Shown here piece by piece: positions 1 through 64,000 of a stretch of 64,000 nt of DNA. A program made the translations under genes and the position numbers. The stretch is taken from contig CP142451.1 of the NCBI GenBank assembly GCA_038049695.1, positions 36,204,501 to 36,268,500 of the forward strand. The letters run 5' to 3'. Source of the stretch: Cinnamomum chago (Eukaryota > Streptophyta > Magnoliopsida > Laurales > Lauraceae). The first letter of the stretch is position 1. Every line of letters begins with the position of its first letter. The notes beneath the pieces were generated by a model. It had not been told where the DNA came from, searched no databases, and saw only the letters and a list, made by a program, of their open reading frames with translations.

Positions 1-34
1 CTTGCGCTTGAGGTGTGAAAATGGTGCATGAACA

Positions 35-215
35 GACTTTTCCACGGTTATTAACCGTAACCGAACCGTCTAATACGGTTAACCACGGTTCGGTTTTCCA
101 CGGTTTTGTGGATACGGTTACAGTTACGGTTTTAAAAGACAGAAAACCGCAGTTACGGTTCGATTAAAGGTTTTCCCAAAATGACCGGTTAACCAAACCA
201 TTACACCCCACTGAT
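35..215. repeat. CGGTT/AACCG-rich palindromic repeat, MITE-like
   Basis: The motif CGGTT and its complement AACCG occur many times in both orientations, including ACGGTTAACC and AACCGAACCG, so the segment can fold on itself. This resembles the subterminal repeats of non-autonomous DNA transposons. No target duplication could be fixed and no coding potential is seen. It ends just before the leader of a Copia gag gene. Confidence 0.4.
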
Positions 216-363
216 TTCTAGCATCAATGTGTGATGTGTCTAGTGTGTTTTTGAGTGTTAGTCAAGTACTGGAGATCTGCAGTTGTCCATCTCACAGGTT
301 GGTGATTTCTTTCCTACTTTTTTGGATTCATCAAATTGATAATTAAGTGGAACCTCAGTTTAA

Positions 364-1272
364 ATGGAGTCCAAGGGTGAAAGCTCCACGGGATCCAGCC
401 AACAACTCCTCCCTAATGTTGTTAATCCTAATGAAAGGATAACACCAAGTCTTTTCAATGGTACTAATTATAAGGATTGAGCCTATTCAGCCAGAATGGC
501 CATCAGAGGTTCAAAGAGACTTGGTTATATTAATGGAAGTATCAAGGAACCAGAAAAAAGATGATCCTAAATATTCAGATTGGATATCAGAAAACACGTT
601 GGGCATGAACTGGATTCTTAATTTGATGGAAGAAGGAATTGCGAAAAGTTTTTAAGTATTCTGAGACTGGAAAAGAACTTTGGGAGTCAATCGAACGCAG
701 CCTATGCTCAAAAGCGAAATAATGCCAGGATCCTAGAGTTGAAAATGGAGATTGCTAGTTTTAAACAAGGAACTTTATCAATTGGAGACTACTATTCTAG
801 ATTCAAGGCGTTGTGGATAGAGTTGGAGTCCTATATGAGCCCTGAACCTTGTTGTGCTAAGAAAAAGGCAAAATTGTTGGAGGATCAACATATATTTGAA
901 CTCTTGGGAGGTGTTAACTCAGAGTATGAACCCATTTGCACACAAGTAACGAGTCAGGATTCGCTACCTTCCATTGGTACAAAATTCGCCCTACTACAAA
1001 GAGAGGAAAGTTGTCTGATGGTTATGAATCCCAAACCTGATATCACACCTGAGAGATCTGCTCTTGCAAACAACAATGTGGGTAACACATTGTCAAATAC
1101 AGGTTATGGTGGTTATGGCGGAGGTAGAGGACGTGTCCATGGAAATAATTGTGGAGGTGGGCGTAATGGTGGAAGTGGAGGTCGTGGCCGAGGTCGAGTC
1201 AAACTTTTTTGCACTCACTGTGGGAGATACAGACATACTCAAGAAAATTGTTGGATCTTGAATGGTAGGCCA
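364..1272 (+). pseudogene. Copia gag with CCHC zinc knuckle (outer element)
   Basis: An ATG at 364 opens a Copia-type gag N-terminus (LFNGTNYKD near 450-477). A TGA follows at once in the position where relatives carry Trp. Further breaks occur near 655 and 720. From 739 the frame is open: a UBN2-type gag core, a Gly/Arg-rich linker (about 1095-1195), then a CCHC-type knuckle (CTHCGRYRHTQENC, about 1210-1251). The frame is cut at 1272 by the minus-strand Copia insertion and resumes at 7049 as RT sequence, so protease and integrase were already deleted. Not translatable as one product. Confidence 0.8.
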
Positions 1273-1495
1273 TGTTTTTCATAGAGATGGAAACCAGAAC
1301 ACAGAAAATCCAAATAAATGTTTTTAATCCAGTGCCCCTTAGGGTCGACTGTTCTCCCATTATAAAGGGGCTGAATGCCCTGATTACATGCAACTATCAT
1401 TATCTCATCTAATCTAGATCCTAAAAATCAGTTTTACAATTGACTAAGTAAGATATGATGACTGGGCCCAAAATGGGCCTGGGCTTGGATTGACA
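1273..1495 (-). repeat. 3' LTR of minus-strand Copia
   Basis: 223 bp with TG...CA ends, matching 6821-7043 at all but five positions. It follows the polypurine tract when read on the minus strand. The 5-bp duplicate GGCCA abuts it on the left. Confidence 0.93.
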
Positions 1496-1502
1496 CCCCC
1501 CC

Positions 1503-4500
1503 TCAAATTGATGCTGGGGAGTCATAAAGCAGCAATTTGGAAACAAGAAATTGATGTCGAGGCCGAGGAAGTCCCTTTGTGAAGATATCTGCAAACTGGA
1601 ACTCGGTAAGGACATGAGGTAGACTAATGACATCCTGCTTATATTCATCCCGAATAAAGTGACAGTCAACTTCGATATGCTTGGTACGTTCATGGAAGAC
1701 GGGATTTTCAGTGATTCGGATAGCCCCAGTATTGTCAGCATGCAATGGAGTAGGAGATGTTTGAGTGAACCCAAGTTCCGAGAGAAGGCCCCGTAGCCAT
1801 AAGACTTCAGAACAAGCAGAAGACATGGCCCTATATTCAGCTTCCGTGGAAGATCTGGACACTCGTTCTTGTTTTTTGCATTTCCAAGAAATAAGCAAAT
1901 TTCCAAGGTACATGCACCAACCAGTAGTAGAACGACGCGTGTCTTGACAGCCAGCCCAATCAGCATCCGCATAAGCAGTCAGATGAAGAGGATTATCCTT
2001 TGGATAATATAAACCACGAGGGGCAGTTCTGAGCAGATAGCGGATAATGCGCTTCACAGCTGTCAAATGAAGGTGTCGAGGAGCGGTCATGAATTGGCTC
2101 ACAAGATTAACAGCATAAGATATGTCAGGTCTAGTGATGGTGAGATAGACAAGACTTCCCACCAGGCGTCGATATGTATGAGGATCAGGAACATCATCTT
2201 TACTCAGCTTGAGATTTACCTCGACAGGTGTATCAACAGGCGAAGAATCATGGAGGTCAGCCAACTCGATAAGGTCCGATGTGTATTTGTGTTGATTAAC
2301 AAAGAGACCGCGGGGAGATTGATGCACCTCTAAGCCTAAGAAATAATGCAAAGGACCCAAACCCTTCATATGAAAGTAATTCCGAAGGGAATCTTGGAGA
2401 GATTTGATCATATCATCATCCGTGCCAGTGATAATAATATCGTCTACATACACCAGAAGCACAGTAACCCCTGTAGATGTGTGGCATAGAAAGAGAGATG
2501 GATCATAAGCGCTTTGAGTAAAGCCACTTTCGCATAAGCGACCCCTGAAGGTGTCGAACCATGCCCGAGGAGCTTGCTTTAGACCATAAAGCGATTTCCG
2601 CAGCCGACAGACAGACCTCTTTGAGGGAGAGGGGACGCCTTGTGGTATACGCATATAGACCTCTTCTTGCAAATCCCCATGGAGAAATGCATTTTTGACA
2701 TCCATTTGGTATAATGGCCAAGACTGAGATGCAGCAATGGCGAGAAGTAACCTAACAGATGTCATCTTTGCCACAGGTGCAAACGTCTCCTCGTAGTCAA
2801 TGCCATACTCCTGTCTGTTTCCGAGTGCCACAAGTCTAGCTTTGTGTCTATCCAAGGACCCATCAGATTTAAGTTTGATCGAGTAGATCCATTTGCAACC
2901 AATGGGCTTAACTGCTGAAGGACACTCCACAATATCCCATGTGTGATTCAGAGCCAATGCATCTAATTCCTCCTTCATAGCCTGGTTCCAGCAATCTTGT
3001 TGGACAGCCTGCAAATAAGAACTTGGGATAGAGATAGAAGATAGAGTGGTCATCAAAGAAGTATGGGTAAATCCATACCGCTCAGGCGGTCTAGAATTTC
3101 TGGAGGAGCAACGTAAGGCAGGAGTAGGCGTGGAACCATTTGTCGGTGGAGGATTAGGGGGAGGGCCATCTGCAGTGGGAGGTTTCTCCCGTCGGTGGTA
3201 TACAAAAGCAGGATTAAACCTAGTAACAGAGGTTTGATCCGAAAAACCTGGTAAGAGAGCTGGTGAAGAGGGAGGAGGGCAATCCATGTGAGTTTGGAAG
3301 AAATATTGATTTTCAAAGAAAATAACATTTCTAGAAACCCTGATACGACGACCAATGGGATCATAACAAACAAAACCTTTTTGATTAGTGGCATAACCCA
3401 AAAAAGCACACCTGAGAGACTGTGATGTTAGTTTCGTTCTTTCTGTGGGAGGTAGATGAACGAAGCAAACACAACCAAAGGTATGTAGGTGATCAAACAC
3501 AGGATGACAACCAAACAATTTAAAATGTGGTGTTAAATGAGCAATGGTAGGTGATGGAAAGCGGTTAATGAGATAGACAGCCGTGGTGAGAGCTTAAGTC
3601 CAAAAACGAGGGGGAACGGATGATTCAATCATAAGAGTTCTAGTGACATCAAGAAGATGTTTTTTTTTCCGTTCCGCAACTCCATTTTGTTGTGGAGTAT
3701 ACGGACAAGTACGTTGAGAAATGATTCCTTTATTGTTTAGAAAGGATTGAAAATCCTTAGAAACATACTCCCCCCCTGAGTCTGAGCGCAAAGTTTTAAT
3801 GCATTTAGAGAATTGGTTTTCAACATAGGTAACAAAAAATTTAAATGCATTAAGAACATCAGACTTCGAATGTAATAGATAAATCCAAGTAAATCTGCTG
3901 TAGTCATCAATGAATGTTACAAAGTACTTGAAATGACCATGTGAAAGGGTCGGAGCAATGCCCCAAACATCACTGTGAATCAAGTCAAAACATGCAGTGC
4001 TCCGTGTGGTGGAGTGTGAAAAAGGTAAAGTTTTACTCTTCCCTAATTTACAAGCATCACAGTCAAAAGAAGCAGAGTCAATAGGTTTATTTAATAATCC
4101 AGATTGAAATAAAGTAGACAAAGTAGAGGCATTTGGATGACCAAGTCTATTGTGCCACAATCGAGAATTATTCTGAATAAAAAAACAAAATAACTGATGT
4201 AAAGTTTTATTCTCAATAACAGAAGACATTGGTAAGGAAAAAAGTCTGCCACGCTTAGGCCCCCTCGCGATCACTTCCCCCGACTCCTGGTCCTGCACAA
4301 CACGGCCAGACGAAGAAAAGGAGACATTGCAATTATTTTCAACAAGTTGACCCACAGAAACCAAATTGGTAGCAAGATGAGGAGAAACTAAAACATTAGT
4401 TAAGGGTAAGGGGTCAGGGGTATCACCAACAGAGATGATGGGGAGATGATCTCCGTTGGCAGCTTGAACAATGAGATGACCAGTGTAAGGAACGACATTC

Positions 4501-4514
4501 TATAATGTTATGGG
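1503..4514 (-). pseudogene. Copia pol: integrase, reverse transcriptase, RNase H (broken)
   Basis: All of this lies in one minus-strand frame. A GAG-pre-integrase zinc motif (LWHNRLGHP, CDACKLGK, about 4160-4040) is followed by the integrase core (HSDVWG, then FIDDYSRFTW, then TPQQNGVAER, about 3990-3680). RT follows with WKWIY-like and YVDDIIITG motifs (about 2440), then RNase H (AYADADWAG, SSTEAEYRA, about 1970-1790). Stops lie at 4500-4502 and 3594-3596, the latter just after PPRFWT where relatives continue. From 3593 to 1503 the frame is uninterrupted, which is near full length for RT-RNase H. These stops imply the copy cannot make a full polyprotein unaided. Confidence 0.88.
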
Positions 4515-5623
4515 TTAAGAGGCCATATGGTTACTTGCACCAGAATCTAAGTACCATGTATTGGAAAGAGAGGAATCGGTACCTGCGATGTTCATGGATG
4601 CCAAGGCATTGATGATCATTTGGTTAACCATCTCAGGGGTGAGAGGAGCTGGAGACGCAAATTGTGATGAGGAACCAGGCTGTGAGGATGAATCATACTG
4701 CAGAGAACCACTGAAGTCAGAGGATGCATAACGTGGAGTGGTTACTGTGTAAGCAGTAGGAGCTGACGACACGGTGGAAGTACCAGGAGCGGACTGCACA
4801 TAGTTGCGGGGAGTAGAATTGCGAGCCTTCTTCTGACATTCATCAATAACATGACCAGTGGCTTTACAATATCGGCAAATTCTTGCCTTGCATTGATTTG
4901 CATAGTGACCATATTTTTTGCAGTTATGGCACTGAACTTTACTGATGTCCCGAGAAGGTTGTCTGGTTGTAGCAACATAGGCAAACGGAGCCTCAGCAGA
5001 TCTTTGTTGTTCTAGAGTAGTTTTAGCAGCCAGACGTTGTTCTTCCCGCAAAAGTTCCTGAAGGCGGGTATCCAAGCTAGGAAGAGTAGCCCTGCTCATC
5101 AAGTTCGATCTAACTGCTTCAAACTCCAGACGAAGTTTCATGAGAAACTGATCCCGATGACTACTTTGCTGTAATAGAAGTAATTCCGGTAGGAGTGCTG
5201 TAGACACCGTGGCAAACTTAATCTCATCATATTCGGACCACAGTCTGCGAAAGTCATTGTAATACTCCTGAATAGATGGGTACCTTGAGTGAATTGAGAG
5301 ATTTCAAGTTCCAATTGAAACTGACGAGAAGCATTGCCTTGTTGATAAATGTTCTTAAGATAGTCCCACATTTCACAGGCATTTTTACAAGGTTTAAGGT
5401 TGAGAATAAAATGGGATTCAATAGAGCCCAGCAACCGGGACTTGATTTTAGCATCCTTTGTTTTCCAAGCTAAAATCTTCTTATCATCTTCCTCAGGTTG
5501 AGGTTCAGATCCATCAATGTGTGCCCAGAGTTCTTTTCCTTCCAAGTAAATTTGAAATTGGAAGGCCCATGAGGTATAATTTGTTCCATCAAATCGAACC
5601 AGGGTTATCTCATGTTTTTCCAT
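4515..5623 (-). pseudogene. Copia gag with two zinc knuckles and start of protease (broken)
   Basis: The chosen start is ATG at 5623, giving MEKHEITLVRFDGTNYTSW, a typical Copia gag opening. The gag core runs to about 5278, where the frame must shift by one. It then continues open to 4515 and contains two CCHC knuckles (CHNCKKYGHYANQC and CRYCKATGHVIDEC, about 4925-4830). The protease signature DSGASNHM follows (about 4545-4520). A TAA at 4515-4517 stops it immediately after the protease motif. In relatives this frame continues into integrase. Confidence 0.88.
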
Positions 5624-5930
5624 TACTAAAGACTTGTAAGAAGCACACAGCAACAACAACAGCAGGAAGAAGTAATGCCAATGATAAAGAAATTAACAGC
5701 CAGCAGCAGTTGTAGTCTCAGATGAAAAAAAAATAACCATCCGGCAAACAATAAAAGGAGCAACAGCAGCAGTAATAGTAACCCAGATGAAGGAGCAATC
5801 AACAGCAGAAATCAAGTAGCAGTAGATAATGAAGACAAAATTAACCAGAACAGGCACCACAGTAGCAAAGTCCAGCAGCAATTAAAAACCAAGAAAAACG
5901 TCCAGGTCGTCTGAGAGTAGAACTGGACCT

Positions 5931-6720
5931 GGGCCCCACCAAGTGATCTCTGGGTAGATCAGAGAGTGGGGATGGGTGAACAGGATATTCACGCAACTAT
6001 TGGAAGTGGTCCCAGTCAAATCAGATCCAGATCCTGGATTTTGGACGGCCGAGATAAAAACAAGTGGAAAAAATTGAATTTCAACAAGAACAGGTAGAAG
6101 ACCTACCTCTGATGATCAATAAATCTTGAAAAAATCTTCATAAACAAGAAGATATTCAGTCGACCAAGAGGGAAGAATCCGCTGAGAATGGTGATGTTGA
6201 TCACAGGTGGGCCACACCTGATCAGAGATGATCAGGGATGATCAGAGAGGATCCAACTGAAGAAAAAGATCACAGATGACTTCCAAGGCTTGGAAGATGA
6301 CTTAGGAGACGATCAGAGATGATCAACCTGCGCTGCTGTATGTTATAAACAGTAACAGAAACCAAAGAATGCACTGACGAGCCTGTCGTCAAGGTGCTGA
6401 TATGCACGTGGGCCCCACCAGTTGATCTGATGACAGATCTGAAGGTCGAGATGGATGCACAGATCTTCTATGCAACTAATGGAAGTAGTCTCATCAAAAA
6501 CCAGGTCAGATCAAAGATTTGGTGCGGCTGTGATGAAAACAAGTGAGGAAATCCGAAAATCCACAAAAGTTGTCAGACGACCAACCTCTGATGAGAAATA
6601 ATTCCAGGAAAAATCACCAAAATTCCTTAAATAAACCTGCGACCATATTGGGCTGCTTCTGCAGATGAGTTGATGATGATCTGAAGTGGGCCACGTCTGA
6701 TATGAGATGATCAGATTTGA
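5931..6720 (-). repeat. Diverged tandem duplication in the Copia leader
   Basis: Two segments, about 5931-6300 and 6411-6720, share the same order of landmarks: GGGCCCCACCA, a GATCAGA-rich stretch, CGCAACTATTGGAAGTGGTC against TGCAACTAATGGAAGTAGTC, AAAACAAGTG, CCAACCTCTGATGA, and GTGGGCCAC. They lie between the primer-binding site and gag, where packaging signals usually are. No ORF is supported. Confidence 0.6.
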
Positions 6721-6808
6721 TCATGGAGCATCTGGAATGATCAGTGATGATCTGAGGTTGCACGGAGGGCTTCCAGATCATTGGATGTGAAAGAAACTAA
6801 AACCCTAA

Positions 6809-6820
6809 GCTCTGATACCA
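6809..6820 (-). promoter_or_regulatory. Primer-binding site, initiator tRNA-Met type
   Basis: On the minus strand TGGTATCAGAGC directly follows the 5' LTR. This is the usual plant initiator Met-tRNA primer-binding site of Copia and many Gypsy elements. It fixes the orientation of the element. Confidence 0.93.
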
Positions 6821-7043
6821 TGTTTTTCATAGAGATGGAAACCAGAACACAGAAAATCCAAATAAATGTTTTTAATCCAGTGCCCCTTAAGGTCCACTGT
6901 TCTCCCATTATAAAGGGGCTGAATGCCCTGATTACATGCAACTATCATTATCTCATCTAATCTAGATCCTAAAAATCAGTTTTACAATTGACTAACTAAG
7001 ATATGATGATTGTGCCCAAAATGGGCCTGGGCTTGGATTGACA
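6821..7043 (-). repeat. 5' LTR of minus-strand Copia
   Basis: 223 bp, near-identical to 1273-1495. It is followed on the right by the target duplicate GGCCA and adjoined on the left by the primer-binding site. Confidence 0.93.
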
Positions 7044-7789
7044 GGCCAGGAAATGCATTTGCAACATTTTCACCTGTTGCTAAGGGATTTACTCAATCAT
7101 ATGGGGCTGATTATTTTGAAACATTTTCACCTGTAGCTAAACTGATTTTTGTTCAGGTTCAATTATCCCCAGCAGCAAATTTTAATGGGCCATTGTACCA
7201 ACTAGACGTGAAAAATGCATTCCTTCATGGGGATTTGAAGGAAGAGGTTTATATGGATCTCCTACCTGGATTTATTGCTAAAGGACAGGAAGGAAAAGTA
7301 TGTTTTCTCAAAAAGTCCTTATATTGACTTAAACAGTCCCCCAGAGCCCGGTTTGAAAGGTTTAGTAGAGTTGTGCTAAAGTATGGGTCCAAAGGTGTTA
7401 TGCAGATCACACTGTCTTCGTGCAAATAAGGAATATGAAGGTGATCGATCATACATTCATACTTGTAGTGTATGTTGATGACATAGTTGTCGCTGGAAAT
7501 GACGATGATGAAATCTCTCTGCTTAAATATTTCTTGAAGAAAGTTTGAGATCAAGGACCTAGGTTTATTAAAATATTTCCTAGGAATTGATCTTGCAAGA
7601 TCAAAGGCTGGAATTGTTATATCGCAAAGAAAATATACTCTTGATCTTCTTGCCAAAACTGGGAAGCTTGGTGAAGCTTGGTGCAAAGCCAGCAGACACC
7701 CCAATCGAGCTAAATCATGGCCTCCATATTGAAAGTGGAGAGCCACTTCAAGATAAGAGGATATATCAGAGGTTGGTTGAGAGGCTGAT
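7044..7789 (+). pseudogene. Reverse transcriptase fragment of the outer Copia
   Basis: It begins within RT ([43 protein letters not shown]). It continues with degenerate YVDDIVVAG-like sequence near 7465-7500 and the PADTPIELNHGL segment near 7690-7720. A TGA at 7326-7328 and several frameshifts break it. The frame at its left edge joins the gag zinc-knuckle frame at 1272 once the minus-strand Copia is removed. At 7789 it is cut by a second insertion and resumes at 9153. Confidence 0.8.
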
Positions 7790-8140
7790 TGATGCAACAG
7801 TAATACTACGACATGGCAACAAGACTCGTCGGCCACATGTGGGACCCATGAAATTCTAATTTTAGTTGTTATTAGTTTTATTTTTAGCAAAGAGTATAAT
7901 TAGGATTAGTTTCTAATTTATTATTGTGTTTCCTAGTTTGATTAGGATTGTTTTAAATTTTAGGGCTAAGTATTTTATTATAAATAGAACATTGTAGAGA
8001 TCAATGATCTCATATTAGAGATTGAGTTAATATAAATTCCCTTTTTGTGGGTTTAGCGTTGGAGAGCTCTCTTCATCATGTGATTGTTCCTGTGGGAACG
8101 ATTGTGCCCGGCACTTGCGATCGTACCTACGATTGCATCA
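7790..8140 (+). repeat. 5' LTR of the protease-only element
   Basis: 351 bp, TGATGCA...TGCATCA ends, followed directly by the Met-tRNA primer site. It includes an AATTAGGATTAG-rich core and a TATAAATAG box near 7978-7986. Confidence 0.85.
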
Positions 8141-8252
8141 ATTGGTATCAGAGCCGAACGATCTCCGATCGTTGGCGTGACTACCCTTATCCCGCGTTGA
8201 GGTTTGGTCAGAAGAATTAGAGATCTACCATGCGGTTGAAGGTGAATCTCTC

Positions 8253-8597
8253 ATGGTCATCACCGACGCTCCATCAACTACTGCGACGACGTGGTTGCGA
8301 GAAAATATTTTCCGTTCCAAAGGAACAGTCAAAGGTCAGGAATGCATGGTAGTCATTGATGGAGGCAGTTGTCAGAATATTATATCCCAAGCTCTTGTGG
8401 ATCACTTACAGCTGAAAGTTCGGAAGCATCATCGTCCTTATTTTGCTAGATGGTTAATAACAGGTGATGAAGTGCAAGTACGGTATGCATGTCCAGTTAC
8501 CTTTTCTATTGGTGGAGATTATGCAGATACAATTTGGTGTAATGTGGTCCCCATGGATAGTTGTGATATCTTGTTTGGGTCGCCCGTAATTGTATGA
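8253..8597 (+). pseudogene. Gypsy-type retropepsin fragment
   Basis: 114 codons. The Asp protease signature is VVIDGGSCQNIIS (about 8349-8387), the variant D-G-G-S form seen in this Gypsy lineage, followed by IWCNVVPMDSCDILFG. A frame change near 8590 leads into MYDKNGTNGMRNN, which aligns with the same segment of the intact relative at 26380-26410. There is no gag, RT or integrase, and the zinc knuckle is missing. The ATG used here is only an ORF start, because the homologous protein begins far upstream. Confidence 0.75.
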
Positions 8598-8802
8598 CAA
8601 GAATGGAACTAATGGCATGCGCAACAACACATTCATGCATGGTGAAAGGCAAGTCACGATGTCCTATGAAACCGGCACCACCAAAGACAGGGTCAAGTTC
8701 TCGTCTCACCAAGGACGCACTTCAACTGCACACTATCTACAAAAGCAACATCAAGAAGAAGAGCCGAGTTCGAGGTCGAACTCCTTTCCAACTTGGAGAG
8801 AA

Positions 8803-9147
8803 TGATGTAGCAACAATACTACGACATGGCAACAAGACTCGTGGGCCACATGTGGGACCCATGAAATTCTAATTTTAATTGTTATTAGTTTTTTTTTTAG
8901 CAAAGAGTATAATTAGGATTAGTTTCTAATTTATTATTGTGTTTCCTAGTTTGATTAGGATTTTTTTTAGGGCTAAGTATTTTATTATAAACAGAACACT
9001 ATAGAGATCAATGATCTCAGCTTAGAGATTGAGTTAATCAAAATTCCCTTTTTGGTTAGCGTTGGAGAGCTCTCTTCATCATGTGATTGTTCTTGTGGGA
9101 ACCCTGATTGTGCCCCAGCACTTGCGATCGTACCTACGATTGCATCA
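8803..9147 (+). repeat. 3' LTR of the protease-only element
   Basis: 345 bp, homologous to 7790-8140 with small indels and about a dozen substitutions by eye. It is followed by the CTAAT target duplicate, after which the outer Copia RT frame resumes. Confidence 0.85.
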
Positions 9148-9152
9148 CTAAT

Positions 9153-10406
9153 TCATCTGAGAATCACTAGATCTGTCATTTTTTATGCTGTCAATTTGGT
9201 TTAGTCAATTTATGTATGCCCCGAGAACTAATCACCTTGCTGCAGTGCATAGGATTCTAAGATATTTAAAAGGGTCACCAGGTCAAGGACTCCTTTACAA
9301 CTCTCGTGGGCATGCTAAGGCCATGGCATATACCGATGTTGATTGGGCTGGATCCTTGACAGATAGAAAGTCCACCACAGGATATTATACAATGGTTGGA
9401 GGAAATCTAGTCTCTTGAAAAAGCAAGAAACAAGTTGTTACTGCCTAAGAAGCACGGACACGGACACGGGACACCGACACGACACGACACGGACACGGAC
9501 ACGCCGACACGGCATTTCTCAAAAAAGTAGGACACGGACACGTCGGGGACACGTTAATAATAATAATAATAATAATAATATATCTAATAATATACTAAAA
9601 GATACTATCATTTTAACTTTGTAATCAATTTAGCAATCAAATAAATAAAAAAATCGAGTACCACTGTGCCAACTAACAAACAAATCAAATTATCAAATAG
9701 CAATACAAAATTGGAACATAATTAATAATCATTAAACATGAAATATCCATAGTTCCATAAAATTCATACAAAGAAAAAGGGAGCATCATCAATTTCCTTT
9801 TACAAATAGCCCCCTTTGCTTTTCCTTTTTTAAGGATGGCCATTTTATTCTATTTTTTTTTCAATTAAAAAGAGGCCCAGCGTGTCCGGACGTGTCCAGA
9901 ACGTGTCCCCAGCGTGTCCGAAATATAAAAAATTAAAAAGTAAGCTAGACACTCTTTTTTGCGTGTCCGACACGTGTCGGAGCGTGTCCGTGTCCGACAC
10001 GTGTCGGACACCGACACTCTGGCCCCGGAGAGGTGTCCGTGCTTCCTAGGTTACTGCTAAATCAAGTGCAGAAGTCGAGTATAGAGCTGTGGCTCATGGA
10101 TGTTGTGAATTGCTATGGTTGAGAATATTGTTGGAGTTAGGTTTCAAGCAAGAGGGCCCGACGACTCTCTATACAAATATCATCTCAGCAATTAAACTTG
10201 CCAGCAATCCTATCTACCATTATAAAACAAAGCATGTGGAAATCAACAGCGATTTTATCCAGGAAAAAATTGAAGAGGATGTGTTACTTCTCCAAGTTCA
10301 TACTGAAAATCAATTAGCAGATTCTGCCACCAAGGCGGTCAATATAGCTAAGTTACATCATATTTTGTCCAAGCTAGACATTGTAATTATCTATGCACCA
10401 GCTTGA
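9153..10406 (+). pseudogene. RT terminus and RNase H of the outer Copia, split by an hAT-like insert
   Basis: The left part (9153-9444) continues the host frame: YAVNLVSQFMYAPR, then HRILRYLKGSPG, then DWAGSLTDRKSTTGYY, the start of RNase H. A TGA at 9416-9418 interrupts it where relatives have Trp. After the insert at 9445-10049 the frame resumes as KSSAEVEYRA at 10058, then TKHVEI, then ENQLADSATKA. It ends with TGA at 10404-10406, beside the polypurine tract. The interrupted motif is the conserved SSAEAEYRA block, so continuity across the insert is clear. Confidence 0.82.
9445..10049. mobile_element. 605-bp non-autonomous hAT-like element rich in GTGTCC/GGACAC
   Basis: The termini read CTAAGAAGCACGGACAC and, inverted, CTAGGAAGCACGGACAC. 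An 8-bp direct duplication GTTACTGC lies at 9437-9444 and 10050-10057. Both ends are dense in GACACG/CGTGTC hexamers, including the palindrome GACACGTGTC near 9970 and 10000. Such subterminal repeats and an 8-bp duplication suit the hAT superfamily. No transposase is present. An (ATA)n run lies near 9554-9582. Confidence 0.72.
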
Positions 10407-10413
10407 GGGGGGA

Positions 10414-10890
10414 TGTTATAAGTTAGAGGATAGGGCTTATTTATAATATGAAATATGTTAGGGGACCTTGGTATAAATATCAGAATGGTGAGGGTATTTT
10501 TTGTAATTTGAAGAAGCTAAAATCTATTAATATAGGAATGGTCGTAAGCCATAGTGGGTTTGACTATACTTCTCTTTTTCTTTTTCTTCTTTTTTGGTTT
10601 CTATAATATCCTAGATATCCTAGAAGGGGTTAAAATTTTAGATGAATTAATTTTATTTGGCAAAAATCCTTTGTTGATTATATTATGTTATTGATTAATT
10701 ATAATTATTATAAGAGGCTTATTAATCTCTAAGTTCTCTTAATAAGTGGGACCTAGCTTATTGTTCATAGAAGAATTCATCACTCCCATAGAACGAGACT
10801 TTTGCAAGGAGGACTTCAATCCCAGGAGGGATCCTTGCACAACAGAGTTGCTCGGAAAGTTCCTACGAACCTTAGGTATCATACAACTAT
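10414..10890 (+). repeat. Putative 3' LTR of the outer Copia (right end unresolved)
   Basis: TGTTATAAG at 10414 directly follows a polypurine tract (GAGGGGGGA) that in turn follows the RNase H stop. That is the position of a 3' LTR. The 5' LTR is outside the window, so the right end cannot be set by comparison; 10890 is a guess. Confidence 0.5.
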
Positions 10891-10995
10891 TTATAATCCA
10901 CTTTTCCTCTTATTCACCCCATATACCAATCAGTAGCAAATCACTCTCTAGGAAACCCAAATCCTAGGCTAGAGAAAAGAATAATTAGAGAGAAT

Positions 10996-11196
10996 TTAGA
11001 GAAGCCAGTGAATTAGAAGCTTTTGTGGATGACTTACCTCTTTCCCCAAGTCAATAGAGCCAGCATAATTTACAACAGGAAAGTAGAATTCCTCATATAC
11101 ATGTTGTGATGATGTTCCTGTATGTAGATAAGTGTGTCGATTGATATAAGGCTTGTGTTTGCCCTGTAAATTTGCGTTGCTTGATTTTCCCAGCAC
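10996..11196 (-). other. Unrecognised exon-like ORF fragment ending at a consensus splice donor
   Basis: A minus-strand frame open from 11196 reads through QHVYEEFYFPVVNYAGSID and LGKE. At about 11034 it meets GAG|GTAAGT, a strong donor sequence. I do not recognise the family, and it does not match the next expected alpha-mannosidase exon. It could be a fragment of a captured or decayed gene, or chance. No neighbouring exon was found. Confidence 0.25.
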
Positions 11197-11583
11197 TAAT
11201 GGAGCTTAGACATTGATAAATTGAATTTTTCTATGATTAACTAAATGGTTCAGAACCAGATTAGTAGTGTCGACACCTTAGATCATGGATTTGATGCCAA
11301 AAACTAAATTTTTAGATGATAGAATTTAATGATTTGATTCTCAAGATAACTAAGATTTCTCATGGCAAGAGATCAAAGATCTGCAAGAGCCAAGTCAAAA
11401 TCTGGGATTTTTCCAGTTTCAAATCAGTGATGAAGAGTTTGGGTCAACTAGGTTTGTGGGACCACATTGCCCACCAGATCGAGGATCAAGACCCCACATC
11501 CGGTATAGGACTGAAGGGCGACTTGGGAGGATGGGTTCCTTCGTGGATTGGAAACCATGGGGCCCACCATCCAGTCGCTTTAA

Positions 11584-11891
11584 GGGCCTGTTTCTGTACC
11601 AGAATTCCTGACAAGAATTTGCTCTGTTGGGGTTTTTTGGACATGATGTAACATCTTGTCTCTTAGCATTTGAAATGCTGTGTTTCTTTCACCAGAATTC
11701 CAAATTCCAGCCACCTAAAAGGTCTCAAATGACCATTTGAAATTCCTGGAATTCCATCCTCAATGCATTTGGTTGGAATTTCAAATGCTCCACCAAGAGG
11801 AGGGATTTGGAATTCCACCTCAAGGGAACAGCTTTTGAAGAATTTGAAATTCCTCCAGACATTCTGAGAATTCTGGTAAAGAAACGGGCCC
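11584..11891. mobile_element. Tourist/Harbinger-like MITE, 308 bp
   Basis: The ends are GGGCCTGTTTCTGTACCAG and, inverted, GGGCCCGTTTCTTTACCAG. TAA flanks it on both sides (11581-11583 and 11892-11894). GAATTC and TTTGAAAT motifs recur inside in both orientations. No coding capacity. The 3-bp TAA duplication suits PIF/Harbinger-derived MITEs. Confidence 0.8.
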
Positions 11892-11894
11892 TAA

Positions 11895-13136
11895 ATCTAG
11901 GAGGCGTGAGACCAAATCTGAGATATGTCGAACTTCTGTCATAACTCTACAACTGTTCTTTAATTGCAAATAAACCCTGCTGCTTTATATAAATTATATT
12001 GGAGCCTTAATGCTTTATTTATAAGTCCCCTTAGACTCTGTATGTTTAGATTTTCTCTGATGGGGTGACTCAGACATGATCTAAAGACGAATTATTTCTA
12101 ATGGACGAATTTCTGTTTAATTTATATTATGCAATGGGAACCTGGACATTTAAATTGTTGTGTTGAATTCCGGTATTATGATGTTATTTCCGATTATTGT
12201 TTGTAAGTATATAGTATGAAGCAATTATTTCTGCACTATATAAAGCTTTGATGAGTGAAGATGAAAGGTGTCTTACCCTAGCAGGATAATTTGAAATTAT
12301 TCTCACGGGTACCAAGAGGGTAAAGGAATGGGGGATATGAAACCCGGAGAAAATCTATAAAGAACGAATTTTAAATTATCTTATTAGTGATCCTAAAAAC
12401 TATCAATAAAATTGTAATTGAAATAGTGTGGACCTACCCATTGGACACCTCTAGATCACTAGCGCAAGAGACTAAGGGTGAAGACTAGGTGGCTTTAGGC
12501 CATTTGCGTAATTTCTCTGACTTTTAGGTCAGTTGCATGAACTAAAGGTCAGCCGTTCAACTGACTATAGTCCACCCCTTATGTTGCCAGAGGCACCCTT
12601 GAGGTGTATGTTTTTGAAAGCCAGTGCACAAAGTGGTTAGGTGGTGGTTCCAAGGATAGAATTAGAAACCTTTACTGAATTTAACAAACATGTCTCCTTG
12701 TTATCCCATAACTGGATAAAGTACTTTTATTATGATTTTGCACACATAATTGTATATGTAGAAATCTATTCGCTCAGTATTACTGATTGTGTATTTTCGC
12801 CCCAATCTCAGGTAAGTTAAACGTAGAAAGACAAGAGGATCCTGACAACGAAGAAATTGGATTTGACATTTGCGGCTAAGCGACACGAGACTCACAAATC
12901 AAATTAGACCTTAGATAAATGCTTTAGTTGATTTGTTCAAATTACAAAGACTTTTTTTTTTTGGGGGGGAATTGTATAATTTATTTCTTTTGTATGGATT
13001 ATCTTTTAATTAAAGATTGAGATTTTAGGTAAAAGCCTGATTATTTATGCTTCAAATGATTTAATTTATGTTGAGGTTGTGCTACTTGTTGGTTAGATGC
13101 GGAGTCCGACGGGGCCCCGAAACCCGGGTCATTACA
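11895..13136 (+). repeat. Gypsy LTR-like segment (3' end recognisable)
   Basis: The stretch has no gene. Its right edge, GGGGCCCCGAAACCCGGG followed by TCATTACA, is the typical 3' terminus of plant Tekay-like Gypsy LTRs, comparable with the ends at 22333 and 57905. The left end (TG) could not be placed. It may be a truncated or solo LTR. Confidence 0.35.
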
Positions 13137-13231
13137 TTTTCCAACATATCCAACATTAGAACCCTAGATCTAATCCAATCTAGGTTACAACTTGTAGAAC
13201 AAGTATTGTAGTGACTATATATAAGAACAAG

Positions 13232-14845
13232 GGAGATATGCAAAACTGTACCAACTATCGAGGGATTAAACTTATGAGCCATACCATGAAGCTATGGGAG
13301 AGGGTAATGGAGCAAAGACTTAGACACAAGACCATGATATCTGAAAATTAATTTGGTTTTATGCCAAGGAAGTCAATTATGGAAGCTATCTTCTCACTTA
13401 GGCAATTGATAGAAATAAAATCGAGTGAAGAGAAAAAATTTGCATATGATCTTCATAGATCTATAAAAAGCCTACGACAAGGTACCTAGAAATTTAATTT
13501 AGTGAGTTTTAAATAAAAGGAATGTTCCAAGATGTTATATTGAAATTACTAAAGATATGTACGAAGGAATGGTAACAAGTGTGAGATATATACCTATAAA
13601 GGGACGTTAGTTCCCAACGACCATAAGTTGGCATCGAAGGTCAGCCCTTATCCCTTTGCACTAATTATGGATGAGTTACCCACTCATATTCAAGAGGCAT
13701 CTTGGTGTATGTTGTTTCCAAATGATATAGTGATGGTAGATGAATCAATAGATGGTGTTAATGCAAAACTCGAGAGATGGCGGGAGGATTTAGAATTAAA
13801 GGCTTTAAAATAAGCCGTACAAAGATGGAATATATGGATTGCAACTTCGGGGGGCATATAGAAAGAGCTAAAACTACTATGAGAATTGAAGCCCATGAGA
13901 TAACACAGAGGTTCTTTTCGTTACTTTGGCTCGAAAATTACTAAAGATAAGGAGATTGATGAAGATTTCGAACATAGGATAAAAGCGGGATGGTTGAAGT
14001 GGAGACTTGCTTCTGAAGTGCTTTATGACCAACGAATGCAAACAAGACTACAGGGAAAATTTTTATAGGACAGTGATTAGACCAACTATGACCTATGGAG
14101 CAAAATGTTGGCCAATCAAGAAGCAACATGCGTAAAAAATGAATGTAGCAGATATGAGAATGTTGAGGTGGATATGTGGTAAAACTAGGAAAAATAAAAT
14201 CAGAAATGAGCATTTTGGAGAGCATTTAGCCCATGTTTGGCATCTCTATTTCATGCCTCTATTTCTCTAAATGTCTAAATCGGACAGAGGTTTGAACAAT
14301 TAGAGCGTTTGGCAAAAGATTTTAGGCTCTGTCCGCTTTAGACATTTAGAGGCAAATCCTCTAAAATCCAAATGCTCCAAAAGTGGGCAGATGAGAAATA
14401 GAGCTTTTGGGTCTTAAAATATAGAGGCAAGGTATTTAAAATAGATTCATGCGTTACCAAATGCGTTTTTTTTTTATCCTAGCCTCTTTTTTTTATGGCT
14501 CTTTTTTTAATGGCTCTATTTTAGATGGATCTATAAATAAAAGAGTAGAGATGCCAAACAAGCCCTTAGGGGTAGCATCAATAGGGGATAAAATTAGAGA
14601 AACCCACTTGAGATGGTTTAGCCATGTCCAACGCATGCTAGCAACGGCACTGATAAGAAAAAGTTTGGCCCTGCAGGTTGATGGCCCACCAAGTGGAAGG
14701 GGTAGGCCGAAGAGGACGTAGATGGCAGTAGTAAAAATAGATCTGAAGAAGTACAACTTATTTGAGGATTTGTCGATAGATCATAATGGAGACACAAAAA
14801 TTCATGTAGCCGACTCCAAGTTGGGACAAGGCTTTGACGATGATG
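13232..14845 (+). pseudogene. L1-type LINE reverse transcriptase remnant
   Basis: It begins NCTNYRGIKLMSHTMKLWER and FGFMPRKS, conserved blocks of plant LINE RT. It continues with an RT core (FALIMDELPTHIQE, then DGVNAKLERWRE), a thumb region and the C-terminal segment IGDKIRETHLRWFSHVQR, then DGPPSGRGRPKRT. Many stops and frameshifts occur, and the YADD-type active site is degraded (LFPNDIVMVDE near 13710-13742). A 337-bp MITE splits the conserved EHLGVAS block at 14228. Reading resumes exactly when it is removed. An AT-rich run follows the 3' end near 14850. Confidence 0.85.
14229..14565. mobile_element. Tourist-like MITE inserted in the LINE remnant
   Basis: The left end GCCCATGTTTGGCATCTCTA matches the inverted right end GGGCTTGTTTGGCATCTCTA. 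TTA is duplicated at 14226-14228 and 14566-14568. Excision of the element plus one TTA restores the LINE frame. No coding capacity. Confidence 0.85.
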
Positions 14846-14851
14846 ACATAT

Positions 14852-14885
14852 ATGCATATATATATATATATATAAATATATAAAA
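14852..14885. repeat. (AT)n microsatellite
   Basis: An alternating TA run just 3' of the LINE remnant. A simple sequence tract at a LINE tail is common. Confidence 0.8.
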
Positions 14886-14983
14886 GCAATGCAAACATTC
14901 GGTATTGTTTCAATGTTTTAATATTATAATATTTGATGACAAGTGCAAAATTTAGCAAGCTCGAAAAGGCAATGGTAACTCAC

Positions 14984-15103
14984 TTGTGAAGATGAACCAA
15001 GAGTATTAGAACCCTGCCATACAACCTCAAGGGTCTTATCATCTTTCCTTTTTTCTCTGTCTTGGTAATCAATCCGGCCATAGAATAGTGAATCAAATCC
15101 AAC
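14984..15103 (-). CDS. Alpha-mannosidase exon 5
   Basis: 120 bp, 40 codons in phase 0 (VGFDSLFYGRIDYQDREKRK, then LEVVWQGSNTLGSSSQ). The acceptor is TTTTCAG|GTTG and the donor is CAA|GTGAGT. The next conserved block of the family was not found between here and 10.9 kb, so intron 5 is either very long or the gene is truncated. Confidence 0.9.
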
Positions 15104-16929
15104 CTGAAAACACATCCAGCCATATCTCATCATCAATGAGTCAGAGACCTATCCCCACAACCCCAGGTCGGATATATCCAGGCCATTTGACATATAGAAC
15201 CCAAGAGACCAAAAAAGAACATATGATGTATATATTATGGAGTGTATAGGGACTAGATAGGCACAACAATACAGCATTTATACTTTGATTTTATTCCATT
15301 TATTCATTCCAATAATAAGATCTCAGCTTTTCTTTTTATCTTCTTTTTGTCTGTTTGTGTGTGTGTGAATGCGCGTGCTAGATTGCTCTTCGCATGATTA
15401 TGTAAGACATGCATGACGAATCTTACATGCATATGCACAGATTTTTATTTTTATTTTTATTTTTGTTATGCATAAAATATCCAGCCAGTGATTAATACGA
15501 GCATGCTTTGATGACTTCTATAATGGAAGAACATTGGTGCATCAGTTTCCTTCCCCCCTTTCCCCACACACAAGCATAGAGAGGATAGTGTCATGTTTCT
15601 CTTGAATAAAAAGAGGAAATATATAATATCCTATTGAGCAGTTTTTTGGCCCAAAAAACTAAGTTCTTTTGGATATCAAATTTGTTCGTATCAATGGTCC
15701 AAGGTGGATAGGACACATAAAAAATTCCCCCTGTTTTTAATGATCCTAACTGTGCTACTGGAAACCCCTAATACATGAAAAGTCCATCCCATAAGGACAC
15801 CCGCTGAATTAATAGCCTTTATTACAGAAAGGTGGGTCACATCTGTGTTCAGCAAACCGAGAATGGTTCTATTTGATTAACAAGTATCCTGTAATACCTT
15901 ACAAAATACTAAGAAAGGCATACCTCAGCCCCTAGCAGGTAGGCTTGTACTGCTGAATGTCCAAAGGGGTCGATCTGCCAACCAATTCTTGGGGTCTTTC
16001 CAAACTCCTGCTTGATAAATCGGTGCCCAAGAGTTGTCTGATCGATCATGTCAATATAATGTGTTGCAGCCTCATCATGCATGCACATACCTCCATTTCT
16101 ATAAATCCAATAAAATAAAAACACTGATTTATGCATCTGTTAATGTAGAACTAAGTGCCCTATAGTTAATTGCTTGGAAGAGGATAAATACTATAACACT
16201 AAACACGCCATCAAATTTGGAAATTCTCATATCAACATGACACATTATGCAAATCACCAAAACTCATTCATTAGAAGGAAGCGATGCAATTGATAGATGA
16301 CACTGAAAGATGCAATTCTCTATACCAAAAATTTTATATTTGTCAAACAAACAGTCATCATTGTCATCATCTTAGCCTCATCACATCTATAAATGATATA
16401 AAAATGCAACTCATAAAAAAAAAATCAATGACAGGTTGAAAGTGATAGAAAGGGTACAAGGATTTATTTTTTTACTTACACAGACAACAAATCAGCCCAA
16501 AAGTGTATGTCACATAATGAATGATACATAAAAAAATTTAATAAATATTTTGAGGATGAATGAAGAGAAAAGCTCAAACAAGAAAAAACTAGAAAAGAAA
16601 ATTGACAGCATATAAAGGCTCATTTTGAAGTATTCAAGCCACTATCCTCTAATTTTACATAATGTGGTGCATTCAGACAAATTCGATGACTTTTCCAATA
16701 TGCTTCTACTATGCTTTGCATTTTTAATATTTTCTTTAAAAATTAGCAAAAAAGGATTATTTTTATTCAATAAAACATATCATTCAAAGCTGATATTTAC
16801 ATCCAGTTTCTCATTAATTTCAGCACCATCCAATGGCAATAAAACACAAGATGGGATAAGGCTTTAATGGTGATGATAATGATGGCAGTGATGATGATGA
16901 AAATACAAGAAAGTAGTGAGAGATTTGAC
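15104..16929 (-). other. Introns 3 and 4 of the alpha-mannosidase gene (outside exon 4)
   Basis: AT-rich intron sequence with (TG)n near 15355 and an ATTTTT run near 15447. No further gene or clear transposon is seen. Confidence 0.6.
15924..16098 (-). CDS. Alpha-mannosidase exon 4 with catalytic nucleophile
   Basis: 175 bp, phase 2 in and phase 0 out. It encodes NGGMCMHDEAATHYIDMIDQ and then PRIGWQIDPFGHSAVQAYLL. The Asp in WQIDPFGHS is the GH38 nucleophile and Zn ligand. The acceptor is TTTATAG|AAAT and the donor is GAG|GTATGC. Confidence 0.92.
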
Positions 16930-17018
16930 ATGAATTCAAGTTGACCCGAGTTAACAAGCTTCTTGACTATGCTTTGGACCCTACTACTCTGCTGTCTCCA
17001 CCATCGCTGGAAAAATGC
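16930..17018 (-). CDS. Alpha-mannosidase exon 3
   Basis: 89 bp. It encodes AFFQRWWRQQ and then VKKLVNSGQLEF, a strongly conserved GH38 block. The acceptor is GTTGCAG|GCAT. It ends in phase 2 at AT|GTCAAA. Confidence 0.9.
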
Positions 17019-17101
17019 CTGCAACGACAATGAAAATGATGATGATGTCAAGGATATAATGATAATAGTTACAACAAGAAGTAGCATGATGATTAACTTG
17101 C

Positions 17102-17185
17102 CTGTTCTACGTAGATGAATTTTCGATTTTTATCCATCGACAATGCTGTAACAACAGAATCCAATACATTTTCAACTGAAGCTCC
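17102..17185 (-). CDS. Alpha-mannosidase exon 2
   Basis: 84 bp, 28 codons (GASVENVLDSVVTALSMDKN, then RKFIYVEQ), phase 0 at both ends. The acceptor is TTTTGATAG|GGAG. The donor is CAG|GCAAGT, a GC-AG intron with otherwise consensus bases. This is one of the few accepted non-canonical donors in plants. Confidence 0.9.
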
Positions 17186-17639
17186 CTATCAAAATACATA
17201 CATGCAAAACAAACATATTATGTCCAACATTCATACGTTGCTTTCATGAGCAATTTAGTTGAAGCCGGAAAAAAAATAGCAAATTAGAAAAGACTGAAGG
17301 TTTGGTATTCCTTTTTAGGGACTGCCAAACACTGTAATTCATGGGATTTCCAGGTTCTTGCTGGACATTCTGCAATCCTTCAATTTCTGGCCATGTTGAA
17401 GGTGGCCCGCATAATAGGAAATTCACATTAAAACCCCTCTATTTTGACAATTTATAAGAGCACCTTAGATTCTTCTCTCAAATTCAAATAAAACTCCTGA
17501 CCACTGGTCAAATTGGTTTTTTTTTAGCCATTCACCATCCAAGTATAGTTATGCAAAGAGAATAAAAAAAATTCTTTTATTTGTTATAGCTATGGTTTGA
17601 TCCCAGTTTAAACCATGTTTGTTTCCTCTACTGTAGTGT

Positions 17640-17960
17640 GAAACCACCTAAAGTGAGAGGACGACAGTGGACCTGGCCCATCTACTGATGAAATCACCAT
17701 AAGCGCATTCATAAATTGATGCATTAACGGTCCCTAATTCAAATGAATGGTGGGGCTTCACCCCAATAAGTGATGGGATTCATGGTGGATCTCCTACGTT
17801 TATGATTAAATCACCATAGGGCACACCCATCCAATGATGTAATCACCACAGCGCATCCAAATTATGAAAGATTGGGCCCCATCGTGGGCCCACCTGTCTA
17901 ATGATTGAGCTATAAGGTGATGTAATCTCTAATGATTCGACCAGGGGGGGCGTAACCAGG
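17640..17960. repeat. Degenerate repeats of a TGATGNAATCACCATAG motif in intron 1
   Basis: ATGATGTAATCACCA, TGATGAAATCACCATAAGC, TGATTAAATCACCATAGGG and related copies recur at irregular 40-70 bp spacing, embedded in GGGCCCACC-type sequence. The nature is unknown; it may be remnants of a tandem family. Confidence 0.4.
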
Positions 17961-18599
17961 GGGCCCCCAAAAAACAAAAAAAAAAACAAAAAACCACTTA
18001 AATTTCATGTTTTCTTCTACATATGGCCCCCCAAGAATTCTTTCTTACATAATGCCATCCTTCACCACCCTGCCCGCCCCCACCCCCAAACAAAAAAAAA
18101 AAAACTCCCAATCCCAACTGAAAGGAAAATTTCCTGATTCCGCCCCTATATCCACCCTAACAAAGAAAATGATGGCCAGCATACCCATATAAATGACGGA
18201 ATCACAGCTGTCACACCAATTTATATTAAGGAATAATTGTGGGTCACATCTTCATTCATGATGGAATCAAAATAGAGCCTATCCAACCATTTTGTAATCT
18301 CTATAGGCCTAACCTAATGATGAAAATCAAGACAATGCTCACTGAGGGAAAATAGAGTGGATCATCGGTCAATAAAGACGTGTTACTGTGTAGAGTCAAA
18401 GTACAGGGCTGACTTGTAACTATCAGAGTGGAGGGGTTTTATGTAAATCTGAATGCAGGCCCATGACTCTTTCGCTGCATTCATTTGGGCCCTTGTACAC
18501 TTTATAGTGCGTAACACCTTCTTTGCAAATAAGTATCCAATCATTTCGGTATACGAAGTCCCAGGTTTTGGAACAAAGCAAGTATGGAAACTATTTTTA

Positions 18600-18930
18600 G
18601 GTCTTGGGAAAATTTGGATCCAGATCCAGGTCCAAACCCATGCATATAAGATCTGGAATATATGGATCTGGATCTGTATCACTATTTGTTTTGACCTGAG
18701 GATCAGGATCCAGGAGAATTACATCCACAAATTAAAAACATATATAAGTTTTAAGGGCCTTATTTGAAATATACTTAACTTTAATCAAAAACCATATAAT
18801 AGCCCCACCTGTATATTTAAAAATTCTATTTCAAGGCCTTTTTGTCCAGTTATACTAATGCACACCACATCTTATTTAAGATTTGAATCCAGATCCAGTT
18901 TTCCAATTTATCCAGGATGTCCACTAGGAG
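18600..18930. repeat. GGATCTGGATC-rich intron segment
   Basis: GGATCC/GGATCTGGATCT words recur in both orientations (18615-18725 and 18885-18915). This may be a DNA-transposon end. No boundary is resolved. Confidence 0.3.
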
Positions 18931-18998
18931 AAAATTTCGCAATATCCAAGTTCTATATTGATATGCAGTAGATAATGTAGATAATACATATTAAAAAA

Positions 18999-19206
18999 TA
19001 GGGGAATTTTCGAAAAAAATATAAACTTTTGGCTCATTTTCAAAGAGTACATTAAGACATGAAATTCCACAATTCTTTCAATCAAATGAAGAGGACTTGA
19101 TTGAAAGAATTGTAGAAAACTTTTATACTTTTTTTAAATATTCAAATTTTCATGTACTTGTTTGAAAATGAGTCAAAAGTTCTATACCTTTTTCAAAATT
19201 TCCCTA
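18999..19206. mobile_element. Foldback MITE, about 208 bp
   Basis: The left arm (TAGGGGAATTTTC, then CTTTTGGCTCATTTTCAAA) is matched by the inverted right arm (TAGGGAAATTTTG, then CTTTTGACTCATTTTCAAA). The two arms take up most of the element and meet around a second inverted pair, ATTCTTTCAATC/GATTGAAAGAAT, near 19073-19103. No coding potential. Confidence 0.72.
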
Positions 19207-19406
19207 ATAAATATTGTATACATATGAAAATTATCCTAGCATGAGGTGTGCATTATGAGCACCCATAGTGGGGCCCAACTGAGGGTCCATCCAAGTGGAC
19301 CACACAAACAGCCCACCCCAACATAGGTCACATGCCCACTGGGTTTGCACCCATCCGAATGGAGTGGACCATTGGATTGATTATACATCCATCCAAATGG
19401 ACTGGT

Positions 19407-22333
19407 TGTAAGGTCCCCAACCTAAATTGTGTGTTTAGCTTCTTAATCTTGGTGATTAGCTTAATTAATTGTGATGCTAGCTAATTATGTGGGTTTAGTG
19501 CTTGAGCGAGTCTCTTTTATCATTAGGAAGATGTTCGCAAAGTTTTGTTCAATTCCGAGTGTGATTAGTCTTAATAGGGGGTTAGGTTGTTATTTTTTAG
19601 GAAAATTAGGTATTTTTCCAAAAAATTCAGTTTTCGCCGAATTTGGGCTCGTTGGAAAGATCTTGCCGTGCTCATCGTTTTCCGTTCTTGACTCATCTCA
19701 ATTCAACGCCCCGAAGCCCCTCAAATAATCACATATCTCTCATTCCACTCAAAAGGGCCAATTTTGACTTTTCACTCCTCACATTTAAACTCAATTCCAA
19801 CAGAAAATTCATCCGTTCATGTTGTTTTCAGAGAGGGACTACTGGAAGGGTTCTTCTCTTCTTCCTTCTTCCTTCTACATCTTCCCTAGTTGCGTGTGCC
19901 ATTTAGGAGTGGAAATTCAAAGGTTCAAGTGCATCACCTTCTTCCTCTCCTCTTCCTCATCTCGTAGACCCATTTTGGTAAGTTTTCCCCAATTCTAACC
20001 GTTCCAATTTCATTTCCTCTTGCTGTAGATGTGTTGCATGTTGATGAATTCTTCTTCTTTTCTTTCCCTTGTGTTCTTGGACTGTAGGAGAAGCCTTTTT
20101 GGAGAGTGGGTTTTGCTAGTAGGTGTGTGGAGAGTTCCTTCTTCAATCATTCTAATTTCTATTCTCCTTGGTTTAGGCAAGTAGATTAGCTTTGTATAAT
20201 GAGCGTATGATTACTTGTTCCTTGTTAATTCAATTGCTTAGATTTCCCCTTAATTCCAAGCTTGGTTGTGTTATTTTGGTAATTCACATGCTAATTTAGG
20301 GACTTTCGTAATCGGACCTCAAATGGATGGAATGGGTGTTTTTGTAAGTGAATTTGGATGTTTGGAGTTGCCAATGCTGTGAATTTTGAAGTTATATGTG
20401 TGTATCTCGGAATTTGGATGAAACAGCTTCAGAATTGGCAATTTCTAGGCGCGTGGTGACCTTCGCGGTTAACCAACTTGTCCCAGAATCGAACCTGTGT
20501 TGCTCGCAGTGACCCCGCAGTTAGCCCGCGGCTAACCGCCAAACCCAGATAGAACCTGGGTAGGTTCTGTGTCGCCCGCGGTGACCTCACGGCTAACCGC
20601 TTGACGAAAATATTTTCTATGTAGAATGTGGTTCTGCTCGCGGTGACTCCACGATGACCTTGCGGTTAACAGCGGACCCCCTCCACGACTAACCGCAGAT
20701 GCCCAGCATCCTCTTTTGAAAGGGGCTTCTAAGTTAGGTTTTGACCTGATGTGTGGGACCCCTTGCCCTACCCCTGCATGACCAACTAGGGGAAATGAAA
20801 ACGGAGCACGATTAGCTTGGTGTGCTTCGTCGGTTGTCTGGGATTTTTCGTGTATGGATGTGACTTGACCGAATGCAAGTGGAATTGAGTTAATTGGTGC
20901 CTAACAACTTCTGTACACCAAGGGCTCACCAAATTACGACATCGTTGACTCATTCTCCATAAGCACTCCGCGGGGGACACGTATGATACAAGATGGACAA
21001 CACTTGACCTAAGATTGGCTTGTTCCTCACTCTTGACTCGTCAATCATATATTCGTAGCTTGACGTACCTTGTATACTCTACCTTGACATTTGTATGACT
21101 TGTGACATAACTTGTAGAACTAAGGTTTGACTGGAGTTAGAGTGTATCCCTAGGTACCTTGTTATCTTGTACTTGATGGACACGTGTGGATAGACTTACT
21201 ATGAGGACTACTAGGCAGTAACTTGGAGACTTGTTTGTATCTTGGCTTGACTTGGAGTAGCCTCAATGTATCACAGTGTCTTGTACCTTGTAATCTATCC
21301 ACATGTGCTTGTCTCAAATCTTGTGTGACGCGCTTTACAATCATCATGATCATCTTGCATGTATGGCCAGCTACAGTCTGTGATTCTTGAGTGGGCCAAT
21401 TTCTCAGACACTAGGATGGGCAGTCGGCTAGGATGGCATCCACGGCGCAAGATAATGACAATCGGTATCCCTAGTAGGTAGCTTTGGATACCACGAAAGT
21501 CGAACTTTAGGGCATTGGTAGTCGGCTGAGACGACATTGATACCCCGGGAGATGGCTAGGACATCCTCAAAGTCTCCTTTTGCTTGTGCATTGCATATCA
21601 CATGGATGGTTATTCTTGTTATATATTGCTAGGATTTACATTGTTACTTGACTCCTATATTTATTCATGCTTATATACCTAGCTTCTTGCCTTGTTATAT
21701 TATAATCATATACTTGTCTCTATTCTCTTTTGAAACATGTTATGAACACCATATACTGCTTATCTTCTTGCCAACACGTCGTTGATCCTTGTTTCCTTGG
21801 TGTGCAGACAACACCATCTTCTACTTTGACCCAAACACAAAGGTGATCCTAGAGGATCCTCAGCCGCGGCAGGAGGACAAGTTGCGCGAGTGGTGTGCTA
21901 ATGACGTAGATTAGCATCATCATTCCCAACATCTGTGCACGATACATGGGGACATACGTTATCGTGCCACCTAGATTCCATCTTTTGGTTTTTGGTCTTT
22001 TTGGACTTACCTTATTATATCATGTATATCTTTTGTACCAAAACCTAGGTTTCTGGGATGGTCCCGACGTGTATATAAATATATGCCTTTTATCTTTTGA
22101 AACTTAAATATATAATGGTGATGAAATGGATACTTGCTTTGAAATCTACACAAGGATTATGGAATGAGATTACAGGTTCAGTTCCGCAGGTTATTATAAT
22201 TAATGAGGTTCAACCACACAATCCTCATAGCGAACTTCGATCTTCGGGCCAACGGGGCAGAAAATTTTTAATTAGCCATAATTTTCACACCCTGGATCCG
22301 GTTTAGTCTCTAATCATGTTCGGGGCCATGACA
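19407..22333 (+). mobile_element. Solo Gypsy LTR, 2.9 kb, in intron 1
   Basis: It starts TGTAAGGTCCCC and ends GGGGCCATGACA. Flanks CTGGT (19402-19406) and CTGGC (22334-22338) agree at 4 of 5. There is no primer site, polypurine tract or coding region inside, so it is a solo LTR left by recombination. A cluster of palindromic short repeats occurs about 1 kb in. Landmarks in its 3' third (CTTGTTAT..., ATATACTTGTCTCTATTC at about 21700-21725) recur in the solo LTR at 54484-57905, so the families are related. Confidence 0.78.
20447..20700. repeat. CGCGGTTAACC/CGCGGTGACC short repeats within the solo LTR
   Basis: Variants of CGCGGTGACC and GCGGTTAACCGC recur about every 20-60 bp in both orientations. 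They make this stretch GC-rich and hairpin-prone. Confidence 0.6.
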
Positions 22334-23646
22334 CTGGCCTTATGAGTTGTTGAAGATAAGGCTAGGATGATCAGATGGAACTGATTTTGTTTTACGTAGA
22401 AGGGCCCCACTGAGATCTTCAAATCCCCCCAAACCCCAACCACCCCCCAATCCCCTAAAGCCCCATGCCCATGTGGCCCAATATGTGGGCCCCACACCCA
22501 CAGTGAGGTGCGCATAGATCAAGACTATATTTCAAAAAAGGGCAAAAAAAAAACTAAACTTTTCAAAATAGGGCTTAAGTTTTCCAACTTGCTTTCAAAA
22601 AAAGACAACTAGCAAATTTAGGTGTTTTCCGGCCACTTTTCTCCCATTTTACAGTAAATGACGAAAATGCCCTTCCAAGGCTTTTAAAAGCAAAACTAGT
22701 TAAAAACCATTAACGGTCTCTCTTTCTCTTCCCCTTTTGCATCCTCTTCCTCCTTGTTGCTTCCACCTCTCACTTCTCCTCTACCAACAACCACATGGTA
22801 AGAAAGAGAGATATGAAAGGGTGGGGATGAGAAAAAAAGGATGACGATGGTGTGTTTAGCTCAGGCTGATGGACTAAGTGGGTTCTAGTGATTGAGTAGG
22901 TGGGTACGGATCATGGGTACAGGTGTGGACAGTGGGTCGACTGAGTGGTTGAGAGGCGTTTGGTTCATATGGGACATTTGGAAAGGGTGTGGGTTCTGTG
23001 GTTAGTGAGGAGAGTGATCATGGAGGGAGTGGAGAGGTGTTTGTTTTAGAGGTGAAGATAGGTGAAATTGAGAAAGGTGGTGATGACCATGAGATGGGTG
23101 AGAGTAAGAGTGACTAGTGTGCATGGTGAGTGTGAGATGGGTGAGAAGGGAGAGTAGCAGTGACAGTGAGAAAGACAGGTGAGTGGGATGAGATGGGAGA
23201 CAATTGGACGGGTGTGGGCACTAGCAAGTAGAAGGTGGTGGGCAAATGTGAGTTGGCTAGGTTGGGACGGGCTCGCTGGTGGGTCGGTTTGAGAGGCCAC
23301 AAGTGGTGGTTGGGCTAGATGGGAGGCAAGTTGTGGCTAGGTTTGAGTTGTAGTTGGGTAGTGAGTTGATGGGTTGGCTTGACATAGTTATAGGTGGGAC
23401 TAGACTTGGTGAATGGTTAACAAGTGGGCTTAGGCTCGGTTTGTTGTGGTTAGGCAGCAAGTGTTTGGCTGGAGTTCGGAAACTGGGTTCGGTGGTTTGC
23501 AAGGAGAGGAAAGAGAAGACAGAGAAAAGAAAGGAGAAGAATGAAAAAAAAATAGGAAAAAAGAAAAAGGAACAAGAAAAAAGAAAGTACAGAGAAAGAG
23601 AGAGGTAAGGATACGATGATAATGGGCTGAGAAGTGAGATGAGAGA

Positions 23647-23985
23647 TGATGCAAAGCAGGCTACCACTCCACCAATGGTCCCACCCAGCATATTTTAGTA
23701 GCTTCCTAATTTTATTGTAATTAGGATTAGTATTCTAATTTATTTGGTTTCCTAGTTTGATTAGGATAGTTGCTATTATTAGATTAGGTTTTCTTAGGCC
23801 CTAAGTTACTTTGCCTATTTATATTACATTGTAGAGTTATTAATCTCAGATTTGGAGTTAAATAAAATTGGGATTTTCCCTTGGAGAGGTTTTCCTCGTG
23901 TTAGAAATCTCTGCGGAGATAATTTGAGGTGTCTTTGACACGTGCTTCGGCATCTACGCAAGCCCTAACCCTAGGGTCTGCATCA
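23647..23985 (+). repeat. 5' LTR of the TR-GAG element
   Basis: 339 bp, TGATGCA...TGCATCA ends. A CCTATTTATATTACA segment near 23812-23827 could serve as the TATA region. It is followed at once by the primer site. Confidence 0.92.
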
Positions 23986-23999
23986 ATTGGTATCAGAGC

Positions 24000-25006
24000 G
24001 AAGATCCACGTCGCTTCGATCCGTCTCCGGTCACTGATCGGAGCATATCCATTGTCCATCCTTCATCTCCGACACACACCACTACCATCACGCCCAACCC
24101 TTGCTCAAACCGAACCCCTATCCGTCTGTCCCTTCCCCATTACCCCACTGCTAATCGAGAACCCACGCCCACTACCACCGAAACCCCCTTCCAAAATCGG
24201 CCAATAAAACCCACCCCGCGAAACAGCCTAATTCCTGTTCCACAGAACCCTAGCCACACCTAATCCGCCCAACCCAAACCCATCGCTCCACTCCTCTCGT
24301 CTTGAACCCCAACCCAGAGATTAAAAAAAAAAAGAGTAGCAGAAGAAGGAAAGAAGAAAGCAGCAGTAGCAGAGGACGAGAAAACGTACCTGGCACTGAA
24401 GTCATTCAACTCTAGAGCTCTTCCCTGCCATTCGCCTGCTCCTCCTCCTCGTCGTCATGCATCATCCAATCGTTATCATCAGCCACGTCGATACCCATCG
24501 TCATCGTCGAGCGCAATCGCCATCCCCGAGCACCTCGCCGCAGCTCCATCGCCAATCGCCAGTGCCCGCTCCATCTTCTCCTATTGTTTCGTGGAAGCAA
24601 CAGCAAGGAAGGGCTTCAACCCCTTTTTCTTCTTCTTTCGTGCGCTCAGATCGAAGCAGGGAGGAGGGTGTCTCACAGGTGCGCTTCAACTTGACTTTGG
24701 GCCACCTGAATTTGGGCCAGGCCTGATTTTCAAGCCCATCAGCAATAACACAGCCAAGACAACCGTTGTGCTCCTATCAATCACATTAAAGCTGACATCA
24801 ACACTGCATCTCAGCATCCAATAAACCATCCAGCCCCTTGGCCAAGATCAACGGTTGAGAATTCTTTTGACGGTATCGAACTCATCTACCGTCCAATTTC
24901 CGATCCGTTTTCAACAGCGTAATTGTGACAAGCAGATCTACACATCAGGTCAGACTGACATTTTAAATTTGCTTTAAACAAAAAAAGGCCTCCCAAGAAG
25001 CAGGTA
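24000..25006 (+). other. Leader of the TR-GAG element
   Basis: About 1 kb between the primer site and the gag frame. It is CT- and C-rich near the 5' side and holds short ORFs on both strands (for example 24457-24726) that I cannot match to a family. It may carry packaging or translation-control functions. No gene is called. Confidence 0.5.
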
Positions 25007-25090
25007 GAAGTGGAATCTTCCTCTCACAATGATGATGAATTGAGGGGAACCGTTGCGGAATTATCAGCAAATGTTAATCAACTATCCGCA

Positions 25091-26596
25091 ATGATGATCC
25101 AAATGCAAGACACTCTTGTAAGGATTGACACCCGATTAACTACTTTAGAAATTAATCGGCGTGAGGATAATCATCAAGCTCATGGAGGACATAATCAGAA
25201 TCAACGAGATCCACATGCAGTCAATGTTGATCGTGATTTGGGCATTAAGCTCGTGATTCCCGAATATGATGGAAAGTTGAAACCGGAGGAATTTATGGAT
25301 TGGTTAGTGTGTGTTGAAAATATTTTGGCACACAAGCCAATGACGGATGGTCATAAAGTCACTTTACTGGCAACTCGTTTGTGCAATTATGCTGCGATTT
25401 GGTGGGCCGAGTTGCAAAAGAAACGAAGAAATCAAAATATTGACCCCGTTGAAACATGGATCGAGATGAAGAATTTATTGAAACAAAAATTCCTCCCTGT
25501 GAATTATTCAAGAGATCTTCGTTCAAGTTTTCAAGATTTAAAGCAAGGTTCTAAAACTGTGATTGAATATTCTGAGGAGTTCCTAACCATGCAAGCTCGT
25601 TGTGGCTTGAATGAAGATGATGATGTATTGGTTGATCGATATTTTCATGGGCTGCGTATTGACATACAACATATCCTTACTTTCAAGAATTTTGATAATG
25701 TTGATGAGATCATCCAACATGCGATCAAAGCTGAAGACATTGCTAATTATCAAGCTCGAAAGTTTAGTGTGTCTAAATGGCCTGCACAAAAGACCCCAAC
25801 AAAGCCAGACTTCAATCCAAGTGCCGGTTCCTCAGAAAAGTTTTCCTCCAAGTTTGAAGATCACAACAAGTTCACATGTTTTCATTGTAAGCAAAAGGGT
25901 GACCGTGCGTTTGAATGCCCAAAAAGAATAAATTTAATCGAAGGTGCACCAGAAGAACCGAAAACAAAAGATGATCCTAAAAGTGAAGACTCCGATGAAG
26001 TGGAGGACATTTCAACTGACACAGAGGGTGAACTTCTCTTGGTGCAACAAAAGTCGTTTCCCACTGTTGAGAAGAAATGGTTGCGGAAAAATATTTTTCG
26101 TTCCACAGGTAAAATACATGGGCAAAATTGTATAGTTGTAATTGATGGTGGAAGTTATGAGAATATTATCTCCCAATCTCTTGTTGATCTCTTGAAGTTG
26201 AAGGTTTACAAGCACAATCATCCATACTCTATCAAATGGCTAATGAGAGGTGATGAAGCGCATGTGCGGCATACATGTCAAGTTACTTTTTCAGTTGGTG
26301 ATGATTACAAAGATACAATTTGGTGCGATGTGCTACCAATGGACAGTGGAGATATCCTATTGGGTCGCCCATGGATGTATGACAAGGATGGCACTCATGG
26401 GATGCGCAACAACACGTATACCTTCATACACGGTAGACAAGAAGTTACACTTCATCCAAAGAAGCCAGACTCACCGAAAAAGAAATCAAGGGCCCCTGCT
26501 GCAAAGGAAGTGCTTCACGTACATCATATCTATAGAGGCAACTTGAAGAAAACCCGAGTTCGAGGTCGAACTCTTCTTTCAACCTGGGGGGAATGA
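25091..26596 (+). CDS. Gag-protease protein of the TR-GAG element
   Basis: The frame is open from about 24959 to the TGA at 26594-26596, 528 codons from GTG at 25010. The first in-frame ATG is at 25091, chosen here. Numbering from 25010, the domains are a coiled-coil-like N-terminus (15-50), the retrotransposon gag core (about 85-240; PEYDGKLKPEEFMDW, WWAELQKKRR), a zinc knuckle (290-303) and a retropepsin domain with VVIDGGS (active Asp 379) ending near LLGRPWMYD. The knuckle reads CFHCKQKGDRAFEC: the usual His is Asp (298), so Zn binding should be weakened. The stop codon TGA is the first three bases of the 3' LTR. The frame is intact, unlike most elements in this window. Confidence 0.85.
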   Translation: MMIQMQDTLVRIDTRLTTLEINRREDNHQAHGGHNQNQRDPHAVNVDRDLGIKLVIPEYDGKLKPEEFMDWLVCVENILAHKPMTDGHKVTLLATRLCNYAAIWWAELQKKRRNQNIDPVETWIEMKNLLKQKFLPVNYSRDLRSSFQDLKQGSKTVIEYSEEFLTMQARCGLNEDDDVLVDRYFHGLRIDIQHILTFKNFDNVDEIIQHAIKAEDIANYQARKFSVSKWPAQKTPTKPDFNPSAGSSEKFSSKFEDHNKFTCFHCKQKGDRAFECPKRINLIEGAPEEPKTKDDPKSEDSDEVEDISTDTEGELLLVQQKSFPTVEKKWLRKNIFRSTGKIHGQNCIVVIDGGSYENIISQSLVDLLKLKVYKHNHPYSIKWLMRGDEAHVRHTCQVTFSVGDDYKDTIWCDVLPMDSGDILLGRPWMYDKDGTHGMRNNTYTFIHGRQEVTLHPKKPDSPKKKSRAPAAKEVLHVHHIYRGNLKKTRVRGRTLLSTWGE

Positions 26597-26932
26597 TGCA
26601 AAGCAGGCTACCACTCCACCAATGGTCCCACCCAGCATATTTCAGTAGCTTCCTAATTTTATTGTAATTAGGATTAGTATTCTAATTTATTTGGTTTCCT
26701 AGTTTGATTAGGATAGTTGCTATTATTAGATTAGGTTTTCTTAGGCCCTAAGTTACTTTGCCTATTTATATTACATTGTAGAGATATTAATCTCAGATTT
26801 GGAGTTAAATAAAATTGGGATTTTCCCTTGGAGAGGTTTTCTTCGTGTTAGACATCTCTACGGAGATAATTTGAGGTGTCTTTGACACGTGCTTCGGCAT
26901 CTACGCAAGCCCTAACCCTAGGGTCTGCATCA
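26594..26932 (+). repeat. 3' LTR of the TR-GAG element
   Basis: 339 bp, five differences from the 5' LTR. Its first three bases serve as the gag-protease stop codon. Confidence 0.92.
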
Positions 26933-27022
26933 AGAGAGCAGTGAAGAGTTTGTAGTGAGGGTTAGGAAGGGGGAGATATAGACAAGACAAAAAGTTATGA
27001 TGAGAAGATAGGTGATAAGATG

Positions 27023-27365
27023 TGATGCAAATGGACCTCAGGCCACATGTATAGGGCCCAAGTAGATTTAGTATTTTTATTTCAGTAATTATCAATTAGT
27101 TTCTAATTTTATTGTAATTAGGATAAGATTCTAGTTTCCTAATTTAATTAGGTTTCTTAGGGCTTAAGTTATGCTTTTCTTATTTATATGCCATTGTAGA
27201 CAATTATTTTCAAAGAGTTGATTAATGAAAATTGGGTTTTCCCCATTGAGGTGCGTCCTCGTTTATCGTCTCTGCGGAGATTTATTGTGTCTTCGGACAC
27301 GTGCTTCGGCTCCCATTGTGCTTTGAGCACTTCCTTCGCAAGCCCTAACCCTAAGGCCTGCATCA
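27023..27365 (+). repeat. Solo LTR related to the TR-GAG family
   Basis: 343 bp, starts TGATGCAAATGG and ends GCCTGCATCA. The 5-bp duplication AGATG is perfect (27018-27022, 27366-27370). The core shares GTAATTAGGAT, TAGGTTT, CACGTGCTTCGGC and CGCAAGCCCTAACCCTA with the TR-GAG LTRs 90 bp upstream. It marks a second insertion of the lineage into the same host element. Confidence 0.9.
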
Positions 27366-28099
27366 AGATGGAAGATGGGTGGTGACTTTGAGAGGTGTTT
27401 GGATGGGAGGATTTGTATGTAAGAGGAGGATGGTGATGGTGTTAAAATCGTTGATGAGATAGAGATGAGAGTAGATGTGAGAGAGGATGGGGACGATTGT
27501 AAGATGATGGTGAAGAAACAAAGACAGTAGTGATGGAAAGAGAGTGAGTGTGTTGTGTGTGTGTGTGTGATGAGGGTTATAAATGGAGGTGTGGTGCTGG
27601 TCAATAAAAATAATGAGAGAGACCGAGTGAAGGTTTTCAGCCTTTCCGTTTCAAAAGCCTTGGAAGGGCATTTTCACCATTTTCATAAAAAAGGGGAGAA
27701 AAGTGGCCGGAAAATACCTAAATTAGCCAGTTGTCCTTTATTGAAAGAAGTTGGAAAACTTAAGCCCTATTTTGAAAAGTTAAGATTTTATGTCCTTTTT
27801 GAAAAAAGCCAAAAAACTTAAGGCCTCTTTAGAAATCTTCACATATATAAGAGGCATGCTACAAAACGCCGGGAATTTTATAAAGGAAAACACCCTTTCA
27901 CCTTCAACCGATGAGAAGACAAAGTATTAGTTCTTGCACTAATTTTTAAGGAGAGAAGTTAAGGCATCATTAAGAAGAGAGCGCCTCTTTCTTTGGCCAT
28001 AAAAATCATCATGACTACCATTTAATGCTAGATATATTTTGATCATGATCTAAGGCAAGCAAGTTCAACCAATTACCTCAATTTTTTCTTTTTTAAAGT

Positions 28100-29230
28100 A
28101 GCGCTAGAAAACTCCTAGGGAGTTTTTTTTTTTTTTTTTCAAAAGACGTCCCTCCTAGTAAGGCCCACTGTTATACATGACAACCATGGAATGTCGTTGG
28201 ATTAAAAGATATGGATAAGATCTATCTCTATTTAAAATTTCAACTCCATTAGAAACATCCTAACACATTGATCTATGGTCCTAAAGTTCAATGGTTTCAG
28301 AGATATCATTTCCTTAGCGTTTCAATCTAACATTGAGCAAAAGTTGGATGAGTTCCAAATTCAGACTTGTGACAATTCATTGGGAGGGGGCGTTTGAAAA
28401 TATTGGATTGGCTCCAAATGGGCTCCATGGCCTAAAAAATTAGGGGAGCAAAAAGGGGAGTTTTTAAAATTGAGAGTTTTGAGAATTTATCATATATATG
28501 AGCCCCTCAACTGAGCTCTGGTGCTCCAAACACATGGTAAGGCCCATTTTACCGACCATCCAAGAGGACCATCAAGTAGGGAAACCCCCCGCCCCCCCCT
28601 TGCCGCCGCCACAAACCAATAGTCATGGGTCCCAAGGTTTGGCACCCATCCAAGTGAATTGGACTGCTGGACCGAGTGCGCACGCATTTTGGACAGTGAA
28701 ATCTCGTTGGTTGTGGATCAAGAGGGAACCGAGGTGATCTGAGCCCTTATCACCATACACCGGCTGATTTGGGGGAAGATCGAACCCACCCCTGACCCCC
28801 CAACCCCTTTGGTCCCATCCCACATGTGTGTGTGAGCAGTGTTAGAAAACTCTCGGGGAGTAATTTTTCGAAAAACGTCCCTCTAGTGGGGCCCACTATT
28901 ATATATTACAACTATTGAATACCGTCGGATGGAAAGATATGGATAAGATATACCTGCATTTGAAATTTCAACTCTATTTGCTTATCCAAACACCTTGATC
29001 TATGGCACTAAAGTTTAATGGTTTTAAAGGCATCATTTTCTTAAAACACCAATCCAACGGTGAGCAAAAATTGGATGACCGTCAAATTTGGACTAGTGAC
29101 AATTTATGGGGCCTTGTGTGTGTGAAAAGATTGGATTGGCTCATGATGGGCTCCATTGCCTACAAAAGATAGGGGAGCAAAAGGGGGAGTTTTTAAAATG
29201 AGGAGTTATTTAGAATTTATATATTTATAT
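28100..29230 (+). repeat. Pair of about 390-bp direct repeats in intron 1
   Basis: Copies at about 28103-28492 and 28843-29220 share the same order of landmarks: GAAAACTC..GGGAGT, ACGTCCCTC, GGGCCCACT or GGCCCACTGTTAT, AAAGATATGGATAAGAT, TTGATCTATGG, TTGGATTGGCTC and AGGGGAGCAAAA. They are clearly diverged and separated by 350 bp of unrelated sequence. The family is unknown and no coding potential is supported. Confidence 0.65.
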
Positions 29231-30034
29231 ATATGGGATTTTTAAGGAAAAAAAAAAGAAAAACCTTCAATTATACCGATACCTCTATACCTCAAAAAGC
29301 AAAAGCATGTTCAAATTAGGGCTGTCAATCATGTCGTGTTAACGAATTCGGATTACGGGTTAACAAATTCGTGTTAAAATCACCTCAACCCATACACGAC
29401 CCAAGCGGGGCAACATATGGTGAGGGGCAACATAGCGGAGCCGACTTTATGATACATTCGAACCATCCACCTACATGGGGCCTCCTTAAAGACACTAGAT
29501 CCATCAAGCTTTCACCTATCCAAATGAATTGGACCGTTGGATTGAATGTCAAGGTATTTTCTTTAATATAAAGTCATTAAATTTATGGGCCACGGATGAA
29601 AACGTTAGAAGCATGGGATTGAGAAACCCCCTCCCCAAGTCCCATGATCAATATATATATATGGCAAGGCTCAAGTTTAGGATAAGGTAAACTCAAGTAT
29701 GTGGCGGGGCCCACCTAGGGACCCACATGGGGATGGGGGTGGGGTGGATTTCTAGGACTCCCTGGGACCCTCCTCTCTGTAAAAAAAGAATCAGCTCCAA
29801 CCATGATTTTTATCATCTTCATCTGAATTCCAAAAGTTTAATGGTCAACAGTCCATTCGGATCGGTACACAGTCGATCCAACGGTCCAATAAACTTGGAT
29901 CTAACTGAAAGTTGGTGGACATGTGCACTTCAAGGGGGATTGTGTGTTTGGTGCATTTAGATGGACCAAGGGTGGGCCCCACAAGCATGAGCTTACGGAA
30001 TTTTATCCTAAGCTTGAGGTTAGGAGAGCCTTGC

Positions 30035-30076
<42 letters not shown>
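30035..30076. repeat. (AT)n microsatellite
   Basis: About 40 bp of uninterrupted AT dinucleotides. Poly-C and poly-G runs follow nearby (30104-30115, 30139-30151). Confidence 0.9.
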
Positions 30077-30262
30077 TGGCATTTGATATGGATCTAATTG
30101 GTACCCCCCCCCCCTACTCTCAATACTCTCACACTACTTGGGGGGGGGGGGCGGGGACCCTCATATTTAGATTGTTGGCATTGGATATGGATCCAATGGG
30201 ACCCTCCCTTTACTCTCATAGTAGTATGAGAGTAACTCACCCTTTTCAGAGCACCTTATCAT

Positions 30263-30342
30263 GCACTCGACGGCTGCGCGATGCAATGTCATTGTAACGA
30301 AAGCACTCGACGGCTGCGCGATGCAATGTCATTGTAACGAAA
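30263..30342 (+). repeat. Perfect 40-bp tandem duplication
   Basis: The unit beginning GCACTCGACGGCTGCGCGAT occurs at 30263-30302 and again, identically, at 30303-30342. Perfect identity suggests a recent slippage event or an assembly duplication. Confidence 0.9.
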
Positions 30343-30519
30343 GCACAATAATCACACGTGAGGAAGCCCGTTTCTAAATTGGTCATAGGTGGGTTGCATT
30401 GTACAAAAAACCAAATGGCCTTCTATTCCTACTTTTTCGTGCTTTTTATCCAACTTTTTTCCACGTAGGCCGTACAGATATTAGGAGCACCAAAAGCAAT
30501 GGCTGCAAGGCAGTCTATC

Positions 30520-31670
30520 ATCTAGGCCTATCAATTTGGCCCTGAGACAAGGGGGCCACACCGGCCCGGCCCTCAAAAAGGCCTTGAAATGAGGGTTTTT
30601 GTTTCTAAGGAAAAGCCTTAGGCCGGGCTTGGACAATTTTTTGTAGGCCTTGAAATTTGAGAATATTGTCCAAGCTCGGCCCTGGCTCTGGCCCTCCTAC
30701 CTTAATTTATTTTATATAATATATATTTATATTTATAAATGTAAATATATACTAAAATGCCCTTATCACAGTCACTCAATAGTAATAAAAGGGGAAATTA
30801 AGGCAATTTCATACCCACCTATCCATTACAAAATATCCTAAAAATCCACACACATACTTGGTTCATTTCATCCGTATTGAATTATTTAAGTTATGTATTG
30901 CACTTAAAACATCAGCAATAAGTATTGCATGCTTGCTTTTAATCCCTTTCTTCTAGTCTTATTGTTTCTGATTTAGGCTTTTTATATTATTTTTCTTTAT
31001 TTTTTGAGTGAATTGGGTATACTCCTTCCTATTAATAATGATACACTTTTTCTTCTGTTGATTTACTTAGGATGCTAACTAAATCACAGAGGTAATTTGT
31101 ATGTACGTGGAACTTTAAGGATATGGGGCCATCCAAATATTTTTAACTAGATAAATATAACTCTTAATTTTTGAAAGTCCAAACTACCAGTATTTCTTAA
31201 GTGCATGAATTTTGTGATAGAAATCCAAGAACGCTTAATAGGCAGATCAGTATTAAATTGGAAATAATGCCAATCGATAAAAGACATATAAATATAAATA
31301 GTTTAAAATTTTCAAAGATAAGACACTGCTAAACACGTGGAAATTCCTATGAAAAGTGTGAAATAGATAGATTGGTTAACCATTTTCCTTCTTTGATCAA
31401 ATAAATAAAAGCACATGTGACTTTGTCCAATAAAAGAAAGTTTTCAGAGACATCTTATATTTTTCAAATATTTTCTTAATGGCATTGATGTTAAAATCTG
31501 TGGTAAATGTGTAAAAAAATAAAAATGCAATGGTTTTGGTGTTTTGAAGCTGCCCTACCCATGAGGTAGTGCAGGCCCTAAGAGGGCTTTGGCCCACCTA
31601 GGCCGGGCCTGCATATATTGAGGGCAGGGTTAGGCCAACCCTGGCCTGCCCCACCCTTCGGCTGCCCTAC
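30520..31670. mobile_element. Possible non-autonomous hAT-like element with GGCC-rich ends
   Basis: GGCCCGGCC, GGCCGGGC and GGGCC words cluster at 30535-30685 and again, in opposite sense, at 31570-31665, around an AT-rich 0.9-kb core without ORFs. Exact TIRs and target duplication were not identified. Confidence 0.3.
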
Positions 31671-31751
31671 TATCCATCAGTGAAATCCCGAGATCTACAA
31701 TTTTGCAGAAAATCACCGAAAAAAAAAATACGAAGAATAAAAGGAAGCTAC

Positions 31752-31956
31752 CTGGATGGAATTATTGGCTCCAGTGTAGTACTGATCGACGGTCTTCAAC
31801 CACCCAACGTCGTCGTGAGAGTGGGCCACCAGATGGACGTTGATCTTCCCAGGCACGATCCCGTGCGTCGTGTTGTAGACCATGTACGCCGCATCCGCAC
31901 GTGCGAGCAGTGCCACGAGGCAATACAGCAGAAGAAGAAGAAACGGTGTATTCGGC
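31752..31956 (-). CDS. Alpha-mannosidase exon 1 (minus its start codon)
   Basis: It encodes a hydrophobic signal peptide ([18 protein letters not shown]), then mature sequence with [21 protein letters not shown], where His and Asp of HSHD are Zn ligands in GH38. The exon ends at CAG|GTAGCT in phase 0. The ATG that belongs to it is at 33090-33092, beyond the MULE. In this frame the MULE side has a TAA before any ATG. The next in-frame Met in the exon follows the signal peptide (about residue 27 of the restored numbering), so a product started there would not be secreted. Confidence 0.88.
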
Positions 31957-32898
31957 GGATTCGGGGGGCGTCCGGTTATAACGTGCGGTGCACGTTGTGC
32001 GGTAACTTTTTAAGGCCGTTGGATTCTTACTTTTAAATCCAACCGATCAAATCTTTTAAAACATTTTTTAATCAAAAACACATATTTTATTTTACTTTGA
32101 CTTTCATCCAACAGCGATTCTCGGATTTGCTGTACTGTTGCAGTGCTGGGGCTGATCGGAGAAGATCGGAGGATCCAGACTGTTTCGGTCTCTGTCGGCT
32201 GTCGGAGAAGACAGATGAGAAGGGCGAGATCGCCGCGCATCACTGCCGGTTAGATCGCCCGGTTACTAGTCGCAGATGCTGAAGATGAAGCCCGGATTTC
32301 TCGTGGCAGATGATCAGATCCATGGGTTTGGATCACCCTGTTGCAACCGCACCTCACCTCGCAGAGGAAGAACGCAAGCAACTGGGTTTGTCTTCCCTGT
32401 TGCAGCATCCATACCCAAAAGGAAAAGAGACAACTTTGTCTCTGCTTGCATATCTGATCTGGTCTTGCCGAAGACCCCTCGTCCGGACATCACATCGACG
32501 GAGACGCAGTCGCCGCTGCCGCTGCCACTGCATGTCGCCGGAAAAGGAGAGACGACTCTGTCTCTCTGCTGCGTTGCAGCAAAAAACAGATTGTCACCGG
32601 AAACAGAGGGGCTGGTTCCAGATCAGTGGAGGACGCTGGGTTCGTTTCTGACCGGAGAAAGAACACTAGAGAGGAAGAGACGCTGTCGCCGGAGCCACGC
32701 ACTGCTGCGCCACCTCGCGTCGCCGGTCTTGCTTGGCCGGTGAAGGAGGGTTCCCACCGTTGTCGCCGAACTGGGCCGCGGCTGGTGGGAACGAAGAAGA
32801 GCAGCATCGCTGCTGTAGTTCGGTTCTGTCCAAACAGAGAGGAAGAACCGGGTCTGGTTCTGTTGCCGATGGAGAGACTTGCAGAACCCAAGCAAACC

Positions 32899-32932
<34 letters not shown>

Positions 32933-33081
32933 TTCTGCCAAAACCAAAAGGAAAGTGGGCCTTCGTATTTCTGTCTTCGATCCCAAGTACTTTGGTTAGT
33001 CTCCCACGACAAGCCACCAAGCATGACAAACGTGACCGCACAACGTGCACCGCACGTTATAACCGGACGCCCCCCGGATCC
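31957..33081. mobile_element. 1125-bp MULE inserted in alpha-mannosidase exon 1
   Basis: The 47-bp TIRs (left 31957-32003, starting GGATTCGGGGGGCGTCCGG) match the inverted right end with one mismatch seen (GGATCC). The 9-bp target duplication GTATTCGGC is perfect at 31948-31956 and 33082-33090. Both features are diagnostic for Mutator-like elements. There is no transposase. The GC-rich interior, with ORFs on both strands and a (GA)n tract near 32900-32930, is unlike flanking DNA and could be captured host sequence (Pack-MULE), but no source gene is recognised. Confidence 0.9.
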
Positions 33082-33092
33082 GTATTCGGCAT

Positions 33093-33358
33093 AGTAGGGT
33101 TTTAGTTTTAGACGAAGAGGTAACAAGTCCATTGCGAGCTTTTAATACGAGGAGGAGAGAGCACTGGCATTGAGAGAGGAGCGAAGGGAACGAGGGCAGA
33201 AACGTAATTTGGTCGTAGGCTAGCTTCTTGTCTGCGGAATTTGAGAGAGATTGGAACGGGGAGTGTTGTCGTGTCTGATGTCGTTTTGCCGACGGTAGAG
33301 TTTTCAAAACGATTGGGTCTGGGGAGTGACTGAGTGAGTGAGATGGGACTCGGGAGGA
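33093..33358 (-). promoter_or_regulatory. Residual 5' UTR/promoter of the alpha-mannosidase gene
   Basis: 266 bp between the orphaned ATG (33090-33092) and the target site of the next MULE. AACCCTACT precedes the ATG on the minus strand. The upstream flank continues at 40312 beyond the 6.9-kb element. No TATA box is evident. Confidence 0.45.
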
Positions 33359-33743
33359 TTTGACAAAGGGAAATTCTATTCGCACCCACCGGAAGTGATG
33401 AATACACTCACAATTTAAATATTTTTTAATTACTAAAATGCCCTCGGGTGAAAGGACGAAATTGCCCTTACCATCAACATCCGTCTTCCTCCTTTGGTTC
33501 ACCAGCGGCAGTGGGTCTCCATCTCATCTTCTTCTTCTTCTTCTCCTCCTCCTCCTATCCCTTTATCCATTCCCTTCTCACTGCACCTCTGCACTCCTTC
33601 TTCCTCATTGATTTTCATCTCCTTCATCATCATTTCTTCTAACTCTTTTTAATATATCATCAAGTCTCCTCCATTTATTGAACGAAGTTGGAAGTACAAT
33701 TATCCCTACACCACATTGTATATTTAAAGTAGGCATTTGCAAT

Positions 33744-36669
33744 ATGGACAAGCAGTTGACGATCTACGAAAATGAGGTATATACATTTTGACTTCATTTC
33801 GTTCGTTTTTTTTTTTGTTTTCTCGCGTCCTGCACGACATTCTATAAGACGTGCAAAATTATATTACACGGCCTATATAGACAGTGCAAAATTATTCTGC
33901 ACGGCCTATATATACCGTGCAATATAATTTTGCACCGCCCATATAAACCGTGCAGAATAATTTTGCACCGCCTATATAAACCGTGCAGAATAATTTTGCA
34001 CCGCATATATAAACCGTGCAAAATTAATAAATGAGTGTGCAGTGCTAATCTATAAATTTGCGATATATTTGCAGGAGGTTGAATCAACCGGTGCCAGTGA
34101 GTGCCTTTTGGATTTTACAAATGTCTTCACCACTGACATGATATTCAGAAGTCGAGAGGGCCTAATCCAATGGACAAGGGATGTTGGAAAGAAACATGGC
34201 TTGGTAATTGTAATCAAGACTTCGGATGCTGGTGGAGATGGACGGAAGCCGAGAGTCGTTCTTTCTTGTGAGAGAAGTGGTAGTTACAGGAGTCCATCGA
34301 AGGTATTCGAGAAGAGAAATCCTAAGAAGGCAACGGGAACGAAGAAGTGTAGTTGCCCTTTTAGTTTGAAGGGTCGAAAGTTGGCAACTGACTACGATTG
34401 GATGTTAACAGTGGTTTGTGGGGTGCACAATCATCCAAACGCACAGCATCTAGAGGGGCACTCGTTTGCCGGGAGGCTTTCTGTGGAAGAAATCAACATT
34501 TTGTTTGATATGTCTAAGAGTTTAGTGAAACCGAGGAACATCCTTCGAACATTGAAGGAAAGGAATGTGCACAACACCACTACAATTAAGAGTATCTACA
34601 ATGCTCGCCAGAAGTTTAGGGTGACAGAGATGGCCGGTCGATCACAAATACAGCAACTCATGAGGCATTTGGAAGAGAACAACTACATTAAGTATCACAC
34701 TAGCAACGATGATACAGATGTTATCATGAACCTATTCTGGGCACATCCATCATCTATTCAGTTATTATGTGCATTTCCAGAAGTTTTGATAATGGATTCC
34801 ACATACAAGACTAATAGATATCGACTTCCCTTGCTTGAGATTGTTGGTGTCACATCTACTCAATTGACGTTCTCCGTTGCTTTTGTGTACCTTGAATCAG
34901 AGAGGGAGGCCAATTATAGATGGGCTTTGGAGAGGCTTAAGGAATTAATGGATGGATGCATCACGACCCGTGTGATTGTCACAGACAAAGAGTTAGCGCT
35001 GATGAATGCAATAAATGTTATTTTTCCGAATGCAGCAAACTTATTATGCAGGTGGCATATTTCTAGGAACATCTTGGCAAATTGTAAGAAGTGTTTTGAG
35101 ACCAACGACAGATGGGTTGCATTTATCTCTTGTTGGAACACGCTGGTAGTCTCTCCAACTGAAAGCGACTACACGCAAATGCTAAGTGCTTTGGAACGGA
35201 ATTACTGCGGGTATCCACATGCTGTTGATTATGTGAAGACCTCATGGTTGAATAAGCATAAGGAGCAATTTGTGGCTGCATGGACGGATCGGCATATGCA
35301 CTTTGGGAATGTCACTACTAACAGAGCTGAGAGTGCACATGCAAAATTAAAGAGACACCTAGGCACATCGAGCTGTAGCTTTGATTTGTCTTGGCAGGTT
35401 ATACATGCCTTGCTAGAGTTGCTTTTTACAGAAATAAAGGCTTCTTTTGAAAAGAGTTTGAACACCGTGCAACATAAGTTCAAACCGGCACTGTTTCGTG
35501 AATTGAAAGGATTTCTATCAAGGAATGCTTTGGATATAGTGTTAAATGAGTCGTTAAGGGCTAGTCATATTGGTCCAGATACTACGTCATGTGGGTGCGT
35601 AATCCGACGGACTCATGGTTTGCCATGTGCACATGAAATTGCCGAGTACATAAGGGAAGGTTCTCATATACCACTGAGTAGAGTCCACCACTATTGGCGG
35701 AAGTTCAATTTAGAAGCCACTATGGTGAACGAAGCCCTTGAGTTGACCACAACTTCAGAGTTCGAGTTGATCACTAAGAGAATTCAAAGTAGTGATCAGA
35801 AGGGTAAAATACAAATTTTAAGAAAACTTAGAGAACTCGGTTGTCCTTCATCTACTTCTCTTATCGAACCAGACATAAAATTGAATACCCGCGGTCGGTC
35901 ATCATCAAAAAGAAAGAAGTTGGATAGATCTACGCGTCGGGAACCATCTAATTTTGAATACGCACTGTCGATAAAAGATAGCGTTCCAGCTAGATTAAGC
36001 AATACAGTTGCAACGAAGAATAAGGAGAAAATGACTGTCCGTCGCACTCGGTCATGTACGTTTCTGCGTTTGCTTCCTCAGTCTTTGGGCCCCTATATCC
36101 ACACTATTAAGGATGTTACAGCTGATGGTAACTGTGGATTCAGAGCGATAGCTGGTCTCCTAGGCCTGGGCGAGGATAAATGGATGCAGGTTAGAATGGA
36201 TTTGAGCAATGAATTGCAGAGGCATCAAAATTATTATGCACTGGTCTATGGAGGAGAGGACAGGGTTGGGGAGCTGTATTACGCATTGTGTTACTTTGAA
36301 AGCAATCCTTCATTTGATCGATGGATGACAATGCCGGACATGGGTCACTTAATATCTTCATATTATAACGTTGTATTGGTCCTTCTTTCACTGCAGCAGT
36401 GCCTTACTTTCCTGCCTTTGAGATCATCCCCGATTCCATCAAGTTCTCACAAAGTGCTCGCGGTTGGTTTCGTCAATGGAAACCATTTTGTTCAGGTCTT
36501 CATGAAACCCGAATCACCCATGCCTCCCATTGCTACAAATTGGCATAGACACCACCATCCTGAAGCAGACGGATGGCAGCTCCCATATGCAAAGAGCATC
36601 GAGCAATTCAGAGAATTGATTGGAAACAGCGTCGCAACGCAGGAGTCGGTCAATCTTGACAGCGATTGA
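33744..36669 (+). CDS. MudrA-type transposase fused to an OTU cysteine protease (MULE copy 1)
   Basis: Exon 1 (33744-33776) codes for MDKQLTIYENE. The donor is GAG|GTATAT, the intron holds a palindrome array, and the acceptor is TTTGCAG at 34074. Exon 2 runs 34075-36669. The product is 875 residues with no disruption. Domains are a WRKY-GCM1/FAR1-like zinc finger (C103, C105, H129, H131), an RNase H-fold MULE transposase core with apparent D252 (IMDSTYKTN), D315 (VTDKE) and E430 (NRAESAH), a SWIM finger (517-535, CGC...CAH), a basic linker, and an OTU domain (about 685-820) with D695, C698 (DGNCGF) and H815 (GNHF). OTU proteases remove ubiquitin. The fusion suggests the transposase acts on or is protected from ubiquitination, which is inference. 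All catalytic positions look intact. Confidence 0.92.
33832..34028 (+). repeat. Palindrome array A1, intron 1 of MudrA-OTU (copy 1)
   Basis: About six units of roughly 33 bp alternate CCGTGCA with TGCACCG/TGCACGG around AT-rich spacers. The last units (CCGTGCAGAATAATTTTGCA, then CCGCCTATATAAA) are nearly perfect repeats. Each unit can form a short hairpin. The same heptamer recurs in arrays at 36816-36985 and 39610-39800. Confidence 0.88.
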
Positions 36670-36815
36670 TTATGTGTACTCTCCATTTGATGTAAAGAAA
36701 CACATTAAATATTTTGTATTGGATGGCCAATGAATTCGATGAGGTCTTTATGTGTTTATATTGTGTATATTAATTCATTCATAATATTCCAAAGAAGGTA
36801 TTACTTTATTAACAA

Positions 36816-36985
36816 CTGCTCGGTTAAACTTGGCTGTGCAAATGTATTCTGCACGGCAAATATGTTCCGTGCAAATGGATAATGCACGGGATAAAGTTGC
36901 CGTGCATAAACTATTTGCACAGTAATAAAGTGCCGTGCATACAGTATTTGCTCGGAACATGGTGGCCGTGCAGTGTGTTTTACCA
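36816..36985. repeat. Palindrome array A2 between the convergent 3' ends (copy 1)
   Basis: CCGTGCA (or CTGTGCA) and TGCACGG alternate at about 15-18 bp half-unit spacing, just downstream of the MudrA-OTU stop (36669) and upstream of the PMD stop (37240). Confidence 0.85.
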
Positions 36986-37239
36986 ATTATTCGGACGGAA
37001 ACACATAACACACATATCCATATAAAAATACAAGTTCAAACATAAAAAAGTGTATCATCAAAACATCCATTAAAAAAATAGATACATCAAAAAATCAGGT
37101 GATCCATCCATACATATCCAAAAAACTTCTTACATCGCAAAAATGGATAAACCCATCCATACATCCATACATTAATTTCCCATCCATACAGACTTAACAA
37201 AATAATAAGACAAAAAAAAAAAAAAAAACCCTCATGCCA

Positions 37240-39562
37240 TCATGTATCTGTACGTCGTCGGTACGTCACCGGCAAGCCATCCAGGATCTCGAGGGTGGTT
37301 TGGAGTGCCCGGTAATAGAAATCTGCAGGCTGTTCCGTTCGTGCAATCGCAGCGCGGAGATGGTCCCTCGCCCGAGTGATCTGTAAGAAACAATTAACTG
37401 TGTCAATACCTAAGATAAGTATAACAAATGGATGCATACTGTTTCGATAAAGTACAAACACTCACCACTCTTGGAGTCGGGTCAGCTATACCCTCATTAG
37501 GGTGATAGTGGGAATGACGTTGGGGGTTCTGTACTCGAGGGTGTGAAATCCTAAAAAACCACTCGAGGTAATCGGGTGAGCACTCCCATGCATGTTGCAC
37601 TCGATGGCCGCGGTGCGCTAAGGACAATACATGATCCTCCCAAGTAACCTAGTACTGGTCTAGAAATCTGTAAGAGACCCTGTACTGTCCAGCAGTAGAT
37701 CCCCGAGACGCACGAATGGGGCGCGAGCGGTGCGGGTGGGATGGTCTGTACATATCCAAACTGTCGGAGAACCCTATGTGGATGGTAGGGTTCAATGACA
37801 TCTAGCACTCTCAAGCAACCACAGAAGAAATATATCTGATGGAATGGATGATAAGCCCTGACACCAGTATACGGATCCCACTGGACCTGTGGCAAGTAAA
37901 TGAAAGAACTCATTATTATAATAAAAATTTGTCCATTGAAAAAAAGTGCAACATTATACCAAGGACCCCATATGGGTGCTCACCTGACTCGGATGAAGGT
38001 CATCCAGCCTCTCACGCAACAGTTTTATGTTCTCCCTCGCAATCCCAGAATCCTGTCCAGCATTCCAGTGGCTCGCTTGAGGCATACCAGCGGTATATCC
38101 CCACTGGACAGGAGGACGGGTAAATGGGAAGTGCTCGTACACCCAAGACTGCAAAAGATACCAATTATTAATTATACAATTTAAAGGATCAATTACGATG
38201 GAACATGTATATGTATATGTATTACCGCGAGCAGTGTCAGATATCCAGCAATCTGTCGCACGTCTGCCCTCGTGGCGGTCCCCAATTGGCGATAAAGATA
38301 TGCAAGTGCGGCAGCCCCCCATGCATAGCGACGGACCCGTGGCAAGTCCATAAGTAAATGTAGGTAGGCAATGGGGACTCGAGTGGCTGACTTATCGGCG
38401 AAGAGTGTACAGCCTAACAAATACAGAAGATAGCCTCTAGCTGCACACTCTACCTGCTCAACAGACAACGCAGGACTCACCTCGCCGCACACCCGTTTGA
38501 TCCAGGCCATCCTCACTACCCCACCACGCGCTACTCTCAACTCAACTGACGCAGATGCCCTATCCACGCCCAGTCCATGCTCAAGTAAATCTACTTGATC
38601 AGTAAATCCCATACTAGTCGATGCCTGGACAGGCAGTCCCGTTACTGGGATGTCGAGGAGAGTACCCACATCATCTAGGGTGATCGTCATCTCACCAAAT
38701 GGCATGTGGAAGGTATTTGTCTCGGGCTGCCACCTCTCTACAAAGCTGGATACCAGAGGGCTGGAGATATATCGGTAAGAAAGACGCTTCAAACCTGCCA
38801 ATCCAGACTCCTCTATAATAGCATGAAACCGAGGAACATGGATATCGGCCCCATCCCCGGGCAAAGGTATGTACCAATCCTTCAGCCCTCGCCAATGATT
38901 GATACATTTGAGTGCCTCACGTTCCTACACATTACAAGTATAAATCTTCATTAATATCTGTTATTATAGACTTCAACACATCTTATTTGAAAAACGATTA
39001 ATTAAAACATTAAAAAAGGCAATTGTACCTCCCCGTCCCATATGGACAAGGCTACGTGTGTCCTAAAACTCATAAGGACAGATAGGTCGGCCGGACCGCC
39101 GGGGATAGGACCCTCCCTTGCCGCCGCAGCAGGAGGACTGGATGGTTGTCCCTCCTCGAAATGGGAATCATCCTCCCCTGGTGCCCCTGCAGGGAGACTG
39201 GACGGCTGTGCCTCCTCCTCAGAGGAATCATCCTCTGAAGAACTGTCACCATGCTCTTCTCCTGGTGCCGATGCACGGGGACTGGACGGCTGTGCCTCCT
39301 CCTCTGAGGAATCATCCTCTGATGAACTGTCAACATGCTCCTCAACCTGCTCCGGGAGTGGATCCTGTTGCACTTTTCGTCTTCGTTCAGACGCCGTTGG
39401 CCGTTGACGGCCGGCGGTCGAAGAACTCGCATGCACACCTCGGGAACGCGGTCTTGAGACACCAATCTTCGTTCGAACTCTCGATGGCTCGCTAGAAGAA
39501 TTGGCCCGTCCCCTTGTCATCTGTGAGCTGGCACCAATACGGCGAGCTGGTCTTCTCGGCAT
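37240..39562 (-). pseudogene. Plant mobile domain (PMD, MAIN-like) gene of MULE copy 1, frame broken in exon 4
   Basis: A leader intron (acceptor TTAACAG just 5' of the ATG, donor CAG|GTAAGA near 40003) carries a palindrome array. Coding exons are 39029-39562 (acidic Ser/Glu-rich N-terminus with two near-identical SSSEDDSSEEEAQPSS repeats), 38226-38924, 37984-38148, 37466-37886 and 37240-37380. Exon 2 carries the PMD signature (FVERWQPETNTFHMPFGEMT, then ITLDDVGTLLDIPVTG). Exon 4 needs a one-base shift near LAPHS and meets a TAG after FLDQY at about 37650, while its remainder (PDYLEWFFRISHP) stays recognisable. PMD proteins related to MAIN/MAIL1 act in nuclear gene expression and TE silencing. 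Its role here is unknown. The breaks could also be assembly errors. Confidence 0.82.
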
Positions 39563-39607
39563 TTCTTCCAATCTGTTAAAAATGAAAACCAATAAAAGAG
39601 ATTATCA

Positions 39608-39800
39608 TATTTTGTTGTACTGCTCCGTTTAAATAGACAGTGCAACATTGTTCTGCACGGCGAAATGGTACCGTGCAAATTCTGTTTGAACGGCTCAATG
39701 TAACCGTGCAAAATCTGTTTGCACTGTAATATGAATCCGTGCATATATATTCTGCACGGTTTACACTTACCGTGCATAAAATCCCTGCACGTCTCTGGAC
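39608..39800. repeat. Palindrome array A3, leader intron of the PMD gene (copy 1)
   Basis: CCGTGCA/TGCACGG half-sites alternate around AT-rich spacers as in arrays A1 and A2. It lies between the leader donor near 40003 and the acceptor near 39570. Confidence 0.86.
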
Positions 39801-40311
39801 TGCCGAGCAGATCGCGAACAACTATTCATGTTTTCAAAAATGGAAAACATTGGAGTTCGAAACTATTCATGTTTTCATTACGGACTTCTTCCCTATTTGT
39901 TGCAGAGGTCTCACAACTATACTCTCTAATGCATAAATTACAACCTAAACAAATTTGTGAAAATTATAAACCTATGAAGAAGAAGAAGAAGAAGGGCTCT
40001 TACCTGTTTGAGTGTCCCTGCTGATGAAGAAGACGAAGAAGAAGGAACGCAGCTCACCAACCGTCCACGAGGGTGTGAGAGATCTGAAGTGGAGAACGTC
40101 GACGACTCCGAAATGGCCAGAAATTTGAAAACTCTGAACGAGGGAATGTATTCAGGCAATGGAACGAATGGTGAGCTTGGATGGGCAGTTTGGGGATTAT
40201 GGTGGGTGAGCTGAGTAAAATCAAGCCAAAATTAGAATGGTTGTGGTGAGTTCAGCAAGTGGGTGTATTCAGGAGTCTTAGTGGGTGCATATAGAATTTC
40301 CCTTTGACAAA

Positions 40312-40445
40312 TGCCCTTACCGGATGGTAAAATTAGGGCACGTGGTTAAATTTACTCGGGAGTGAGATGGGACTCGTACCTACATGTTTTGTGTGCTTGC
40401 TATTGCGACGCAAAATTTCTTCAAACACAAAGAATTCATCTTTAA
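40312..40445. other. Spacer between MULE copy 1 and the Harbinger element
   Basis: 134 bp, presumably the former upstream region of the alpha-mannosidase gene. The words GAGTGAGATGGGACTCG occur here (near 40358-40378) and left of MULE copy 1 (near 33335-33352). No gene is seen. Confidence 0.4.
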
Positions 40446-40630
40446 GGGCACGTTTGGCAAAAATCCTCTCAGAGGAATCCATGTCAATTTTTTGTGCTAT
40501 TGTGGAAAACCCATGTTTGGGTGCAAAATGCTAAGAAGATTTTCAAAATCCAAAATCTACGGTAGAGGGGATATCTACGGTCTGACCACCCCCCCTCAGA
40601 CCCCATAAATCGTTGCTTTTTAAGAAGGGG

Positions 40631-40944
40631 TATATAAGCCCCATTTTCTGCGCTGAATCAAAAACCCCAACGCCTCCCGAGTTCTCTCTCGACTCCTATC
40701 TTTTCTCTCTGATGCTACCAGGGTGGCGACGACGCGATGAAGAGAGCTACTACAGAATGGACGTGATCAAATCTGCTCCGACACGCCCAGAGGTGGCTGG
40801 ACTCCGCATTGCTGCAACTGTAGTCTCACTCATTTTCCTCTCTCAACAAGGAACAGAGGCCCAAGGTTATCTCCAGCCCTCCTACAGTACCTGTAGACCT
40901 CGACCATCTTCACCGTCTGGCTGTGCCATCTTGCTCCACCATTC

Positions 40945-40975
<31 letters not shown>

Positions 40976-41001
40976 CTGTGGAGTCATTCACTATAAATCA
41001 G
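40631..41001 (+). promoter_or_regulatory. TATA box and non-coding leader exon of the Harbinger gene
   Basis: TATATAA at 40631-40637 is followed by a CT-rich leader with a (CT)n run near 40955-40975. A donor AATCAG|GTTAGG lies at 41001/41002. A long leader intron would then run to the acceptor (TGTAG) just before the ATG at 42960. Confidence 0.5.
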
Positions 41002-42959
41002 GTTAGGGTTTTTGTTTTTTTTTCATTTTTTCCCCATTTTGCATATTTCTTACCTCTTTTCTTGATTTCTTACATCTTTTCTTTTGTGGGAATGTGATCT
41101 GTTTTTGTAGGAAGATTTTTGTTCTGTTTCTAGCATTAGGCATTTCAGTGACTTGCTCTAAGGTTTTCTTAGACCAAGGAGGAGTTCTCATTGTCAAATG
41201 TATAACGAAAGATGGGTTAGGAACAAATAAAAAAATAGTTATTTGTATCACTATGGAATAAGCATTTTTGTAAGTTGATTGTGGTTAGGAGTTTATTGAA
41301 CACACAACAATCCTGGAACTTGAAGCTTCTGATGAAGTGAACCCCCCTTGATTCTTCTAAGTTGTTGTTTCTTTTTCTTTCTTTTTTTTTATCTTCAACT
41401 GTACCATCTATCTTCAATAGTTATTGATTTTAAGAATCAAAAGTGGCCAATTTCTCAAATGGGTTGTTTGCTGGAATTGATGAACGCCTCATTCAGTGGG
41501 ATGGTGGGTTGCACATTCAGCTGTGAGTGGGCCAGTCCATTTTTGTGAACCGTTTGGGCTATTGGGGGGACAAATGCATATTATGCATTACCTAATTTGA
41601 TATGTGCAATTGGTAGACTTATTCATATTTACATGGTCACAGTCAAAGTCCATATGTCCTGGTTCCATGGCTTAATTCAATGCACGAGACATCTTGCTTG
41701 TTTTCAATTTACTGTTTGTCCCATTTTTTAATGATCCATTTACTTTAGTTTTTGTTCTGCTATTTTGCTTGTGAAGATGTGAGTATGGCGTGATCTTGTG
41801 GGCTTTGCTTTTGATATAGTACACCAAAAGCCATCATGTTAGAAATTGCTGGCCCAAAGTAGATTGATAATATGGGTTGGGAGGTGAATAGTATGATAGG
41901 AAAGATAAATGGGTTAATGCTTAGCTGATGATGATATCAGTGGGGACATGTCAGGTCTCACTGTCACAAATCTTTTCAATTTCATGTTTAACATGCATAG
42001 TAACTGCTCATGGGAATATTAACGAGCTATATAATGCAGAGGAAAAAAATAGAACTTATTCTTTTCTAACAGAGCATGCTATTTATAGTGGTGTCTTTGG
42101 GGCTGAAAAAATTGCTTACCAACCACTCTGCTTGTGTTTCTTAATGGTGGATACATGCTCACCTCTACATTTATACCATCATTCTTGTAGATATTCATAT
42201 TCATGATCCGCTACTTCATAAATAGATATATTAATTTTTTTTCACTATTCATATTCCACTTCTTCATATACATGTAGATGTGCACATGCTTTACTCATTT
42301 CTTTTTCTTTTACGAGCCAAACCGACTTGGTTTTGGATGAGTTTTATTTATGGAGTAGCCCACCTATCATTTAAACTCACATGTCTTGCCTATGCAGATT
42401 TCGTTTGGTGCAAGTGAAGAAATACACTTTTTTATCTATCAACTGTAGAAATGTCAGCTGTTAGCAGCTTTGCTTGTTGGCTTGTACATATAAATCTATG
42501 TGGAGAAGCCATCAGAAAATATGATATGCTATGCCACCTCTCTTTGGTGTTTTGTTGTTTGTGTATAATATCAATATGTTCAATATACATTCTTGAACTC
42601 ATGTGAGAGCTTGGTTTGCAAAACCTAACTAATACAACAATCCCAACTTAGAAAATTTTCAATCAAATTAAAAAAGGCTTGAATATTATGCCCTATACCT
42701 AAATAGGCTGGGTCAACATGTGCTTCAAGTCGGTAGTAATAGTTAGGGATATGACTTTCATGATAGATGATGAAAGATAAATTTGAAGGTCTCATAGTTT
42801 ATGGGCACCCATAAAATGTTCTTTATGGGAAATAGGTAGGGTTCAACTTTATTACGGCAAGAAACTTTTGAGTGTTTTTTTCTAATCAAAAGATGGGCGG
42901 TATTCCAAATCAACATATATGTAAAACTTGTTTGTTTAACACTGAATGAAAAATGTAGG

Positions 42960-43425
42960 ATGTCTCAACCAAGTAGCTCTCAAGCCGCAAGAGGATCTAC
43001 TTTGAGAAACATGAAGTGGACGTGCACGAATGATGTAGCGCTCCTCCACATCATGCTTGAAATGCGCAAAGAAGGGAAAGTTATCCCTGGGGGGTTTACC
43101 TCAGAGGGATGGGGTCTAATATCAAAGGAAATGCAAACAAAGTTTGGGCCAGAATTCAGCAAAGATAAGTTGAAGAGCTACAAAAAATGGTATAGCGCGA
43201 TGAAGGCTATGCTAAACTTAAGTGGGTTTGGATGGGATGAAGAAAGGAAAAAAGTCACTGCGGAAGCAGGAGTGTGGGATGATTACATAGCGGTGAGATC
43301 TTTATTCAATTTATAAAATCTTTTTGGGAAATGCAAGTATAATTTTTTTTCTTTGTTATTATTTTGGAACACAGGCACATCCTGCAGCCAGCATGTATAG
43401 GTCTAGGACCATGCCCGACTACTAA
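42960..43425 (+). CDS. SANT/Myb-like DNA-binding protein of the Harbinger element
   Basis: Exon 42960-43292 encodes a Myb/SANT-like domain (WTCTNDVALLHIMLEMRKEG, then KDKLKSYKKWYSAMKAMLNL, then GFGWDEERKKVTAEAGVWDD). It ends at GCG|GTGAGA. The next exon, 43375-43425 (acceptor ACACAG), adds AHPAASMYRSRTMPDY and stops, 127 residues in all. In PIF/Harbinger elements this protein helps the transposase enter the nucleus and bind ends. Relatives continue past the PDY block, so the TAA at 43423 may truncate it. The start follows an apparent leader-intron acceptor. Confidence 0.8.
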
Positions 43426-43426
43426 A

Positions 43427-43466
43427 GGTATAGGCCAGCATGTATAGGTATAGGCCAGCATGTTTT
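43427..43466 (+). repeat. 20-bp tandem duplication after the SANT stop
   Basis: GGTATAGGCCAGCATGTATA is followed at once by GGTATAGGCCAGCATGTTTT. A third, imperfect copy (GCCAGCATGTATAGGTCTAG) forms part of the preceding exon, so local duplication may have disrupted the original C-terminus. Confidence 0.6.
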
Positions 43467-44770
43467 TAAAGTTGCCATTTTAATTGAATGGTTTGTTGGA
43501 TCTGATTGTGCTCTTCTTTGTTATGTTTATGTTAATGTGTGAAGATGGGTGAACAATCAAATGGATAACTGGCAGATGCTTAAAGATGTTTCCTTGTTGT
43601 AATGGTTGGGTGAACAATTTAAATGAAATGTGCTGGAAGAATAGTGGAAGTTTCACCTACATGTCCTCAAGTACAATGTAAGTTTATTGTTGCTAGACTG
43701 CCAACTGAATAAGTATGCAGCAGCAGCGGGTGTCGTATTAGTAGTAGCTGGCCTTCATGGTTTTCATGTGATTATAGGTACTCTTTTCTTGATCATATAT
43801 TCATATGTGGTACACCCTCCACTATTTCAGATAGTATTTTTCATTCGACCTTTTCTCCAGCGACTGGATTTTATGGTTTTCATGTGATTAAAGGTACTCT
43901 TTTCTCAGTCTTGTCGTATTCACCAATATCTTGGTCATCTGACCAAGGAGCATTATGTCACTTTTTGGGTTTATAAGTGCCAAAAGTGATAATGAGCACC
44001 TTCCAGGTTTGTGCTTGCTGCTGAAATGTATCATAGTTTAGTCGTGAGGTCTTATGTGTGTCTATTTTTGCATTAAGGACTTTCGACGAACATGACTTTA
44101 TGTAAACTATATGTGGGTTAGCTCCTTGATGAATGGCATGGTTTTGTATCAATATTCAGACAATCATACTACCATGCAGCTTCCAGATCTCAGAGTTTGT
44201 GTTTGGTATGTTTGGGTTTTGGGCCTGTTAAAATAAAGGTTCCATTATTTCATTATCATAGGCTACTGCACTACAGGATCTGTAGTTTGTTAACTCCCCT
44301 GTTTGAGATGTAGACTCATTTCATTGATTCAGACAAACATATGGTGGTTGTCCCTATAATCTCTTGAGTGTATGATCCTATCTATCCATTTCCTGGCCTT
44401 TTCTTCGGTCCACGTCATTGCTGAGTTTTCTGTTTAAAGTTGTTCCATTTTAGTTTGATTCTGCCTTTGTCGATTATGAAGAGGAAGCCATTAAGCCTTG
44501 TGTTTGCTGTAGATCTGGAGTTGGTTCCTCCAAAGATGATGTCCCATGAAAAGATAACATTCCATGAAATGGAGTATAGGTCTTCGATTCTTTGGTCATA
44601 GAAAAATGGCAGCCAGAGTATTGGTTTTTCCCCCTTCCATTTTTGCTGTTTTTTGGTAGCTTGAGTTTAAAACCCAGTGTTGCCTTATTGACTGAAATGA
44701 AGGATTTGAAGCCGTGACAGTTGCATGCCTTCTCATACCGTGAGACTAAATTTTAAAGTGTGTTCTGCAG

Positions 44771-44929
44771 GAGTTGTCATCCGAGGGAAGGAAAGGAAAG
44801 CACTGGTCATCTCCAAGGAAAGCGAGTGTTGTTACAGATGAAAGTTGTTCAAGCCGGTGCTCATCCTCGAGAGCTCCACAAGATAGTTCCTCCAACAGCA
44901 TCGGCGATGGATCAGTGGCCAAGAAGTAA
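44771..44929 (+). CDS. Probable terminal exon of the SANT/Myb gene
   Basis: After a good acceptor (GTTCTGCAG), 53 codons read ELSSEGRKGKHWSSPRKASV, then a Ser-rich acidic tail ending SIGDGSVAKK and TAA. The composition matches the low-complexity tail of SANT proteins in these elements. Joining it to the SANT exon needs a splice that skips the stop at 43423, so the exact transcript is uncertain. Confidence 0.45.
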   Translation, partial: ELSSEGRKGKHWSSPRKASVVTDESCSSRCSSSRAPQDSSSNSIGDGSVAKK

Positions 44930-46228
44930 AGAAATTGTTGTCCAGCCATTGTATTTACTTATATAACAAATCTCCCGGTGTGCTGTTGGGTGGTATCAAG
45001 CCTCCATTTATTTGATCATTTCATCTCAGAAAATCATGTAATTGTTCAAAAAATGAGAAGCTGCAGAAGTTAAATCTTTGATGCTCTAGGATGTTCACCC
45101 AACGGGTATATCTGCTCAAGATGAAACTAACATTCGAATTAACAATAGAAGCCCATGGAAATGTAGTTTCATTGAAGGTGAAACGCGTTTATTTTGGTGA
45201 TCATGTTTTGGAATTATTGTATTTTATCTTAGAGTAGGGATTATCATATTGTATTAACAGATTCAAGTGTAATGGATACTTGTTAAGATTTGAAGGGCAA
45301 CAAAATTAGTTAATAGAATCAGTGGATTGTGTTTTTATTTTTTTTTTTTTTTCTTTTGTGAAATAAGTGTGTTACAGGGATTACTGGGAATGAATAATGC
45401 ATGCAGATGATTAGGGGAAAAAAATATAAGAGCCTTAATGGAGAATCAACTTGGTTTAATTGGAGATGCTGATTTAGGATGTAAGTTAGGATGAGTGGTA
45501 TGAACTGAATTTAAAATGGAAGATAACCAATCCCTTTTTCTTTTTTTCTTTTTTTTTGGTGGATTCCACTTGCGTTAACAAACATGGGTTTGAAGGAATC
45601 ATCTCCGATTCCTCTGTGCTAGCCAAATGTGGAATGCGATGAATCATCTTCCTCATAAATCCTCTCTGCATAAAGTTTAAATCCATGGCACCAAGGATTC
45701 ATCCGAAGAGAGGATTCTTCTCCCGTTACCAAACGTGCCCTAAGTGCTGCTATCTGCCCATTGAAAATTGATCTCCACACACTGCAACTCTCTATACAAT
45801 GATTTTTAGTAAAATGTTTCATCTTTTTCTTTCTACACACTACATTTTTTCTAAAACGCCCATTTACTAACTCGATCAATTTTCTCCTGACACTCTGCAT
45901 TTCAACGTCTTCTTCCTTCCCATTTCAAAATCGACGTTTCGTTGCACCTCCACGATTTCGATCTCGACGAGCTCCCCCACCCGAAAGTTTCCACTGCACC
46001 TCCTCTTATTCAACCATCTCTCTATGCTCTTCGTGCCTTCTTCTTCAAAGTGCATTGCTGTGAATCGTTACCTTTCCAATCTCTGTAAGTGATTTCGGCA
46101 CATTTTGCTTGCTTAGAAATGCTTGTAGTGTTCTTTTAAGATCAAGTATTTGGTTTATTCAGAGTTTTTTTTCTCCCTCATTCGCCTTTCTCTCTCCCCC
46201 CATTTCCAACCATTGTCATCGTTTTTGT

Positions 46229-46512
46229 TTCAGTTTTACGACACTGTTCGGCACTGTGTGTCTGAAAAAGAATAATATTTTCGGCCTCGATGTATCGTAA
46301 AGGTTTTATCTTTTCGGCACTATGGTTCCGAGTAAGAAGATACTTTACAGCATCATAAGTCCGAGAATTTAATATTTTGACAACACTACATCACCGAAAG
46401 GGTCACATTTCCACAGTGAGGTAATGTCAAAACTTTATTCTCCACACGGATAATCAGGGCCGAACAATGTTTTAGGGCTGTGACTCAGTGCTGAACAGTG
46501 AAAATGTCTAAT
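46229..46512 (+). repeat. TTCGGC/CCGAA array B1, leader intron of PMD (copy 2)
   Basis: TTCGGCACT, TTCGGCC, TTCCGAG, TCCGAG, ACCGAAAG, GCCGAAC and GCTGAAC half-sites occur every 20-40 bp between a leader donor (CTCT|GTAAGT at 46083/46084) and the acceptor at 46551. The layout is the same as array A3 of copy 1, with a different heptamer. Confidence 0.72.
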
Positions 46513-46553
46513 TTCCTGTATTGATTTAGGACTGGTTTTTTTTTTTTTCAGAT

Positions 46554-48565
46554 ATGGATGTGCCGCATACCTCTAGGATTCGACCCACAGCGTCGAACAA
46601 GAGACTCCATCAGAGGCTTGTTGCTGATGTCGCTGAGGATGATGAAGAAGTAGCTGAAGAACACCTTGAAGCCCAAGAGCAAACAGAAGTCCACGAACAG
46701 GCAGAAGAAGTCCGTCAACGAACTTCAACTGATATTCAGGATAGGACTGGAGAAATTCCCGGGGGGCCTACAAGTTTGAGCCAACTACACAATTTCCGGA
46801 CGCATATTGATACAAGTATTTGGCGGCGGCAGCAGGTTTGTGATTAATCTTGGTAAACGTGTTTTAACTATTTATTACCTTCACTAATTTGTTTTTTTAT
46901 TCCGTATTACAAGAGAAACGGCCACTTAAATGCCTAAGCCATGCCTAAAAAATCAATGAATGGGAATGGAATTCAGAAGGAAGGCAGAATACTATTTTTA
47001 GTGGACTCATTGGCCAGTCAAGGTTGGCTCCACTGGTGGTAACATCTTATCGTTTCATCAACAAGAGCATGGTGTCAACCTTTGTGGAAAGATGGCAGCC
47101 TGAGACAAACACATTCCACATGCCTTTCGATGAAATGACGATTACCCTTGATGACGTAAGCACCATTCTAGGGATCCTGGTGACAGGAAAATATGTATTA
47201 GTGGAGCAACTGTCATTTGAGCGAGCATGACATTTGTACAGCACAGTCTTGGGGTCACATCCCCGCAGGCACACGAAGAGTTAGAAGGTGTGCGGGACTC
47301 GTCGGTTAGACTGGAATGGCTCAGGGATCTATTTGGAGTTGTGACTAATGCGGATCCAGAAGAGCACATTAGGCATGCAGCTAGAGCATACCTATTGTAT
47401 ATCTTGAGCTGTACACTCTTCACAGACAAGAGTGACACTATGGTCCCAGTGATTTATCTAAGGCTGCTAATGAACTTTGATGGGGCAACACATATGCTTA
47501 GGGAGCTGTTGCACTTGCGTATCTGTACCGACAGTTGGGGTTTGCTACTCGGACTGGAGTCAGGCAGATTGCGGGATATCTGACTCTTCTAGAAGCATGG
47601 ATTTACGAGCATTTCCCCTAGGTGCAGGCCTAACCCCAACCGCATATACACAGAAAATTTACCGCGGGTGCATCGCTGGGTGCCACGAAAAGAGTCTGGG
47701 GATCAAATGTCCAACCTGCAGTCATTACGATAGGCACTTGACGATCTTGGTGCCCATGAGGTAAGGACTTACAATTTATAGCATAAAAATTGAGTAAATG
47801 AGTATCGCATCTTTTAACTAATGCATCTGTTGATTAATGTTGCAGGTAGTGTGGGGCCCCTATCGAGAGCAAAGGGCAAATCACTCATTTCACGAGGTTA
47901 CTTATTATACTGGCTGTCTTAAATGCATGGACATCGTTGAACCATATCATCCTGATCGGATGCTTAGACAGTTTGGTAGGGTCCAACGCATTCCCCCCAC
48001 TCCACTAGCTCCACAGCACGCCACTAGGGGTGCCACCGCAAATCAGTATCGGATCGCATACCATTACTTGGACCAAATATGGGAGAGATGGCATAACCAT
48101 CTGCTATCTCCGATGGAGGGTGGTGTGCCTGTGGCGTATCCATGGGACTGCGCACCCAATGATATTGAATGGTTCCTCCGATTGTCGCACTCAATCATTC
48201 AGAACCCTGCACGTCGCTCCACGTTTAATCCGCGTGTTCAAGATTCTCAAGGCAGCTCTTCTATAGACCTACGATTGGTATAATGCCTAACAACTTAACT
48301 TTTATATTATTTCTTGTCAACTGAACAAACTGACTAATTTGTACATTATGTGATCAATGAACAGTGCATCGTGAATGCTCATACTATTATTCAGCCGATT
48401 ATAAGGATAAGGCATAGTTTGAGTGTCCGAGATCTTGATGCATTGTACGCGGCCCTAGAGGATGTCAATAGGCTACTAGATGGAGCTGATTCGGAAGATC
48501 TTGTTCCTAGACCGCATCGCAGCGAGACACGCACTTATAGCCGCAGAGGGAGACGTGGGGTCTAG
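46554..48565 (+). pseudogene. Plant mobile domain (PMD) gene of MULE copy 2
   Basis: Exon 46554-46835 encodes a Glu-rich N-terminus ending GEIPGGPTSLSQLHNFRTHI. The homologous PMD exon (about 46912-47580) keeps FVERWQPETNTFHMPFDEMT and then ITLDDVSTILGI, but has a stop near 46950, a frameshift after LSFERA (47229) and further stops at 47581 and beyond. Exon 47846-48277 is intact (YREQRANHSFHEV, then PYHPDRMLRQFGRVQRIPP). A final exon 48365-48565 ends GRRGV and TAG. Splice sites match copy 1 except that the intron between its second and third coding exons is absent here. Too many breaks for a working protein. Confidence 0.82.
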
Positions 48566-48839
48566 GATGTGGATTTAGCAAATGTTCCATACTTTTTAGT
48601 GGTTCTGAATGAAGTACTGATTTTGAAATATTGTAAACTGATATTATGCAATTTTTTGGGTACCAAGGACGGTACATGTACATTTTTTGATATATGTTGG
48701 TCTCTTTATGGATCTCTTTTTATTATGCAATTTGTGGTATACTTTGGAATTTGAAAGTTCTATTTAGCTCATTTGCATCTCATCTAGATGAAATGGATGA
48801 TTAAGTTGAAATAATTTGCCATTATTGGTGCCAAACATT

Positions 48840-48965
48840 GAATATGTGTTCGGCGTATCAGGTCCGACACTATATTAATTGTTCGGCATTCAGGATCGTA
48901 CGAATTGCTTCCATTCGGTCATGAAAGTTCGAGTATTAAAAATTGGCTTGGTTATGCAAGGTCGT
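48840..48965. repeat. TTCGGC/TCCGA array B2 between the convergent 3' ends (copy 2)
   Basis: TTCGGCG, TCCGACA, TTCGGCA, TTCGGTC and TTCGAG lie at about 25-bp spacing. The location equals array A2 of copy 1. Confidence 0.68.
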
Positions 48966-49113
48966 GCAATTAACAAAATTAGCAAATTCAGCTTAAATTA
49001 AGAGATATGGAAGGTTCTTTTATAAAAACAAAAGTGAAAAAGTTACAACAAGGATCAATTTCATTGAGAAATAAAAAATTTGGATCTTTGTACATCCTTA
49101 TAAAATAAAACAA

Positions 49114-52075
49114 TCATTCCAACTCGATGGTTTCGCATGTGGCAACTGATGGACTGATAATTTCACTGAAATGTTGGATCCGGGATTGATAAGCTGTAAT
49201 CCAACCATTTGCGGAAAGTTGATGGTGACGAATCCAATTAGTTGGAATGGGTGGAATTGGATGACCTTGTACAAGGAAAACCTACACAAGACAAGGAATT
49301 CAAGTGACTCACATTAGCATTTCAGGCAAAATAAGATAGGTACATCTACGCATTTACTATTATCACCTGAACGAAGTGGTTCTGATTGACAAAACCGATT
49401 GCGATCTCTTGCCTAGCTGCAGTAGGAATAGGCACCAATCAAAGAGGAAGAAAAGTCAGGCATTGTTCAACTGACAGGTGGTATAGGACAACGTTATAGT
49501 ACGATGCAATTAGATGTCCCATGTCCGGCATCGTCATCCACCGATCATAAGGAGGGCAATCCCCTTGGTATGATATGATGTGGAGAAGTTCATCAACTCG
49601 TTGGTGTGATCCATACAATTGTTTGTAGTGTTCTACATGAGTCACTAACTCTCTAGAAAGAACTTTCCATACATGTTGCCACGAATCCTCACCAAGTCCC
49701 ATCAACCCTACAATGGCTCTAAAGCCACAATTGCCATCCGCAATGACATCTTTTACATGATGAATATAAGGCCTAAAACCATCTGGGAGTGTGTTAATAT
49801 AAGAAACTGGCTTCAAATTTCGGGTGCGACTGACCTTTTGCTTGGGCATCAACCTCTTCACGAGCACCAAGGAGGCGCTACTACTGACAATATTCTCTTC
49901 GATCTTCAAGACAAGGGAGTAACTGTCCTGAGCAGATTCGATAAATTCAAAGGAAGAGGGTTCACGTTTAGTAGAATTATGTAATTTCAATTTTGGGCGC
50001 CCCCTAACTTTAGTTTTCACATTTGGCTTGATCAATGAGGTGGTATCAGGCTTTGCTAGCTCCCTAAGCTTATTCAATATTTGTAACTTCTTACTCAAAT
50101 CATAGCTTCTGAACTATTTGACAATTAAATCTATCTCTGGCATGCAATCCAAATTGGCACTAGAGTCTTAGGTAGAAGCGGTAGATAGCAGGTCAAGCTT
50201 GGGCCAATGCGTATGCGTGCAATCTAGAGGAATAGGGCGCCCAGCACTTATGCATTCCGCAATCTCATGAGCACATGGTAAACCATGTGTGTGTTGAAGT
50301 ACACAGCCACAAGCATCTCAATCAATACCAACTGACGAGGCTTGCTTCATCTTGGCCAAGATTTTCTCCAATGCACTTATAGAAATATTCCCACGAAGTT
50401 CCTTGAATTTGGAAGGCTTGAATTTATGTTGCACAACCGTCTTACTTTTTTCAAATGATTCATTTATATTTGTATGTTGCAGCTGCAATAGGTTGTGAAT
50501 CTTCGTCCAAGAGTCTTCAAAAGTCCATTGGCCTGATCCAAGTTGCCGCTTCAGCTATGCATGTGAACTCTCCACCTTGTTTGTTGTAGTGTTCCCAAAA
50601 TGCATGACCTTGTCCGTCCAGGCAGTCACAAATCTGTCCTTGTACGTGTTTAACCAAGACGCACTAACATATTGAACTGCTGGTGGATAGGTGATGAAAT
50701 CCTTTAGAAATATGTTGAATTGCAGATTGTAATGTTCCTCTGTGGACGAGGAGACCAACATGTTCCAGCTCATTATAAACCGGTCCTACTTTTCCTTCGT
50801 CTCAAACAACTTCTTGCATTTAGCCAAAATATTTATGTTGATATGCCATTTGAATAGAAGATGTTTGGCGCTGGGGAAAATAATAGATATGGCGTTCATT
50901 AAAGCCGTCTCTCTGTCAGTAACAATAACACTAGGAAGAACACTCTCACCAATTAACTTTGCGCAAAATACCCAATGCCCATGAGTAGCAGTCTTCACGT
51001 TCATTCTGGAGACATAATGCAAACCAAAAAAGTTTTCTTTGTGGATGTAACCCCAACAATCTCTAATAAGTGCAGTCCATTATCAACACATGAGGAAATA
51101 CATGCAATAGGTCTAGGTTGGTAGGGTGTGTGAAGAACAAGTCAATGACAATATCTGTTTCAGGACAATTCCTATGCCACTCAATGTACTTATGTCCGCC
51201 AATAATTTCAATAATTGCTGCATCTGACTCCATCCAGCCCTCTCTGCAACTTTATGTCAATGAAGTGCATTGTAAATGGTCTTCATTGTGCTTACATTTA
51301 AGTCATTTTTATGTTTCAATGTCACCAAGATATCCTTTGGCCGAACCATATTCTTGGACATGCCTACTAGTAATAAAGTTTCCTCCTCTGTTAGTCTCCT
51401 TGCAAATGAGTGCCCTTCTAGGAAGTTTGCAGCTGGATGATTATGCACACCACACACTACATGCAACATCCATTCCTCATTTGAGCCCACCACTTTGCCT
51501 AGTAACATGAATGTGCATCCACATTTTTCCGAACCAGTCAGCTTCAATTTCTTCCCAACGGTCTCATCTTTAGTTATCCTCGTGTCTCTATAAGACCCAC
51601 TGCTCTCACACTCAAGGGTCAGCCTTGGTTTTTTATTTCTCCTGTTGGGCGCTGCTGATGTCTTAATCACAACAATTAAAACATTTCTCCTCCCAACGTC
51701 ACGAGCCCAATTATTTAGGGCTTATTGGCTTGTGAATATCTGCACATAACCAAACAAAATTATATTGAATCAAGTGACTACATCAATTTAAATATCGAAT
51801 GATTCATCTACATTTATTACTTCTTGGGTGATAAACTCATTACTATAGTCGACCACACATTCCGAGCCAACCTTGCTGCATTCAGTAGGCGCATGAAACT
51901 GTTCGTTCAATTCTGAATTGATCAGCACTGTGTTGCCGCTCAAAAGACATCCAATCGGATATGGAGGGCCGAACGGTTCATATCAAACTAAAAAATAAAT
52001 CACGATGAATATGCTTATCTCAACACTGCTAGACTGATCGGGAGTCATCATCTGCTTGTCCTTTCGCTCGTCCAT
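49114..52075 (-). pseudogene. MudrA-OTU transposase of MULE copy 2 (decayed)
   Basis: Exon 1 (52019-52075) encodes 19 residues from the ATG at 52075. Its donor reads GAG|ATAAGC, a GT to AT change. A second exon (ending FITQE at about 51825) and the main exon follow. The zinc-finger part (51257-51670), transposase core (VTDRETALMNA, about 50910), SWIM (CGC...CAH, about 50290) and OTU part (DGNCGFRAIVGL, about 49720; DRWMTMPDMGHLIASYYNVV) are all recognisable. Stops or shifts occur near 51700, 51257, 50785, 50555, 50320, 50105 and 49439. The last exon, 49114-49281, follows an 85-bp intron that copies 1 and 3 lack. Not functional. Confidence 0.85.
51885..51985. repeat. TTCGG-type array B3, intron 1 of MudrA-OTU (copy 2)
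   Basis: Degraded half-sites GTTCGTTC, TTCTGAA, ATCGGATA, GCCGAAC and GGTTCA occur between exon 1 (52019) and the second exon. The position matches array A1 of copy 1, with fewer well-kept motifs. Confidence 0.5.
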
Positions 52076-52811
52076 TGCTTAAGAATGCTTGTTAAGTGGG
52101 TATCAACTTTGAATGAAATCAAGATTAAAATCATTGCAGTCAAATAGAGAATGCGGTGAATATTTAAATCGAGAGAGAAGATGAAAGAGAGGGGATAACA
52201 ATGGGAGTGAGACCAAGAGTGAAATGTATCATCAGAAGCACTGATAAATCGTCTGAGGGAGAGGAGTCAATGTAGCAAGTAGAGAGGAGTGAATGAAGGA
52301 AGTAGAAACCATTCTCATATTTTCATATGAGAGGGAAAATGCAGTGTGTAGAAAGATTCTGGGAGGGGTGAAATGCAGTCATTTTGGTAAATTTACAAGT
52401 GGGCATTTTAGTCTCAATTTATTACAGTGTGTGGAGAGCAATTTTCAGTGTGTAGATAGCATCACTCTTTATCTTTTTTTTATTACATTCTTACCCTTTC
52501 ATGGAATGACCAAAATATCCATTATCCCACAAAAACTCAAAACCCATTCTCTTTTCACACACAAGCTCATCTTCTTCCCTAAAAGATTCTCTCACCCATC
52601 TCACTCTCCACTTCCTCCACCTTCCTTGGGCAACTCATCTTCACTCACATTCCTCCATTTTCTAGTGCAATGAAAGAAGAAAATAACAATCAAATGGTGC
52701 CTTTAAAACTAAGCAGCAGTGGAAAGGTCCGTTTCTTAGGTTTTTTTTGTATTTATGCCTTTTTCTATTTTTTTTTCTCACCTGGAATGAGTTGCAGGTT
52801 ACCGATATGTA

Positions 52812-52942
52812 TGGTCTTTCAGGGCCGAGCAGATGGCATATATTTGGATGAATAGTTCCGAACATAATGCATCTATTCGGACCTATATATAGTTCCGAAC
52901 ATATGCCATTTGTTCGGACTTTTAAGACCGACCAATGATATT
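52812..52942 (+). repeat. TTCCGAA/TTCGGA array C1, intron 1 of MudrA-OTU (copy 3)
   Basis: GGCCGAGCA, GTTCCGAACAT, ATTCGGACC, GTTCCGAACAT, GTTCGGAC and GACCGACC alternate around AT-rich spacers at about 18-bp steps. It lies between exons 1 and 2, exactly where array A1 sits in copy 1. Confidence 0.8.
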
Positions 52943-54483
52943 TGATTTGTACATTCTGCGGGTCTCTACGCAAGAAAGTCAGGTTGGATCGGACTTTGGT
53001 ATTGATTATCCTAGTGAGTTTATAACTCAAGAAGTAAGACCAATTGTGAATTTATTGCTCAAATTATAATTATTTGTTACTAAATTCGTATTAAATTTGT
53101 TTATTGGATATTTCACAGTCGCGATTCATTGATCAATTGGGCTCGTGGTGTAGGAAGGAAAAACGAGTTTGTCATTGTGATAAAGGTTTCAAATGCTGCT
53201 CGGGTAGGTGTCAAAGTTAGAGTACTCCTTACATGTGAGAGAAGTGGACAATATAAGCATGAAGATGGCCAAAAGCGAAAAATGATCAAACAAACCAATT
53301 CAAAAAAAATGTGGATGCCATTTCGCATTAATGGGCAAAAAGTTAGACTCAAATGATTATTGGATGTTGGAGGTCGTATGTGGTGTGCATAATCATTCGA
53401 CTGCGGATCGTTTAGAGGGGCATTCATTTGCAGGTAGATTATCACAGGAGAAAATAATGTTGCTGGTTGATATGTCCAAGAGCATGGTTAGACCAAAAGA
53501 AATTTTGGTTACGTTGAAACAAAGAAGTGAATTAAACGTAACCACAATGAAGACAATATACAATGCACGCTACAGATATAAAGTTAATGAGTGGGGTGGA
53601 AGAAGTCAGATGCAACAACTGCTTGGGAAGTTGGCAAAGCATAATTACATTGAATGGCATAAGAATTGTGACGATAGCGAGACTGTAACTGACTTGATTT
53701 AGACGCACCCAAGCAGTTTAGATTTGTTGCGTGAATTTTCACATGTTTTGATAATGGATTGTCCTTACAAGACCAATATCACATGCCGGTATTGGAGATT
53801 GTTGGAGTCACATCCACAAACATGGCTTTTCATACCTTCATGTGGAACGTGAAGAAAATTATGCATAGGCACTGGGTATATTGCGTTCTATTATTGGTGA
53901 TGGTATTTTTCCCGATGTCATTGTGACGGATAGAGAATTGTCACTCATGAACGCCCTTAACAGAGTATTCCCTGGTGCTACTCATTTATTATGCAAATGG
54001 CACATTAATAGAAACGTATTGGCGAGATTCAAGAAGTTGTTTGAAACAAAAGAAAAATGGGACAGGTTTATTATGAGCTGGAATATGTTGGTGTCTTCAT
54101 CAATAGAAGAGGAGTTTGGTGAACAACTCTGTAAGCTAAATCAAGAATTCAGTACGTATCTTGATGCACTCAATTATGTGAAAGGTAGTTGGTTGGATGC
54201 TTACAAGGAGAGATTTGTCTCCGCATGGACAGACAATTGTGTCCATTTTGGGAATACTACCTCGAACATGTACTTTAAAAAAATACTAATTATTTGATTT
54301 ATGCCTATTAATTACTATGCCTCACCTCTTAACAATCCTATGCAGGGCTGAGAGTTCACATGCACAGCTTAAGAGGCAGCTTGGATCAAGTCTTCCACAG
54401 TTTGCTTGAGTTGTAGCATACCGGTATCAAAGCTTCATTTGAGAAAAGTAAGACAATTGTGCAACATAATTTCAAGCCAGCCG

Positions 54484-57400
54484 TGTGAGGCCCCACCCCT
54501 TGTGGGCCCTCTAATTGAGTTTTTAAATACTATTTATTACTAATTATTAGCTAATTATATTAATTAGTGGCTAATTATGTTAATTAGTGGGTTAATGAGG
54601 GTAATTAGATAGATTTTCCTAAGTTTTAGTTAGACTAGCTTAGTTGAGTTAGGTTAGCTTAGTTGTATTAGTATTAGGGCTCTTTTGCAATTTTTAGGGT
54701 TAGTAGGGAGTGGAGGCCCTTGCTAGGAATTTGTGTGTTCCATAGGGGGTTTTTCCTAAAAAGCACCATTCTAGAACTTTCCCACCTAAAGACCCAAATG
54801 ACCCTGACCCTAACCCTAATCCCATACTAACCTAAAGGAATTTTTAGTCTTTAGCCACCCCCAAACCCTATAAATCCAGTACTATTCCCAAGAAAAACCC
54901 TAGCAACTATTCCTCTCTTCCGTTTCCCTCTTTTCCTTTCTCTCATTTCTCCCTTAGAGCTGTGAGTGAGCTATTGTTCTTGAGCTGGGAGAATACCCTA
55001 GGAGCTGCAACTACTTCTACTTCATCTTCTTCATTGGATTTACTTGGTTTTCTTCTCTTCTCTCCCTACAAACCTTCTAATCCAAGCAAGGCCAGCACGA
55101 TATCTGATTTAACATAGAACATGTGTTTCTGTTTTCCTTGATTCTGTATTTCAATTCAGTTTAATGTATATATGCTAGTTTTACTTTGAGCTTAGTATAG
55201 ATGAATGGTTGGCATTGATGGATGGGTTTCACCCCCATTTGGAAGATCAATGGGCCTAATTGGTGTTGGATGGTGGGCATTGTAGTGGTTTTGTGTTTTT
55301 CAATGATTTGGTGAAGTTTGGGAGTGATTGGAGGTGTTTTGGTGGAAAATCGGGTTGAAAATGGAAAAATCTCGAAAACTGGGTTCTATAGGATTTTTTC
55401 AGTGTGCCAGGTCGACCTGGCCCTGCCCAGGTCGACCTAGGTACACTAAAACCTGCAGAACCGAGTCCTAGTTAGAAAATTTCTGCAGAACTAATTTTGT
55501 GTGTGCCAGGTCGACCTGGCCCTGCCCAGGTCGACCCGGGTACACTATTTCTGTAGAAAACAACTCCTAGTTAGAAAAATCCTGCAGACTGAGTTTTCAA
55601 TGTACTAGGTGGACTTGGCCCTGCCCAGGTCGACCGGGCACACTGAAAATTGGGAACAACAGCTCCCAGTTAACAAAACTCTACAGAACTGATTTTCAGT
55701 GTAACCGGTCGACCGGGCCCTGCCCAGGTCGACCGGGCACACTATTTTCTGCAGAAATCAACTGAGAGTTGGTCTTTCACCTGATCCCAGACATCCTGTG
55801 TGCTAGGTCGACCTGGCCCTGCCCAAGTCGACCCGGGTACACTATTTTTGCAGGAAATGACTGAAAGTTGGATTTTCTCCTGATACACAAGAAATGCAGT
55901 GGAAAAATGTCTGAAAGCTGAGACATCACTTTTTCCAAGGTTTTTGGTGTATGCGGTCGACCACCCAGGCTAGGAGGTCGACTGGACACATTGGGAACCT
56001 TTGAAAACTAGCTAAGTCTTCCAGGAGGCCTGAACTAGTTTTTCCAGTGCACTCGGTCGACCCACCAGGCCAGGAGGTCGACCGAGCACACTACACACCA
56101 GGTCGACCTGGGGGTCAACCCCCAGTGTACCCGGTCGACCGGGCCCTGCCCAGGTCGACCGAGCATACTGGGATCAGTGATTTTCCAGTTTTTAGAATTT
56201 TGGAGTTTTGATAAGTTGTGGGGCTCCTTGACCATCCAAGTGGACATTTATCAATGTACTAAGCCCGAGTCAACGGTGTGGCTCAACTTTGACTCGTGGG
56301 GACCGCCGATTAGGGTTTTGGTTGTTTAATCTAAGATGATTCGATCATTAAATATCGTCAATGATGCCCGTAACCTCAGGAGCACCAAACACAGTATCCT
56401 ATAGCATCTAAGACTTCATTTAGAGATCAAATTACCGGAGATGGACCCGAACCTGAACGTGGTCCATTACCTAGGTTGGACTCTTGTATTTTTCCTATTG
56501 ATTCTCATGTTTGAAGTTTACACTTCACCTTTCTATTATTGTCACTCTTATATCCTTAGTGTAGCTAATGACTGTTAATTAATGGAAATGAATGACCTGA
56601 ACCTAGGATATCTAGAGGTGACCCGATAGTATGATTTGGAGAACACTGACCCGTGTTTGTGGCTAGACGGGCCCTTATTGGGCCTAAGTATGGTTATGTG
56701 AACCCTTAGATGGGAGAGGTAGTTTATATTGGGATTATAACTCATGATGATTGAGAATGAGCTGTTTATCAGTAGAAATGGATATGTTGCCTCGTTTGGA
56801 CCATTCTAGACCAGGCCATGTGTTGATGGGCCTTGGTATGGATCCAACGAGTGGGCTTGGACTTGGATTGTAATCCATGGACGGATGGATATATGAACCT
56901 CTTAGAGACTTGGTTAGGACCTTGTTCACTCAAGGCAAAGCCTAGACAGACACAGACCCTTAGAGTTTCCTTGAGTCGGCATAGACATTCACTCGGTTGA
57001 TTTAAGCTCAGCCTGTGGACTGATCATCCCTGGTAGGAGCTATTATGAGTGTTGAGAAGCTATCATGATGAACTGTGTTGTTAAGACGGATGGCGTGATA
57101 CTGGGTCCAGTCTTCGAGTGATGAGTGTGATGCGATTGATGAATGATTTGCGGGATTAATAATTCCCAGCACTGGTGAGACTCCCCGCCACAACTGTGTT
57201 CAGTATGGGAGGGCCGCGGCATAATATCCCGCGGTATTCCAGCTCGTGTGAATGTGCCATTTTGTAGTAGATTAGATGTTGTATCTTTATCCTGATTCCT
57301 TATGCTTATCTTGCTCAACTGCCTAGTTTATTTACCTTGTTATTCTTTAAATTATATACATGTCTCTATTCATTTGATATATATGTCCTATGTTATTTGT

Positions 57401-57905
57401 ATACTGTGACTTGCCAGATCTTTTAGATCTGACCCATCTTTGGTGCTTAGGCCTTGACCCAGAGATCGCAGAGGATACGCTTGCGCTCGTAGAAGCGCCC
57501 GTAGCTGGAGAGTTCGCGTGGGGCCCGGCCGACCTTGATGTCGAGCCGGAGGATGGAGAGCTATTACCAGGGTTTTGAGAGTTTACTTTATTTTGGGCTT
57601 TGAGAGATATTTTGTAGTGAGTCGGGTAGTTATCATAAATGTAATTAACATTTGCTCTTAACATTTAACACCTTTAAACTAGACTGTTGTTCAGCTCTCA
57701 TTTAATACATATATTGATACTCATTGCTTCCGTTTTACTTATTATGCTTCCGCAATTTAACCATTGAGTTTATATTGTTCAAAAGTTTTAAATTGGACCT
57801 CACTGCGGACCTACGATTTTGGAAGTTCTCGGATTTTCCGAGAAGTAGCGCGCTAATTTCGGATATTCGAACGACTTTATCGGTATTCGGAATTGGGGCA
57901 TTACA
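54484..57905 (+). mobile_element. Solo Gypsy LTR, 3.4 kb, inside MULE copy 3
   Basis: It starts TGTGAGGCCCCACCC and ends GGGGCATTACA. Flanks AGCCG (54479-54483) and GGCCG (57906-57910) agree at 4 of 5. Joining the flanks restores the MudrA-OTU frame (FKPA, then EYKELRG). TATAAAT at 54869-54875 is a promoter candidate. There is no coding, primer site or polypurine tract inside. A tandem region of GGTCGACC palindromes lies at 55400-56168. The 3' third resembles that of the solo LTR at 19407-22333. Confidence 0.88.
55400..56168. repeat. Tandem GGTCGACC palindrome repeats in the solo LTR
   Basis: About eight units, spaced near 100 bp, each have paired sites such as AGGTCGACCTGG, then CCCTGCCC, then AGGTCGACC, then GGGTACACT. 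Spacers carry CTGCAGAA and TCCTAGTTAG. Sequence drift between units is moderate, and the last units invert the motif order. Confidence 0.85.
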
Positions 57906-59257
57906 GGCCGAATACAAAGAGCTTCGTGGTAATGTCTTTAAAAATGCACTTGAAAAAATCTTAACAGAAACCAAGAGAGCCAACCTAGTTGGAATTGACG
58001 CCAGTATTTGTGGTTGTGTTATTCGACGCACACATGGATTACCCTGTCCGCACGAGATTGTATAATATATAAGTCAAGGGCGGCCTATTCCTCTAAGTTG
58101 TATACATCTGCATTGGTGTAAACTTGATATTTTGCCTACTGCCCCATCGTAAAGTTCTTCTATGGGCTTGGATTGTAAGGCAGATTTAGAGTTACTTGAA
58201 AAACGGTTCAATGAGTATGATTCCACGAGAAAACTGGAACTTCCAAGGAAGATATTAGAGCCATTTAAGCCAAATAGTACTCATTTGATAGAACCTGAAC
58301 TAATATCAAGAACAAGAGGTAGACCAAGTATGAAAGTTGACACCTCAACTCGACGAGATCCAAGCGCTTTTGAGTCGGTACTGTCTGCACAGAATAACTA
58401 CTCCCCTAAATCAGTTGCAATGACATAAGTTAAAGATAAAGGACGGCTAAAATGCAAACCAAAGAGAAGAAAACAGATTAGGGTTATTCGTATGAGGTCA
58501 AAGAACATCAATAATTATGTTCTCTCAATTCCCGTGGGGTTGAGACCTTACATTCGACATGGAAAGGACGTTGCAATTGATGGTAACTGTGGCTTCATAG
58601 TCATCGTTGGATTGGTTGGCCTAGTCGAGGATGAATGGAGACAAGTAGGAGAGATTTATTACAAGAGCTGTTTGCACATGTAGACCACTACAAACAATTA
58701 TATGCGGTGGAGAACAGAGTTGAGGAATTGGTTGAAACATTATCATACTATGATGACAACCCATCAGTGGACTATTGGATGACTATGCCTGACATGGGGC
58801 ATCTCATAGCGTCTTGTTATAATTTGGTGTTATACTACTTGAGTATAGAACAATATCTGACTTTCCTCCCATTGCGGTCTGTGTCAATGCCAACGCCTTC
58901 TCGGAACGAGCGAACAATAAGTTTTGTTAATCGAAATCATTTTGTTAAGTTATTCTTAGTACTTGGTCATCTAATTCCGCCTATTGCAAATAAGTGGAGA
59001 CAATTTCATCATTCTTATGTGAATGGTTGGGAGACTCCATACAGGGATCGGATTGCACAATTCAAAGAGCTAGTAACTCTAGATTTATCAACATGTGAGA
59101 CAATTGATTTGGATTGAATGTAACAAATTGAATCCAAGCGAGTTTATGTTGAATGTAACAAGTTTTTTTAAATATTTAATGGAGTTCAGAATGTGCTTTA
59201 CAGGTTTTTATTGCATTTAATGAATGCTTGGGTGTATATTAAAGTATGTACAGGTTT

Positions 59258-59400
59258 TTAAACTGTTCGGATGTAGTGGTTTTGATGTGCTTTACAGGTT
59301 TTTATTCCGTTTGGAATTACAGATCCAAGCCTTTATAGGTGTTCGGATACACAATACTGTCCGGCGCTGAGTTTCTGAATAGATGTTTTAGTTCAGAACT
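59258..59400. repeat. TTCGGA-type array C2, 3' of MudrA-OTU (copy 3)
   Basis: GTTCGGATG, TTCCGTTTGGAA, GTTCGGATAC, GTCCGGCG and GTTCAGAAC occur within 140 bp downstream of the stop at 59117. Also present is a direct repeat of GTGCTTTACAGGTTTTTATT (59192 and 59288). Same relative position as arrays A2 and B2. Confidence 0.62.
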
Positions 59401-60039
59401 ATGTATCCCTTTTGAAGATTTTCATATCCATTTTGAAGATTTCACCCTGTACATCTGTAACAATTCAAGCATAATCCGAAGTAATCAAAGATAACATGTT
59501 TAAACTAAAATATGATCAACAAGTACAACCATAGTTCAAAGTAAAAACGAAGTCCACTAGAGGTTTCAAAGTCTTAAAACAACCATTCAAACTAGGAAAA
59601 TAAAGATAACAACGGTCAAGAGTTTTGGTCAATCAAAACATGTCTTCAGACTCCTTCAGCTGTCCCTTCCCCTCCTTGGCCTGGTGCGAGCGTAGCTTTG
59701 TGAACTCATGTGTGGATGTCGAAAGGCTCATTGAGCATTGACAATTGAAACTCCCCATAACACATGGCTCACTTGAATCACATGGTTATATAGTCCCCGC
59801 CGGTCTTCAACTCAATGGTCCTCACTCACCCCTTTCTGTCACTTCATCAAGAATGATCAATGCATCCGAATTACGCTGCTCAAAATTCTCCTAGGCCGTG
59901 TTTCTTGGGGACGGGGCGCAAAATTAGAGTGAAAGTTTGGGTGCTGTAATATCCTCCACGAGACTCGTACATACTAATTCATGTACTCGGGTACACAATC
60001 TGCAGGTGACCTAACTGGTTCACTACGGTTTAATGCCGA
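59401..60039. other. Spacer right of MULE copy 3, unresolved
   Basis: No PMD gene is recognised. On the minus strand a short frame, HEFTKLRSHQAKEGKGQLKE and on to TGA at about 59638, looks coding-like but is unidentified. It may be the tail of a decayed gene. Confidence 0.3.
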
Positions 60040-60464
60040 TAGGCATGAAAATCTGGCACGGCACGACCCACAAAAGACCGGGCCCAGTCGGTACTACCAC
60101 CATCAATACTAGAAATTTGGGTCTGTGATCCAGGCCTCCCTGTCCCTGCATCCGTCGGCTTATCTAAGGCAAGACATTTTTGCTTATGTTTTGTCAAATG
60201 GCCGGTACCCATTTTTGACGAGGCACCATAAATCTTACTACAAAATTTGCATTTTGTCTTTTCAACTGTTTTTCCATTTTCAATAACCTCAAACCTTGTA
60301 AATATTTCCCAAACTGGTGAAGTTCTATTCCTCTTGGTTGGTTTAAGGGAACTCTGAGGAAAGGGTGGTGGTATATCACATACTTCATCTTGTAATTCAA
60401 TATAATTTTCTTCTTGCCCCCCTAAATTAACTGAAGAAGATTCTGTCGGAAGTTTTTTAGCCAT
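60030..60464 (-). pseudogene. BED zinc-finger fragment of an hAT transposase
   Basis: 144 codons from ATG at 60464. A BED-type finger (CKFCSKIYGAS, then TGHLTKHKQKC) follows an SPVWEIFTRFE segment typical of plant hAT (RICESLEEPER-like) transposases. The catalytic and dimerisation domains are missing. The frame runs straight through the left terminal region and stops just outside it, so the protein is a truncated DNA-binding fragment that could compete for element ends, which is inference. Confidence 0.75.
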
Positions 60465-61111
60465 ATTTCAAACAATAAAATTTATAAATAATAACAGTAA
60501 TAGGCTCTAATAGCCTTCTTTTGTGATAATTAATATAAGAAAGGGGGGAAAATGAGAGTTAATATAATATAATATAAAGTTATATATATGGAATCTCAAA
60601 TTTAAATAATATAAATACCTCTAAATCTTTGAAGGCCCCTTTATCTTGTCTCTTGATGACTTGATCTTTGGCCCTCAAAAAACTTCTTAGAGAGTGAAAG
60701 AGTTGAATACTTTGAGATAGAGCTAGAGAATGTATAAAGAGAATGAAGGAGTTGTGTAAATTGGTGAGGAATGAGAATGAGAGGGTTAGGGTATTTATAA
60801 ACTTTGTAAAATGGCAAATGACACAAAATACCCCTTATATGACCGTTTTATGGCTGTTGGGGGGGAGGGGGTAAAATGGACATTTTTTTTAAAAAAAAAG
60901 GGATATGGACGTTGGGCTGGTCGGGCCAGGCGGGCTGGCGGGTGGGGCGAGCTGACGGGCCAATTCCAGTGGGCCTGGCGGGCTAGTGCCTCCAGCCCAT
61001 GTGCCTGGCGGGCCCGGGCCAACAGACCGTGCCGTTGACCAGGCCATGGCCCGTTGACTGGCGGGCCCGTGCCGTTGATCGAGCCACGGCCTAGCCCATT
61101 TGACATCTCTA
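60040..61111 (-). mobile_element. Truncated hAT element
   Basis: The right end, inverted, reads TAGAGATGTCAAATGGGC, a common plant hAT terminus. The left end reads TAGGCATGAAAATCTGGC, partly matching. Subterminal GGCGGGC/GGGCCCG words crowd 60915-61085. A clear 8-bp duplication was not found, so limits are approximate. It encodes only the BED fragment. Confidence 0.6.
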
Positions 61112-61229
61112 TCCATGTCCATGTTCGATTCCAGTATTGATGAGGGTCTGAAACATGATAGAAGATGCAGTGATGCATACTCATCATGTTGATTTCTAGC
61201 CTTTCTTTATGAGAATTTCTTAAACAAGT

Positions 61230-61586
61230 TGACCTATACTATTTTCAAGAGAATAAAAAAGGGTTTGACGCATGCTTTATTGGGGAATTAATTAGGGCAA
61301 ACACGCACAATCAATCACACAATTGCCTACGTCCACAAGGCTATGAGGATTAGTCTTGCTCTCACATTTGCCCCCTTCCGTGGTTGAGAACCACGAGTGA
61401 GAGATCTCTTGCCTCTCTCACTCTGAGTCTAGGGTTACCAATTACATATATATAACCTCTGCTTTTTTTCCCTCAACCCTTAAGAAAGCCCCGGTACAAA
61501 GACCAAAATACCCTTGACCCTAAACCTGGTCAATGGCTAATCTAATGAACTAATCCGATCAAACCGAAACATAAACCTACCAATCT
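61230..61586 (-). repeat. Probable Copia LTR segment, minus strand
   Basis: On the minus strand a purine-rich AAGCCAAGGTGGAGAT is followed by TGGTAGGTTTATG, the usual junction of a Copia polypurine tract and 3' LTR. A TATATATA run lies near 61445-61455. The other LTR and target duplication were not found. The adjacent 61587-62290 holds no readable gene. Confidence 0.35.
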
Positions 61587-63036
61587 CCACCTTGGCTTGG
61601 ATTCCATTAAACTAGAGCCACCTTGAAGATAACCGGCAATGTCTTCCATTACCTCGCTGACAGGGACCTCCCTGTACCGATGGCGTAGTATTCATTTTAA
61701 AACATTCTAACATGTTGAACCAACACTTGAACTTTGAGCAAAGTTCGTCTTCTCGTCAAACTCCACCTAGAACTTTGATGCTCGAATCCATTGACGAGTC
61801 TGAGTGATGTCGATGTCTGAATCACTCATTATCCAGCCTTCAAACTGCCTCGACTTCAACACCCTTGCGAAGATTTATTTACAATGAAAATGCAAGCGAA
61901 AAATGGATCAAGAATCCGAGTCTTGATGACTCTATAACTGCAGAACAACCTCTGCCTCCAAACAATCAAATCTCTGTTTGACCTAGTCTAAATCCCTGTT
62001 TTAGATCTATTAAAACCTCTGTTTGATCACTGCTGATGTATGTATGACATCAACTCTTGCTTACTCCTTCGCTATCTGAACTTTGGCAAGATGAAAGACA
62101 TACTACAAAACCCCTCCAATATGGTCAAATCTAGCCCATTTGACCTTGCCTTTGATGATGTCAACGATACTTGCTGAACGGGCTTGCTTCTACGATCGAA
62201 TCGTGTTGACCTGATTCTGACCTTGATTTCTGTAATATCTTGATCCTACCCTAATCGTGTTTAGCATCTAATTAATCTTAATTAGATGCCTAATGTATGT
62301 TTTGAATGTACTACAACAAAATACAGTTTTGCCAACGCAATCATCGCGTATGGAAAGGTAGGTTTTGCGTCGGCAAAAGATTTCCAATGCATTCCAGCGC
62401 GTCGGCAATCACGTGTAGCTAAATCCATAGTCGACGCTATTTTAACTGCGTCAGCATATCTCTGTACATTTGCCAACGCACTGCAGCGTCGGCCAATATA
62501 TCGGCAAAGAGATGTGCATCGGCAAAAAGTCCAACTTTCCTGATTCGAAAAAGATTTTTGCTAACGCAGTACTAGCGTCAGCAAAATAAACGCCAACATT
62601 GTGCCTGTGCGCAGGTGCTGTGAAACGGTGCAAGGCACTGGGTGTTGCTGGGAGCAGAGCCAGGGAGCAGAGGCAGTGGGCGTTGGTGTAGATGACAGGG
62701 AGAGAAGGGACAGATCCTTACCTGTGGATGGTAGTGGTGCGGTTTGGCGTGGAGGGGAAAAGGGCGTCTAGGCGTGAACGAGCGTCGCCTCAGGGCAGAA
62801 GTGTAGTCGGTGATGGTGGAGAGGATCGGCGGCGCCAGAGGAGGAGTCCAGATAGGTTCTACCGAGGTTCTGCGCACGAGGAGATGGCGACGATGGAGAG
62901 GGCGGCGTGAAATGGATGATGGGTTGCGATATCTGCGGAGACTCTACGCAGGAAGGCGACGAGAGTGATAGGCCGTGAAGTGTGTGCAGTGCTTGGAGGA
63001 GGAGGGCTAGATGGTATTGCTCACGTGGAGGGTGAT

Positions 63037-63220
63037 GGTGAGAGGGATCCTGAGGGAGAGGTGAGAACGAGAGAGAGGGTGGTCTAGGGCATTTACTCCA
63101 AAGCCAGAGAAGGGCTATTAGAGCGAGAGGTGAGAGGGATCCTGAGGGAGAGGTGAGACCAAGAGAGAGGGTGGTCTAGGGCATTTACACCAAAGCCAGA
63201 TAAGGGCTATTAGAGCGAGA
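63037..63220 (+). repeat. 92-bp tandem duplication in the CACTA-like element
   Basis: The unit beginning GGTGAGAGGGATCCTGAGGG occurs at 63037-63128 and 63129-63220 with only a few differences (for example GAACGAG against GACCAAG). Confidence 0.88.
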
Positions 63221-63319
63221 GGGGGATAAGGGCATGAAAGGCAAACTCTCTGTATAAAACAACGTCGCTAATAAAAGAATTTCTAAGGGCATTAAAAGCG
63301 ATTGAGAAATTAGACTTCT

Positions 63320-63342
63320 TTTTTTTTTTTTTTTTTTTTTTT
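63320..63342. repeat. Poly-T tract
   Basis: A run of more than 20 T within the CACTA-like element, just before TTGCAACACC. Confidence 0.85.
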
Positions 63343-64000
63343 GCAACACCATAAAAAAATGTCGCTAATAAAAGAATTTTTTTGACGCATTTAACTTTGC
63401 GTCGGGCAAAAAAACTTATCTACGACGCATCAAGTTTACCGTCGCAACAAAATATTATTTGTGGCGCCAAAATTGCGTCCCAAATAAATGTATAATTTTT
63501 TTTTTCATAATGGTGGCAAAGGGAAAAAATAGTGAATTTTTTAGCTTAGAAATTTTACAACGCCATATCATGTAAGTCTCTAATGATAATTATCTGCGAC
63601 ACAAAAACCTTAGCGTCTCGAATAAAATATTACGTGCGACGCAAAAATCAAACTATTGCAAACAACCTTAACTTTTCTGCAACATAATAAGGTAATCGTC
63701 CCAACTAAAAATTATTTGCAACGCGGGGATTGCGTCGCGAATAGAGCTCTTATTGGCGGCATATGATTGTGTCGCTAATGTCTATTTAGCATCACGAACA
63801 ATTTTACCGCCATTTGGCGGGCGCTCGAATTGCTTTGCGTCAATGATTTTTTGACGCATTTGTTTGCGACACACTTTATTCATTGCTGAAAGTATTTATT
63901 TGCAACGCTTGAGATCTTGTGTTGCCAATTCTTAACTTGTTGCGACGGGTCTAGTTTTTTGTCACAAAAAAATTATTTTTTGTGACACTTTAGGTTGTGT

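Follow-up and report, generated by a model that had tools for sequence, protein, structure and literature searches.

Sequence-specific anti-silencing by a transposon-encoded protein is described in Arabidopsis, where, according to the available text of PMC5735166, VANC21 binds motif arrays of VANDAL21 and counteracts silencing; VANC6 belongs to the same system. Two traits that this source gives for VANDAL elements are found again at the locus described here: short motif arrays lie in introns and intergenic parts, as in the element that we call copy 1, and families with different proteins have different motifs, as is the case among the MULEs studied in this work. There are also clear differences. 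The VANC21 motif, YAGTATTAY, is reported in the same text in a single orientation, whereas the half-sites of copy 1 alternate in orientation at 17/16 bp. VANDALs are moreover defined, in the part of review PMC13317346 available, as non-TIR MULEs with VANA/B/C, whereas copy 1 has TIRs, a transposase-OTU gene and a gene for a plant mobile domain (PMD) protein. The VANDAL trait of having no long terminal inverted repeats does not describe copy 1, which carries short TIRs and 9-bp TSDs. The same review cites Sasaki 2022 for anti-silencing in eudicot Mu-like elements.

The PMD is known to be carried by MULEs, and its use in anti-silencing has been the subject of speculation (Ikeda 2017, PMC5418596, available text). 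In that paper PMD-C is fused to the transposase in grasses and Amborella, whereas the PMD of copy 1 is encoded by a separate, convergent gene; neither a target DNA for the PMD nor a link in fold is given in the portion of the paper at hand. A 2021 review (PMC8616336, in its available part) treats the PMD as a domain of unknown function and again speculates on anti-silencing by PMDs encoded by transposable elements. A promoter motif, 'DOWN', has been connected with MAIN/MAIL1 (Nicolau 2020, as far as its available text goes). Within the collection of papers searched, 'DUF1985' and 'plant mobile domain' do not occur together, and Sasaki 2022 or the paper on structure 9lnj may already note the PMD link; alternating arrays of the kind reported below are absent from the titles and abstract openings listed. 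Anti-silencing of VANDALs by VANC and the speculation on MULE-captured PMDs are therefore prior knowledge, to which the present locus may add the alternating arrays and a predicted link in fold between the PMD and VANC21.

Arrays in the three MULE copies of the window

The window, that is, the whole 64-kb stretch of DNA analysed, holds three MULE copies, with the features listed below. Splice landmarks of copy 1 were assigned by eye.

33359-33367 and 40303-40311: 9-bp TSD of copy 1, TTTGACAAA
33368-40302, plus strand: copy 1, TIR-MULE, 6,935 bp, TIRs beginning GGGAAATTCTAT
33744-36669, plus strand: transposase-OTU gene (exon 1 33744-33776, intron 33777-34074, exon 2 34075-36669)
Exon 2, amino acids 24-121, 237-332 and about 664-812: AFT/FAR1-like finger, MULE domain and OTU fold, respectively
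33831-34020: array 1, transposase first intron, 12 alternating CCGTGCA/TGCACGG sites
36817-36972: array 2, 10 sites of alternating orientation, lying where the two genes converge at their 3' ends
38193-39562, minus strand: PMD gene (ATG 39562, PMD exon 38193-38924)
39177-39340: 84-bp repeat, two copies, N-terminal coding part of the copy-1 PMD gene
About 39573-40003, minus strand: PMD leader intron of copy 1
39621-39809: array 3, PMD leader intron, 12 alternating sites in a chain from 39621
46245-46416: copy 2 array, PMD leader intron, T(G/T)TTCGG type, 17/16, partly decayed
48847-48886: copy 2 remnant, lying where the two genes converge at their 3' ends, with three sites in N10/N9 and degenerate beyond (weak, by eye)
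51886-51975: copy 2 remnant, transposase first intron, score 0.605 (weak)
52825-52934: copy 3 array, transposase first intron, TTCGG type, N10/N9 register, parsed by eye

Copy 1 is assigned to the TIR-MULEs by its transposase domain (PF10551, E 5e-25), its TIRs and its TSD; the left TIR is present in 28 of 30 relatives, the TIRs being short and compared over their first 40-odd bases. Its transposase gene runs rightwards and its PMD gene leftwards. The predicted model of the transposase matched the fold of the ISCth4 transposase and the OTU fold, and the PMD protein matches PF10536 (E 3e-42; 145.5 bits, above the Pfam cut-off of 34.9). Named relatives of the transposase (best 120 of 369), which occur in many flowering plants, and of the PMD (best 120 of 665) are flowering-plant proteins.

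A first-pass annotation had placed the heptamer pair CCGTGCA/TGCACGG in two introns of copy 1, the first of the transposase gene and the PMD leader, as well as between the 3' ends, and chains of 12, 10 and 12 sites (called with up to one mismatch) confirm all three placements. Site orientation alternates strictly, with spacings of 17, 16, 17, 16 and a single 18; counted over 39638-39809, array 3 has 11 sites in register and one overlapping off-register match. The terminal non-coding parts, in which the VANC system has motif arrays too, showed none in copy 1. This alternation at 17 and 16 bp is a feature that the earlier annotation had missed. When the whole window was scanned for the 17/16 spacing without any preset motif, G/C matches being given more weight, the copy-1 arrays took the top ranks (1.095, 1.058, 1.033, 0.946), followed by the PMD leader of copy 2 (0.746); 200 windows shuffled in 300-base blocks reached a maximum of 0.654, and 0.60 was attained in 8 of them.

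Arrays at equivalent positions had been proposed for copies 2 and 3 as well. The proposal stands for the PMD leader intron of copy 2 (donor 46085, ATG 46554), where 17/16 ranks first among 289 geometries, but the two other copy-2 arrays and the intron array of copy 3 are decayed and weak, and were fitted to the register by eye. Neither the first-intron nor the 3' remnant of copy 2 is significant alone; in both, 16/17 is the second-best geometry and the top five are mostly of period 33. The intron array of copy 3 scores 0.60, and its best geometry is 16/21, with 17/16 only fifth, because one 14-base spacer breaks the N10/N9 register. The 3' array proposed for copy 3 at 59258-59400 found no support.

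Geometry and conserved bases across the genome

Arrays are also present in other members of the families in the genome searched (1.06 Gb, 14 contigs). The best 52 copy-1 transposase copies among 3818 candidates, the window's own included, are 91-100% identical, and all 30 that were fetched pass the 17/16 cut-off. A set of 30 copy-2-type loci was taken from 150 scored of 1143 candidates; a TGNNCGG-like array lies upstream of the main transposase exon in 29 of them (L046 being the one without), including the window's own copy 2 as a remnant; the intron array partly lost in copy 2 is intact in relatives. Five further loci represent families whose finger regions share 64-75% identity with that of copy 2. 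Of these, L065 and L066 pass, L069 is slightly below the cut-off (0.65), L067, which carries an indel, reaches 0.53-0.63, and only a remnant is left in L068. Over these 35 copy-2-type and more distant loci, 30 pass at 17/16 and 31 at 16/17, which is the same arrays read starting at the next site, and none passes at six neighbouring geometries. Genome-wide, TGNNCGG-N10-CCGNNCA-N9-TG was found at 1841 + 1883 places (control 3 + 9), of which one array may yield several, and the version with swapped spacers at 7 + 7 (control 13 + 17). A search for CCGTGCA-N0-20-TGCACGG rendered 479 places (control 10), with N9 in 44 of the 50 listed (33 distinct sequences). Chains of 12 sites (51/97) and of 10 sites (30/97) are the commonest, related copies being included in these numbers.

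Position alone does not describe what is conserved: the half-sites alternate in a rigid geometry, TGNNCGG-N10-CCGNNCA-N9. Nine groups given equal weight yield the half-site consensus T.TGytCGGc, in which C, G and G are the most informative; the chains were selected by a TG..CGG template, which biases those columns, and CGG is also seen in the motif-free scans. A comparison of consensus introns between two families of the copy-2 type, represented by 13 and 14 loci, showed no difference in CGG (0/36), differences in the middle bases (15/24), TG (11/24), N10 (18/60) and N9 (25/46), and 54/401 in the remaining aligned positions; the contrast of CGG with NN, N10 and N9 pooled has a Fisher p of 1.9e-8. 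The outer bases and the spacers therefore outpace their surroundings, with CGG and its mutable CpG unchanged. No significant constraint on heptamers relative to spacers was detected in the 30 young copy-1 copies (variability 0.064 v 0.067 in the intron, p 0.67; 0.082 v 0.132 at the 3' array, p 0.09), as is expected if most of their variation postdates insertion.

These data bear on the earlier idea that the motif diverges as a set within each element. It holds for copy 1, where the middle bases of the chain sites are CA in 28/33 and CT or AA in the remainder, but not for L040, L044 and L063, where two arrays of one locus, possibly belonging to separate elements, differ in their middle bases. 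CGG and spacing are what is constant, and the motif does not simply change from one element to the next.

The arrays could be neutral minisatellites produced by tandem duplication, since their length in copy 1 changes by whole units and the young copies are without clear heptamer constraint. However, identity of CGG at 36/36 positions between families whose spacers differ by 30-54%, together with a geometry that is specific to one base genome-wide, makes a plain satellite inadequate as an explanation, and we consider this origin the least probable of those discussed. Hardly more credible is a role as hairpins of RNA or single-stranded DNA, in processing, as dsRNA or as a source of small RNA. 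It is true that RNA folding of 12 arrays on both strands gave z <= -3, down to -15, in 22 of the 24 cases, but inverted repeats must fold so. On the other hand, N10 partners are no more alike in their outer bases than other pairs of the same array (identity 0.641 vs 0.638), self and cross complementarity are similar both inside (p 0.125-0.93) and outside (p 0.38-0.79) in four groups, and TGCACCG is retained opposite CCGTGCA in three copy-1 units. Base pairing was accordingly rejected as a conserved property of the arrays, partners showing no covariation in either outer or inner bases.

Candidate readers of the arrays

The single significant PDB match of the predicted PMD fold is structure 9lnj, VANC21 with its target DNA, although a sequence profile search of the PDB with the PMD did not find VANC21. 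By this prediction, the PMD domain would have the same fold as VANC21. Of DUF1985 and DUF287, the domains of VANC proteins, the former finds a match at E <= 0.1 in 39 of the 53 PMD sequences, all six viewed singly scoring under the Pfam cut-off of 35.1 bits, and the latter is absent from the matches listed for PMD sequences. Motif type, in addition, follows PMD clade, the site being borne by 14/18 versus 0/15 PMD genes, which are related copies and hence not independent; of the 14 genes with the site, 11 are closely related (93-100% identity). Among seven more distant PMDs (59-79%) the site was found in 3, and the 59% one has a gap of 10, not 9. The covariation between motif and DNA-binding domain proposed beforehand is thus seen for the PMD clade, but it does not single out the PMD from the transposase: the two are co-inherited, so the link cannot tell which protein reads the arrays, and no chimaera of transposase type 2 and PMD type 1 occurs among the 150 x 150 matches listed.

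In our opinion the arrays are probably binding platforms for an element-encoded protein, the PMD with its predicted VANC21 fold being the best candidate, and would serve self-marking or anti-silencing. The direct observations behind this reading, namely the geometry and placement of the arrays, the constancy of CGG between two families, the link between motif type and PMD clade and the predicted PMD fold, lend strong indirect support to the VANC-like self-recognition suggested in the first-pass annotation, whereas VANC21 motifs are of single orientation and the transposase finger could still be the reader. What we infer is protein binding, the PMD as the binder, its dimerisation and the anti-silencing outcome. 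The unit of recognition would be the half-site TGNNCGG, with its near-invariant core CGG, arranged in inverted pairs with 10 bases between heptamers; the PMD would bind such a pair as a dimer. Successive pairs would be linked by N9, often AT-rich, so that an array, usually of 10-12 sites and about 155-190 bp, would accommodate several dimers side by side or a filament; in copy 1 this would take place close to where each gene begins and in the stretch separating the 3' ends. As VANC21 does for VANDAL21, bound PMD would mark and protect the element's own copies, keeping them unmethylated or transcribed, and this state would let them multiply. A further parallel is TnpA of Spm/En, a transposon protein that recognises short motifs repeated within its own element and favours their demethylation; its motifs are subterminal, however, the element belongs to the CACTA superfamily and the protein is unrelated to the PMD.

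The reader may also, though this is rather unlikely, be the N-terminal AFT/FAR1-like finger of the transposase-OTU protein, the arrays acting as internal enhancer, autoregulatory site or aid to transposition. The finger, of the WRKY-GCM1 type, is of a DNA-binding kind: it matches Pfam AFT (PF08731; 27.1 bits, cut-off 21.6), as do 28/36 sequences scanned, and the AFT2 structure 4lmg (E 2e-7), while the FAR1 DNA-binding domain (PF03101) in copy 1 stays under the Pfam cut-off (18.9 bits, cut-off 28.1). Moreover, the right TIR of copy 1 contains TGCACCCA, similar to TGCACGG, and CACCCAC twice, 22 bp apart; AFT sites are of the YRCACCC type and FHY3 sites of the CACGCGC type. Nevertheless, terminal and array motifs seem to be independent of each other, since the presumed TIR of L068 is of CACCC type and the arrays of three relatives are of TGTTCGG type, and in copy 2 the TIRs contain ACACACTG and the arrays TTCGG. 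The predicted VANC fold sits in the PMD and is absent among the matches listed for the transposase model; no AFT/WRKY fold is among those listed for the whole-transposase model either, the finger having been modelled within the whole protein. FHY3/FAR1 and AFT2, whose families are matched by the finger, are themselves host transcription factors, for which arrays of 17/16 geometry are not known.

A host transcription or chromatin factor driving or insulating the genes of the element is an improbable reader. Two of the three copy-1 arrays do lie in first introns close to 5' ends, but the middle bases vary between families of one genome at constant geometry, where fixed bases would be expected under recognition by a host factor, and sites for a host repressor would presumably be lost by the element. 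Proteins of the Zn2Cys6 type read spaced CGG inverted repeats; a reader of this type was rejected, the domain being missing from the Pfam matches of the scanned proteins.

Returning to the PMD as the reader, we see an about even chance that the plant mobile domain is a sequence-specific DNA-binding fold that it has in common with VANC, that TIR-MULE/PMD and VANDAL/VANC use a single ancient system of self-recognition and anti-silencing in which the arrays are built in two ways, and that the host silencing proteins MAIN and MAIL1 are DNA-reading relatives of transposon anti-silencing factors. If true, sequence-specific anti-silencing would reach beyond the VANDALs of Arabidopsis to MULEs of another kind, the enigmatic PMD would gain a biochemical role, and the silencing action of MAIN/MAIL1 would become a testable DNA-binding hypothesis. 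The arrays supply a very exact candidate target, in which one base of spacing matters genome-wide, and one binding experiment could test it; paired half-sites of fixed geometry could also be addressable tools to alter DNA methylation. L001, a copy of 670 bp that has a TSD of its own and no match to the window's proteins, still shows some of the array in register, as would suit a role in cis.

Paired motifs in the terminal inverted repeats

Paired short motifs were found in the terminal inverted repeats (TIRs) of copies 1 and 2, related MULEs of the window, and they are possible transposase sites. Positions were judged by eye for both copies, those of copy 1 being:
33380-33409, motif region of the left TIR
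40259-40290, motif region of the right TIR
The right TIR of copy 1 carries two direct repeats of CACCCAC, 22 bp apart, and its left TIR has CACTCAC in place of the second, a place at which most of the relatives shown have CACCCAC. In the right TIR of copy 2, ACACACTG occurs twice, 21 bp apart.

A coding repeat in the PMD gene

The N-terminal coding part of the copy-1 PMD gene also contains a repeat:
39177-39340, two copies of an 84-bp repeat
The encoded peptide repeat is acidic/serine-rich. In the Arabidopsis VANC anti-silencing proteins, too, tandem peptide motifs are often present in the variable regions (PMC5735166).

Other elements

Further elements comprise:
54480-57906, a stretch inserted into copy 3, with its limits judged by eye
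55396-55857, 99/198-bp tandem repeat within that insertion
1421-5692 and 24959-26596, retrotransposon remnants
L001:1391-2060 (a locus elsewhere in the genome, own coordinates), 670-bp element with target site duplication GATAAGAGG
The insertion looks LTR-like from its sequence (TGTGAGG...ATTACA), and CAGGTCGACC palindromes abound in its tandem repeat. The remnants, judged by eye from ORFs, include copia-like polyprotein pieces (minus strand) and a gypsy-like gag (plus strand). The 670-bp element gave no match to the window's proteins and includes a short array piece, in register. Inverted motifs of another kind (GCGTCGGCAAA / TTTGCCAACGC-like), together with ACGC repeats, were seen by eye at 62318-64000, possibly a further element bearing arrays of its own.
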